Assembly: GCF_003073045.1 (NCBI RefSeq)
Contig: NC_037592.1
Location: 6,189,924-6,253,923 of the forward strand
Length of the DNA: 64,000 nt
From: Pomacea canaliculata
Taxonomy: Eukaryota > Mollusca > Gastropoda > Architaenioglossa > Ampullariidae
Reading direction: 5' to 3'
Below the pieces are notes generated by a model. The model was not told the DNA's origin, did no database searches, and was given only the letters and a program-made list of their open reading frames with translations. The position numbers were made by a program, and so were the translations under genes. Below are positions 1 to 64,000 of the stretch, piece by piece. The first letter of the stretch is position 1. Each line of letters opens with the position of its first letter.

Positions 1-2
1 TT

Positions 3-3000
3 CACAGGACCGATTGTTACGGGCACTTAGCTGTACATCTTGCTGCAAAACATAACAAATGGGACTTTGTAGAATTTCTGTCCAGATATTTAAGCGACCT
101 TTCTCATCCTGACCGTGAAGGATTCAATATCTTGCACAGATTTGCGATACAATCATCCTCCAAACAGCTTCATTTGTTTTACCAGCTGTGTCACAAGGTT
201 GGTGATATAAATGCAAGAAGTAGAAGCGGTGACGCAGCGGTACACCTGGCTGCTAAATATCAGAACTGGGACACACTGCAGATGCTGGTCCAACAGGGCG
301 CACTAATCAACGAACCAGACAGTGAAGGTTGTTGCCTTTTTCAGATATTAGCTAAGGCAGGAAAAATAGAGAAATTGGCTTTCTGTTTGCTTAGGGAAGA
401 GCAGGAATTGTACTGTAACAGTCGTTTTTTGTATAAAGCCAGAAAACTCACTACCGAACAGGTTTGGTCAGTTATCGTAAAGTACATGGGAAATATAAAC
501 CAGGTAGATTCTGAGGGTTTGACTCTCGTTCAAAGACTTGTTATGAGCAAAGAAGGTCAACTCCACACTTATATATTCTGTCGCCTTCTTGAGCTCGGCG
601 CTGACGTCACCTGTCGTGACGCAAACGGCGACACTGTGTGTCATCTGGCGGCTAGAAATGGCCACTGGGAGATTGTCCGATACCTTTTGGAGCTTGGAGA
701 AGGAACGGACAACCTAGACAGCGATGGTTTGTCAGTTCTTCATAGAGCAGCAAAAGCAAATACAGAAATAGCACGAGATGTGCTTTCCTACATTCTACAA
801 CGGAATCCTGACTTACACAAGCGAACAAGACAGGGAGACACAGCCGTACATGTGGCCGCCAGATGCCAACAATGGGAGACTGTCAAGACCTTAACTAAAC
901 TCGGGGCAAACATTTTTGACTACGATAGTCAAAACACAAGCGTTCTGCAGAGAATGATTAGATGTCCCTCTTCAATCAGAATCGAGCTATCAATTCTACA
1001 AAATTCAACCGCAACATACACAGCTCAACAGTTGACCAACTCACTTTTGTTAAAAGCAGCGCAAGTCTGTAGACTGAATGTAGTTCGATTTCTGTTGGAT
1101 CAAGGGGTTAGTATACACCAACGTGACTCGGAAGGTCTTAGTCTTTTACATCACATAGCGAAAACAAGAGAATATTTCTCGATCGACATGACTGAACATC
1201 TTGAATACTTTCTGGATAAGGGCATTTGCTTGGAAGATAAATGTCCGAATGGCAACACACCTCTACACTTGGCTGCTAAGTCTGATAACTGGGATTTGGT
1301 CAATTATTTAGTGGAGCAAGGAGCAAGCATTCAAGACCCTGACAGTGAGGGCTTCTTTGTTCTCCAGCGACTGGCCATGTCCAGCAGTTATGATGAGAAT
1401 CAGCGGGAATTCCTAAGACTTGTCATCAAAAAAGGAGCTGATGTCAAAGCGCGTGACTCCAACGGAAACTCTCTGCTTCATCTTGGTGGCAAAGCGAACA
1501 ACTGGTCATTTGTTTTACATATCATACAAGAGTCTAATAACCTAGAACCAGAAGAGCTTGACAATGATGGCTTCAACTTGTTGCATAGGTTAGCACTGTT
1601 TGACGAGTGCTCAAATTGGATGGAGAAACTTTTGAACAAAAACTTTAATTTATGTGGTAATGGCGACACTTGTTTGCTTCTGGCTGCATATTTTCTGGAT
1701 AAGGGCATTGGCTTGGAAGATAAATGTCCGAATGGCAACACACCTCTACACTTGGCTGCTAAATCTGATCATTGGGGTTTAGTCAATTATTTAGTGAAGC
1801 AAGGGGCAAACATTCAAGACCCTGACAGTGACGGCGTCTATGTGCTCCAGAGATTGGCCATGTACAGTGAGTATGGTGAGAAACACATTGAAATTCTTCG
1901 ACTTCTCATCACGAATGGTGCAGATGTGAACATACTTGACTGCAATGGTGACTCTATTTTACACCTTAGCGCCAAAGCCAACAATTGGAGTTTTGTTCGT
2001 CAGATTATCCAAGAGACAGGTGACCTTATTACAGACGAGCTTGACAGTGATGGCTACAACATTCTGCACAGGTTAGCGCAATCTGGGCACTCAGAGTTGG
2101 TAGAGGCTGTCTTGAACAAAGGATGTAATGTAGAGGCCTTGAGTAGAGATGGCGACACCTGTTTACTTCTAGCTGCAAAGCGAGACAACTGGACCTTTGT
2201 AACGCGTGTACTGGGTCCCGTGTTCAGCAGAAATACTTCTCCCAGTTTTGCGCAAGATGCTCGAAGTATAAGTCAAATAAATCTTAATACAAGAGACCTA
2301 CGTGGATATACGGTCTGTTATCTTGCACTCATAAGAAAACGGTGGGACCTCCTACGACGACTGGCAGAATGGGGCTACAACATGGACATGGACATCATTG
2401 ATAACGAGGGGCTCGATCTCCTGCAGACAATGGCATCAGATAATGCTTCTGAGCTCAAAACCCATCGGAACTGGTGCAGATTGTTAAAATGCATGAAAGA
2501 AAACAGGTTTATATTCACTCAAAAAAATGGGCTTGGAAATACGCCATTTCAAACAGCCGCCAAGAATAAAAATATTCTGGGGGTAATCTGTCTTTATTTT
2601 CATTATAAAGGTGGTGAAGACTTCAATTCCACAGACAGCGATGGACTGTCTCCTTTGTACAGACTTGTCGACATACTAAATAAGTCCAAAGAGGATTTAA
2701 ACTTTCGAAAGACGCTTGCACGCATAATACAAGATATTTTGATATCATGTAAGGCACCTGAAAAAATATCTTGGGATGGCAACACGCCTCTTCATTTAGC
2801 GGCGAAGTGTAGTGAGTGGTTGACTGTCAAAATGTTGCTGCAGCACGGAGCACGAGCTGATGTGTGTGATCTCGAAGGTTTCACCGTTTTACACAGATTT
2901 GTTCAGTATGTGACAGTGAGAAAATATTTATGGCAGGAATCTACATTTTTTGTCACTAAAGCACTGTTCATTAAAAAACTTTTACAGAGTGGCGCGAGTC

Positions 3001-5684
3001 TACATCAAAAAAATCTCGAAGGAAACACGCCCCTTCATCTTGCTGTCCAGTATCAGAAGTGGGATGTAGCTACAGAGCTTGTTCACCTTGGGGCCGAGGT
3101 TAATGAACTCGACTCTGAAGGGTACACCATCCTCCAAAGACTGGCACAGGTACCATATCTCAGACATGGACACTCGTGTGTAGTACTCATTGAACTACTG
3201 CTTGAGAGAGGTGCTCGGTGCGATATTCCGTCAAAGCGCGGTGAGACTTTGTTTGACATTGTAGTTGAAAATAAAAACTGGATCATGATGAAATGTTTAC
3301 TTACTCAGGAGATGATTGTAATCAGAGAACACGACGACAAATTTCTTTTGCACCGTTTCGTCTTCAGTTACAATGGGGCTCTACACTCTGATGTCTGTGA
3401 CCTTCTGATTGAGAAAGGATTGTCTGTGAATGCTGAAGATTGTGAAGGCAACACACCACTTCATGTCGCAGCTCGAGTAGGCAACTGGGACTTGGTAGCA
3501 CACTTCATAAGAAAGGGTGGTAGTGGAAGAAAGCCAGATGGAAACGGCTTTTCCATCTTGCACAGATTTGTAACTTCTGTGAACACGTCTCATGAGGACA
3601 TGGAAGAGGATGATTATGAGGACATGGAAGAGTACCTTGACACATTAGATGTCATCCTTTCTTCAGGCGTTGATGTAAACGCTACGGACCCCCGGGGTAA
3701 CACAGCGATACATATCGCAGCGAAACGACAGCTGCTTGATATTGTGAACCACCTGATAGACATCGTTGACAACCTCAACACCACAGACAGCGATGGCTTT
3801 ACTGTGTTACTAAGACTGGCACAAACACCACATCCACAATGTCTCCATGTTTTACGCCGTCTGCTACAGAAAGGTGCTGACATAAACTTCTGCTCGATAC
3901 AAGGTGAATCAGTTCTTACACTTGCAGTCAAAAGCAACAACTGGCCTGTGGTACAATTTCTTGTCAGCAGGGGTGTACAGTGTAGTGTACAGACTCTGGA
4001 GCAGCTCCACACTATTCATAGACTAATAAAGTCTTCCTCTTCGACATTTGTCGAGGACAAGCAAGTGAAGCTGATGACATTGCTGTCAAACAGTGGATTG
4101 TCTATAAACGTTCTAGATCAGTGTGGAAAGACACCAGCAGAGCTGGCACTCATACATAAGAAATGGAAACTGTTGAGATATCTTTTGAAATCAAAAGCAC
4201 ACATAATTAGCAAAAGAGACTCATTTTTTCATGATCTTGCTAGACACTGTATCGCTGGCGACATTTTTACAGATATTACACGACTTCTGGTTATATATGG
4301 CTTGGACATTAACCAACAAAATATTTTTGGTGTTACTCCTGTTCATGTGGCAGCTGATGAAGAGAACTGGGACGCTGTTATAGTATTTGTAGAGAACGGT
4401 GCACATATAAACATCCTCGACAGATATGGGCGCAGCCTGCTTCATACAGTTGTGGGTCATCTTAGCTCGCAAGATAGTAGGCAGCTGAACAAACTACAAC
4501 TCCTAACCTTTTTGGTAGAACATGGGGCAGACATTAACAGGCGAAGTCAAAACAACAAAGCTGTTTTACAAATAGCAGCTGCGAGAGATGACTGGGAAAC
4601 TGTGGGAGCGCTCATTCAATTAGGAGCTGATTGTGAACTCACTCCCAGTGAAAAGAAGTCGGCTTTTAGTAAACTTCATCTCTTTAGGTGGGAAAATGTC
4701 GACGAGGAAAAGGTGTGTCGTTTTGTAAATTATATCACAAATGAAGTTTTTGACACCAATGATTCTTTCCAGAAAGAAGACAAATGTGATAAAAAGAAAA
4801 GTATTTTGCAGATGTGTCTAAAAAAGTCCAACTGGCCTATGGCAAAGGCGTTGGTAGAATGTGGAGCTGACGTGTTTCAGCTGTACACACATCGGACTCT
4901 GTTAGAGTTTATGATGTCTGCATATTCATACAGTAATACAACAGCATGGATGTCTTTTCTTGACTCAGTGATTGCAAAAGGATTAGACATCAACACTAAA
5001 CTTAGAAATGGATCTGGAGTACTCTTCCACGATGAGACTATCAGAAGCATAACTCGTGGAGATAAAGTTAATAGTCGTTTGTTTATTTCACTGTTGGAGA
5101 GAGGAGCTAATCCTCTGATTGTTGACTCTAGGGGACAGACATTACTTCAAACAGTACTAGAATCCGATAGAAGGAGTATGCTAAGGGGTCTGAAGAAACT
5201 TATTCCCGTTGGGGTAACGACACATCAGCCGAGATTTACTGAGGCCATGTTACAGTCACAAAGTGGTTCCACCGCACAGACTGTGTCCCCAACAGAAAAG
5301 ATGATCGAGGACAAGAATTTCTGTGTCCTGAAGTTGTTGATCGAATCAGGCGCAAGTTCAAACGCAGAGTTATTTCGTTTGAACACAGAATACCAAGTGA
5401 AGCTGGCAGGACAGGCAGACACTGATGACAATATTAGAGAGCTGCTTGAGGTGTTGAACATGGCCGCCAGTCAACCTCGCTCACTGCAATCTCTGTGTCG
5501 TCTGACTGTTTCTCACTGTCTTGGTTGTGGACCTGGAAGGACGGACAAACTCAATAGCTTGAATATTTGTCCTCTATTAAGAGAACTTGTCTCGTTTAAC
5601 GACTTACTTTCCGAAGATTTTTTTTTGCAGATCGATAAAGATGACTCGTCGAGTTCGTCAATCAGTGGTGATAAATATTATTAG
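3..5684 (+). CDS. Giant ankyrin-repeat/SOCS-box protein, copy 1 (5' end outside window)
   Basis: The frame is open from the window edge to TAG at 5682-5684, giving at least 1,893 residues; no start is assigned because ankyrin sequence is already running at base 3 (H-L-A-V-H-L-A-A-K-H-N-K-W). The protein is a long run of ankyrin repeats in two-repeat modules (G-N-T-P-L-H-L-A-A-K-x-x-N-W, then D-S-E-G-x-x-x-L-H-R-L-A). Bases 5475-5598 encode a SOCS box: P-R-S-L-Q-S-L-C-R-L-T-V (BC-box-like, Elongin B/C contact in ASB/SOCS proteins), then L-N-I-C-P-L-L-R-E-L-V where a Cul5 box would have LPLP. The end is a short D/S-rich tail (five serines, then G-D-K-Y-Y). By family knowledge this would be a cytosolic ubiquitin-ligase substrate receptor; the substrate is unknown. 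Odd points: an internal 483-bp duplication (1206-2171), an acidic D-M-E-E repeat near 3597-3640, and a 3' end almost identical to copy 4. The ankyrin/SOCS call is firm, the ligase role is inference. Confidence 0.9.
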   Translation, partial: HRTDCYGHLAVHLAAKHNKWDFVEFLSRYLSDLSHPDREGFNILHRFAIQSSSKQLHLFYQLCHKVGDINARSRSGDAAVHLAAKYQNWDTLQMLVQQGALINEPDSEGCCLFQILAKAGKIEKLAFCLLREEQELYCNSRFLYKARKLTTEQVWSVIVKYMGNINQVDSEGLTLVQRLVMSKEGQLHTYIFCRLLELGADVTCRDANGDTVCHLAARNGHWEIVRYLLELGEGTDNLDSDGLSVLHRAAKANTEIARDVLSYILQRNPDLHKRTRQGDTAVHVAARCQQWETVKTLTKLGANIFDYDSQNTSVLQRMIRCPSSIRIELSILQNSTATYTAQQLTNSLLLKAAQVCRLNVVRFLLDQGVSIHQRDSEGLSLLHHIAKTREYFSIDMTEHLEYFLDKGICLEDKCPNGNTPLHLAAKSDNWDLVNYLVEQGASIQDPDSEGFFVLQRLAMSSSYDENQREFLRLVIKKGADVKARDSNGNSLLHLGGKANNWSFVLHIIQESNNLEPEELDNDGFNLLHRLALFDECSNWMEKLLNKNFNLCGNGDTCLLLAAYFLDKGIGLEDKCPNGNTPLHLAAKSDHWGLVNYLVKQGANIQDPDSDGVYVLQRLAMYSEYGEKHIEILRLLITNGADVNILDCNGDSILHLSAKANNWSFVRQIIQETGDLITDELDSDGYNILHRLAQSGHSELVEAVLNKGCNVEALSRDGDTCLLLAAKRDNWTFVTRVLGPVFSRNTSPSFAQDARSISQINLNTRDLRGYTVCYLALIRKRWDLLRRLAEWGYNMDMDIIDNEGLDLLQTMASDNASELKTHRNWCRLLKCMKENRFIFTQKNGLGNTPFQTAAKNKNILGVICLYFHYKGGEDFNSTDSDGLSPLYRLVDILNKSKEDLNFRKTLARIIQDILISCKAPEKISWDGNTPLHLAAKCSEWLTVKMLLQHGARADVCDLEGFTVLHRFVQYVTVRKYLWQESTFFVTKALFIKKLLQSGASLHQKNLEGNTPLHLAVQYQKWDVATELVHLGAEVNELDSEGYTILQRLAQVPYLRHGHSCVVLIELLLERGARCDIPSKRGETLFDIVVENKNWIMMKCLLTQEMIVIREHDDKFLLHRFVFSYNGALHSDVCDLLIEKGLSVNAEDCEGNTPLHVAARVGNWDLVAHFIRKGGSGRKPDGNGFSILHRFVTSVNTSHEDMEEDDYEDMEEYLDTLDVILSSGVDVNATDPRGNTAIHIAAKRQLLDIVNHLIDIVDNLNTTDSDGFTVLLRLAQTPHPQCLHVLRRLLQKGADINFCSIQGESVLTLAVKSNNWPVVQFLVSRGVQCSVQTLEQLHTIHRLIKSSSSTFVEDKQVKLMTLLSNSGLSINVLDQCGKTPAELALIHKKWKLLRYLLKSKAHIISKRDSFFHDLARHCIAGDIFTDITRLLVIYGLDINQQNIFGVTPVHVAADEENWDAVIVFVENGAHINILDRYGRSLLHTVVGHLSSQDSRQLNKLQLLTFLVEHGADINRRSQNNKAVLQIAAARDDWETVGALIQLGADCELTPSEKKSAFSKLHLFRWENVDEEKVCRFVNYITNEVFDTNDSFQKEDKCDKKKSILQMCLKKSNWPMAKALVECGADVFQLYTHRTLLEFMMSAYSYSNTTAWMSFLDSVIAKGLDINTKLRNGSGVLFHDETIRSITRGDKVNSRLFISLLERGANPLIVDSRGQTLLQTVLESDRRSMLRGLKKLIPVGVTTHQPRFTEAMLQSQSGSTAQTVSPTEKMIEDKNFCVLKLLIESGASSNAELFRLNTEYQVKLAGQADTDDNIRELLEVLNMAASQPRSLQSLCRLTVSHCLGCGPGRTDKLNSLNICPLLRELVSFNDLLSEDFFLQIDKDDSSSSSISGDKYY
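1206..2171 (+). repeat. Tandem 483-bp internal duplication in copy 1
   Basis: Unit 1 (1206-1688) and unit 2 (1689-2171) are 161 codons each and stay in frame. Both begin with codons for F-L-D-K-G-I-(C/G)-L-E-D-K-C-P-N-G-N-T-P-L-H-L-A-A-K-S-D and hold two ankyrin modules, ending with G-D-T-C-L-L-L-A-A. The first 80 or so bases are nearly identical between units, while later parts have diverged more, which suggests unequal crossing-over followed by partial homogenisation. Confidence 0.85.
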
Positions 5685-6164
5685 TGGTAATTTTTTTCTG
5701 GTAGCGGTATCAGTGATGAAACTTATTGCTTAACACATCTAAAAAAGTTCAGAATGTTGTTATTGAGACCTTCATTGACTTTAGTCCCTAACTGTATTCT
5801 CAGTCATACATGTAATGTACGTATTGGTACGAAATTAATTAAAACTTAAGTCGTCTTCATTCAACAACAACACAGTGTTCCCATAGTCTTGTACTTTAGA
5901 CTACCGACACTTGCTATACTTGTTTTGTCAGACAGACATTGTTAGAGACTAAATTGTAAGTGCTCAGCACATGTCAATCCTTGTATTGTATGGTACTAAA
6001 CTCGAAAACTTCGTTTACTGTTTGTAATTAGATTCTAACATGTTGTACAAATGGTGTCTTTAAACAGCTGTATGCTTCAGCAAACTTGTAGGTGTAGTAA
6101 AGGGGGTCACGTGATGCCGCTGTGTTGACAAAATCAACTGTCATGTCCAGGCTGTTCATATCGT

Positions 6165-6183
6165 ATAATAATAATAATAATAA
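6165..6183. repeat. (ATA)n microsatellite
   Basis: A run of about six ATA triplets. A similar, interrupted AAT-rich stretch follows at about 6330-6357. Confidence 0.85.
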
Positions 6184-6567
6184 GGATAATATTAAGTACA
6201 ACACAATAGTTTTCAATATTCTTTATGTATATGTTTACTTTTGTAAATATAATTAATGTGAAAAGATGTGTAAAGTGGAATGATGGACTGTGTCTAATGA
6301 TATGTAAGTGAGAAATCATCCAAGAATATTAATAATAGCAATCATAATAATAATAATGGGTACTTGTAACGCAGTACAGCATGAAGACCAAGATAGATGT
6401 AGATGGAACTCTGCGCAGATAAGTAGTGATAAATGAAGAATGACAGACTGGAGGTGAGATACGCAAGGTATAAACTTTGTAAATAGTATTCTGTGTATAA
6501 ACGCTGTTGTTAATTTGCAACACTACAATTTATAAACTGTTTTTGTTGATAAATGAATCATGTTTCC

Positions 6568-6613
6568 TTTTTTTTTTTTTTTTTTTTTTTTGCTTTTTTT
6601 TTTTTTTTTTTTT
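6568..6613. repeat. Poly-T tract
   Basis: Nearly pure T with a single GC interruption. It could be the A-tail of an old minus-strand retroposon, but no matching body or target-site duplication was seen. Confidence 0.8.
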
Positions 6614-8089
6614 GTTTGATTTTTGGGTTTTTTTTTGTTTTTGTTTAGGTAAGTATATCTTTAAGTTGTATCTAAACGTACGAAAATATTCTTAAACTTT
6701 ACACATAACATTAAATCTCCCTAGCTGTCAAGATGTTAATCTGTGATATTTTGGCAACATTTTGTGTGGAAATGAAAATGTTAAACTTTTGTCTTTTGGA
6801 GATTTAATGATATTGAATGACACCAGAAGTCTTATTGCTTCCTCCCTTCCTGCTCCGATTGTGTGTTTGTATGTGCTTTAGCAAGTCTCGTTGTTTCTGT
6901 CTGAACAGTATTTCTCTAAATATGAATTTTTTTGCGGAAAAAACTATCCCACTCGCGCCTCAATTTGTTCCATAACGAGGCTCGTATGGTTAAAAACTTG
7001 AACCTCGAAACTAATTTCCCAATTTATCCGTTCCGCACAAAAAATATCCCTATAAAGATCAATTAACATTGTGTCTTATGTAGAATTTAATCAACTTTTC
7101 CAACAAATAACAATGAAACTCGTGGATTCAATGAGTGGTAGACCAGCAAGAGCTTGATATTGTAATCTCCACTTGCAAGTAAGCTAATCCTTCATTGGCT
7201 TGTGGCCTGGCGAAGATTTCTTCTCTGCCATGATGTAGGTCCTCTCACTAGTAACTAGGGGCCGTAACCTAACCCATCTACTTGCTGTCAAAGGACTGAA
7301 CTGGGTTGGAAATTTGTAAAAAAAAATAATAATAATAATTTTTTTGTACTACTCTCTTTTTACCTTTGTTTACGAACAATTGGTTTCGTTGTACATTTCG
7401 TTTGCATTCAGAATCTTTATCTTCATGTGTTGGAAGTGTTTCTCATAATTTGTTTTCTCCTTTATTACAAACTTTAGCTATAGTTGTTATTATTCGTGTT
7501 ACATTTTCTTAATTCTTTAAAATCTTTATGTAATAAAAAAACTGACTTTCTATTGTTTTCAGTATATTACATTGTTTTTTTGAACAGAGGTCTCATTGCG
7601 AATGAAGTGAAAATAAATGATTTATATGTTGCTGTTCTTTGACTAAGATGTGCAAAACGTTGGTGACTAATTGAAATTCTTCACATTAGAAAAGAGGGCG
7701 GTGTCAAAGTTTTCATACTTTAAATCACAAACACATCTGACTTCTTTTTGTTGCTATAGATAATTACAAATATATCATTTCAAGCTTTGGACATACCTTC
7801 ATTTAAAAGAATGCTCAAATTAGTTTGTCAGCTGACGAACCATGGAATGAAATGCATGCATTAGAACTAAAATAAAGGGATCTGAGACTAAAATCATGAA
7901 ATAAAGAGTAAAATGAAGCTTGCATGAAATATCTAAAACCAACAAAGTGACAACAAACTATTGGCGGTGATCTAGAGCATAAATGTAAACTGCTCCACAC
8001 GCGCAAAAGATTCCAAGAGTTTAAAAGATTCTATTTTCTGAATTCCTAACAACAAAACATCCCTGGTAGAATGATCGCTGACAATAGAG

Positions 8090-8106
8090 CCAGAAGTGTA
8101 GTATTT
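8090..8106. repeat. Target-site duplication, left copy (LINE 3' side)
   Basis: Seventeen bases beginning CCAGAAGTG and ending GTATTT, identical to 14183-14199. It abuts the outer poly-T tract and so marks the 3' end of the minus-strand LINE insertion. Confidence 0.88.
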
Positions 8107-8131
8107 TTTTTATTATTTTTTTTTTTTTTTT

Positions 8132-8278
8132 GCTTTTTAACGACTTTATTCTGAGTTATTTTACTTATCATGAAATGTCCAAGATTTTAGGATATATTTT
8201 TTCCTTGTTTCATAAATTTTTATATTGCAAAAAAAAGTTTGGAGTTTTGTGTATAATTGTAGCATTGTTCAGAATTTC
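8132..8278 (-). other. Probable 3'-transduced flank of the LINE
   Basis: This 147-bp segment lies between two A-tails (T runs at 8107-8131 and 8279-8299 on the + strand) but inside the target-site duplications. On the minus strand an AATAAA (8145-8150) sits about 14 nt before the outer tail, and another (8308-8313) sits just before the inner tail. That is the layout expected if the source element's transcript read through its own signal and used a downstream genomic one. Confidence 0.65.
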
Positions 8279-8299
8279 TTTTTTTTTTTTTTTTTTTTT

Positions 8300-8712
8300 A
8301 AATAACATTTATTTTCCATTAACACATTACATTACATGACAAAATCATCCAAATCATATTCCTTGAATTATAACGAGCATACATAACAATATCACAAACA
8401 TTAAATAGTGCCAGACATTTTTGCCCCCAACATTTTTGTGCAGGACTCTGATTTAAAGTAATTTCAATATACTATCTAGTATCTAACAATTAAACTAGCT
8501 TTCTTTTTAACATATATAAACATTTATTTTTTCCTTATTATTATTCGCACATTATTTTATTTATTTATTTTTGAATATATAAACATTTATTCTTCATTTA
8601 CCTATTAATCATATGGCATATTCTATGTTTAAGCCATTCACTCCATTGCACTATACCATATATAACAATATAAAAGACATATAAGGTAGTGTATATCAAC
8701 ATGTATGAAAGT
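8300..8712 (-). other. LINE 3' UTR with internal duplicated segments
   Basis: Downstream of the ORF2 stop the sequence is AT-rich. The part at 8400-8480 resembles 9134-9210 inside ORF2 (same order of C-rich stretch, then GACTCTGATTT), and the part around 8300-8395 resembles about 8575-8690. The element therefore appears to carry a second, diverged, internally deleted 3' end, by tandem duplication or insertion of a related truncated copy. Confidence 0.5.
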
Positions 8713-11700
8713 CTAGTCACTGCTTAAGTTTTGGTCAACAAGTTGCATATAAGGTAGCCAAAGTTGTACAACTTTTTCTTCTTTCATTTCCAGGCGTGCA
8801 TTAAAAATTTCAATTTTATATCTATATTGCAGTATCTGAATGAATGGTTGCAATTGAGGTGTGGTTTTTTTGAATCTGCAAGAGTATATGTATAATTTAG
8901 CAAGTAGTAAGATTAAATCCAGTACATCATCTGTCTCAAAGTTATTACTGCATCCAAATAAAACCAGGTGTTCACTTAATATCATCCTTGTCATAATCCC
9001 ACATTTGTTTGACACATAATTTTGAAAGTTTTGCCAGAAATCTTGAACACATTTACATTTCCAAAAAATATGTTGAATGTTTTCTTTTTCACATCTACAA
9101 TAGTTACAAAAATCATCAATTTCTAGACCCATATTAAATAAAGCTATTTTTGTCCCCAATATTCTATGCAAGACTCTGATTTGGAGCCATTTTAATTTAA
9201 TATCTTTAATCTTGGCTACTTTCCTGAAGATAATGTGCCAATCTACATTTCTATTTAGTCTTGTATCCCATTTTGAGCAACAGTTTGGCACATGTGTATT
9301 AGTTACCATGTTATCATAGTACAGTCTTGCACCTTTCTGTACAGATTGAATTACACTAAGAGTTTTATTTGTATCATAGGCAAGCGGTGATGGATCAGTT
9401 GCATTCTCTCTGTCTTGATGCATATATTCCTTTATGGCATCTATGCAACCATTTAGAGAGACAAAATTAATGTTTACATCATATATCCTTTTAACATCTT
9501 GACATGATAGAAAATTACCTCTTTCATCCAGCAAGTGTTTAATTAAATATATCCCTTTGTCTACCCAACTTCTATACAGAAATGGTTTATTCCCAATCTT
9601 AATTTTATTGTTACAAAAAATAGGCTCTGATATAATCTCTTCAATATGTTTACACACAACACTTTCTCCAAATATCTCATACGCTTTTAAAACATCCGTC
9701 CAGAAACTATTTACAGTTACAAAAGAGCCAACTGCTGGGCCAAGTTTGTCTAGGTAATTTAACATTTTATGTGAGGACATAATAATCATTTTCCAACTAT
9801 GACTGGTTTTCTTTATGTTCCGCAACCATGTTAGTTTTAAGGCATTCATATAAGTTCTAACATCAGGTATGTCAATCCCCCCATTATATACTTTTTTAAT
9901 CGACACTTTTCTGCTAATTTTATCCTTTTTTCCACCCCACACAAACTGAAATATAGATTTTTGAATGTTGTTAACAATATGATCTGGGGGATTTGGCAGC
10001 AATAACCACAAGTGTGTTAACTTTGACAAGATTAAGGACTTGAGTATTGCTACTCTTCCTAATGGAGTTAACTGTCTTTTCAGCCAAATCTTGTACAATG
10101 TTCTAATTTCGACTAGCTTACTATCATAATTTAACTTTATACATGCTTTTAGATTATTAGTAAACCAAATACCAAGAATTTTGAACACTCCTGGGTTCCA
10201 CTGCATCTGTAAATGGGGTAAATACTTAGCTGTTGAATTTGCTTTGCTTCCCAGCCATATTGCACTTGATTTTTCAGTGTTCAGAACTAAACCAGATATT
10301 TTTTCGAACAATTTTAATGTATTCATTGATTCTTCAAAAGACTGTCTATCACCCTCTAAAGTCAATTCTGTGTCATCTGCATATTGTACAATTTTAGTTT
10401 CGCTATTTTGGATTTTTATACCTTTTATGTATGTATTTTTTCTAATCATAATAGCTAGAATTTCTACACATAAGATAAATATATAAGGCGAAATTGGGTC
10501 CCCCTGACGGCATCCTCTTCTAACATAGAACCATTCAGACAATGTGCCATTAACTGACACACTAGACTTGATATTTGTGTAGAAAGTGCTTATCCACTTA
10601 CAAAACTGTGAACTAAAACCAAAAAAATTCAAAACTTTCAGCATGAAGCTCCAGCTGATACTATCGAACGCTTTTTCAAAATCAAGACATACCAACAAAC
10701 CAGGTTCTTTATTTTTATCCAAATGTTCAATCAAATCGTATATCAGCCTAACATTATCCCTAAGTATCTCCCGCGGACAAAACCAGATTGGTCTTCATGA
10801 ATTAGGGATGATAAAACTTTTTTCATTCTGTTTGCAATGCATGTTGAGCCAATCTTATATACCACATTTAGTAAAGTAATTGGTCTCCAGTTTTAATTTG
10901 GTCTCTAGGTTTATCTACTTTGGGAATGCATATGATTACACCTTCTTTTGTGTAGAGGATAATTCACCCTTACTAAAACCTTCATTTAGAGATCTAACAA
11001 TGAAAGGTCCAAGTTGTTTCCAAAAGACCTTAAAAAATTCCACAGTGAATCCATCACTCCCTGGGCTTTTCCCATTACCCATATTTTTAACTGCCTGGCT
11101 CGCTTCTTCTAAAGTGATATTTCCATCCAACAAATTGAGTTCAAGTTGTGTAAGTTTTGGTATATCTTCTTGGATATTAGTAAAGCTAAAGTCCTGAACA
11201 GCTCTCTCTGCGTACAGGTTGGAAAAGAATTCTCGCACTTCTGCTCTTATTTCTTCAGTTTTTCTAATACTTTCCCCATTTTGCTTCTGTAATTTCCGAA
11301 TTTGCTTACTTACATAATTACGTTTTTCCAGTGAACAGAAATAATTACTTACTTTCTCTCCATCTGCTATCCACTTTGCCCTGGAGCGAATCAGTACACC
11401 CTCCATTCTTTTTTCTCTTAAACTAATGAGTTCACTTTTATTCTTTTCAAGTTCAAGGACTTCTTCTTCTTTTAACTTATCTTTGATCTCTAACCGTGTA
11501 ATTTCTTTTTCTAATATTTTTTCTTTATCATTATTTCTTTTCTTTTTCTTGCTAGAGTAGGTCATTGTTTTCATTCTAATTTTCATTAGCATAGTATCTA
11601 GAAATGTTTGATCAGACACTACAAACTGTATTTCCATTGGGTGAATATTTGCTAAATTCTCCCTGTCATATGGGAACACTGAGTACTCTTCTGTCACTTC

Positions 11701-12530
11701 TTTAATGACAGTGTTTATTTGGGTTAGATAGTCTTTGTCCTTCAGATGTGAAGAGTTTAGCTTCCATAGATTAAATCTCCTTTCCTCTTGTTCTGTAGCT
11801 AATGACAAAGTAATCAGTGAATGGTCCGTACGGTAGCCCGGAGTAATATTTGCATCCATGACCAAATTTGAGAGCAAGTCTGACATAAGGAAAAAATCTA
11901 ATCTACTCTGTTGGAATGGTCTTTTCCTACGCCAAGTATATCTTAGTGCTTCTGGGTTTAGTTCACGCCATATGTCTACTAGATCCATGTTTGTCATCAT
12001 CTTATCAACTTGTTCTTGCCCTTTAATATTATTTTTATGTTTGTAATTACGACAGTCAAGTTGAAAGTTCAAAACAATGTTCCAATCTCCTCCAATAACA
12101 ATATTTTCTACTCCTATCTGTTTAACATATTCTTCTAACTGAGAGTAGAATTTTGGGTCGTCTTTATTTGGCCCATAAACACTACCAATTAAAAACTCTT
12201 TCTCTAATGTTTTTATCACTGCCATCACATAATTTCCTCCATTATCTTTATAGACTTTTTTAATTGAAAATTCAAAGTTATTATTAAACAGAATTGCTAA
12301 CCCCCTGGAGGAAGAAGTAAATGATGCGAATATGCAGGAGTGCCCCATTCTGCGGCAATCATTTTTCCTGTTTATGTTCAAAATGTGTGTCCTGTAACAG
12401 GGTAGATTGAATAAGACTTATTCCGTAAATAATGAAACACATCTCTCCTTTTCGCATGTCCCCTAGTCCCTGACAATTCATTGATGCAAAAGTGAGTTGT
12501 AGTCTGTACTCATATTGAGTGAATAGAAAG
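8713..12530 (-). pseudogene. LINE ORF2: endonuclease/reverse transcriptase, broken
   Basis: On the minus strand an apurinic-endonuclease-like domain starts at S-M-N-C-Q-G-L-G-D (about 12459-12485) and shows I-G-G-D-W-N, S-R-L-D-F-F-L-M-S and T-D-H-S-L-I. A lysine/glutamate-rich linker follows. Reverse transcriptase begins at N-G-K-S-P-G-S-D-G-F (about 11020-11080) and shows L-D-F-E-K-A-F-D-S, G-C-R-Q-G-D-P-I-S-P and the catalytic Q-Y-A-D-D (10372-10383 for YADD). Near 9060-9130 is a C-x2-C ... H-x4-C knuckle, usual at the C-terminus of such proteins. The frame changes between about 12510 and 12381 and again between about 10936 and 10734; the two long open pieces are 12381-10936 and 10734-8713. 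With catalytic motifs present but the frame broken, it is a recently dead copy. Confidence 0.88.
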
Positions 12531-13481
12531 GTACACTTAGCAGCAGCTAAAACTAATAGGTACTTAAACCAATATAAGCTCCCTTTTTGTGCTTTTTGTT
12601 CTGCCTCTACTAACTGTTTCTGCAAACCTGCTCTAAAATTCATATTATGATTAGAAGGTGTAAAATAATACAGTAATCAGCAGTGGCTAAATATATTTAC
12701 CAAAAGTGACAGCATATAATGCAACAAGGATGAAATATGAATATTAGTGAGTAAACTTATAATAAAAAAGCATACCCATAAAGACATATGTGGGGCAAGC
12801 CCAGGCACGACAAAAAACCAGCTTGACAAGAACTCAGACAAAAAGCACAAAAAACATAGCAAAAAATATGAACAAAAAATAAACAAACAAGCACAATAAA
12901 CAGACAGTTCCTTATTATTGGTTGGCATATCTTATCATAGTCACCGTTAATTGCCATAGGCGTGATCATGTTTGCTGGCACTGGTGGTGGAAATTTCTAA
13001 ATATTGGAAGAATCTAATACAAATAGCTTCAGGTTTGAGTACATGCGTTTTTACAAATCATGTCTACAACATTGGTTGGACAAATTTTAACAATTAATCG
13101 TTATATGTGTCTGGGTGTGTGCATGCCTTCCCCAGTAGAATATTTCACAAGGAATAGCCACATTTTAACCATATATCATTGGAAGCAAGGAAAGGGAATC
13201 AGAGGAAATCTGAAGGCGTATCTCAAATAAGGGTGTGCACATTAATGTTGATGCACTTACCAGTAAGCTGGTGTTGAGAAATAGAATTGTTTTTTGCACA
13301 AGTAATATCCTTTATATACACACTTGCTCATTCCCCTGCACACCTCAGTCACTTCATTCACGGTTTGTTGATCTGGTTGGGGCGAACCTGCCTCCGCGGC
13401 TGATGTAGGTGTATTGGGGTAGAATGGCTGGATCTTGAGAGCTGAGAGGGAGGTGTTGACAGTCCCCGCTGAGCTTTTTCT

Positions 13482-13874
13482 TTATGGGTCGGCTGCTGAT
13501 GAATTTGCGGCCGGTGAACATGCTGCCTCTGAAGGGTATCCTGAGGAAAGCGTTGCGGGTTGCCCTCGCTCCTCCACTTGCTTACACAAAACTTCTGTAA
13601 CTCTTTGTAACTTCCCCAGTCGGTCTGCTATTTCACTGTTTGTAATGTTGGCAGCGGGGAAAACTTGGGTCAGGAGGGTTTGTCGGTCACTCGACTGAGA
13701 TCGACATGTTTGACTGACACTGTTTGCCCTCTCTCGTTGTCTTCTCTCTCTTCCTTCGAATTCTCCAGTTTTCTGAGCAGACGTGTTCACAATACTTTCG
13801 TTAGGGCTGGTTACCTGTTTTCTTTTTTTATCATCGTTTATCTTTTTGGACCCATTAGTCTTTCGTACAAACAA
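13482..13874 (-). pseudogene. Possible LINE ORF1 N-terminal part
   Basis: A 130-residue open frame on the minus strand inside the LINE, upstream of ORF2. It is rich in K, R, S and E, with a short amphipathic stretch (E-I-A-D-R-L-G-K-L-Q-R-V-T-E-V-L) that could form a coiled coil, as ORF1 proteins of L1-type elements often do. No RRM or zinc knuckle is visible. The assignment rests mainly on position. Confidence 0.45.
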
Positions 13875-14182
13875 ATAATTTTAAACCACAGGAGTAAGAA
13901 ACCCCACAGGGTAACCCCACACTGCTCTGCAGCGCTCTACTGAGGTGATCACAATTCGCCGCCAATTTCACTGTCTTCACCAGCTTCTACTTTTTTTTTA
14001 CAATAATTTCACTGAAACAATATTATCCATGGGATTTTCTTAGACACAATCTACAGACTTGTATCCCAGATGTGCTGATCCACCAACACAGGCCATAAGA
14101 AGATTTTGTTTAGGTAAATAAATGCATTCTTTTACACCGAGGTACAGACGCGTCCTACCTCGACCATGATCATCGCTCACCC

Positions 14183-14199
14183 CCAGAAGTGTAGTATTT
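14183..14199. repeat. Target-site duplication, right copy (LINE 5' side)
   Basis: Identical to 8090-8106 over 17 bases; it fixes the 5' end of the minus-strand LINE at 14182. Confidence 0.88.
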
Positions 14200-14654
14200 G
14201 TATTTCTTTTGTATAATCACATTCCTCTTGTCTCTAGTCTACGACTGTCCAACCTAAACGCACAATCATGGTCCATTTGCGTACTGATCACCTTCTTCTA
14301 AGACGATGAATTGGGTAAGTAGACTGAGATAAACTTAAAATAGGGTAGGGTATGATGGGATGGAGGAAAAATTTGTGTAGATTGTCAAAAAAAAAGAAGA
14401 TAAACTAAAAATGATGTTTGTCCCATAGCTGATGTTCGTAGGGGAGCTGTCTCATGGAGCGCAGCAGATGTGGACTCGTTCCAGCGAGTCTGGTCATCTA
14501 CCCGCGTGAGAAGGTCCTCCAGTGAACAGCCTGTTCACATCTTCATGTTAGTCACCAGTCTGATTTCCACACAGTTGACCGCCTTCAACGTCGCCTTACG
14601 GGACTGTGTGACACGACATCATGTCGGACGACATGACTGAGCCTCAATCTCCTA

Positions 14655-14755
14655 GCGGAGATGATCACAGCTGGCGAGGAGGAGCTACAAAAGGCTTTTA
14701 CCACCCTGTGCAGAAACATCTGGATGACCAAGCAGTGACTACGGGGAAAACTGAT
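14655..14755 (+). mobile_element. Short non-LTR reverse-transcriptase relic
   Basis: The + strand encodes E-M-I-T-A-G-E-E-E-L-Q-K-A-F, then T-L-C-R-N-I-W-M-T-K-Q, which matches the pattern 'IPAEMIKAGG..L...L..L...IW' found in the N-terminal part of RTE/CR1-type reverse transcriptases. A stop follows directly and no further RT motif is seen, so this is a very short remnant. Confidence 0.45.
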
Positions 14756-15574
14756 GTACAAGCCACTGAATCAAACTTTCTTTTTTAATACCGTTCCACT
14801 AGCACCTATTGTTGAATCCCCATTGCTGCTACCATCAGAGACTAGTGCTGTCTCCTCTGTACTGCAGGAGGCACAACCAATCTAAGTGTTGATCGTTAGC
14901 CACTTTTCAGCACACAGACAACATGTCTAAATTAACATGACAATCTTAATATTAATTAAAAAGAAAATTTTGTTTCTTACACATTTCAGAGGTTTCTCTT
15001 CCGTACTCGAGAACTGTTAGACTGCGGCAAATACCAACAGGGAGCCAACTCGCCTATCGATGCCCAAAGTTGTGTAGACAGTCTTCCTTTAGAGAGTAAG
15101 AAAAAGGGGAAGACATGGTTGACTGAATGTTTCTGATAAAAACGTCCCTTACAGTTTTAAATTTTAAATTATATATATATTCAACCCAAAATTCGAAAAC
15201 TAAGAAAAAATTTATTTACCCTTATGAACTTATTTCAATTAAAAACGTTTTTAAATACTTATTTTCTGTAAACTTTTTTGTTTTGCTTTGTTTGTGTTGT
15301 TGTTTTCTTTGCCGTTGCTGTTATGATTTTTGTCAATTTTAATCACAACTTCTCCGGGTGCTTATAACTCTTGTGTCTTTTTCTTTCTGTTGTGTTTCAC
15401 CCATCCGTGTTCTCTTTGTCTCTTGTCAGAGGATGGAGTGTTATCGCAGTGTGACGGTTGCTAATCCACTGTCCGGCTGTCTGACCGCTTGTGGCATCCT
15501 TGTATTTTTACACGCTCTCTACATAACAGGGTTATAGAGTTTTTTCGTTTTGTGACTTTATTTTCTTCTTATAC

Positions 15575-15638
15575 ACCGAAATAGGGGAGATAGTCTGCCA
15601 GTCCTAGATCAGCAGTTACCTATCTCCCCTACTTCGGT
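15575..15638. repeat. Inverted repeat/hairpin, 19-bp arms
   Basis: Arms 15575-15593 and 15620-15638 are reverse complements with one mismatch (core TAGGGGAGATAG against CTATCTCCCCTA), around a 26-base loop that itself has CTGC/GCAG pairing. No ORF crosses it. It could be a small foldback element or a structured transcript. Confidence 0.7.
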
Positions 15639-17093
15639 TTACAAAATTAAAAATAAATTATTTTTCTACTTTTGGACAGTTGGAATTGATTTAATACTGT
15701 ATTGAAACATAAATGAGTAATGATTAAGACTTTAGGCCTATAGAAAGATAGTAAACGAATTTTTTTTTTTTACAAAATTCGACCCAACACATACTGTACA
15801 TACAAACATAATGAGTGAAATGAAAGTGTGTAAAAATAGTTCTTGTGATGTTTGTATAGAAGCTAATCTCATAATCTTTAACAAAGTAAGATTAATTTTG
15901 AAAACGAATATATTGCTCTATACACACCACTCCAACATTTTACAAGAAGCGCGATTTATGTAGAAGTCTGTATTTTTACTACCCTTTCAGCCAGTAACGA
16001 AGCAAGTATGGACCTGCGTGCACTGACATGTACAAATGTACACACACACTAAACTGTCACAACATGCAAGTTTAGTAAACAGTCAAATAAACATTGTGCG
16101 AGAGCTGTGTATAAAGACTTTGAACTCCTGTGGACTACAAAAATAATTCTGTTGCATGCGCTGACTTCACTTGGCAATGTTCCCGAGTCATATTCAACAT
16201 ACATTCAATGGTAGTGTCCACCTGTGTGTTCAGATCATGAGACTCGTCCCCAGCAAGCACCTGTCTTCTCGTCCTCTTACAGATGTCTGCAATCTTCTGG
16301 TAACCGAACATTTCGCTGTTCGTTGTTGTCTAGCAAATCTTAGGTTGCAGTAATCATTATTTTTATGTCTATTCAGCATTAGGTTTATCTTTTTCCTGTA
16401 ATGGTTTGTTTATTTTGAGAATAATGTAAAATACTTTACTGACTTAGGCTGAACGTTTACCATCTGTCAGAGATTCGCCAGCGTTACTGTGCAGTATTTG
16501 AGATTTTAAGTGTGTATATATAACTTCCTAAAGATCCCACATTTGTAAATTTTTCACTCGCTACTACAAACCTGACAAAGCTTTATATTTTTCACTATTT
16601 TATGTCGTCTGTAGTATATTTTTTCCGGTAAATTACTTTTTTTTTTTTTGTTTAAGTCCGCGCGTGTTCATGTGTGTGTGTGTGCATATAAAGAAAGAGA
16701 GATTACAATTTTCCCACAAAAATTCAAACCTGCTGTGTGCTATGTGGTGTCTTATAGGCTGTCAGGCTTATCTACTTTCGGTTGTGTAAGCCCATTCAGA
16801 TATTACGCTAGCCAAACAGAAGACGCCGTTGTGTGTGACTGTGGTCTTATGACAAAGTTTGTCTGGGTTTGTTTGGTGTTGTGTTGGTGGTTGCTACTGG
16901 AATCGCTAACCCAGTTGGGAATGAGTAATCTCTCTGCAGAGGTGTCCTTACGTGTTGTTGATACTCAATGACTTGCTGCTTTGTTGTTTTCAAGTCTCAG
17001 AGTAGCACCTACATATCTTTTGATCCTAACTACTGCACGTGAAATTACTCTACAGTGCTGGACCATGTCAAAAACCTCTTTTTCTCCAATTTC

Positions 17094-17095
17094 AG
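17094..17095 (+). other. Candidate 3' splice site, leader of copy 2
   Basis: A pyrimidine-rich tract ending TTTCAG lies about 130 nt before the copy 2 ATG. By analogy with copies 4 and 5 it would close a 5'-UTR intron; no matching donor was identified. Confidence 0.4.
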
Positions 17096-17157
17096 GGATA
17101 CGAAGACCTTAGCATACATTAGCACGGGCATTCTGCTATCATGAAAACAAAAGGTCA

Positions 17158-17424
17158 ATGCTGAGAGCCCGTCCACTGAGATGGTGGTTGATGTCGCATA
17201 CATTAGCCGAGTGTTTTAGACATGGAGCAGCTACGAGAGACAGCAATGAAAGAAGCAGTCTGTTCAGGGAACTGGACCCTCGTCAAAGAATTGTTGTGCA
17301 GAGAAGATGTGACAGATCGCGAGATTCAAGAATCGCTTGTTCTACACAAACTAGCTTCCAGGACCGACATCAGCTTGTCACTGGTCCAAGAAATTGTGGA
17401 AAACGCTTGCTTACGTCACGTTGA
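17158..17424 (+). other. Upstream ATG frame overlapping the copy 2 start
   Basis: If transcription includes this region, an ATG at 17158 opens an 88-codon frame, out of phase with copy 2 and running past its ATG at 17222; another short frame (17141-17164) precedes it. The peptide has no recognisable domain. It matters only as a possible brake on translation, or as a hint that the transcript starts further downstream. Confidence 0.3.
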
Positions 17425-20400
17425 TCTTCACCTGACCGACGACAACGGTGACACTGCTGTCATGGCGGCAGCAAGGTGTGGTAACTGGGAGATTGTGAGG
17501 TTACTGATGTCTAGGAAGGCAGCCCTACCTGACAACACAGATCACGTGATCGTCTTCCTGCGTACTCTCAGTTGTAGTGAAAACATCAGGGACAGCTACA
17601 TGTTAACTGCGGATATTTTGCGATATTCATGGAACATTCTTAAGCGAAAAACATCTGATGGAGGTGGAAGAACTATACGCACTATGTTGATTCACCTTGC
17701 TGCAAAGGTCAGCTGCTGGTGGCTCGTTCGTGATTTAGCTACTGCTGATCTTGACCTTAACACTCTACACGAAGATGGCTATGGAGTTTTGCACTGGCTT
17801 GCTAGGAATTATATCCATTCGGATGTTTCTCTTTTGCAGAAATTGCTTGACAGTGGCGCAGACATTAATTTCCCAAACAGCCACGGAGACACGGCCTTAA
17901 ATGTTGCTGCCAAAAATAACAATTGGGAAATGTTTACGTCTTTGTTGCTACTAAATGCAAACACTGCCATTTGCAACAAGGAAAAGCAAACTGTTTTTCC
18001 ACATCTTAGCTTTTTCGACTTCTTCAACAAAAGAGCACAGGAAACATTTTAGTTCTGTTTATAAACTACTGAAGACTAGATGTCAAAATATAAGCATGCA
18101 AGACGCCAGAGGAAACACAGCTTTACACTTAGCAATTCAATCAGGAAACATTACTTGTGCTAACAAATTAATTAGCTTTGGTTCTCGTTCCGACTTGCTT
18201 GATACAAATGGTCGGACTGTTCTACACTTAATGGCGACGTACACACACTTGAAATACTCGTCTCGATTTTTGAAACAAGTTATAAAAAACGGGGCTAAAC
18301 TAGAAACTAAAGATTTCGAAGAAAATACTGCTGCACAAGTAGCCGTGAAATGTAAGAACTGGAGCTACGTGAAACAGTTAAAGGATGAAGGGGCTGATTT
18401 TGACTTTGTGAACTCTGACAATCAAAGGAGTATGGCCTGTGACTGGGTGGCTTCAGGGGAAATGCCACAAGATGTTCTCAGCGTCTTCTCTCCCCGTGAA
18501 AGCAATAGGATTTCATCATTCAGTAGCTTCATTTCGTCTGATCCCAACCCGTTAGATGAAGCTGTTGAGAACAAAAATTGGGAATATGTTAAACAACGGG
18601 TTAAAAAAAACATAAGGATTATTAACAATCCTGACAAAAATGGCTACACTTTACTACATAAAATTGCACAAGTGAGGGCAGACAAAAGCTTGGAAAATGT
18701 TCTTTGTTTTCTACTTAATAGAAGTGCAGATGTCACTGTTAGGACTCCAAACGGTGAAAGTCTTTTACATCTGGCAGCCAGACACGAGAACTGGCTTGTC
18801 GTAAAGATTGTACTGGAAAACAGACATAAGATCAAAACAAACGGTTCTGCTGACTATCTTGGCATAAATATCCCTGACAGTCAAGGATTGAATATTCTTC
18901 ATAGACTCGCACAAACCAATCAAAGAAATTACAGATATCTTCCGAACAAAGGGAGGGAAGACGAATTGACGCTCCTTGTTCCCACACTTCTCCAGTATGT
19001 CACAGATGTATCAGTTCCAAGTGAAGCTGGTGACACTGCCATCCACTTGGCGGCTAAAAGTGGAAACTGGAAAATGGTTCAAACAATAGCGAGTATATAT
19101 GCGCAACAAAGAAAACCTTTAAGCGAGCTTGATAGAGAGGGATTCAACATACTTCACAGACTTACAAAATTCAAAGTCACACACAAGAAAAAGGTTCAGA
19201 TTTTGAAGGTCTTATTCCAAGCAGGTTTAAATCTCGATTGTAAGTGTAAACATGGCGAAACAGCTCTACAGATGGCTGTAAAGCAAGAACAGTGGAAGTT
19301 TGCTAGAGCTCTGGTCACCCTTGGGGCAGATGTTCATGAACGAGATCCGGGAGGACGTCACATCCTTCAAATGATCGCTACACAAAATATCAGTGATGAT
19401 CAGATTGATGGCTGCATTTCATTCATAACTCTTCTCAATCAATCAGATGTAGACTTTAATGTAAGGTGTCCGAACGGGGACTCATTCTTTCAGTTAGCTG
19501 CCCGTCACGGCAACTGGCAGATATTGGAGAAGGTGGTTGTTCATGTAACCCTCGATATAAAAGACGTCGATACAAAAGACGATGAAGGATTTACAGTTCT
19601 TCAAAGGCTGGCCAGTAGTGAAAGTGCCTACCATATTCATCTTCTTCAATTTCTTTTGGAGAAAGGAGCCAGATGTGACACGCTGAATTTTAGGGGGGAT
19701 AGCGCCATGCACTTGGCTGCAGAGAAAAATAACTGGTATATAATTGAACAGTTGCTTGCAAGTGAGACTAAGCCCCATTCAGATCCGACCACTGCTGAAA
19801 CGGATTGTCAAATCGGTGATACAAGTGCCTGTAAACACATATTACACACCACAGACACAGATGGGGCAGGAAGGGCACATTTCGATATAGACCTAAAAGA
19901 TCATTCTGGAAACACAGTTTTATATCTGAGCGCCAAGAAAGGGAAATGGGATTTGGTTCATAAGTTGCTGATGCTTGGCTCAGATGCCACGTTAACTGAT
20001 GACAAAGGCCACACGGTCATGTACTGGCTAGCGGCTGAAGACCATGCGACGATTGCAAATGACAGACAGAGGAAGAAAGTTCTACAATGCTTGAAAATCT
20101 CAAGTGTAGCCCTGGATGAAAAAGATGACTTCGGGGACACATTGATACAAGTTGCTGCCAGAAACAAAAATTTAGATATCGTGAATATACTTCTTGATGC
20201 CGTGGAGGACATCAACATGATTGACAGTAGTGGCTTTACTATTCTGCACAGAGCCGTGCTGTGTAACCCATCGGTGTCTTTGCACATCGTAAAGACCTTA
20301 ATTGACAAAGAGGTGGACATAGAATGTCGCTGTCCAGATGGCAATACCGCCCTGCATCTGGCTGCTAATAGCAGGAACTGGACTGTCGTGCAAATGTTGC

Positions 20401-22112
20401 TCGAGAATGGAGCAGACGCTAGCAGCGCTGACAATCAAGGGATGTCGGTTTTACACAGATTCCTAACACCATCTCAAATGAAAGGTTCTTCTTGTGAGCT
20501 TTCAGACTGTTGGTTGTTCAATGGTGAGAAAAGATCGCTGGCCCTAGTAAGACTAATGGTTAGTAGAGGTGCCAAAATAAACTCTACAGGTCCGAATGGC
20601 TTGACGCCGGTGTGGCTCGCTGTCATTAAGAGAAAATGGAGCATTGTAGAATTTCTTCTTCTTTGTGAGGCTACAGTCCCAATAAACACACCATACCTTT
20701 TTCATGAACTAGCCAAGGACACTAGCGTAGATGCTGTTTTGGCAACAACAATCACAAGTCAACTGGTCAGGCGTGGCCTTAATATCAACGAGATGACGGG
20801 CGACACGCCGTTGAACCTGGCAGCTAAATATCAAAACTGGAAAGTCGTGCGCGCGTTTCTGGAACATGGGGCTGATGCAAGTATCGTAGATAGCGAGGGA
20901 TTGTTTGTGTGTCACAGACTTCTGATGGACAGTGGTCAGAGTAACTTTTCTGAAGTAAATCACTTTATCTACTTAATGACAAAGAATGGGTTTGATATCA
21001 ACCAGGCAAGTAGAGCTGGACAGAATGCCTTACAGCTAGCGTTACAAAGGGACGAGTGGAAGATCTTTTGGTGTCTGGTCCAGTATGGGGCATCTTACCG
21101 TTTTCTCTTTTGTAGAAAGAAAAACATTTTGGAAAACGTTTTTCAGTGTCCAAGACAAATGATTAAGGCAGATAACGTTAAAAAATTTATGTTATATGTC
21201 ACAGATAAAGACTTGTTTTCCAGAAATGGACAAAACGAAATAGAAATGTTGAAACGCAAAGCACTTATAAAGTGTTTGTCACAGTATAACTGGCCTGTAG
21301 CCACAGTACTTGTCCAGTGTGGAGTAGACATCAGCAGCAGTGTTGAGGGTAAACCTCTGCTTCATTATGTCTTGTTTAAATATGAGCGACAAGATCATGA
21401 GATGTGGCTGTCTTTTCTAGATGCTTTGCTGGCTCGTGGTCTCGATATAAACTGTGAGAATGGAGACGGAAGAACAGTTCTTTTTTATCATGACGTGTAC
21501 TGCAGTGCGGAATGTAGTAACGATGATTTTAACTTGCTTTTCCATGCATTAATCGACAGGGGAGCCAATCCTTTACATACACCTCGTGCGGGAATATCTC
21601 TGTTCAGACACTATTTGAATCTCGAGGATACCGTTGGTATTACCCTTCTCAAACTTCTCGTACAAACTGGTAAGCTAACCATTCAAGCGAGGCTAACAAA
21701 ACCTTTCAAACCGAGGGCTGCAACACGCTCGTCTTGTCAGCAAACAAGTGAGTGTTCCCTTACTAAGATAGCATTTGACACAAAGAAGGTTTTTGCTTTT
21801 AAACTGCTCGTAGAATCTGGTGCGAGTTCCAATAAGGAACTAGTGGAACTCGCAACTCGGACAGAGTCTACTTTGAACAGCAAGACCAGAAAAGATGGAC
21901 GGATGCTGGAGGTGCTGTGCCAGGCTGCTCACCAACCTCGAAGTCTCAAGTCTTTGTGTCGCCTGACTGTCTTGGAGGCTGTTGGCTATGGTCCCCAGCG
22001 GATACACAGATTGATGGCTCTTCCCATTCCTTTGCTGCTTAAGAAGTATTTTCTGTTTAGTGATATAACTCTAGAAGATCAGGATCTCGAAGGTCAAAAA
22101 GAGAAGTTTTGA
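17222..22112 (+). CDS. Giant ankyrin-repeat/SOCS-box protein, copy 2 (one frameshift)
   Basis: The ATG at 17222 has G at -3 and +4 and opens M-E-Q-L-R-E-T, followed by the family's N-terminal module (C-S-G-N-W-T-L-V-K-E-L-L). The first frame closes at 18052; the rest is one base out of phase and runs to TGA at 22110-22112. If one T of the five-T run at 17994-17998 is extra, the text reads T-V-F-H-I-L-A-F, matching S-V-L-H-I-L-A-S of copy 3, so the break is a single-base indel; the joined length would be 1,629 residues. The SOCS box (21936-22059) is the best in the array: P-R-S-L-K-S-L-C-R-L-T-V, then a canonical-looking L-P-I-P and L-K-K-Y. Copy 2 is the most diverged intact-ended member. An assembly error, a polymorphism or a real pseudogene mutation could explain the break; a long open frame of 1,385 codons after it argues for recent origin or error. 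Confidence 0.88.
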
Positions 22113-23280
22113 TTCCAACTTTCAGTAAAACTTAAATGTCATGGCAGTTTACAACAGTGGTATCTACAGGTATACAGTTCATGTTGTATGTAAACCAGGC
22201 GATGACATGATAATTTACTATAATGATATCTTTAGGTCTGTAAAGTTTTAATAATACGACTGCGGTGTCGCTAAATTTTGAAGTTCTTTGGTTGTTTGCC
22301 AAGGGTGTGTGGATATTAGTCGACACGTGTTTGAGTCCCCTTTTCACCAAAATAAGCATGAGTGGTATGGATACATTTATTAATGTTAAACAGTGGAAAA
22401 AAGTAAGGAAAAGTGACAGGTAACGGTTTGCATGGGTTCTCTGGGGTCTTTAGTTGATAAAAAAAAAATCCATCCACCAACTAGACCTATCCGCTATGAT
22501 CTACCTTTGACTGGTTGTCGTTACCTGACGGGTTGATGAAGCAGTTACATAGATGAAACTTCATTTCATTTTTACCGTCAGAAATCCTCGGAGATCTTTG
22601 AATGTCCAACATCGGTCATTAATGAAAGTTTCTGTTAATATAATAATATAACCTTAAAAAAGTTGGTTCCGGGCAAAGATGGTGACACGATGATGTGTCT
22701 GATTTTTCTGTCCTTTTTTTGAGCTTGTTGTTTTAGAGAACTTAGTGTACGCTATTGTACAGTCTTGAAAACTTACTGCGCGTGAAAGCGACTGCTGACT
22801 GTAATTACAATAAACATTTCTCCGACTTCGCCTGACAGCCATCCCCTCTGGCTGCTGGCACCAAGTGGTCAGCCGTACACCACATCACTGTAGACCCAAC
22901 CATCTGGTTTCTCACAGCAGCCTGCTGATCACTGGCCCGAACTCATCACTGAAAACAACAAACATTTACCCGATGTCATCATTTTATAAGCACTAGAGAC
23001 CGGTCAATTTAACTTCAGTACAATGTATCAGGTTTAATAATAGTGACAGGTACCTGCCACTTGAATCGCAGCAGAATTTATCATAATTTCATATTATAAT
23101 CATAATTATATTTAAATTTTTTAAGTTAAGCTTAGGAACCTGTCAGGTTGTTGTCAGTATAATGTATCAAATGTAATAATTGCTTTCTATTCTCTTAGAT
23201 TATGTCACAATAACTATATGTGTGCTTTGTCTCAGAAAAAAAACATGTAAGGGAAATATATCATTTGAATATTCATGCAT
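22113..23280. other. Intergenic spacer after copy 2
   Basis: No gene, clear repeat or poly-A signal stands out. It ends where the segmental duplication begins. Confidence 0.5.
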
Positions 23281-23775
23281 GGATACAGACGAATCACACC
23301 TACAGCTTATGGTGTTCAGATATTCACAAAATAATCATACAGAATTGAGTCTTTTCTTGATTTCATGATTTCCAAAGGACTTGACACCAATGTAAAAGTT
23401 GATGACTTATCTAATGTATTTTCCGCCAATACTGCCTCACAAGGAATGTTGTTTCACAAAGCAAACTTGAAAAGCTTACATGTGGAAATTACAGTTCCAA
23501 TTGTTTATTTCATATATTTGTGGAAAGAGGAGCTGATCCTCTTCTCGTAGACTCGAGGACTAAAGCTACAAAGGAAAGTCGTGGACTTCAGTAAACAGCG
23601 TACACTGAATGCTCTGAAAAAACTTTTTCGCATTTTAGTGGGCTGACCTCGCATCACCAAAGGTTCAGGAATGTTTTACAATCATAGTGTTTTCTGAACA
23701 AACAACTTAGCCAGCAGAAAAAGTGATAAAAAGGAGAAAAATATATGTGGCCTTAAATTACAAACTAAAGCCTTA
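23281..23775 (+). pseudogene. C-terminal relic of an ankyrin/SOCS family gene (left)
   Basis: Translation in shifting frames gives Q-L-M-V-F-R-Y-S-Q-N, F-M-I-S-K-G-L-D-T-N, L-F-H-K-A-N-L-K-S-L, E-R-G-A-D-P-L-like and finally P-A-E-K-V-I-K, the same order as copy 4 residues around M-M-S-R-Y-S-Q-N to P-T-E-K-M-I-E. Frames are broken several times by indels and stops, and the SOCS box itself is not found. It starts abruptly at the edge of the segmental duplication. Confidence 0.8.
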
Positions 23776-26700
23776 ACATGAGCGTGATCCTCTCGGTTTT
23801 CCTGCAGACAGACCTATTCAGCCCAAGAAACAAGCTTTCTCCTAGCTAAGTGGTTTTAGGAAAATATATTGATTTTCTTTTTAGTTTTTTCTAGAAATGT
23901 AGTATAGTGGTAATATTGCCTTACAGAAAAGAAATTCTTTTGCAAAAAAGCTACCACATATGTATCAAAAACAAATGTTTATATACTGCTTCATTTTTTT
24001 ATCATATCCTATGGAATTTTAACTCATTCACAAAATTATTTTCAAATGTCTTGGCTACGCTCAATACTCATTAGATTGGATTCAGAGCTAACAAATGAAT
24101 TCCATTTGCTTTGTATAATCCTTTGAACATCAGAACTGTTTTCTTTTTCTTCGTTGGGGCACAAGGCAGGAGCGATGGATGGATGAATGTCACAAAAAGA
24201 AGGCTTATATATTGAATACTATAATGTCTATATATATATATCTGGTTAGCCATAATGACTATTCGGTAGTCACTGTGACTGAATATGTAAACTATGATGG
24301 ATTTTTTTGAAATTCCTGGGTGGGAAAATAGCAGGGCGACAGTTGTGTGCATAGAGTGATATATCTGATTTTTGCAGCTTGTCTAAGCAATGTCAGTGAG
24401 CTCTACAGAACTGCATGTACATCAAGTTTCAAAAACAAAAGAACCAACAGCTTATCAATAGTTAATGTGCCTTATTTTGCCTTGTTTTCCTGCAAACATG
24501 TATAATCTATATCAATGAACTTCCTTGTGTCTGTGGTTGTATTTATTGACAAGTAACACTTATTCATATAGTCTTTAATATTGCAATCAGAATACTTCTT
24601 GTTGAATTCTTTCTTGGTACTGACATGTCAACAAACCCCTTTGACCAGGATTGTAAAGAGTACGAGGAATATTGTTTTTCTTTAATGGAGGACTAGTGCT
24701 TATCTCTGGTTATTAAAAAGAATTTTGTGATCTTCATTTAATAATTAGATAAAAATCTTGAGTTTAAATACTCTGGCACTTACTTACTTTTATTTAATTT
24801 TTAGCTGTTTTTCAACCCAATGGCTACCAACATATTCTTTATTAATAATAATTGAAGATTTATATAGTGCATATTAACACAGAGTATTAGGAGGAAAATA
24901 AACAGACACTGCTTACTTATCTGCACCACAGATGTGAAACTGCAGCAACAACTCACGAGACACTTTTATCTTTCATCTAAGATGTATGCATTCAGGATAT
25001 AAATGTGTTTTTCTAGAACATACAATGTTGTTTATTTTTAGCAGTTTAGGTTAATTTTTTATTAATTTTCTACATTAAGAAAATTGTTTTGTATTTTTCT
25101 TTTAAAAATTCATTTTAGACATGATCTCTCATGTTTAAGATACACCTTTTAACTATATTTTATAACAATTCTTATCAATGTTTGCATTTTTTTTATGTTA
25201 GGGGAGTGAGAAAGAGGGTGTATGTCTGAGTCTGAGTGCATGTGCAAGTCGCCTTTTCATCTGTATTTGTCCATACCGTTAAGTTGCTTTTTTGTCCTGC
25301 TTCAAAGAGTTGACCTAAAGATAATAACTTTTGTTATAGATTTAACTAGTGTGCTATTGCTAACACAAATATATTGATCAGCTTACTGCAAGATGTTTCG
25401 CTTCTAGAAAAACAGGAAACTGTAAACATTTCATTGTTATAATTTAATGTATTTTATCATATTAGACTTCTGATTTGGGATGTTCAAGAAAGATTCTCTT
25501 ATTGACGCTATGTTTCCTTCATTACTCTGTCATATAGTTTTTGCACAGGAATCTTTCATGAGCTTTCCTAACAAACTTCTTTGTCCAGGATTGTAAAATG
25601 TACGTGGAATATTAGTTTTAAATATATTTTGAGGGAATAATCTATGAGGATTTATTTTTTAAGTGTATGTTGATCTAAAATTTTATGTTGATTTTACAAA
25701 ATTTATCATAAGCACTTTGTTGTTTTATAAGCATTATATGTAACCTCATTTCTCACTGATGTGATTCAGTGGACTGTGAAGAACAAATATGCAACAGAAT
25801 TCTAACATTATAAATATCAACTGAAAGCCTGCTTTGACATCTAACATCATACATACATATAGCATAGAATTGTAATACATGTGTAAATAATGTAAATAAA
25901 TCCAATTTAAATTACATACTTCTTTGTCGCTGTGAAAGAGACAGCACAAATACTTGTGCACTGCATGTTTGTCCTTGTTGAATGAAAGAAATTAACACAG
26001 ATCCTGGGCGAACAATACCAGTATCATCCAGTGCATACTAGAGGCAGTTGTGAAACACAGAGTACACATGACACGACTGAGAAGTCATCTGATCCCAGAA
26101 TTGAACATCACATCAAAGAGAACACTTTAGGTTTCCTATGGACTCCAAGGTTGGCTGTCGACACGTGTAGCACATGGAAAGAAAATAACACAAGAGGAAT
26201 TAGATTCTACAGCCAGAATAAGAGAAGAGTGGTTTGGTATACATGATAAAAAGAATAAGATTAGTACCAAACCTTGGAGAACTCCAGAGTAAATGGGGAC
26301 TGGTGCATGACAGCCATCTACTATGTTGAGCCCTGACAGAAATCGAGCTAGTGATACCATAAAAAGTCTCAATGATGGTGGTGCAATCAGTTGTGTCAAA
26401 AGCAGCAAAAAGGAGGGAAATGGCAAGTGCAAGTACGTTTGTGTCTAGGGTAGGCTTTTTTAAAACAGAGGTTTCACTAAAGCTGTTTTGAAAACATATT
26501 ACTTCAATCCGCTCTTTCAAATCCACCAATTTATACAGAGAAAAGACTCTTTCACAACAGAATGGATGCAACTTCCTCAGGGATTTCGTATGAAACAGCA
26601 AGTGAAAAAAAAATATTATGACACAGCTTAAGCTGAGGAACTTCTTCTTTGTCATGGACACAATGAGTGTAATCATCCCAGCTAAAATATCACTGTAATG

Positions 26701-28396
26701 GTACTACTTTCGAATAAAACGCAGTTTGCTAGCTTCAAGCTTATTTATTACTTTTGGACTGTCCTGCAGATTTCTAATTTTATTATTTTTCTTTACTTTG
26801 ATTTTTTGGGGGTATTTGATGTCTGGATTCCCACTATCATTTCCACTATAGTATCCCCTGAAGAACTATGCAGGCAAAGATAAAATAATTTTATTTCATA
26901 CATCACTATAGTAAATAAACATTCTGTCGTGTTCAGAGTGCTGAAACAAACAGAATAACCGTTCCTGGAACTAATTTAAACGTTCATGGTCAATCAGCCT
27001 GCACTTACTATCAGGATGCCACTGAAAGCAAATACCGCAAGGAAGAGCTTAACTCTATCTGCTTGTGATCCCAACAGAATCCATAAAAACGTGCTTGCGC
27101 ACACACATATGAACATGAGTACAGTCTGCTCGCGTCTTTCGAAACAGGGGCGTAATGGAGACACACATTTGACTTCAGAGTTCTCTACACAAATTCAGAG
27201 TTATCTCTTATCTGACTAGAGTTATCTCTAAGGTCCTTGAACTATGAAACTTGAACTTCCGCGCCACTCTATAGGTATCTGCCAGAAATCTTTATTTTAT
27301 TTCTTTAGTTGTTTGTATTAATTACAGGTATCACGCCTAGCATGGTAAATTTATATCTTTGTTATTTATCAGTTTCTAAAGAATCAAGATTATTTTTCTT
27401 TGAGACATACGTTTCGCACGCTGCTGATTACATGGGACCGTAATTGGCGTGTTTTTTCTTTAACTTTTGTTACCTTTAACTTATTTTTTAAAATTCAGTT
27501 TAACACATGCGTGTGTGTGTATGTGTCTGGTGTTGTTCACATTCTCTGCATTGATCTTTCAAATGTTCTTTTTATTCGACGTTTATAATTATCCGTTCAG
27601 CTAATTGTGACCTTTTAGCGAAATCAGTTACATAGCCGTATGGAAAATCACATGAATTTCTAAAAAAATTGTACGTATTGTAAGAATTTCAAGAAATACG
27701 GCCTTATCCAACAGTATCAAGTAATCATAACCAAAAGCAACATCTGCTCTGCTTCTGTAAATAGTTCCACTTTAAAAATACCCTGTATTTAATATGCTCA
27801 GCCTTGGGTCGTAATACATCCTTGAAAGAAGACAGCATGTAAAATACGAAAGTATTCAAAAGATCCATACCTGTATCGTATAACTTATAAAAGGAGCACC
27901 CATGGACCAAATGCAGATCATAAGTATACAGATTAACCCCAACGTTTGTGACTTATTTGCATTAAGAGCAGCTTTAAGCTGTTTTCAGTCCACAACTACA
28001 TCGAAATATGTGTTCTCTCGAATCTCTGGCTTCTACAGATATGTCACAGACATCTGTTGCTGCTATTTCCATTAAAGCCACATTAATACACCTTTTTTGG
28101 ACACCCTAACTAAAGAATTTAAGTTGTATTTTATATTCCAAGATTTGTTTTTGTTTTTGTTTTTGTCAGAACTGATTTAGCAGAATGAAAGAATGGAGTG
28201 ATTTTTCTATAAAAAGTTATTCTTGGTAAGCATCTTTTGTGTTAATTTAAATATATGGTTATCTTAACCAAGTACAGATGTCTGCTTCAGCAATATGACT
28301 ATTTAGTGCAGTGGTATTTTAGAATACTGCTCATTAGTACTGAAAAATTAAAAATGTATTTACTGTAATAATAACTATTTTTTAAATTTTATAATC
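23776..28396. other. Spacer within left segmental duplication
   Basis: AT-rich and non-coding apart from the CR1-like remnant at 26239-26496. A motif around 24630-24673 (CAGGATTGTAAAG, then GAGGAATATTG) recurs diverged at 25569-25614, so the spacer contains an older internal repeat. It probably includes promoter, leader exon and intron of copy 3, but no donor could be pinned down. Confidence 0.5.
26239..26496 (-). mobile_element. CR1-like LINE fragment (left copy)
   Basis: On the minus strand, in several frames, it encodes K-P-T-L-D-T-N-V-L, L-F-A-A-F-D-T-T-D, F-Y-G-I-T, G-V-L-Q-G-L-V-L and M-Y-T-K-P-L-F. These follow the CR1-clade reverse-transcriptase order (KPSLDPNVL, LDLSAAFDTVDH, TFGITG, GVPQGSVLGP, YTKPL). 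It lacks 90 bp present in the right duplicate. Heavily decayed, with both ends missing. Confidence 0.75.
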
Positions 28397-28398
28397 AG
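28397..28398 (+). other. Candidate 3' splice site before copy 3
   Basis: T-rich tract ending ATAATCAG, 22 nt before the ATG; exactly conserved at 62002-62003 before copy 6. Confidence 0.5.
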
Positions 28399-28420
28399 AA
28401 GGAAGCAACAGCCTTGAGAT

Positions 28421-31400
28421 ATGGAAGTGGACCAAAAGCAAGAAACGTCAGTAATGGCCATGGATATCGATCCAGAACCTTGGGAGTCTACTGACCATGT
28501 TTTAAGCCCGCAGAGACTTCACTTTAAAGAGACCTCACCGCTGAGTGCAAAGGCAACAGAACTTAAGGCAGCTGCTGCATGTGGCAACTGGAGTCTTGTC
28601 CACAACTTGCTGAGTTCCAGCAGCATCACCAGATGTGACATAGAGCGGAGCTCTCTGTTCCATACCCTGGCAGCAGCACCAGAAGTCAGTCTGCCATTTG
28701 CACAAGATATACTGACGAAAATATTGATACACAAAATCGACATCAATCTGGTGGACAAAAACAAAAACACAGCTATCATGCTTGCTGCTAGATGTGACAA
28801 CACAAAGATGGTGATAGAACTTTTATCCAGACAGGCAGCTTTACCACAGGATGAAACACATGTGTGTTCTTTCTTGCAGACTCTGACAAAAACTTGGAAA
28901 CAAGAAGAGGCACGCTATATGCATGTGGTTGTTGTAAAACTGTTATGGGACAGACTAAAAGACAGAGTTCTATATAGTTGTCAGAAACTACTTCATGGGA
29001 CACTGGTCCAGCTGGCAGTGACATTTCATGTGTCTCTTGTTCGTGAGATGTTTTTAACAAAACTACAACTGAACACTCTGGACAGTGAGGGAATGGCTGT
29101 ATTACACAGATTGGCCATGTTTGATAGCGATAACCATGTTCATCTTCTTCACTTTCTAATCAACAAAGGAGCAAACATCCACCTACAGAACACTACAGGG
29201 GACACAGCTTTGCATGTTGCAGCAAAACAGAAAAACTGGATGATGATGGGAGCTTTGTTAAGAAGACAGGCTACCACTGATGTGGCTGATTGCGATCAGC
29301 GCTCTGTGTTACACATTCTTGCTTCTCACACTGATCCTGAATGCTTTTCTGAAATTGACCAAATACTTACATTGTTGATTTGTAACAATAATGACCTCAA
29401 CAAAAAAGACGGTCATGGTAATACAGCCTTACATCTGGCAGCACTTGCCGGTAACATAACATTTATGAAGAAATTATTAGATGGTGGTGCTTGTGCTGAT
29501 TGTGTTAATGACGAACAAAAGACAGTGTTGCACATGATAGCTATGACCAAAAGCAAAATCTTTTCAACGTTTGATTCGTGCATGTGCATTCTCATGTGGA
29601 TTTTAAAAAGAGGGGCAGATGTTGACAAAGTAGATAGTGAGGGTAACTCAGTTGTGCACATTGCTGCCAAACATGAAAACTGGGTTCTGGTGGAATTTTT
29701 GTTGAAATATGTAGACAATACTACTCAGCCTGACAGCGAAGGCTTCAACATTTTGCACAGATTTGCAATGAAGAAGCCATTTGCCAGGATGAATGTATTG
29801 TTTTACAAGCTGTCTCAGAAGGTCGCTGATATAAATGCAAGAAGTTGGACTGGTGATACAGCAATAGACCTAGCTGTTAAGGGTCAAAACTGGGGGCTTG
29901 TGAAGCTGTTAGTAGAAGAAGGTGCTACTTGCTATGAGATAGATGATGAAGGATATGATGTTCTTGAACAATTTGCAATGGCAGAAAATACACAAGATTT
30001 TTTCTTTCCCTTTTTTCTAGAAAAGAGCATTAACTATAACACCCAGTCTTTGGTTGGAGACACAGCATTGCATCTGACAGCGAGATATGGTAAGCACTCT
30101 GAAGTTGAGCGCATTGTAAAACATGTAGAAAACATTGATGAGGTAGATTCTGAGGGTTTGACAGTTATTCAGAGATTAGTTATGAAAGCCACTGACATGT
30201 ATTCTACGCATCATTTTTTGATCCATCATCTTCTTGAACGTGGTGCTGATTATACCCGTTGCGATCCAAATGGTGACACTGTGCTGCACCTGGCTACCAG
30301 GAATGGCCACTGGGAGGTTGTCAAATGCCTGGTGGAGCTTGGAGTAAGAACAGACACGCTTGACAGTGAGGGATTTTCAATTCTTCACAGAGCAGCATTG
30401 GCAGGCAAGGATTCTTACTCACGGAATATTATTAATATTAAAAAGCTTTTGCAATGTGGTGCATGCATGAAACAAAAGGATCTTCAGGGGAACACACCCC
30501 TCCATCTTGCTGTCCAACATCAGAACTGGGCTGTGGCTAGAGAGCTCGTTCAGTGTGGGGCAGAAGTCAATGACCTTGATCTTGAAGGGTACACCATCCT
30601 TCAGAGACTGGCACAGATGAAAGATGCTTGCTTGTCGCTGGCTCAGCTTCTGCTCGAAAAAGGAGCTAGATGTGATATAGTATCATACCAGGGTGACACC
30701 ATTTGTGATATTATTGCTGACAGTGAAAACTGGAACATGATGAAGTGTTTACTTAAGCACAGTACACCTGCATTTAAAGAATATGAATACAAATATCTTT
30801 TGCACTGTTTGGCTTCTAGCTCCCATGGAGATATGCACACTGATGTCTGTGACCTCCTGATTGAGAAAGGATTGTCTGTTGATGCTGAAGATCATGATGG
30901 TAACACGCCACTTCACCTCACAGCCAAGGCAGGCAACTGGAAATTGATGGAACACTTAATGCAAAAAGGTGCAAGTGGCAGAACGTTAGACAGTTCAGGA
31001 ATTTCTATATTGCACAGATTTGTTACTGATGTGACTAGGGATGTGTTGGGTCATGAAGAATACCAACATACTCTATATCTGATCCTCTCATCTGGTGTCA
31101 ACGTAAATGCCAACAGATCCTCAGGGTAACACGGCATTACAAATTGCAGCAAAACGTAAACTGATTGACGTTGTAGACTGTCTTATGGATAAAGCTGAAA
31201 ATCCAAATGCTAAAGACAGTGATGGCTTTACTCTCTTGCTGAGATTATCACAGATGCCCTCTAAAAGTTGCCTTTCCCATTGTTATCACCTGGAGAAGAA
31301 AGGTGTTGACATCAACACCTGCTCAACTAATGGGGAATTAGCTCTTCACCTTGCAGTCAAAAGCAACAACTGGCCTGTGGTAGAGTTTCTGCTGAACAGA

Positions 31401-33118
31401 GGTGCACAGTTTAATGTGCAGGATTTGGAACATTTGTATACCACTCATAGACTAATAAAATGTTCCACTTCGGCCTATCGTGGTAGCGATGAACTCAGAT
31501 TGATGACACTGTTGACAAACATGGGACTCTCCATTGCTATGCCAGATTCATGTGGAAGGACACCAGCAGAGCTCGCATTCAAATATAAGAAATGGAAACT
31601 TTTGAAATACCTCTTAGAATTGGGAGCACAATTAAATCCCACTCCTAGAAAAGGAAACTCACTTTTCCATGAACTTGCTAAACATGAATTCGTCGAAAAG
31701 GAGGCAGCAGAAGTTACACATCTCATTGTTAACCATGTTTCAGGCATCAACCTAAAAAACAATGCTGGTGATACCCTGTCCATGTGGCTCTCAATGAAGA
31801 CAACTGGGACGTTGTAAAAGCCTTTGTGGAACATGGGGCTGACCCAAACATACTTGACAGGAAAGGACAGTGTCTCCTTCACAAATTTGTTAGAAATCTT
31901 AATCAGAAAAATAGTGTTCCCCTTGTAAAGGCTCTAGTGAAGCATGGTGCAGAGATAAATTGGAGAGGACCCAATGGTAAGACCGCTTTGCAATTAGCAG
32001 CTAGTAACAGTGAGTGGGAAATGGTTGTAGCCCTCGTTGAATTAGGTGCTGACTGCATACTCACTCCTAAGGAAAAGCTGTCTGTTTTTGAAAATCTTCA
32101 TTGCCTAACATGGAGAGATGAGAAAAAGTTGAAAGTTTTCATAAATTACATCACAAAAAATGTATCAGAATCTGACGAAAATAATAGATTTAAAAAAATA
32201 TATAGACGTTACCAAAACCCTTTGCTGAAAAAAAGTGTAAAGAAGTGCAACTGGATGATGGCAAAGGCCTTGGTGGAATGTGGAGCAAAAGTGAGTCTGA
32301 TTCTTGAAAATAAAGCACTCTTACAGCTAATCATGTCCAAATCTTCGATTAGTAAGCACACACCCTGGACACAGTTTTTTGATTTGTTGATTTCTAAAGG
32401 GCTTGACATCAACACCAGACTTGAGAATCAATCCCCAGTTCTTTTCAGTGATGAAGTCATCGTAAGTTTAATTCATGAAGAAGACGTCTCCAGATGTTTG
32501 TTTTGTGCATGGGTCAAGAGGGGAGCTAACCCTTTAATTCCGAACTGTGATGGATTTACACCGCTCAATATAGTTATGAACTTATATAGGCACGGTGCAC
32601 GGAATGCTCTCATAAAACTCCTCCCAATGGGGGTGACAACTCATCAACCGAAGTTTACAGAAGCCATTTTGCAATCTAAAAGATTCACTTCTAACTATGT
32701 TGCCTCACCAACAGAAAGTGCAATACATGACTATAATATTTGTGCCCTCAAAATGTTGATTGGATCTGGTGCAAGTTCAAATGCAGAGTTATTTCGCCTG
32801 AACACAAAATATCAAGTGAAGCTGGCTGAACAGGCAGATGAAAATGAGGATGTTAGAGAGCTTCTGGAAGTCTTAGACCAGGCTGCCAGTCAACCTCCTT
32901 CACTCACCTCACTGTGTCGTTTGACTGTCTCTCATTTGCTTGGTTGTGGGCCTTGCAGGCCAGACAAAATCAAGCACTTGAAAATTCCTTCTTCATTGAA
33001 AAGTCTTATCTCTTTTTCTGATTTACTGTTACCAGAGTTTCTGTCACAAAAACATGAAGATGTTCATTCTGGTTTATCAGAAGACAGTAATGACTTCAGT
33101 AGCAATAGTGATTATTAA
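28421..33118 (+). CDS. Giant ankyrin-repeat/SOCS-box protein, copy 3 (two offsetting frameshifts)
   Basis: The ATG at 28421 (G at -3, G at +4) opens M-E-V-D-Q-K-Q, then the N-terminal family region from K-A-A-A-A-C-G-N-W-S-L-V. The frame changes by one base near 31110-31111 (one C too many compared with paralogues, leading at once to TAA at 31127) and returns to the original frame at 31774-31776, where three Cs stand for four in copy 4. Joined, it would be 1,565 residues. Beyond the breaks the ankyrin modules remain intact. The SOCS box at 32894-33016 reads P-P-S-L-T-S-L-C-R-L-T-V, then L-K-I-P-S-S-L-K-S-L-I, a weakened Cul5 box. The stop at 33116 is followed by 23 more in-frame codons of acidic/serine tail. 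It is duplicated in copy 6, which is cut by the window before the break points, so the partner cannot show whether the breaks are shared. Confidence 0.88.
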
Positions 33119-33190
33119 GATGAAATGTTTGATGACTCTGACTCAGAGATTTGGTCATCATCATCATCATCATGTGATGATGATTACTAA
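33119..33190 (+). other. In-frame acidic/serine extension after the copy 3 stop
   Basis: Directly after TAA the same frame continues D-E-M-F-D-D-S-D-S-E-I-W, six serines, C-D-D-D-Y and TAA. It resembles the tail of copy 1 (D-D, five serines, G-D-K-Y-Y). Either the TAA at 33116 is a late nonsense change that shortened the tail, or the tail was duplicated. The serine run is a TCA microsatellite. Confidence 0.5.
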
Positions 33191-34290
33191 TTAAATAATT
33201 AAATAATTTGGACTGTGGGTAGCTGACAGGTTGAATATATCTGCACGTAACCACTTTTCCCAGCCCTGGTCTTACACCACAAGGAGGATTTATGTTGGTC
33301 ACAAGTTTTTTCCCTCAAACAGCTTCGCTTGATCTAATGGAAACACATCAATCACTGCAATGATCATAAATATAATCTTATTATTAACTAATGATTTATC
33401 AAATAACAGTGTTAGGTCTAGTGGCATACTTGCAGTTAATTCTATTGAAATTACTTGAATATTTGGAAATCATTGGACAAATTTGCGGAATTGTATGGTG
33501 CTGGTGTAGTTTAACCCACAAAAAAAATCATATTGTTCTTGCTTTTTTGGAGGGTTCACTGCAACTTTATTAAGTGGCTGTTGCAAACAACTTTCCTGCT
33601 TCTTCTTGTTGGCTTGTGAAGACACCAAGTCTATTGCTATAACTTTTAAAAATACGGTGTCAAGCTTTTTTGAACTTGGGAATAACCAGTATGTAGGCAG
33701 GTCAGTTGGAGTTGCCTCCTTATTCTTGGTGAAAGTTCCTATGCAAATGAATGTCTCCTACATGGCTGTAGGTCTCAGAAAGTTTTGCCATGCATGTGCA
33801 ATGAACAGACTGAAGAGATCCATCATGTGCAGTTATCATCCATGGTTCCAGAAGTTTCTGTGAAATGTGCATTGCGTTACATGAAAATCACATTTATAAA
33901 GTGATAATTTTATATTTCATATTCTCTATAATTTGTCAGTCATAAATAAAATCCTATTACTCAAGTGTGTAATAGTTCATGTTTTTAAAAATTTTTGGCA
34001 GAAACGTTTTACTTATCTCATGTTTGATTTGAGGTACAAAGCTTATCCTACAACTAGGCATAGTAGACGATGTTGATATACGTGAATTCTGGCCACATCA
34101 TTTGAGCCCGGCTGCATGATTTGCGATGAATGTCTAAGGGCAAATGTCGATCTCAGAAGTTATTCTATAACCTTCTTTGATATCGTCTGTCAAAAATGAA
34201 CCTCGCCCATGCTCAAAATCACTAACAGGTGTAGCCATTGTATCTTCGCACGAGTTAATATCTTCTGTTTAAAATCGAAATGGTCCTCAT
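33191..34290. other. 3' flank of copy 3
   Basis: No gene recognised. AATAAA at 33945-33950, about 830 nt after the stop, is a reasonable but unproven poly-A signal. Confidence 0.45.
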
Positions 34291-34588
34291 AAGATCTTTA
34301 TTGTTCTTTAATGCAACAGTATAATGTTGTAATGAGTATACTTCAACAGGTAGAAAACATTACTCAAAATAAATGGGAGGCATGTGATTTGTTAACTTCT
34401 CTTATTAACAGTTGTGACTACAGCTCAGACTGGGAACCATGATGTAGCACATAAACAGTTGTCAACAACGGATATGACGACCAATCCACAGAATCAGGTT
34501 TCCTCTCGTTTCGTCACAACACAACAAAAACTAAATAAAATGTGGAAACAACTTTCCGCTGCGAGTTAGTGACGTCACTAGGTGTGAC
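34291..34588 (+). pseudogene. Relic of a family 5' leader and start
   Basis: It aligns with the intron end, acceptor (AG at 34410-34411, then TTGTGACTACAG) and start region of copies 4 and 5, including A-A-T-A-A-A-A-T-G-T-G-G (codons K-M-W) and the TGACGTCACTAGGTGTGAC motif. About 40 bp between are deleted and homology ends at 34588, so no ankyrin gene follows. Its frame (M-T-T-N-P-Q-N-Q-V-S) agrees with that before copy 4 and suggests an older start codon than the one now usable in copy 5. It is probably a leftover of a lost or truncated array member. Confidence 0.75.
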
Positions 34589-35188
34589 TGAAAACCTCAG
34601 AAGCGGTAGCCGGAGACAGTTTTTATGGACAACAAAATCTATAAACAGGTGTAACATCAAATAAAGAAGTGTGTTCCACCATAAGGTCTGAACTCATGAC
34701 CTTATAATCTTCACCACAACAATGACAAACCAGTTTTGATTCTGCGCTACTCAGACGGATACAAGAACCAGTTTCTGCCAGTTCTTTAGACTATCTCTAG
34801 TGTTACGTAACCAATAAGGTTGACGGGTAAAAGGCACAGTCCCATCAACTCCCTTTTCTGGTCTCTTTAAACTACAGCTGGGACATGGCACTTTATTATT
34901 GAATTACTGTTATTAATTACGAAACTAAATTTTACTGCCCTCTATCAAATTGTCAGTCGGCAGTAGTCACATGACAACACTACCTACCTGCAGTCAACAT
35001 AGCCATTGCAGGCCCCTCACCTATTCAGGTAAAGTGACCTCTTGAACTACTCATTAACGATAAAGTTTATGCACACGCACCAGTCGAGTCGAGTTACAGG
35101 CCAACAATTATTTGTGATTTTGAAAAAACAAAAAACTGCCTACGATCTTTGCCGTTGACCTCAGGTGTTCAGGTATAGTCTGCAAAAC

Positions 35189-35284
35189 ATGGCTGACTGT
35201 CCTGTCGACGAGGTACAAATAACGATTCCTGACAAAGACGGTCATTACCTCCATTTTAACATCTCTTCAAAGCTACATCTGTAG
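35189..35284 (+). CDS. Small ORF of unknown function (31 codons)
   Basis: An ATG in good context (A at -3, G at +4) opens M-A-D-C-P-V-D-E-V-Q-I-T-I-P-D-K and ends at TAG 35282-35284. The composition looks protein-like, but length alone gives no support; it might be the first exon of a gene whose other exons I cannot identify. Confidence 0.2.
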   Translation: MADCPVDEVQITIPDKDGHYLHFNISSKLHL

Positions 35285-35294
35285 ATATCTATTT

Positions 35295-35624
35295 GTGTCT
35301 TTAGGTAGCAGTAGTCCTTGTGTCTACCAAAGTTCGCTTGTAAACAAACTTCTGTATTTCTGTACATTAGTAGATTACACTAATCTACACGAAAGTTACC
35401 TGCACATTATTGTTGGAACTGTTGTGTATTTTCTTTTTAACCTGCTTCTACTTTTTCTTTTCACTGGTGCACAAAAGATCTTGAGACCAGTCAATTTTCG
35501 AGAAACACTCAAAGGAAGGACACGTGCACTGTCATCTAACAACCCTCCTACAACAACCCACGAGACTGATGTTCACCAAAGTGCAAAATCACTGGTCACT
35601 CGAAGCACTTTCAAGAGGTTTTGA
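35295..35624 (+). CDS. Hypothetical ORF with one hydrophobic segment
   Basis: A 109-codon frame beginning at GTG, with no ATG near its start; a CTTTAG just inside it could be a splice acceptor. Residues about 38-57 (I-I-V-G-T-V-V-Y-F-L-F-N-L-L-L-L-F-L) could span a membrane, followed by a basic, serine/threonine-rich tail. No family is recognised. It could equally be chance. Confidence 0.2.
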   Translation: MSLGSSSPCVYQSSLVNKLLYFCTLVDYTNLHESYLHIIVGTVVYFLFNLLLLFLFTGAQKILRPVNFRETLKGRTRALSSNNPPTTTHETDVHQSAKSLVTRSTFKRF

Positions 35625-36424
35625 AGAGAAGAGATCAGCTAAACATTCTATTCCACATTTAATCATAAAGGTGAGGAGAAGTACATAAAACTATTCTCTA
35701 AGACTCATACAGGGGATACCATTGGACAACCCCGCCTATCCAGCATCCCTCAACCAACCACTAGTCACCATGAACAACAGGAATATTTCACCCTACTTGA
35801 CCACCAACCCAAAGTACAGGTGGTGGGGTGCATGTAGGTAAGGCGCCACCAGCCCGACTAGACCTTAACGATTTTATGTTGAACTTGAAGTGACTACAGG
35901 ACCACAAGCCTGGATTGACAGAGCAACGCGAGCTGAAAAAAAGGCCTTCCCCCATTTACATGTACATGCATAGAAGTCACACAAAAAGATTTTTATTCAG
36001 TGCGCCTCTTTGTCAGGCAAATCAGAATGTCACCAAAGGCCTGACACGTCCAGAAACAAATTTATGCTCAAAGGATATCGCTGATTTTTTTATACCATCT
36101 ACTGCCTTGAATGAGAGTTCATGAAAATTGTTTTACTGCACTTGTCACGCTATGGTTGCCATGGAACGATCCTAAAATTGGCCCAAAACAAACAAGCATT
36201 TTAAAAAATTTATAACTTCCGTCAGTTTTGTGAGTAGACTCAAAGTTATTTTGAAAATTGTTACCGTAAACTAATATCTCCAATCGCAAGATAAGGAATT
36301 TGCAAAATCAACTTAGTTATTTTTTATGAATTTTTGGTAAAACTGTGCTAAACTTTACGAAAATTTATTTAAAATCGTATAACTGCTAAAGAGCAGAAAA
36401 AAAAGTTTAGGAACTGTTTATTGC

Positions 36425-36483
36425 ATCTGTGTACAAACGTGACGTCCCGAGTTTGACATTTTTCTGCATAACAAACCCTACGA
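36425..36483 (+). other. Fragment of the family leader intron
   Basis: The stretch from GTACAAACGTGACGTC to ACAAACCCTACGA resembles 37518-37595 within the copy 4 leader intron. It ends exactly where a hAT-like element begins. Confidence 0.5.
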
Positions 36484-36580
36484 CAGCGGTTCTCAAGTGG
36501 GCGCGACCCCCTGGGGGTCGCGACGTGCCTACAGGGGTCGCGAAGGTGGTCCTCTTTTTAAAAGTTTCTGTATACCGCTG
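36484..36580. mobile_element. Small hAT-like non-autonomous element
   Basis: It begins CAGCGGTTCTCAAGTGGG and ends ACCGCTG, i.e. 7-bp terminal inverted repeats of hAT type, with a palindromic GACCCCCTGGGGGTC inside, typical of this MITE style. No 8-bp target-site duplication was found, so the right edge may be wrong. Confidence 0.55.
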
Positions 36581-37270
36581 AAATTAGCTCCCTAGCATTG
36601 TGTATCACCGCCAGTTGAGGCGATCAAACTCCAAATCTTTCTTCCTATTCAAGTACACTGTCTCGCATGCAACTTCTCATCCAAAACCAAAACACAATCC
36701 CCCTCTAAACAATTAAGCCTCCAATCTCCATCGCCTTTTGCCCTCTCTCTCCCCCAACTCATCGCTGTCCATCACATTTTGTTAAAAAACATCTAAAAGC
36801 ACGCAGTCAGGAAACGTCCATCATTCACATCGCCCTCGCACGTGCTCCAGTCCTAGTACTCTGTCCCTGACAGAAGGCCATGACCACACAGTGCGATGGG
36901 CTAAGAACGACGATGGCTGCTGCACTGGTCGACATAAGAGAACGTTTGGAATATGCAAGGGAAAGACACCAACATGTACAAACAATGACAAGAAGTGCTT
37001 CGTTAATTATTGTCAGGACGCAAAAGATACGCAAGACAAACAATATTAAGACTGATCGTACGACAGTAAATGTATATTGCAAGACTGCAAGAATACATGG
37101 ACTTCACTACAATGACTAAGAATAGAGCCATTGCTCCTCAAGGTGTCTCGGCGTGGGTTATATTAGCAACCAAGTCAACAAGCCACGGTCGCTAGACATA
37201 GAGAGTAGTGTTTGTTCTTCACTAGAGCTTTGTGACTTGGGTAAATCGTGTTTGTAGTTGTCTTCAAATT
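36581..37270. other. Spacer upstream of the copy 4 leader
   Basis: No gene is recognised. The part near 37140-37200 (ATTAGCAACCAAGTC) matches 49475-49540 upstream of copy 5, so the shared upstream homology begins there. It may contain the promoter; no TATA box could be singled out. Confidence 0.4.
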
Positions 37271-37379
37271 AATTTGAGGAAAGTGAATCCTTCTCAGGTG
37301 GTCCCTGACTTTAAAGAAACTTCGTAGGAGTCAGCAGCCGAGCGAGAAGGTCTTTCGTCAGATGAAATTATCTAAGAAC
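37271..37379 (+). other. Probable leader exon (5' UTR) of copy 4
   Basis: Closely matches 50070-50183 before copy 5 (shared GTCAGCAGCCGAGC) and ends at a consensus donor. No long ORF crosses it, so it would be untranslated. Confidence 0.6.
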
Positions 37380-37708
37380 GTAAGTACAGATGTTTTGTTC
37401 AAACTCACCATAGACACTAAGAGGTCAGCACTCAGACCTGAGGATTGTGTGTGGATACATTGCAATTGTCAACTTTTTGACCACCAAAGAGAGCTGTGGG
37501 CTATTATGATAAGTCACCTGAGTACAAATGTGCTAAGGTCACGCCGTTTGACATCTTTCTCTGTATAACAAACAACAAACCCTACAAGATCTTTAAATGT
37601 ATCTCAATGCAGTAATATAATATCACAAAGAGTATTAAGTAACAGATATAGACTAGAACTCCAAAATAAAGGGTAAATATCTGATTTATTTTTTTCGTTC
37701 ATTAACAG
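37380..37708 (+). other. Probable 5'-UTR intron of copy 4
   Basis: GTAAGTACAG donor at 37380 and a T-rich tract ending TTAACAG at 37708; 329 nt. Donor and acceptor are both conserved before copy 5, and the acceptor also in the relic at 34410. Confidence 0.6.
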
Positions 37709-38045
37709 GGATGACTACAGCTTAGAATCGTTGCCTACCTTCCCAAACCCTCAGTGGCGTCAGGTACTGGTTGGACAGTAGCTAGGGAGACGAGAAGGAC
37801 ACCTACCTCCTTGACCTCGAATGTTAAGCCCCTGGTGACCTGAAAAGGTTATGTGACTACCTTTAGCTTTACAGCTTACACTCGGACATAAAACGTAGAT
37901 CATAGTCAACAACAGATATGGCGACCAATCAACACAATGAGGTTTCCCTCAGGTTCAGTCAGCATGCAGAGAATCTACATCCAAAAAATAAAATGTGTAC
38001 AGAACTAAACTCCGCTTCTGACTCTAGAACTGGACTTTTGTGTGG

Positions 38046-41000
38046 ATGATTGCTGAGTGCTATGACGTCACTAGGTGTGACATAGAGCAGAGTTGTCTTC
38101 TCCACAGACTAGCAGCAGCACCGGAAGTCAGTCTCTCACTTGCACGAGATGTTATAACGAAAATCTTAAAACATGAAGTCGACATCAACATGGTGGATAC
38201 AAGCGGTGACACAGCTGTCGTGGTGGCTGCCAGATGTGACAACACAAAGATGGTGATGGAGCTTCTATCCCGACAGGCAGCTCTACCACCTGATGTAACA
38301 CACGTGTGTTCTTTCTTGCAGACTCTGACTAACAACTGGAAACCACAAGAGACGCCTTATATGCACGCGCTTGTTGTCAAACTGTTGTGGGACAGACTAC
38401 AAGACACAGCACTACACAGCTGTCACAAACAGCTTCACCACACACTGGTCCGGCTGGCAGTCACGTTTCACACGTCACTTGTACGTGAAATGTTTGTAAC
38501 AGAACAACAAGTGAACTCTGTAGACAGTGAGGGGATGGCCGTGTTACACAGAGTGGCCATGTTTGATAGCGATGACCATATCCGTGTTGTGCTCTTCCTT
38601 ATCATCAAAGGAGCAGACGTCAACCTACAGAACACGACAGGTGACACACCTCTACATGTTGCTGTAAAACACAAGAACTGGACCATGATGGAGGTCTTAT
38701 TACACCGACAAGCATACAGTAATGTAGTTAATTGTGACCAGCGCTCAGTTCTACACATTGTGGCGTCTCACACTGACCCTAACGATTTTCCTAAACTTGA
38801 TAAAATCCTTCCGTTGTTAATCCGTAACAACAACGACATCAACAAAGAGGACGGCGAAGGAAACACAGCCTTACATCTGGCAGCCCTTGCTGGTAACATG
38901 GGGTTTGTGAAGACATTGTTAGATAATGGTGCTCGTGCTGATGGTGTTGACAAAGAGCAGAAGACGGTGTTGCACATGATGGCGATGACGAATAGTTATA
39001 TATTTTCAGATACTAGCCTGTATATCCCAGTTTTATTGGTGATTTTAAAGAAAGGGGTAGATACGCACGCAAGAGATACTGAGGGTAACTCAGCTTTGTG
39101 TCTTGCTGCCAAACATGACAACTGGGACATGGTAGAAATTTTGTTGAAGTATTTTGATAATGCTGCTGAGCCTGATAGTGAAGGGTTTAATATTCTGCAT
39201 AGGTCTGCAATGAGCTTACTTAACAAAAGTTTGTTTTACCAGGTGTCTCAACGAGTTAGTGATATAAACAAAAAAAGTCTGACTGGCGACGCACCCATTC
39301 ATCTCGCTGCCAAGTGTAACAACTGGGGCATCGTCAGGCTACTGCTAAGAGAAGGTGCGATAATAGATGATCTAGACCATGAAGGATTTCATATTCTTCA
39401 TCGAATGGCTACTGGAGGGAATGGACATAATTATTTGTCTCGTTATATGGCCAAGTGCACTAACTATAACACTCGATGTCGGACTGGAGAGACGGTGTTG
39501 CAGTTGGCGGCTAAACATGATAACTGGCCAATGGTCTACCATCTAGCAAAACACGTGGAAAACGTTGATGAGGTAGATTCTGAGGGTTTGACTATTATTC
39601 AAAGGCTTGTCATGACACACACGCCTTCATTTCCATTATTCTGTCGCCTCATAGACCTCGGCGCTGACTACACCTGTCGTGATAGAAACGGTGACACCTT
39701 GCTGCACCTGGCTGCCAGAAAGGACCACTGGGAGATTGTCCAACACCTTATACAGTCTGGACTACCAGCAGACACACCTGACAGTGAGGGTTTTGTCATT
39801 CTTCACAGAGCAGCAGCAAGCACAAGAGATTCGATGTCACAATATGTGTTTCAGTATCTTTTAAAACATGATCCTGACTTGAACAAGCGAACAAATTCTG
39901 GTGACACAGTCATACATCTAGCTGCCAAGCATGAACGATGGGAAACTGTCGTGACCCTGATGGAACACGGTGCCAATCCCTTTGACTGTGACAGTGAGGG
40001 TACTAGCGTACTTGATAGAGTGGTCAAGGGTTCGTGTTCCCCCGATCAGGAGTCATCCATTCTTAAAATGGCAATCCAAAGAAATAAAGCACTTGTATTA
40101 GCAAATAATACACTTGTATTTGAAGCAGCAAACTCTGGAAAATGGGATGTAGTCCAATATTTGGTGGATCAAGGTGTAAATATTCACCAGCTCGACTCCC
40201 AGGGTTTGAGCCTCTTACATATTATAGCCAAAAGAGAACAGTCTCTGTGCCAAGACCAAAGTATAAATAAACTTGTGAAAGTACTTCTGGATAACGGCAT
40301 GAGTATGGAAGATAGATATCCAAATGACAACACTCCACTGAAGCTGGCTGCTAAGTCTAATAATTGGGGTTTAGTCGAGTATTTATTGCTGCAAGGGGCG
40401 ACCGTTCAGAGCCCTGACAGTGAGGGTGTCTTTGTGCTTCAGCGACTGGCCATGTACAGTGAATATAATGATAGTCACCGCCAGCTTCTTCAGCTTCTCA
40501 TCAAGGCAGGGGCAGATGTGAATGTGCGCCACCCCAGTGGTGACTCACTTCTTCACCTCAGTGCCAGAGTAAACAACTGGTCCTTTGTTTCTCATATCGT
40601 TCAAGAGAGAAGTAACTATGACCTGGACGAACTTGACAGCGATGGTTTCAACATTCTGCACAGATTAGCGCAGTTTGACAGAGGCGCAGAATGGGTGGAG
40701 AAAGGTTTGATCAAAGAATTTAAGCTAGACGCCACCTGTGGAAATGGGGACACCTGCTTACTGCTGGCTGCAAAGCAAGAAAAATGGGTCTTCATCACAT
40801 GTATACTTAAGCATATCTTAAACAAAAGCAGCCAGCCATGTAATAATGATCTTCACAGGTTTCGTCTTGACACATCTTCAGAACGAATCCATCACACAAT
40901 AACTTCTCTAGGTATTCAAAATGTCCAAGATTGTCTCCCCATGTTAGATAAGAGAGACGAACGTGGATATACGGTCTGGCATTATGCGGCCATGAAGAAA

Positions 41001-44000
41001 CAGTGGGACATCATCCGGGAACTTACAGAATGTGGTGTAAATACGGAACACGTGGACGATGAGGGACTCAATATCTTACAGAAAATGGCGTCGGATTGCG
41101 AATATTCAGTTCGGGGTAAAGAATGTCTGACGACATTTTTAAAAGAAAAAGGTTTCGATTTCACAATTAAAGATGACTTCGGAAATACTTTGCTACAACT
41201 GGCAGCCAAGAACAATAATCTTCAAATGGTCACCTTACTTCTAAATCATGTTGATGATGTTCGTGTTAAAGACAGCGATGAACTTCCTGTCCTGCACAGA
41301 GTTGTTCCGATGATAAGTAAGAGCATAAGTTCTGAATGTGAAAAAGTCGTGACACGTTTGATAAAATCTGGAGCAGAAGTGGAAGAACCTTCATGGGATG
41401 ATAACACGCCCCTACATGTAGCAGGTAAATGTAACAGCAGGTCGCTTGTCAGCCTGTTATTAACACACGGAGCCCAAGCAGAGGTATGTGATTCAGAAGG
41501 ACTTTCTCTTCTACACAGATTAGCAATTCAGGACATAACAATATCGATTGTTGACGAACTTTTACAGAGTGGTGCAAGTATGAATCAAAAGGATCTCCAA
41601 GGAAACACGCCTCTTCAACTTGCTGTCCACCATCAAAACTGGGAGGTGGCTCGAAAGCTAGTTGAGTGTGGGGCAGAGGTTAACGAGCTCGACTACGAAG
41701 GTTACACTGTCCTCCACAGACTGGCCCAGATACAACATCCTAAACAAAATCCTTACCACCAGGATACTGAAGATTCTGAGGAAGAGTTTTCACAAGATTC
41801 TGAAGAATCGTTTTCACAAGAATATGAATACGAATATATTTGTCTAGCTAGAATTGTACTTGAAAAGGGAGGTAAGTGTGATATTCTTTCACGGCGTGGT
41901 GAGACAATTTGCGAGATCGCCGCTAGAAATGAGAACTGGGACATCATGAAGTGTTTACTTACTCGTGGCACCCCTCCACTCAGAGTGCATAACACTTCTT
42001 TACTACACTGTTTGGCTGCTAGTTACGATGGAGACAATCAGATTAATGTCTGTGACCTCCTGATGGAGAAAGGATTGTCTGCTGAAACTGAAGATCATGA
42101 TGGCAACACGGTGCTTCACCTCGCAGCTAAGGCAGGTAACTGGGACTTGGTGAAACATCTCCTACAGAAGGGCGCAACCTGCAGAACGTTAGATAGTAAT
42201 GGCTTTTCTGTTTTACACAGATTTGTTAGTGATATGAACATTTATGCAGACAGTCGTCGATTAGATGTACTAGATATGATCCTCTCATCGAATGTCGATG
42301 TAAACGCTGAGGATCCTCGTGGTAACACAGCGATACAGACAGCAGCAAAACGGCAGCTTTTGGATATTGTGGACCGACTTATAGACACTGTTGAAAACTT
42401 CAACACCAAAGACAGCGACGGCTTTACTCTGCTCCTGAGATTATCACAAACACCAGACAATCTTTCTCTTTGTCAGCATTTAGTGCAGGAAGGTGCTGAC
42501 ATCAACGCCTGCTCGACAGACGGGGACTCAGTCCTTACACTTGCAGTCAAGAACGACAATTGGTCTGTGGTAGAACTCCTGTTGAACAAGGGTGCACACG
42601 TCCATGTCCATATTCTACAGAATCTTTATGCCATTCATAGACTCATAAGATGTCGAAAATTCACATCTGATTTTGATGACTTGCAGATAATGGAATTATT
42701 CATAAACAAAGGAGTGTCTAAGGACATGCCAGATTTCTGTAGAAAGACACCTGCAGAGTTGGCACTCACACACAAAAAATGGAAGCTTCTCACATTTCTT
42801 TTACGATGTGGAGCATGTTTGAATAACAGTCCTACTAAGAGGCTCTTAGTTTTTCACGAGCTTGCTAAATGCATGTCTGCCTCCACCCACTCAACAGATA
42901 TTACTCGACTTCTGATTAGCCGTGGTTTAGACATTAACTTGCAAAACAGTGCTGGTGATACCCCTGTCCATGTGGCGGCTGATAATGACAACTATGACAC
43001 TGTTACAACATTTGTAGAGAACGGAGCAGATACAAACACGCTTGACAGAAAGGGAAAATCTCTTCTTTATAAAATTATTCATAAACTCATATGGGAACCA
43101 ATTGTAACACCTGAATCGGGCATTCAGTTCATACTTCACTGGACGTCAGAACTTTCTCAGCCAGACTTAGCAATGTTTTATCAGGCGCTATTTAATCCAA
43201 ATTTGGAAAATTTAGAAAGAACAGAATTAGTGCCCAAGTCACTTGTAAAACTTATAAAAACGTTGAAAGAATTTGGAGCAGATTTCAACTGGCGAGGGCC
43301 AGAAAACAAAACCGTCTTTCAAATGGCTGTCGACAGAGAAAGATGGGAGGTGGTCAGAGTGCTTCTTGAAACAGGAGCTGAATATTCACTTAGTAAACAG
43401 GAAAAGCAATCGACAATGAACTCGCTCCATAATCTCAAATGGAACGATGTTAGCGAGAACAAGGTGAAAAGTTTTATAGAGTACATCACAAACGATCTTT
43501 CTGATACTGATAATTCTTTTCAAGATAACCGCCGTTCCGCTGATCTACAAACAGTTTTACAGAAATGTGTCGAGTGCTCCAATTGGAGAATGGCAACGGT
43601 CTTGGTAGAGTGTAGAGGAGAAAGGTGCGGAATGAATACACAAGAATCACTCTTGGGGAAAATGATGTCAAGGTATTCACAGAATGAGCACGCGGAATGG
43701 ACTTCTTTCCTTGATTTGTTGATTTCAGAAGGACTTGATATCAACTCCAAACTTCAAAATGGATCTGGAGTACTTTTCCACGATGAGACCATCAAAAGTT
43801 TAACTTCCGACGAAAAAGGCTTTGCCAATTCTTTGTTCTATGCACTAATGGAAAGGGGGGCCGACCCTCTGGTAGAAAATTCAGCAGGACAGACACTTCT
43901 CAGGGAAGTTGTATGCTTCGGTGGACAGCGTACACTGAATGCTCTGAAGAAACTTCTTCCCTTTGGAGTAACCACGCATCAGCCGAGATTTACTGAGGCT

Positions 44001-44576
44001 ATGTTGCAGTCACAAAGTGGTTCCACCGCACAGACTGCATCCCCAACAGAAAAGATGATCGAGGACAAGAACATCTTTGTCCTGAAGATGTTGATCGAAT
44101 CAGGCTCAAGTTCAAACGCAGAGTTATTTCGTCTGAACACAGAATACCAAGTGAAGCTGGCAGGACAGGCAGACACTGATGACAATATTAGAGAGCTGCT
44201 TGAGGTGTTGAACATGGCCGCCAGTCAACCTCGCTCACTGCAGTCCCTGTGTCGTCTGACTGTTTCTCACTGTCTTGGTTGTGGGCCTGGCAGGACGGAA
44301 AAACTCAATAGCTTGAATATTCCCCCTGTATTGAGAGATCTCGTCTTGTTTCGTGATCATTTCACGGATTCCCTTTCTGAAAGCAACTCAAACTCCATTG
44401 AACCTAAAAATATCTCGATTGATGGCAGCTCATCAGATGATGGTAGCGATGAGCTCACCAACAGCAACTATTGTAGCAGCGAAAGTGATCATAGCGAAGG
44501 GAATCCCATCACTGCGTTACGAATGCTAAGAGACTTGATGCACATCAAAGCTAAGTCTAACATGATGCTTCTTTGA
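38046..44576 (+). CDS. Giant ankyrin-repeat/SOCS-box protein, copy 4
   Basis: Longest member, 2,176 residues from the first in-frame ATG to TGA at 44574-44576, with no break. It starts M-I-A-E-C-Y-D-V-T-R-C-D-I; the ATG context is weak. Compared with copy 5, at least four small indels lie at 38025-38063, so the ancestral N-terminus (S-R-N-W-T-C-V-D-D-L-L) is lost or replaced. Several dozen ankyrin repeats in two-repeat modules follow. Residues about 1235-1270 (from 41750) carry an acidic insert (D-S-E-E-E-F-S-Q-D-S-E-E-S-F-S-Q, E-Y-E-Y-E-Y). The SOCS box at 44229-44352 reads P-R-S-L-Q-S-L-C-R-L-T-V, then L-N-I-P-P-V-L-R-D-L-V. The C-terminal tail is rich in S, D, E and N. N-terminal DNA is nearly identical to copy 5 and SOCS-region DNA to copy 1. 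Role by family: Elongin-BC/Cul5 substrate receptor (inferred). Confidence 0.92.
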   Translation: MIAECYDVTRCDIEQSCLLHRLAAAPEVSLSLARDVITKILKHEVDINMVDTSGDTAVVVAARCDNTKMVMELLSRQAALPPDVTHVCSFLQTLTNNWKPQETPYMHALVVKLLWDRLQDTALHSCHKQLHHTLVRLAVTFHTSLVREMFVTEQQVNSVDSEGMAVLHRVAMFDSDDHIRVVLFLIIKGADVNLQNTTGDTPLHVAVKHKNWTMMEVLLHRQAYSNVVNCDQRSVLHIVASHTDPNDFPKLDKILPLLIRNNNDINKEDGEGNTALHLAALAGNMGFVKTLLDNGARADGVDKEQKTVLHMMAMTNSYIFSDTSLYIPVLLVILKKGVDTHARDTEGNSALCLAAKHDNWDMVEILLKYFDNAAEPDSEGFNILHRSAMSLLNKSLFYQVSQRVSDINKKSLTGDAPIHLAAKCNNWGIVRLLLREGAIIDDLDHEGFHILHRMATGGNGHNYLSRYMAKCTNYNTRCRTGETVLQLAAKHDNWPMVYHLAKHVENVDEVDSEGLTIIQRLVMTHTPSFPLFCRLIDLGADYTCRDRNGDTLLHLAARKDHWEIVQHLIQSGLPADTPDSEGFVILHRAAASTRDSMSQYVFQYLLKHDPDLNKRTNSGDTVIHLAAKHERWETVVTLMEHGANPFDCDSEGTSVLDRVVKGSCSPDQESSILKMAIQRNKALVLANNTLVFEAANSGKWDVVQYLVDQGVNIHQLDSQGLSLLHIIAKREQSLCQDQSINKLVKVLLDNGMSMEDRYPNDNTPLKLAAKSNNWGLVEYLLLQGATVQSPDSEGVFVLQRLAMYSEYNDSHRQLLQLLIKAGADVNVRHPSGDSLLHLSARVNNWSFVSHIVQERSNYDLDELDSDGFNILHRLAQFDRGAEWVEKGLIKEFKLDATCGNGDTCLLLAAKQEKWVFITCILKHILNKSSQPCNNDLHRFRLDTSSERIHHTITSLGIQNVQDCLPMLDKRDERGYTVWHYAAMKKQWDIIRELTECGVNTEHVDDEGLNILQKMASDCEYSVRGKECLTTFLKEKGFDFTIKDDFGNTLLQLAAKNNNLQMVTLLLNHVDDVRVKDSDELPVLHRVVPMISKSISSECEKVVTRLIKSGAEVEEPSWDDNTPLHVAGKCNSRSLVSLLLTHGAQAEVCDSEGLSLLHRLAIQDITISIVDELLQSGASMNQKDLQGNTPLQLAVHHQNWEVARKLVECGAEVNELDYEGYTVLHRLAQIQHPKQNPYHQDTEDSEEEFSQDSEESFSQEYEYEYICLARIVLEKGGKCDILSRRGETICEIAARNENWDIMKCLLTRGTPPLRVHNTSLLHCLAASYDGDNQINVCDLLMEKGLSAETEDHDGNTVLHLAAKAGNWDLVKHLLQKGATCRTLDSNGFSVLHRFVSDMNIYADSRRLDVLDMILSSNVDVNAEDPRGNTAIQTAAKRQLLDIVDRLIDTVENFNTKDSDGFTLLLRLSQTPDNLSLCQHLVQEGADINACSTDGDSVLTLAVKNDNWSVVELLLNKGAHVHVHILQNLYAIHRLIRCRKFTSDFDDLQIMELFINKGVSKDMPDFCRKTPAELALTHKKWKLLTFLLRCGACLNNSPTKRLLVFHELAKCMSASTHSTDITRLLISRGLDINLQNSAGDTPVHVAADNDNYDTVTTFVENGADTNTLDRKGKSLLYKIIHKLIWEPIVTPESGIQFILHWTSELSQPDLAMFYQALFNPNLENLERTELVPKSLVKLIKTLKEFGADFNWRGPENKTVFQMAVDRERWEVVRVLLETGAEYSLSKQEKQSTMNSLHNLKWNDVSENKVKSFIEYITNDLSDTDNSFQDNRRSADLQTVLQKCVECSNWRMATVLVECRGERCGMNTQESLLGKMMSRYSQNEHAEWTSFLDLLISEGLDINSKLQNGSGVLFHDETIKSLTSDEKGFANSLFYALMERGADPLVENSAGQTLLREVVCFGGQRTLNALKKLLPFGVTTHQPRFTEAMLQSQSGSTAQTASPTEKMIEDKNIFVLKMLIESGSSSNAELFRLNTEYQVKLAGQADTDDNIRELLEVLNMAASQPRSLQSLCRLTVSHCLGCGPGRTEKLNSLNIPPVLRDLVLFRDHFTDSLSESNSNSIEPKNISIDGSSSDDGSDELTNSNYCSSESDHSEGNPITALRMLRDLMHIKAKSNMMLL

Positions 44577-44872
44577 CAAATTTGAGTTCCGTTTCTGGTT
44601 CCACAATAATACTAACCCAGCCCGATTAACTCCAACACAGGTATTTCTGAACTGCAAACACTATTTTATGGACATTTCTTTAGTTACAAATAAGCTAAAA
44701 GACGCTGGGAACAATCGAAGTTTTAAAACAAGTGTATAGAAATAATATTGGTCGATTGATCTTCTGTTAATAATCATCTGTAAACTAACGGAATCTGTGT
44801 AGATACCAGCAGCTGTATATTACTGTACTCATGTGCGCACATTATAAAATATTTATAATTTTTTTATTGTTT

Positions 44873-44928
44873 TATCATCATCGTCGTCGTCGTCGTCGTC
44901 ATCATCATCTTCTTCTTCTTCTTCATCA
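44873..44928. repeat. TCA/TCG/TCT triplet microsatellite
   Basis: Consecutive TCA, TCG, TCA and TCT triplets, about 300 nt after the copy 4 stop. Confidence 0.85.
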
Positions 44929-44973
44929 CATAAACTAATCGTTATGTGGTACTAAGATTTTAAAGCTATTGAC

Positions 44974-45150
44974 TCAGGGCTTCTGCTAAGGCTAAATTCT
45001 TTGGGGTCCCAGGGACCCCTTCTTCAGATTTTTAAGGGGTCCCTTTTCTTCGGCCAGATTTGAATGGGACCCCATTGACGAAAATTGAAGGGGTCCTCCG
45101 AACTTTTAATGCGTACTGTACGCAATTTTTGGCGTAAGCAGAAGCCCTGA
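44974..45150. mobile_element. MITE-like element with 16-bp terminal inverted repeats
   Basis: Left end TCAGGGCTTCTGCTAA and right end TAAGCAGAAGCCCTGA pair over 15 of 16 bases. Inside are several GGGGTCC/GGACCCC palindromes and no coding potential. The termini (CAGGG) fit a hAT-type non-autonomous element; no clear target-site duplication was seen. Confidence 0.7.
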
Positions 45151-45574
45151 AATTATTGATTGAGAGTAGGAAATGAATTATTTCATGGCGATTGCCCTTC
45201 GTTAACCAGCTCTACAGTACTTTTGTCTTGATTTCCCAATCGTCGATCTGCATGTATTTTTCTATCTTTTGTCGATCTGTGCTTCTTGTTGTACAGTTTA
45301 CCTTTGTCATACAAGACATAAATAGTTCTCCTATGCCTACACCAAGCTGTTTTCCACTCTATACAATTTTGTCCACTAACTCTGAAGTCTAGTGGATGAA
45401 TCATCTCTACTGATTGTACTATTCTTGTAAGCAGACCATGTGTTTATTGCTCCATTTTTCGCTGATTCTATTTCTATGTCATAAAAATGGTATTGACTAA
45501 ACTCCAAATGATAGATATTTTGTACCACCCTTTCCTTTCTCCTAGAATTTTCAATGCTTCTTACAATGAATGTT

Positions 45575-45630
45575 CAACTTTATTAGTCCCAGCTGGCAGT
45601 TACACTCGGGAAGTGTGCTCAGACAAAAAA
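45575..45630 (-). mobile_element. Retroposon-tail-like fragment 1
   Basis: CTTTATTAGTCCCAGCTGGC and following bases (to GTGTGCTCAGAC) resemble 49016-49065. The complement, ending in 'gggac..aataaag', is typical of 3' ends of some LINE/SINE families. Short and diverged. Confidence 0.35.
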
Positions 45631-47050
45631 GTGCTGGTTACAATATCAAGAATAATCATCAAAGAAAAGTTTAAACATTTTGCATATGATAAAGGGAAGG
45701 GTGATGGTAATAAAACGTATTTCGCTGGTTGTTCTCTAAGAAGATTCTGATATTAATTTCACGGCATGTAAATTTGTATATAGTTTTTCTTTAAATTTGT
45801 GTACACCCAGTACAATATGTGTATCAACATATTGCAATAACTGGTATCTGTTGTGTAATATATTCTATATGAGCTATGAAACGAAATAATAGCTTTCAAA
45901 TATGACAGATATTAATGCTCTGTTTAAACGAAACAACAAAACCTACTTGCGGTGTTATTTGATAGATTGTTCTTCGTTTGCTTTAATGTTGTGTTGATTT
46001 GCAAGTGGTGTGATGTCCGTCTTAAGGACATTTTTTTCTAGAAGTATGATTTCGCTCACCATTCTATTTACCAACTTTCATGTTGCTGGTTGTAGACTTT
46101 TTTTCATGTAGACTTTCTTTGCTATTAAAGTATAAATTATCGAGAATTTGCTAAGAACCATGTTTCTTTTGGATCCGGCCTCGGCCCGCAAACTTGTAAT
46201 TCCTTTGCTTGGAGCTTTACTAAATAAAATATTACTTTCATGTGTGAGATTTTTTTTTCATTTCGATTTTTATATCCATTCACTATATACTGAGGTTTTA
46301 AGACCAGCTTGTTGATATTTCGCCGGGCAATTAGAAAGGTATGTAGTAACAGCATTTTAAGGTGATACATTTTTTCATATACGAAGTCTAAAAGTGAATA
46401 TTAAAAAAAAAATAAATCAGCTTCCATGTCGATGTGTATTTAATAAAAGCACTGAAGTTTTTAATCCAGCTTACCCAGTTCCTGAAAATTCTTAAATATC
46501 TTAAGCAGCCTCTGACATTAATTATTTCTATTGTAATTAAACTTTAAATCAATTGGCAGTCTTAGTGATTGCGATTTTTTCTTTGATAACTGTTCCGAAA
46601 ATATCATGCAATAATCGTTTCATTCATATTCAGATCATGGCTGTTTCTGGAATGCTATTGTTGATTTTCATGAGCAAACGGATTTAGTAGGTGCATTAAG
46701 CAATTGTATTTTTTTTCTTTCTTTCTTAAAATGTCTCATTATTCAAGAATATTTCAGTTGGGTTGTGGGTTTTTTTTTTTTGTTTGTTTGTTTTTTATTT
46801 TTTTTTCTTCTTTTTTGGTTTATAGTTTCAAAATTCAGCTTTTTTGCTTTATATCTTTATTATTGTTTGTCTTAAATGTGCCACTTACTTTTATTATTGA
46901 TTGCCAACACCTTTAACTTTTTTATTTTTTTTCTCTCGCAGCATCATTCAGCTTCTTTCCTACATGTTTTCAATGCAGTTTTAGTGGAAGCAAAAAAATG
47001 AAAAGTGTATTTATATGACACTGTTCTTTTTCATGCAAAATCTTACCAAA

Positions 47051-47085
47051 TCCCCTATATTTGCCTTAAGCCTAAATATAGGGGA
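47051..47085. repeat. Perfect 12-bp inverted repeat
   Basis: TCCCCTATATTT (47051-47062) pairs with AAATATAGGGGA (47074-47085) around an 11-base loop. The AGGGGA core recalls the hairpin at 15575-15638. Confidence 0.65.
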
Positions 47086-47307
47086 GAATTGTTTGTACGC
47101 TGTCAACGTACTTTACTATTGAGAGTAATAAAATTATCAATTTAAATCACTTTTTTCAGACTAAGTTTACATTATGGAGAAAGTGCTTTTTCGAGAAAAA
47201 TTAAAAAACACATTCGTCATCATTTTCTTTACTTTTTATTAACTTTTTATGTGCACATCGTAGGTGTGCGAGTTTGTGTTTGTGAGAGAGGAAGGTAAAG
47301 ACAAAGG

Positions 47308-47365
47308 TTGAATCAAACAAGGGAGACAACACCAGATTGAATCAAACAAGGGAGACAACACCAGA
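47308..47365. repeat. 29-bp tandem repeat, two copies
   Basis: TTGAATCAAACAAGGGAGAC plus ACAACACCAGA-type continuation occurs at 47308-47336 and 47337-47365 without change, with a further partial start at about 47367. Confidence 0.85.
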
Positions 47366-49009
47366 CTTGAATCAGAAACAGAATCATCTCCCGTTACCCC
47401 AACGAAACCCAGAAAGCACATCGCATATAAATTTGTGATAATAAAAAAAACATTATTATTATTTATATGACATTCCCTGTAGAATTAGGTGGACGTGGGC
47501 GGTGAATGTTATATCATAACTGTCACCTACGTGACCCCTTCATCCGGGTCCTGTCTCGCGTTTTACGACAAACGCAAGAATATTGTCAACACTTCCAATA
47601 CAACGGCTATACTACTATTTTTACTGCCACTCCTACTAATATTCCTAATAATAATGACAACAATAACACTAAGAAATAAAATAACTATTTTCTTGACTAG
47701 TGTCCCTTTTTTAGAACTTTTTGAGATATTAAGTAGTCTCGACCACAATATATATACATGTATATGTTGTTCTAATAGTGTTACACATTAGTTAAGAAGT
47801 CAGTACCGTTACAACAAGCGACGACGTCCACGGGTGTGTACAGCCAGTCACACTTACTTCACGTCATCAGGCAAGGACACATGAACAGATACTGTCGTAT
47901 GTACCAATTAGTTAACCTCTAAAGTTTAGTCTGCGCTCAAATTTGTGTCAACCTAAAATTTTGTTTTGCTTTCTGTTTAATTATAACTATATAATCTGTA
48001 CAACTGTCTTGTCAGTTGTGTGTTTGCGCACTCGACGAGAGCGACTGTCAGTCGGTGAGCGTGTGGACGTGTGAACGGGCGGGTGTCTGAGTGTGAGGGT
48101 GAAAGAGGGCGGAGCGAGCCAGCCACAGTGACCCCTTTCCCCTCGGGCGATCGAGGCCCATTCCTCTACAACCGCCTTCGGTATTCATCACATCTGGTGC
48201 TTGTCAGTTGTTGACGAGATGTGCGCACGTTTACACGGTTTCAAGTTTAAGTGCACTTCTGCTGGTACTCAACAAGTCTCAAGGGTTACATACTAGACAC
48301 AATGAAGTTTACATCTGTCGTAAATTTTGTTCAGAATGACTCAAGTGACTGGTGCTATAAAGTATCTGCCAGTAACAGCGAATAACAAGGAAATTACTAA
48401 ATCAACCAACATGCAGCCTCAAGGACAGTGTAGTTTGAGATTTTCAAAGTCGTAACTTGGAAGTGTACTTGGGTGAGCTAATAATGCTATTAATTTTTAC
48501 ATTTCACGAGCTTAATGTTTTTATTATACTAAGAATAACCGAATTTTTTGTTTCAAATACCTATTGAGGTCATTTTATTTTACTAGTCGGTCACTGATGT
48601 TTCTTGCAATTCTAAAACTACAAAACAGATACAAATATATAAAAATGGCATATTGTTTAGAAAGTAAATATTTTTTCTGATCATTATAAAGGAACTACGG
48701 GTTACCAGTTATTCAGTTACTGTTAAGAACGTTGCATCTATTGAGCCAGGGGGAAATAATTATTCATATTTAAGAGTATTTTGTCACAGTAGCTAGTTTA
48801 ATACATTCTGTGTCATATTTTTGCAACAGTGTTACTGTCATTCAATCTCAAAAATGTGCTAAGCACTCACTCTCACACCCGCATGTTTTCTTGCATCCAC
48901 ACTTGATATGTGCTAATACTCGAAGCATACATTTTATTCTACCCACAGGGAGAGAATGGATATGCTGCTCTACGACACCTACTTGTATACACTGCTCTAT
49001 ACAATACAA

Positions 49010-49070
49010 TAACCGACTTTATTTGTCCCAATGGGCAATTTGAGTGCGAGGTGTGCTCTGTCTGACTTCC
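49010..49070 (-). mobile_element. Retroposon-tail-like fragment 2
   Basis: CTTTATTTGTCCCAATGGGC and the following GTGTGCTCTGTC resemble 45575-45630. Same caveats. Confidence 0.35.
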
Positions 49071-49540
49071 GTCAGATATGTGTTTACCTGGAATTCCTAG
49101 GACTTCTATAGTCAGTGTGTTTACTGACTGGTCATGTACAACCGACGACTGTGACACATTCATAATGGTATATCTCCGCCGTAACAATGATTTTTGTATC
49201 GTGTGGCAGATGTAACTTGGGTTTCAACAAGTAATCCTCTCTCCTAGTGATCCTTTGCTGGGTTTATACTCGTGTATTTATTGCCTTTTGTGAGCAGGCT
49301 TTTAAACTATCATGAAAGTAAGGTTTTATATAATATATAAAATAGCACGAACTGCTGTATTATGTTTCAAGTGGTTTACAATACAAGCCTCATGAATCAG
49401 TAATGCTGAGAGCAAAGACACAATAGTATATTATTCATTCCGTTCAATAAGAACCTCGCGCTTGCTCCACGAGAATGTCGTCGTGTGCGTTGCTATTAGC
49501 AACCAGGTCGTTATGCAGCAAGGTAAGGGACTACGTGTGG

Positions 49541-49840
49541 GGAACGACAGGAAAAGACTCTTGTTTCCGAAATTATAAAGCGGTATTCAGACTCTGCGGA
49601 TGTTTTAGCCCTCGTGCCTTAGTTATAAAGCGGAAGCAAAGATGCTCTGGAATAAAGAAACAAAAACTAATGATCTGCCGGGTGTCGGCATAACATTGAA
49701 ACTAAGAAAACAAGATCTTTTCCCTTGCGCTCTCCGTTTTTTTCCTGGGAAACGATCGACTCTTGCTTCATAATTACGGACGCAGACGTCGACACACCCA
49801 CGATCGTTTGAGAAACAAGAGTCTACTTCCGCAGGTAAGA
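49541..49840. other. Foldback-like insertion in the copy 5 upstream region
   Basis: This stretch is absent from the equivalent place before copy 4. It contains inverted pairs AGACTCTTGTTT with AAACAAGAGTCT and AAACGATCG with CGATCGTTT, and TTATAAAGCGG twice in direct orientation. It may be a small foldback transposon; borders are approximate. Confidence 0.4.
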
Positions 49841-50069
49841 TTAGTGAGACACTTTACTCGTAAGATGCTCGGTTTCGGGGAAGGTGGAGGCAAACTCTAT
49901 ACTGACAGTGAACGACAAAACATCATTTTTAGGGGAATGGAAACCTTTCATTTCTACCCTTGCATGTTCCTTACAGTCATTCTCCAGAAGATAAAAATAA
50001 AGAGCGTTTCTTCTGTATAAAACCTTTGTGACCGCGGTACAAGGTCGTTGTGGTGTGACTGAAAAATCG

Positions 50070-50183
50070 GTTTGAGGAAAAGTGGAATCTTTCTGCAGGT
50101 GTTCCTTGACCCTTGGAAGAAACTTCGTAGGTGTCAGCAGCCGAGCTGAGAAAGTCTTTCAGAAGATGGAATGATCTCACAAT
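50070..50183 (+). other. Probable leader exon (5' UTR) of copy 5
   Basis: Homologous to 37271-37379 and ends at a GTAAGT donor (50184). No conserved coding frame. Confidence 0.6.
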
Positions 50184-50489
50184 GTAAGTACAGCTGTTTG
50201 TTGAAAACTCACCATAGACATAAAGAGGTCAGCAGCACAGACCTGGGGATCGTCCATGCATACAGTAACACTGTCATATACTTGTACTGTCAAATCTTCG
50301 ACCACTTCAGGTATATAGGAACATATGTATGTGCTATCTGTATCCGGGTACAAACTTGAGGTCATGAGTTTCTCTGTATAAAACAGAAAGAAAATGCTCC
50401 CCACAAGATCTCATGCTCTTTAATGCAACAGATACGGGCTATAACTCGAAATAATTAGTATCTAATTTGTTTATTTCCTTTTTTAACAG
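50184..50489 (+). other. Probable 5'-UTR intron of copy 5
   Basis: GTAAGTACAG donor and TTTTTTAACAG acceptor; 306 nt. The downstream exon opens TTGTGACTACAGCTTAGACT and has a five-codon upstream frame at 50517-50531 before the main ATG; the relic at 34.4 kb has a similar short ATG frame at the same place. Confidence 0.6.
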
Positions 50490-50637
50490 TTGTGACTACA
50501 GCTTAGACTGGGAACTATGATTGGCACATGAAACAATTGTCAACAACGTAAACGACGACCAATCCACAGTATCAGGTTTCTTCAGGTTTCGTCAACATTC
50601 AGCAGAAGCTGCTTTGGAAACAAAATCTGTAAATAAA

Positions 50638-53600
50638 ATGTGGCGAAAACTAAAATCCGCTGCTGACTCTAGAAACTGGACTTGTGTGGATGACTTGCTG
50701 AGTGCTAGTGACGTCACTAGGTGTGACATAAAGCAGAGTTGTCTTCTCCACAGACTAGCAGCAGCACCGGAAGTCAGTCTGTCACTTGCACGAGATGTTA
50801 TAACGAAAATCTTAAAACATGAAGTCGACATCAACATGGTGGATACAAGCGATGACACAGCTGTCGTGGTGGCTGCCAGATGTGACAACACAAAGATGGT
50901 GATGGAGCTTCTATCCCGACAGGCAGCTCTACCACCTGATGTAACACACGTGTGTTCTTTCTTGCAGACTCTGACTAACAACTGGAAACCACAAGAGACG
51001 CCTTATATGCACGCGCTTGTTGTCAAACTGTTGTGGGACAGACTACAAGACACAGCACTACACAGCTGTCACAAACAGCTTCACCACACACTGGTCCGGC
51101 TGGCAGTCACGTTTCACACGTCACTTGTACGTGAAATGTTTGTAACAAAACAACAAGTGAACTCTCTAGACAGTGAGGGGATGGCCGTGTTACACAGGTT
51201 AGCCATGTTTGATAGCGAGGACCATGTCCGTGTCGTCCACTTTCTGATCAGTAAAGGAGCAGACGTCAACCTACAGAACAGGACAGGTGACACACCTCTA
51301 CATGTTGCGGCAAAACATAAAAACCTGACGATCATGAAGGCTTTGCTGTTCAGTGGGGCTAACAGCGATGTGGTTGATTATGAACAGCAAACAGTGTTAA
51401 ACATTATGGTATCTGACTGTGATCGTGACAAGTCTTATAAAATAGAACTCTTACTTCCATTGTTAATCCATAACAACAGCGACATCAACAAAAGGGACAG
51501 AGAAGGAAACACAACCTTACATCTGGCAGCACTCGCCGGTAACACATGGTTTATGAAGCCATTGTTAGATCATGGTGCCCGTGCTGATGTTGTTAATGAC
51601 AAACAGAGGACAGTGTTACACATGTTGGCGATAAGTGGCGATCTGTCTGTAACACATAACAACAATTATTTATTAGCAATAAAGAAAGGCGCAGAGGTTC
51701 AGAAACAAGATTCAGATGGCAACTTGGCTATACATCTTGCAGCCAGACATGAGAACTGGGACTTGGTGAAAGCTTTGTTAGAATACTCCGATGTTAATAT
51801 GTCCGACAGTGAAGGGTTCAACGTTCTGCACAGATTTGCCATGGGGTCAGATTCAAGTAAATATGATATGTTTCACGAACTAATTCAGAATGTTTCTGAT
51901 ATTAATGCAAGATGTCAGACTGGTGATACAGCTATTCATCTTGCTGCGAAAAATAACAACTGGAAGATTGTAGGACTATTGCTAAAAGAAGGCGCCATAT
52001 TTGAAGAACTAGATAGCGATGGCTTAAACATTCTTCACAGACTAGCAAAGTTAGAGAATTGGACTGGTTTGGCCCCTGAATATGAATCATTGCCCAGTCG
52101 TGATTCTGAATACGTTGAAGATGTGTTGCTGCTTCATTTTCGAAGAAAGAAGATCAGCTACAACATCCCAACACCAGCTGGTGAAGTCGCACTACACTTA
52201 GCTGCTAAACATAATAACTGGTTACTGGTCAAACGCCTAGCAGAAGCAGGTGAAAACATAAACGAGACAGACTCCGAGGGCCTGACTGTCATACAAAGAC
52301 TTGTGACGAGCACTACTGACAAGGCATGTGAACAACACTCATTATTCTGTCACCTCTTGGAGCTCGGCGTTGACAGCACATGTGATCAAAATGGCGATAC
52401 TTTGCTGCACCTGGCTGCTAGAAATGAGCGCTGGAGTATTGTCCAATACCTTGTCAGTCGTGGAGCAAGCGCAGACACACCTGACAGCGAGAGTTTTCTA
52501 ATTCTTCACAGAGCAGCATCTACGAGCAGACGAGATTCATCTGCACTCTCTCCACTTCGTGATCTAGGTCCTTCTATTCTGACCAACAGTTCCATTATAC
52601 ACAAGCAAACAACACGTGGTGACACAGCCGTACATCTGGCAGCACAGAATGAACATTGGGATGATGTCATGACCTTGATTAATCACGGAGCCAATGTCTT
52701 CGACACTGACTTTGAGCACACAAGCGTTCTTCAGAGGATGGTTCAGAGTCCATCTACCTTAGAATGGAGCATAAGCATACTTCACAAAGCAAAATCAAAT
52801 ACGACAAACCAAAACACCGACAGAACACTTGGAAGACTTCTGTATGATGCAGCGAGATGTGGAAGATGGGAAGTGGTCTATCATCTGCTGAGTGTAGGAG
52901 TCTGGATGCACCAAGAGGGCTCAGAGAGGGGAAGCCTGTTACACATGTTAGCTAAAGGGAGGCAGTTTCGGTATGAACACCAAACTATTTGTAAAGCAAT
53001 TAATCTGCTTCTCACTAAGGGTATAGACTTAGAAGATCGTTGCCCAGACGGAAACACCGCCCTGCAACTGGCTGCTAAATTCAATAATTGGAATGTCGTC
53101 AAATGCTTAGCTGAGCAAGGAGCAAACTGCAAAGGCCCTGACAGCGAAGGTGTCTTCGTCCTTCAAAGATTGGCCATGTACAAAGACTTTCATAAAGATA
53201 TGATTGAGCTTGAACAACTTATTTTCCAAAAAGGTACAGATGCAACAGACTTAGAAGATCGATGTCCAAACGGAAACACCGCGCTACAGAATGCTGCTAA
53301 ATTGGATAACTGGGATATGGTCAGATGTTTAGTTGAGCAAGGAGCAAACACCAAAGGCCCGGACGTCGACGGTATTTTCATCCTACAGAGACTGGCCGAG
53401 TACAAAGGTTTTCATGAGAGCATGATTGAGCTTGTTCAGCTTCTTCTCCAGAGTGGGGCAGATGCAAGTATTTGTTGCTCCAACGGCGACTCTCTTCTTC
53501 ACCTTGGTTCCAGAGCCAACAACTGGTCTTTTGTTCATTGCATCATCAGAGAGACAGATGACCTGGGCCTAGACAAACTTGACAGTGATGGTTTCAACGT

Positions 53601-56058
53601 GATGCACAGGCTAGCACAATCTGACAACGGTTCAGATTGGTTACAAAAATTTCTAAAAAAGCAATTTAATTTAAATACCCTGAGTCGAAATGGAGATAAC
53701 TGCTTACTTCTGGCTGCAAAACAGGAAAACTGGACTTTTGTCCAAAGTTTTCTGGAGTTTATTTTAAGAAAAAATCCACGATCACCTTGTGAAGAGTTTC
53801 GTGATTTCATGCCAGAACACGATCTTTTTAAAGACATAACAAATAAAATCGCTTTTCTAGGTCTTTTACAAAATAAAGACCCTTTTGTCACAGACAAAAT
53901 AAACCTAGACCAACGAGACTTGTGTGGATACACAGTCTGGCATCTTGCAGTCAGGAAACAAGTTTTGCTTGTCGGACATCTTGCGGAATGTGGAGCTGAC
54001 ACAGATCTTGTCGACGATGAAGGACTCGGTGTCCTGCACACATTAGCCTCAAACAATTCTGTGAACTATAGGAAGGCAGATTATCTTTTGAAATTGATAA
54101 GCAAGAAAAGGCATGTCATTGTAAGAGATGAACTTGGAAATACTCCTTTGCAAGTAGCTGCCAAGAAGGAGAATCTTCTATTTATTACTTTGCTTCGTGA
54201 CTTTTTTCAAACTTATTCTAAAGACAGCGATGGACTTCCTCTTCTGCACAGAATTGTGAAGATTAATCCCCTAAATGATCCTTATATGTCTTTGCTTATA
54301 AACATCGTTAAATATCTGTTGATGTCTCGAGCTAGCGTAAATGAAATGTCTGTGGACAATGAAACGCCTCTTCAAATTGCGAGTAAATTTAACAACTGGT
54401 CAGTTGTCGGGCTGTTACTAGAACACGGTGCCCAGGCTAATATGTGTGATTCAGAGGGTCAGTCAGTCTTACACAGATATGCGAGTCTAGATTGGTCAAA
54501 ACTTCTTCTTATGGGAAGTCAGGTACAACTAGCTCAAAAACTCTTGGATGCTGGTGCAGATATTCAATTAAAAGATCTCCAAGGGAACACGCCTCTTCAT
54601 CTTGCTATCCAACATAGTAACTTACATGTGGCTCAAGAGCTCGTTGTGTGTGGGGCGGATGTCAGAGAAGTCGACTCTGAAGGCTACACTGTCCTCCACC
54701 GAATGGCACAAATAGAGGACAATCATGATCTCGAGTGTCAACCACAACCACTAACTCAACTTTTACTTGACAGAGGCGCCAGATGTGACATCTATTCAAA
54801 CAGCAGTGAAACCATTCTTGACATTGTAACTGAACATGGAAACTGGTGGATAATGAAGTGTTTGCTAGAACAAGGAGTGTTAGCTAAAGCAAAACTCAAA
54901 AGGAAATTTATTTTGCACAAACTGGCTTCTTGTACCTTTGGAAATAGTTCCACTGATGTCTGTCAACTGCTGATTGAGAATGGGTTGTCTGTTAATGCTA
55001 AAGATCCTGATGGCAACACACCGCTACACCTCGCAGCAAGTGCAGGCAACTGGTACTTGGTAGTACACTTGATACAAAAAGGTGCAAGTGTTAGAACGGT
55101 AAACAGGAATGGCCGTTCCATCTTGCACCGATTTTTTAGTGATGTTAAGAGGATTGACGGTCCTAGTCTTGAAGTTATCCTCACTTCTGGTGTTTTACAC
55201 GCTGCAGACCCTCGGGGTAACACAACTTTGCACATGGCAGCAAAACGTGAACTATTTGACATGGTGGACCGCCTTCTAGACTGCGTTCAAAATATCAACA
55301 TCAAAGACAGTGAAGGATTTACTGTACTACTGAGACTGTCACAAACACCTCATCCAAAATGTCTGCCCGTGTGTCAGCGTCTGGTTGAGGCCGGTGCTGA
55401 CATCAACACCTGTTCGTCCAGTGGGGTATCAGCTCTTGAGCTTGCAATCAGAAGCAACAACTGGCCTGTGGTATACCTTCTACTGCACAGCGGTGGACAC
55501 TTTGATGTGAAGGTTATGGATCAGTTTCAAGTTTTGCATCATCTAATAAAATGTCTCCCTTCAGCGATTCCTTTTGATAATTTGCTGAAAGTAGTGACAT
55601 TGTTAGCAAACAGCGTAGTGTCCTTAAATAAGTCAGATTCCAGCAGACAGACACCAGCGGATCTGGCATTCAAACACGAAAAGTGGGATGTCCTGGTGTA
55701 CCTTCTAGAACAAGGTGTCCGTCTGAATAACAGCGAACGACCAGGAAGTTCAGTTTTTCTCGAGCTGGCTAAAAACAGTTCCGATGGTGTAAAGGCGACA
55801 AGTCTTCTGATTAGAAATGGTCTGGACATTAACTTAAAAAACAGTTATGGTAAGACACCTGTACATGTTGCAGCGGACGAAGACAGGTGGGACATTGTCA
55901 AAATCTTTGTGGAGCACGGCGCAGATGTAAATATACCTGACAGAAATGGGTACAGTTTGCACCATAAACTCTTACACCCTCCTTCGCGAAATGAATATCG
56001 TGAATCAAATTTTGCATTGTTATGTACGTTGGTGCAGTCCAAGGCAGATGTCAACTGA
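50638..56058 (+). CDS. Giant ankyrin-repeat protein, copy 5, lacking the SOCS box
   Basis: The first in-frame ATG is at 50638 (A at -3), giving M-W-R-K-L-K-S-A-A-D-S-R-N-W-T-C-V-D-D-L-L, and the frame is unbroken for 1,806 residues. The frame is open back to 50521 without another ATG. N-terminal residues to about 180 are almost identical to copy 4, then similarity drops sharply. Two-repeat ankyrin modules run to the end, including a 222-bp tandem duplication at 53026-53469. The protein stops at G-A-D-V-N-like K-A-D-V-N where relatives go on with W-R-G-P; homology ends inside that tryptophan codon and the junction makes TGA (56056-56058). About a quarter of a typical C-terminal region, with the SOCS box, is missing. 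If translated it could bind targets but not, by known rules, Elongin B/C. Confidence 0.9.
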   Translation: MWRKLKSAADSRNWTCVDDLLSASDVTRCDIKQSCLLHRLAAAPEVSLSLARDVITKILKHEVDINMVDTSDDTAVVVAARCDNTKMVMELLSRQAALPPDVTHVCSFLQTLTNNWKPQETPYMHALVVKLLWDRLQDTALHSCHKQLHHTLVRLAVTFHTSLVREMFVTKQQVNSLDSEGMAVLHRLAMFDSEDHVRVVHFLISKGADVNLQNRTGDTPLHVAAKHKNLTIMKALLFSGANSDVVDYEQQTVLNIMVSDCDRDKSYKIELLLPLLIHNNSDINKRDREGNTTLHLAALAGNTWFMKPLLDHGARADVVNDKQRTVLHMLAISGDLSVTHNNNYLLAIKKGAEVQKQDSDGNLAIHLAARHENWDLVKALLEYSDVNMSDSEGFNVLHRFAMGSDSSKYDMFHELIQNVSDINARCQTGDTAIHLAAKNNNWKIVGLLLKEGAIFEELDSDGLNILHRLAKLENWTGLAPEYESLPSRDSEYVEDVLLLHFRRKKISYNIPTPAGEVALHLAAKHNNWLLVKRLAEAGENINETDSEGLTVIQRLVTSTTDKACEQHSLFCHLLELGVDSTCDQNGDTLLHLAARNERWSIVQYLVSRGASADTPDSESFLILHRAASTSRRDSSALSPLRDLGPSILTNSSIIHKQTTRGDTAVHLAAQNEHWDDVMTLINHGANVFDTDFEHTSVLQRMVQSPSTLEWSISILHKAKSNTTNQNTDRTLGRLLYDAARCGRWEVVYHLLSVGVWMHQEGSERGSLLHMLAKGRQFRYEHQTICKAINLLLTKGIDLEDRCPDGNTALQLAAKFNNWNVVKCLAEQGANCKGPDSEGVFVLQRLAMYKDFHKDMIELEQLIFQKGTDATDLEDRCPNGNTALQNAAKLDNWDMVRCLVEQGANTKGPDVDGIFILQRLAEYKGFHESMIELVQLLLQSGADASICCSNGDSLLHLGSRANNWSFVHCIIRETDDLGLDKLDSDGFNVMHRLAQSDNGSDWLQKFLKKQFNLNTLSRNGDNCLLLAAKQENWTFVQSFLEFILRKNPRSPCEEFRDFMPEHDLFKDITNKIAFLGLLQNKDPFVTDKINLDQRDLCGYTVWHLAVRKQVLLVGHLAECGADTDLVDDEGLGVLHTLASNNSVNYRKADYLLKLISKKRHVIVRDELGNTPLQVAAKKENLLFITLLRDFFQTYSKDSDGLPLLHRIVKINPLNDPYMSLLINIVKYLLMSRASVNEMSVDNETPLQIASKFNNWSVVGLLLEHGAQANMCDSEGQSVLHRYASLDWSKLLLMGSQVQLAQKLLDAGADIQLKDLQGNTPLHLAIQHSNLHVAQELVVCGADVREVDSEGYTVLHRMAQIEDNHDLECQPQPLTQLLLDRGARCDIYSNSSETILDIVTEHGNWWIMKCLLEQGVLAKAKLKRKFILHKLASCTFGNSSTDVCQLLIENGLSVNAKDPDGNTPLHLAASAGNWYLVVHLIQKGASVRTVNRNGRSILHRFFSDVKRIDGPSLEVILTSGVLHAADPRGNTTLHMAAKRELFDMVDRLLDCVQNINIKDSEGFTVLLRLSQTPHPKCLPVCQRLVEAGADINTCSSSGVSALELAIRSNNWPVVYLLLHSGGHFDVKVMDQFQVLHHLIKCLPSAIPFDNLLKVVTLLANSVVSLNKSDSSRQTPADLAFKHEKWDVLVYLLEQGVRLNNSERPGSSVFLELAKNSSDGVKATSLLIRNGLDINLKNSYGKTPVHVAADEDRWDIVKIFVEHGADVNIPDRNGYSLHHKLLHPPSRNEYRESNFALLCTLVQSKADVN
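53026..53469 (+). repeat. Tandem 222-bp module duplication in copy 5
   Basis: Units 53026-53247 and 53248-53469 each encode 74 residues beginning D-L-E-D-R-C-P-(D/N)-G-N-T-A-L-Q and containing E-Q-G-A-N-x-K-G-P-D. One unit equals one two-repeat ankyrin module, which shows the module is the step by which the array grows. Confidence 0.85.
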
Positions 56059-56756
56059 ACTGGGAGCTGTTTACGAACTCTCTCAGGCAGAAGTGCATTT
56101 TGCATTAAACCAGGCTTGACGAGAGGGGAGGACAGGGTGTCTGGTGTACTCGGACACGCGGATGTCAAAGTGGGTCCGGCCTTGGTCAGTGGATTGTTGT
56201 TTGTTTTGTTTTGATTTGTTTGATTGTTTGTTTGTTTGTTTTTTTGCATTCTTTTCTTTTCTTTTAAAAAATACGATTGACATTCCTCACTCCGGGAAAT
56301 CTTTTTCTGTGATTAAGTGGGGTCCGATCCTTTACCGTCATTTTTCCTCATTTACTAACCATTCAGGTGTAAACAACTCAATGCTCAAGTAGAGATGTAG
56401 GTCCTAGTGAAATTGTCCTGATGTTTGCAGTCTATATTAAGTTACTTGATGAAATGTATATGTTGACAATTGAACTGTAAGCATATCATTATATACTGAG
56501 AAAATAATTTACCATTACAATTACAAGGGTCCCGGAAAGATGGCGATCTACACCGGGGCTCTTGCTGGCTCTCGACGGTCCTGCCTTAAATAACCTACAT
56601 TTTTTTTCATAGAAAAATGTCGAAGGAATCAAGATATATAGTTTTATAAATGACCTTGTGAATAATATAATGATATTTACACACGCAAAAAGGAATGCAA
56701 ACAATTTTTAAACGTCTAACTGAGAGATGGAAAAAGCACTGGCCGAATGTAGACCT
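56059..56756. other. Sequence between copy 5 truncation and segmental duplication
   Basis: Unlike any other member's C-terminus; partly T/G-rich (TTTG runs near 56205-56240). No gene or mobile element identified. It separates the broken end of copy 5 from the C-terminal relic at 56757. Confidence 0.45.
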
Positions 56757-57250
56757 GGATACACAGACCAATCACTCCTACAGCTTATGGTGTTCAGATA
56801 TTCACAAAATATTCATACAGAATTGAGTCTTTTCTTGATTTCATGATTTCTAAAGGACTTGACACCAATGCAAAAGTTGGAGACTTATCTGATATATTTT
56901 TCAGCAATACTGCCTCACAAGGAGTGTTGTTTCACAAAGCAAACTTGAAAAGCTTACATGAGGAAATTACAGTTCCAATCGTTTACTTAATATATTTGTG
57001 GAGGGAGGAGCTGATCCTCTTCTCGTAGACTCGAAAACTAAAGCTACAAAGGAAAGTCGTGGACTTCAGTAAACAGCGTACGCTGCATGCTCTGAGAAAA
57101 GTTTTTCCATTTTAGTGGGCTGACCTCACATCAGCAAAGGTTCAGGAATGTTTTACAATCATAGTGTTTTCTGAACAACAACTTAGCCAGCAGAAAAAGT
57201 GATACAGGAGAAAAATATATGTGGCCTTAAATTACAAACTAAAGCCTTAA
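56757..57250 (+). pseudogene. C-terminal relic of an ankyrin/SOCS family gene (right)
   Basis: Same relic as 23281-23775, with most of the same lesions, so it decayed before the duplication. Reads Q-L-M-V-F-R-Y-S-Q-N, F-M-I-S-K-G-L-D-T-N-A-K, L-F-H-K-A-N-L-K-S-L and P-A-E-K-V-I-like text. The SOCS box is not found. Confidence 0.8.
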
Positions 57251-60200
57251 CATGAGCGCGATCCTCCCAGTTTTCCTACAGACAGACCTATTCAGCCAAA
57301 GAAACAAGCTTTCTCCTAGCTAAGTCGTTTTTTAGAAAATATACTGATTTTCTTTTTAGTTTTTTGTAGAAATGTAGTATAGTGGTTATATTGCCTTACA
57401 GAAAAGAAATTCTTTTGCAAAAAAATAACCACACGTATCAAAAACATATGTTTATATTCTGCTTAATTTTTTTATCATATCCTATGGAATTTTAACTCGT
57501 TCACAAAAATATTTTTCAAATGTCTTGGCTACGCTCATTACTCATTACTTTGGATTCATAGCTAACAAATAAATTACGTTTGCTTTGTATAATCTTTTCA
57601 ACATCGGAACTGTTTTCTTTTCCTTTGTTGGGGCACGAGGCAGGAGAGACGGATGGATAAAAGTCACAAAAAGAAGGCTTATATATTGAATACTATAATG
57701 TCTATAATATATATTTCTGATTAGCCATAATGACTGTCCTGTAGTCACTGTGACTGAATATGTAAACTATGATGACTTTTTTGAAATTCCTGGGTGGGAA
57801 AATAACAAGGCAACAATTGTGTGCATAGTGTGACATCTGATTTTTGCAGCTTGTCTACGCAATGTCTAAGCAATGTGAGCTCTACAGAACTGTATGTACA
57901 TCAAGTTTCAAAAACAAAATAAGCAACAGCTTCTCAATAGTAATGGTGCCTTATTTTGTTGTTTTCTTATACAGTATGTATATCTATAATCTATATCACT
58001 GAACTTCCTTGTGTCTGTGGTTGTATTTATTGACAAGTAACGCTTATTCGTATAGTCTTTAATATTGCAATCAGAATACTTCTTATTGAATTCTTTCTTG
58101 GCATTGACATGTCAACAAACCCCTTTGACCAGGATTGTAAAAATTACAAGGAATATTGTTTTCTTTAACGGAGGACTAGTGCTTATCTCTTGTGGTTAAA
58201 AAGAATTTTGTGATCTTCACTTATAATAATCAGATGAAAATCTTGAGTTAAAATATTCTGGCACTTACTTTACTTTTATTTATTTTTTAGTTCCTTTTCA
58301 ACCCAACGGCTACCAACATATTCTTTTTAATAATAATTGAAGATTTATACAGTGCATATTAACATGGAGTATCAGCAGGAAAATAAACAGACGCTGCTTA
58401 CTTATCTACACCACACCATCGAAACTGCAACACACATTGACGAGACACTTTTATCTTTCATCTAAGACCTATGTATTCAAGATATAAATGTGTTTTTTTC
58501 TAGAACTTACAATGTTTTTAGCTGTTTACACTAATTTGTAATTAATTTTCTACATTGAGAAAATTGTTTTGTATTTTTCTTTTATAAGTTCATTTTGGAC
58601 ATGATCTCTCATGTTTATGATACACCTTTAAACAATATTTCCTAACAACTTTTATTAATGTTTGCATTTTTTTTTTATATTAGGAGGGTGAGAAAGAGGG
58701 TGTATGTGTGTGTCTGAAAGCGTGTACAAGTCACCTTTTCGTCTGTATTTGTCCATACCGTTAAGTTGCCTTTTTTTTTTTTGTCTTGCTTCAAAGGTTT
58801 GACCTAAGGATAATAACTTTTTTTTAGATTTAACTAACGTGCTATTGCTAACAAATATATTTTTCAGCTTACTGCAAGATGTTTCACTTCTAGAAAAACA
58901 GGAAACTGCAAACATTTCATTGTTGTAATTTAATGTATTTTATCATATTAGACTTCTGATTTGGGATGTTCAAGAAAGATTCTCTAATTAACGTTATGTT
59001 TCCTTCATTCCTCTGTTTTATAGTTTTGTGCAGGAGTCTTTCATGAGCTTTCTCAACAAAACTCTTTGTCCAGGATTGTAAAATGTACGTAAAATATTAG
59101 TTTTAAATATATTTTGAGGGAATAATCTATGAGGATTTATTTTTTTAAGTGTATGTTAATCTAAAAGTTTATGTTTATTTTACAAAATTTATCATAAGCA
59201 CTTTGTTGTTTTATAAGCATTACAGTATGTAACCTCATTTCTCACTGATGTGATTCAGTGGATTGTGAAGAACAAATATACAACAGGTTTCTAAAATTAT
59301 AAATATGAAAACCTGCTTTGACATCTAACAATATATATATATATGTGCAATAGCATAGAAATGAAACACCTGTGTAAATAATGTAAATAAATCCAATTTA
59401 AATTGCATACTTCTTTGTCACTGTGAAAGAGAGAGCACAAATACTTGTGCATTGCATGTTTGTCCTTGTTGAATGAAAGAAATTAACACAGTTCCTTGGC
59501 GAACAATATCAGTATCATCCACTGCATACTAGAGGTAGTTGTGAAACACAAAGTACACATGACAAGACTGAGAAGTCATCTGATCCCAGAATTGAACATC
59601 ACATCAAAGAGAACACTTTAGAATAAAGCAGGGTTTTCTATGGACTCCAAGGTTGGCTGTCGACACGTGTAACACATCGAAAGAAAATAACACGACAAGA
59701 CGAATTAGATTCTACAGCCAGAATAAGAGCAGAGAATGGTTTGGTATACATGATAAAAGGAATAAGATTAGTACCAAACCTTGGAGAACTCCAGAGTAAA
59801 TGGGGACTGGTGCATCACAGCCATCTACTATGCTGAGCCCTGACAGAAATCAAGCTAGTGATACCATAAAAAGTATCAATGAGGGTGGTGCAATCAGCTG
59901 TGTCAAAAGCAGCAAAAAGGTTTAAATTGATAAGTAATGAGATGTCACCTTTATCCAGAACAGAGGGGATATCATTGATCACTTTAAGAACTACTGTCTC
60001 AAGGACTTGGAGGGAAATGGAGAGTGCAAGTACGTTTGTGTCCAAGGTAGGCTTTTTTAAAACCAGAAGTTACACTAAAGCTGTTTTGAAAACATGTTAC
60101 TTCAATCCACTCTTTCAAATCCACCAATTTATACAGAGAAAAGACTCTTTCACAACAGAATGGATGCAACTTCCTCAGGGATTTCGCATGGCACAGCTAG

Positions 60201-62001
60201 TGAAAAAAAAAAATATTAAGACACAGCTTAAGCTGAGGAACTTCTTCTTTGTCATGGACACAACGTGTGTAATTATCCCAGCTAAAATATCACTGTAATG
60301 GTACTACTTTCGAATATAACACAGTTTGGTAGCTTCAAGCTTATTTATTACTTTTGGACTGTCCTGCAGATTTGTAATTTTATTATTTTTCTTCAGATTG
60401 ATTTTTTTGGCTCTTTGATGTCTGGACTCTAACTATCATTTCGACTATAGTATCCCCCGAAGATCTACGCAGACAAAGAAAAAATAATTTATTTCATACA
60501 TCACTACAGTAAATAAACATTCTGTCGTGTTCAGAGTGCTGAAACAAACAGAATAACCGTTCCTTGAATTAATTAAAACGTTCATGGTCAATCAGCCTGC
60601 ACTTACTATCTGGATGACAATGAAAGCAAATACCGCTAGGAAGAGCTTAACTCTTTGTGCTTGCGATCCCAACAGAATCCATAAAAACGTGCTTGCACAC
60701 ACACATATATGAACATGAGTACAGTCTGCTCGCGTCTTTCGAAACAGGGGGCGTAATGAAGATTCACATTTGACATCAGAGTTATCTCCAACAATTCAGA
60801 GTTATCTCTTATCTGACTAGAGTTATCTCCAAGGTCCTTCAACTTTGAAACTTGAACTTCCGCGCCACTCTATAAGTATGTGCCAGAAATTTTTATTTTA
60901 TTTTTATTTAGTTGTTTGTTTTAATTACAGGTATCACGCCTAGCATGGTAAATTTATATCTTCATTATTTAACAGTTTCTAAAGAATCAAGATTATTTTT
61001 CTTTGAGACATACGTTTCGCACGCTGCTAATTACCTGGGACCGTAATTGGCGTTTTTTTCTTTTACTTTTGTTACCTTTAACTTATTTTTTAAAATTCAG
61101 TTTAACACATGTGTGTGTGTCTGGTGGTGTTCACATTATCTGCATTGATCTTTCAAATGTTCATTTTATTCGACGTTTATAATTATCCGTTCAGTTAATT
61201 GTGACCTTTTAGCGAAATTAGTTACATAGCCGTATGGACAATCAGATGGATTTCTAAAAAAATTGTACGTATTGTAGGAATTTCAAGAAATACGACCTTA
61301 GCCAACAGTATTAAGTAATCATAACCCAAAGCAACATCTGCTCTGCTTCTGTAAATCGTTCCACTTTAAAAATACCCTGTATTTAATATGTTATGCCTTG
61401 GGTCGTAATACATACTTGAAATAAGACAGCATGTAAAATGCGAAAGTATCCAAAAGATCCATACCTGTATCGTATAACTTATAAAAGGAGCACTCTGAAG
61501 AGGTACTGATGGACCAAATGCAAGTCATAAGTATACAAATTAAACCCAGCGTTTGTGACTTTTTTGCATTAAGAGGAGCTTCAAGCTGTTTTCAGTCCAC
61601 AACTACCTCGAAGTATGTGTTCTCTCGAATCTCTGGCTTCTACAGATATGTCACAGACATCTGTTGCTGCTATTTCTATTAAAGCCACATTAATACACCT
61701 TTTTTGGATACCCTAACTAAAGAATTTAAGTTGTATTTTATATTCCAAGATTTTTTTGTTTTTGTTTTTGTCAGAACTGATTTAGCAGAATGAAAGCATG
61801 GAGTGATTTTTCTATAAAAAGTTATTCTTGGTAAGCATCTTTTGTGTTAATTTAAATATATGGTTATCTTAGCCAAGTACAGATGTCTGCTTCAGCAATA
61901 TGACTATTTAGTGCAGTGTCATTTTAGAATACTGCTCATTAATACTGAAAAATGAAAAATGTATTTACTGTAACAATAACTATTTTTTAAATTTTATAAT
62001 C
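57251..62001. other. Spacer within right segmental duplication
   Basis: Non-coding counterpart of 23776-28396; differs by scattered substitutions, small indels and microsatellite length. Presumed to hold promoter and leader of copy 6. Confidence 0.5.
59746..60092 (-). mobile_element. CR1-like LINE fragment (right copy)
   Basis: Counterpart of 26239-26496 with 90 more bases that encode V-L-K-V-I-N-D-I-P-S-V-L-D-K-G-D-I-S-L-L, a conserved stretch just before L-x-L-x-A-A-F-D-T in CR1 reverse transcriptases. This makes the family call firmer and shows the left copy suffered a deletion. Confidence 0.8.
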
Positions 62002-62003
62002 AG
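62002..62003 (+). other. Candidate 3' splice site before copy 6
   Basis: Same ATAATCAG acceptor as at 28397-28398, 22 nt before the ATG. Confidence 0.5.
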
Positions 62004-62025
62004 AAGGAAGCAACAGCCTTGAGAT

Positions 62026-64000
62026 ATGGAAGTGGACCAAAAGCAAGATATGTTGGTAATGGCCATGGATATCGATCCAGAGCCTTGGGAGTCTACTGAC
62101 CATGTTTTAAGCCCGCAGAGACTTCACTTTGAAGAGACCTCACCGCTGAGTGCAAAGGCAACAGAACTTAAGGCAGCTGCTGCATGTGGCAACTGGAGTC
62201 TTGTCCACAACTTGTTGAGTTCCAGCAGCATCACCAGATGTGATATAGAATGGAGCTCTCTGTTCCATACCCTGGCAGCAGCACCAGAAGTCAGTCTACC
62301 ACTTGCAAAAGATATATTGACGAAAATATTGATACACAAAATTGACATCAATCTGGTGGACAAAAACAAAAACACAGCTATCGTGCTTGCTGCTAGATGT
62401 GACAACACAAAGATGGTGATAGAACTTTTATCCAGACAGGCAGCTTTACCACAGGATGAAACACATGTGTGTTCTTTCTTGCAGACTCTGACAAAAACTT
62501 GGAAACAAGAAGAGGCACGCTATATGCATGTGCTTGTTGTAAAACTGTTATGGGACAGACTAAAAGACAGAGTTCTATATAGTTGTCAGAAGCTACTTCA
62601 TGGGACACTGGTCCAGCTGGCAGTGACATTTCATGTGTCTCTTGTTCGTGAGATGTTCTTAACAAAACTACAACTGAACACTCTGGACAGTGAGGGAATG
62701 GCTGTATTACACCGATTGGCCATGTTTGATAGCGATAACCATGTTCGTCTTGTTCACTTTCTAATCAACAAAGGGGCAAACATCCACCTACAGAACACTA
62801 CAGGGGACACAGCTCTGCATGTTGCAGCAAAACAGAACAACTGGATGATGATGGGAGCTTTGTTAAGAAGACAGGCTACCACTGATGTTGCTGATTGCGA
62901 TCAGCGCTCTGTGTTACACATTCTAGCTTCTCACACTGATCCTGAATGCTTTTCTAAAATTGACCAGATACTTACATTGTTGATTTGTAACAATAATGAC
63001 CTCAACAAAAAAGACGGTCATGGTAATACAGCCTTACATCTGGCAGCACTTGCCGGTAACATAACATTTATGAAGAAATTATTAGATGGTGGTGCTTGTG
63101 CTGATTGTGTTAATGACGAACAAAAGACAGTGTTGCACATGATAGCTATGACCAAAAGCAAAATCTTTTTAACATTTGATTCGTGCATGAGCATTCTCAT
63201 GTTGATTTTAAAAAGAGGGGCAGATGTTGACAAAGTAGATAGTGAGGGTAACTCAGCTGTGCACATTGCTGCCAACCATGAAAACTGGGTTCTGGTGGAA
63301 TTTTTGTTGAAATACGTAGACAATACTACTCAGCCTGACAGCGAAGGCTTCAACATTTTGCACAGATTTGCAATGAAGAAGCCATTTGCCAGGATGAATG
63401 TATTGTTTTACAAGCTGTCTCAGAAGGTCGCTGATATAAATGCAAGAAGTCGGACTGGTGATACAGCCATAGACCTAGCTGTTAAGGGTCAAAACTGGGG
63501 GCTTGTGAAGCTATTAGTAGAAGAAGGTGCTACTTGGTATGAAATAGATGATGAAGGATATGATGTTCTTGAACAATTTGCAATGGCAGAAAATACACAA
63601 GATTTTTTCTTTCCCTTTTTTCTAGAAAAGAGCATTAACTATAACACCCAGTCTTTGGTTGGAGACACAGCATTGCATCTGACAGCGAGATATGGTAAGC
63701 GGTCTGAAGTAGAACGCATTGTAAAACATGTAGAAAATATTGATGAGGTAGATTCTGAGGGTTTGACAGTTATTCAGAGATTAGTTATGAAAGTCACTGA
63801 CATGTATTCTACGCATCATTTTTTGATCCATCATCTTCTTGAGCGTGGTGCTGATTATACCCGTTGCGATCCAAATGGTGACACTGTGCTGCACCTGGCT
63901 ACCAAGAATGGCCACTGGGAGGTTGTCAAATGCCTGGTGGAGCTTGGAGTAAGGACAGACACGCTTGACAGTGAGGGATTTTCGATTCTTCACAGAGCAG
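62026..64000 (+). CDS. Giant ankyrin-repeat protein, copy 6 (3' end outside window)
   Basis: From ATG 62026 (M-E-V-D-Q-K-Q-D-M-L-V) the frame stays open through 658 codons to the last base, ending in D-S-E-G-F-S-I-L-H-R-A. It is the segmental duplicate of copy 3, differing by scattered substitutions (for example M-L-V for T-S-V after Q-D/Q-E), with many silent. N-terminal family region, then two-repeat ankyrin modules. Whether it reaches a SOCS box, and whether it shares the two frame breaks of copy 3 (which would fall beyond the window), is unknown. The start matches that of copy 3, including G at -3 and +4. Confidence 0.9.
   Translation, partial: MEVDQKQDMLVMAMDIDPEPWESTDHVLSPQRLHFEETSPLSAKATELKAAAACGNWSLVHNLLSSSSITRCDIEWSSLFHTLAAAPEVSLPLAKDILTKILIHKIDINLVDKNKNTAIVLAARCDNTKMVIELLSRQAALPQDETHVCSFLQTLTKTWKQEEARYMHVLVVKLLWDRLKDRVLYSCQKLLHGTLVQLAVTFHVSLVREMFLTKLQLNTLDSEGMAVLHRLAMFDSDNHVRLVHFLINKGANIHLQNTTGDTALHVAAKQNNWMMMGALLRRQATTDVADCDQRSVLHILASHTDPECFSKIDQILTLLICNNNDLNKKDGHGNTALHLAALAGNITFMKKLLDGGACADCVNDEQKTVLHMIAMTKSKIFLTFDSCMSILMLILKRGADVDKVDSEGNSAVHIAANHENWVLVEFLLKYVDNTTQPDSEGFNILHRFAMKKPFARMNVLFYKLSQKVADINARSRTGDTAIDLAVKGQNWGLVKLLVEEGATWYEIDDEGYDVLEQFAMAENTQDFFFPFFLEKSINYNTQSLVGDTALHLTARYGKRSEVERIVKHVENIDEVDSEGLTVIQRLVMKVTDMYSTHHFLIHHLLERGADYTRCDPNGDTVLHLATKNGHWEVVKCLVELGVRTDTLDSEGFSILHRA

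Follow-up and report, generated by a model that had tools for sequence, protein, structure and literature searches.

In a 64,000-nucleotide stretch of the genome of Pomacea canaliculata, a gastropod and lophotrochozoan (C3:6189924-6253923; hereafter the window), six homologous ankyrin-rich coding stretches, c1 to c6, lie on the + strand (Table 1). They belong to a larger family of giant ankyrin/SOCS-box proteins, which we regard as probable oversized substrate receptors of Elongin B/C and Cullin5, that is, as a giant ASB-type family under birth-and-death evolution. A first-pass annotation made from the DNA had described six same-strand ankyrin-rich copies, and this was borne out; every copy has matches to Pfam ankyrin models (best E=1.1e-140, for c4). 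Its further claim of a terminal SOCS box on all six has to be narrowed: the box lies inside the window in c1 to c4, that of c6 lies beyond it at C3:6256419, and a Pfam search of the window copy of c5 found none.

Table 1. Features of the ankyrin/SOCS-box copies, in window coordinates unless marked C3.
Feature	Position	Strand	Description
c1 (= I2)	3..5681	+	Ankyrin array and SOCS box; last 1,893 codons of a 2,289-residue open frame that starts upstream of the window, at C3:6188738
SOCS box of c1	5472..5585	+	23.9 bits (cut-off 23.5); LNIC where LPxP is expected
c2	17222..22109	+	Two overlapping frames, 17222-18049 and 17955-22109; ankyrin array and SOCS box
SOCS box of c2	21933..22049	+	33.3 bits; LPIP
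c3	28421..33115	+	Three frames; ankyrin array and SOCS box
SOCS box of c3	32891..33004	+	27.7 bits; LKIP
c4	38028..44573	+	2,182-residue open frame, 5' part broken; ankyrin array, SOCS box and acidic tail
SOCS box of c4	44226..44339	+	32.5 bits; LNIP
c5	50521..56055	+	1,845-residue open frame, ankyrin; early end, decayed remnants to ~57.1k
Homogenised 5' block in c5	~50760..51330	+	Alignment columns 100-300; limits set by eye
222-bp tandem duplication within c5	53025..53434	+	About one two-ankyrin unit
c6 (= I3)	62026..>64000	+	First 658 codons of a 1,588-residue open frame that ends at C3:6256709

The body of the array is built of a 72-residue unit of two ankyrin repeats, the second of which carries a long variable loop. 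As a first ankyrin model caught chiefly the first repeat of each pair, a two-repeat model was used instead, and it covers the eight fully open copies of the genome with 15.8 to 27.6 units (about 32 to 55 ankyrin repeats), the number varying among copies. The order of units is fully colinear in the pairs I1-I2 and I1-I4 (rho 1.00) and only weakly so between clusters (0.42-0.54, four pairs). A structure predicted for 800 residues (mean pLDDT 79.4) is a solenoid of helix pairs, with ankyrin-1, ankyrin-B and NOMPC among its Foldseek matches. The snail copies share the solenoid fold with these proteins but differ from them by the terminal SOCS box, and Pfam searches of the window copies found no channel or spectrin-binding part.

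The SOCS_box profile search that the first-pass annotation had proposed as a check gave significant C-terminal matches in four of the six window copies (c1, barely, and c2, c3 and c4; cut-off 23.5 bits). The whole genome has 95 such matches; the 14 that lie in frames 1,000 residues or longer (hand count) all fall at loci of the giant family on C3 and C7. Three SOCS-like ends, at C3:6266448, 6176537 and 6150489 (that of I4 included), were recognised by motif only and are absent from the 95 Pfam matches. The pattern S-L..L-C-R is invariant across 12 aligned C-termini, most of which had been chosen as SOCS matches. A profile of these 12, run against PDB chains, finds SOCS-region matches to ASB7 (7e-11) and ASB8 (6e-8), with ankyrin-only chains outscoring both through the repeat part; a single-sequence search with the SOCS end of c2 reached ASB7 at E=0.16 only. 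The predicted structure of a C-terminus has the ASB7-Elongin B/C complex as its first Foldseek match (E=1.1e-4), with ASB8 seventh and ASB9 eighth, although confidence in the model is low (mean pLDDT 68.3) and its global fit to the ASB7 match is poor (TM 0.30, rmsd 18.1). Together, the profile matches in four of six copies and this best match from a modest-confidence model speak for the ubiquitin-ligase-receptor architecture proposed in the first reading.

This architecture suggests a model in which the copies, where expressed, would bind substrate proteins along the long ankyrin solenoid and dock on Elongin B/C through the C-terminal SOCS box. Cullin5-Rbx2 would dock where the cullin motif is kept, and the bound protein would then be ubiquitinated. 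The available text of PMC4403949 describes LPXP as the cullin-selecting motif. Of 26 SOCS sequences, among them broken copies and short relatives, 14 retain LPxP, and within the window only one of four SOCS boxes does, that of c2; several copies may therefore bind Elongin B/C without Cullin5. As the 26 sequences were chosen by a pattern requiring [LW]CR, the presence of LCR in 25 of them is no evidence of conservation. We consider it unlikely that some copies are Elongin B/C-binding decoys or scaffolds rather than ligases, with the BC box kept and the cullin motif lost. The incomplete retention of LPxP, the replacements in c1, c3 and c4 and the LLPS found in its place in I4 would fit such a role, given what the motif is said to select, but I1, c2, L033 and L034 keep LPxP and there is therefore no family-wide loss. 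The genome encodes cullins at five loci (hand count), Cullin5 not being distinguished among them.

The tandem expansion noted in the window extends well beyond it. The N-terminal region of the family occurs at 48 clustered loci (hand count), those listed lying without exception on C3 and C7. Eight copies are single open frames of 1,588 to 2,356 residues that run from the N-terminal region through the SOCS region, and these are distributed across two chromosomes in four clusters or places. When set against recognition-diversified receptor families, the snail family likewise forms a tandem birth-and-death array. Windowed comparisons covered seven of the ten pairs among I1, I2, I4, c4 and c5, and all seven have a dS of only 0.00-0.13 in alignment columns 100-200, with whole-length values of 0.62-0.84 in six of them and 0.19 in I1-I2. 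The variable middles between homogenised ends described earlier thus stand for the 5' end, which is homogenised at synonymous sites, and only in part for the 3' end. Homogenisation of this kind at the 5' end suggests gene conversion as its cause. The family has probably grown by tandem and segmental duplication and changed by gain or loss of repeat units, with gene conversion acting on the 5' end and partly on the 3' end, and copies have probably been lost by frameshift and truncation.

A viral or bacterial origin was considered and set aside, none of 16 pattern stretches in viral contigs being confirmed with the C-terminal profile. The N-terminal profile gave 13 loci from 71 stretches in viral contigs (29-34% identity) and the 800-residue profile one locus from 30 stretches in genome contigs (28% identity), all of which are presumably generic ankyrin matches.

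Family copies are often frameshifted, truncated or interrupted by stops. Within the window, c2 has one break near 18.0k, c3 differs from c6 by 1-bp indels at 31110 and 31775 (96.8% identity), c4 is broken by 1-bp indels about 40 residues past its first ATG, with an in-frame ATG available further on, and the 3' end of c5 is broken. This leaves c1 as the sole copy in which no break is seen in the window; c6 is open and continues past its end. We think it rather unlikely that the breaks arose in assembly and that most copies are intact genes. The assembly was made from PacBio reads and polished with Illumina data (PMC6129957, as far as available), and the small differences of c3 from its open sister, and of the coding stretch of L049 from its own (a single 1-bp indel, 96.8% identity), would fit such errors. 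However, several lesions are present in each of c5, L050 (a 293-bp deletion included) and the C3:6145916-6150593 copy, and c4 has several 1-bp differences inside about 35 bp, at least two of them outside homopolymers.

The same decay raises the alternative that a duplicated ASB family is drifting neutrally, its copy number being set by array instability and gene conversion, with a few copies constrained and the others decaying. We give this reading a substantial chance, short of even. It is favoured by the many broken copies and by a dN/dS that is below 1 overall and approaches 1, in some pairs, solely in the loops or outside the units. Against it stand the eight long open frames at their four clusters or places, and the openness of I1, I2 and I4. 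Simulated without selection over half the I1-I2 dS (300 runs), I1 and I2 collect 24.8 and 24.3 stops on average, never fewer than 12. For I4 the neutral expectation is 58.2 stops, and none is seen in any of the three; for I3 and L033, some simulated runs also ended with zero stops. The open lengths of I1 and I2 are beyond chance. Some copies look intact and apparently kept readable by selection, with many others broken. With eight long frames open, nothing shows the copies to be untranscribed pseudogenes throughout.

Selection for recognition diversity, which the first-pass annotation had invoked, is not supported. Over 21 pairs, dN/dS lies between 0.31 and 0.62. In three recent pairs pooled, positions of the DARPin type in the two repeat types have values of 0.31 and 0.39, against 0.42 and 0.48 for the frameworks, and are no faster than these (p=0.75 and 0.88); no diversifying selection was found at these positions. 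The inter-helix loop reaches 0.75 in the pooled pairs and is faster than the frameworks (p=0.001 and 0.007, Nd:Sd counts), but in these pairs neither the loop (p=0.96) nor the residues outside the units (p=0.82) exceed 1, and no class of positions is significantly above 1. In older pairs, the first-repeat binding positions surpass the framework in two of three (0.53 vs 0.39, 0.57 vs 0.37), all below 1, and in the pair L033-L049 the second-repeat binding positions stand at 1.30, on five against one changes. These tests use a counting method on few pairs, among which I1-I2 dominates.

An immune role of the family is possible. We think it distinctly unlikely, however, that the family is a diversified intracellular recognition system in which the giant solenoids each detect foreign or altered proteins and tag them for breakdown. 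The large tandem birth-and-death family, the alike 5' ends with divergent middles and varied unit number, the fast loops and the older pairs just described would all suit such a system, and there is a precedent in the F-box and MATH adapters of Caenorhabditis, whose expansions have been proposed to restrict pathogens (PMC5392922, in its available part). The binding positions of the pooled recent pairs and the failure of loops and outside residues to exceed 1 argue against it. More doubtful still is a fuller version, in which dozens of giant Cullin5-based receptors of apple snails, and perhaps of other gastropods, would recognise intracellular foreign proteins through their divergent middles and variable loops, gene conversion keeping the 5' ends alike so that every new middle shares one control region and start with the others.

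Among known systems, the giant ASB-type family that we favour is closest to ASB7, ASB8 and ASB9, in which a C-terminal SOCS box likewise follows an array of ankyrin repeats and which recur in the Foldseek and profile matches. The solved chains of ASB7 and ASB8 have 309 and 274 residues (the constructs may be cut), in contrast to the lengths of the open snail copies, and the 72-residue unit with its loop also sets the latter apart. The 48 N-terminal loci compare with 18 human ASBs, as counted in the available text of PMC4403949. The Caenorhabditis adapters are similarly a greatly expanded set of substrate adapters of cullin ligases, though of a different adapter type, and for them positive selection is reported in the substrate-binding domains (PMC5392922, available part), whereas our simple test found none in the snail family. 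Among the titles listed in a literature search, none describes a mollusc family of this type or an ankyrin-SOCS expansion; the main text of PMC6129957, as far as available, contains neither 'ankyrin' nor 'ubiquitin', and that of PMC11417965, with the same limit, neither 'ankyrin' nor 'SOCS'. A tandem family roughly five to eight times the length of the solved ASB7 and ASB8 chains would widen the range of SOCS-box receptors, and its copies would supply a naturally occurring series of long ankyrin solenoids. It would also provide a candidate, open to testing, for recognition based on ubiquitin in an invasive snail and, should drift be the explanation, would still be a clear case of birth-and-death evolution with end homogenisation in a family of cullin adapters.

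The single-exon coding proposed initially fits the eight open copies, with one qualification upstream of the coding frame: in seven of the eight, an acceptor-like AG, identified by eye, lies about 20 to 65 nt 5' of the ATG, which suggests an intron in the 5'UTR.

We consider it likely that this is a family of giant ASB-type genes, with products predicted to act as Elongin B/C-based substrate receptors. The motif S-L..L-C-R is invariant across 12 aligned C-termini, and a profile built from them matches ASB7 and ASB8 over the SOCS region. The best Foldseek match of a 333-residue C-terminal model (mean pLDDT 68.3, weaker than the 800-residue model below) is ASB7-Elongin B/C, the sole match with E<=0.001. 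The cullin motif LPxP is present in 14 of 26 SOCS sequences; because these were collected with a pattern requiring [LW]CR, they cannot test the core of the BC box, the Elongin motif. We dropped their BC-box count as evidence, and our confidence in the main reading is slightly lower for it. The bodies are described by a two-repeat model of 72 positions, with a long variable loop in the second repeat of every unit. Unit coverage is 27.6 in I1, 26.9 in I2, 26.1 in I4 and 18.0 in I3 (open frames of the C3 array), and 15.8-19.1 in L030-L034 (loci elsewhere), which at two repeats each gives about 32-55 ankyrin repeats per protein. For the C-terminal 800 residues of c1, AlphaFold2 predicts an ankyrin solenoid (mean pLDDT 79.4). 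Units are colinear between I1 and both I2 and I4 (rho 1.00), and much less so across clusters (rho 0.42-0.54, four pairs).

The six same-strand ankyrin copies of the first-pass annotation were borne out: all lie on the + strand, and Pfam ankyrin families match every one. The terminal SOCS box it gave them scores above cut-off in c1-c4 and lies beyond the window in c6, which is still open at the window end; the Pfam scan found none in c5, which ends prematurely and then decays. Frameshifts interrupt c2 and c3, and the frame of c4 is broken about 40 residues past its first ATG, leaving c1, which starts upstream of the window, as the sole copy without a break seen in the window. Within c5, a 222-bp tandem duplication corresponds to about one two-ankyrin unit.

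Across 21 whole-length pairs, dN/dS is 0.31-0.62. Simulated neutrally at half their dS, I1 and I2 acquired on average 24.8 and 24.3 stops, and I4, at half its dS to c5, 58.2, against none observed in the three. For I3 and L033 the means were 6.4 and 3.7 and the lowest of 300 runs had zero stops, so that these two alone are weak evidence for selection to stay open.

The ends had also been described as homogenised, which holds for the 5' block and for part of the 3' comparisons. In alignment columns 100-200, dS is 0.00-0.13 for the seven windowed pairs among I1, I2, I4, c4 and c5; in the six pairs other than I1-I2 it rises to 0.23-0.47 in columns 200-300, and then mostly to 0.4 to >1. The recent pair I1-I2 does not single this block out, its dS being low in a number of further windows. 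Within the block, I3 shows less homogenisation (dS 0.56 against I1). Homogenisation of the 3' end (columns 2600-2700) is clear for I1-c4 (dS 0.12), less so for I1-I4 (0.44) and I4-c4 (0.42), and not seen for I1-I3 (0.98). Divergence this low at synonymous sites suggests gene conversion more than constraint on the protein.

One simple test speaks against the recognition diversification that had been proposed, though such diversification, and an immune role, may still apply. We tallied substitutions in three recent pairs totalling 5,144 codons, setting apart DARPin-type positions, which we take to be the binding positions of both repeats. Most of the changes counted come from I1-I2, and the broken copies c3 and L049 entered by the stretches that stay in frame, except the middle one of c3. 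Pooled dN/dS at binding positions was no higher than in the framework (0.31 vs 0.42 in the first repeat, 0.39 vs 0.48 in the second; p=0.75, 0.88). The second-repeat loop (0.75) did differ from the framework (p=0.001, 0.007), and residues outside units reached 0.87; neither exceeded 1 in these pairs (p=0.96 and 0.82). Leaning the other way are the I1-I2 loop (1.14; 0.99 with inserts pooled), first-repeat binding positions in two of three older pairs (0.53 vs 0.39, 0.57 vs 0.37), and second-repeat binding positions of L033-L049 (1.30, from 5 against 1 changes).

The Pomacea canaliculata assembly, described as 440.1 Mb (440,071,717 in its table) in 14 chromosomes, with a mitochondrial contig 15,707 bp long, was made with PacBio reads and Illumina polishing (PMC6129957). 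Our search covered 24 contigs with 440,159,624 bases in all; C24 is the mitochondrial one, and its gene order over the 14,000 bp read is of caenogastropod type. By hand count, two protein queries matched at least 48 N-terminal loci, some partial or with stops; their restriction to C3 and C7 holds among the matches listed, a part of all candidates having been scored. Frames of the C3 array span 6.065 to 6.267 Mb, the window itself being C3:6189924-6253923. The open ones tabulated below carry an ATG close to their start and finish in a SOCS region (in I4 identified by motif, and absent from the 95 Pfam SOCS matches). Outside the array, reading centred on L030-L034, chosen as likely long frames. 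Self-comparison revealed duplicated blocks of up to 8.2 kb at 95.3%, flanks included. A run of 100 N in the array is probably a contig join, and copy order across it therefore rests on scaffolding. At L052, a further family member, the frame looks as if split by an insertion. Four shorter C3 stretches, one on the opposite strand, match the C-terminal part of the giants alone and carry the cullin motif LPVP.

Frames, loci and other features of the family and the window
Feature	Position	Strand	Remarks
I1	C3 array		open, 2,356 residues
I2 (c1)	C3 array	+	open, 2,289 residues
I3 (c6)	C3 array	+	open, 1,588 residues
I4	C3 array		open, 2,263 residues
L030	outside C3 array		open, 1,753 residues; N-terminal match begins ~70 residues late
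L031	outside C3 array		open, 1,624 residues
L032	outside C3 array		1,707 residues; stop inside N-terminal region
L033	outside C3 array		open, 1,702 residues
L034	outside C3 array		open, 1,638 residues
N-terminal loci	C3:6.07-6.26		14, hand count among matches listed
N-terminal loci	C3:4.33-4.39		5, likewise
N-terminal loci	C7:1.16-2.03		10, likewise
N-terminal loci	C7:7.46-7.67		16, likewise
N-terminal loci	C7, single places		3, likewise; one a fragment
c6 SOCS box	C3:6256419	+	
Run of 100 N	C3:6139936-6140035		
L052	C3:4327000-4333800		1,428-residue frame runs into non-ankyrin-looking sequence, resumes ~0.7 kb further on
C-terminal relative	C3:6065540-6066994		
C-terminal relative	C3:6091580-6093004	-	
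C-terminal relative	C3:6097990-6099432		
C-terminal relative	C3:6114394-6114807		
LINE remnant	window 8713-12417	-	reverse transcriptase and zf-RVT in one frame, endonuclease-like domain (just below or near Pfam cut-offs) in another; frame interrupted between 10794 and 10936
24-bp tandem repeat	window 41770-41828		in c4; encodes acidic, serine-rich stretch
29-bp tandem repeat	window 47299-47374		between c4 and c5
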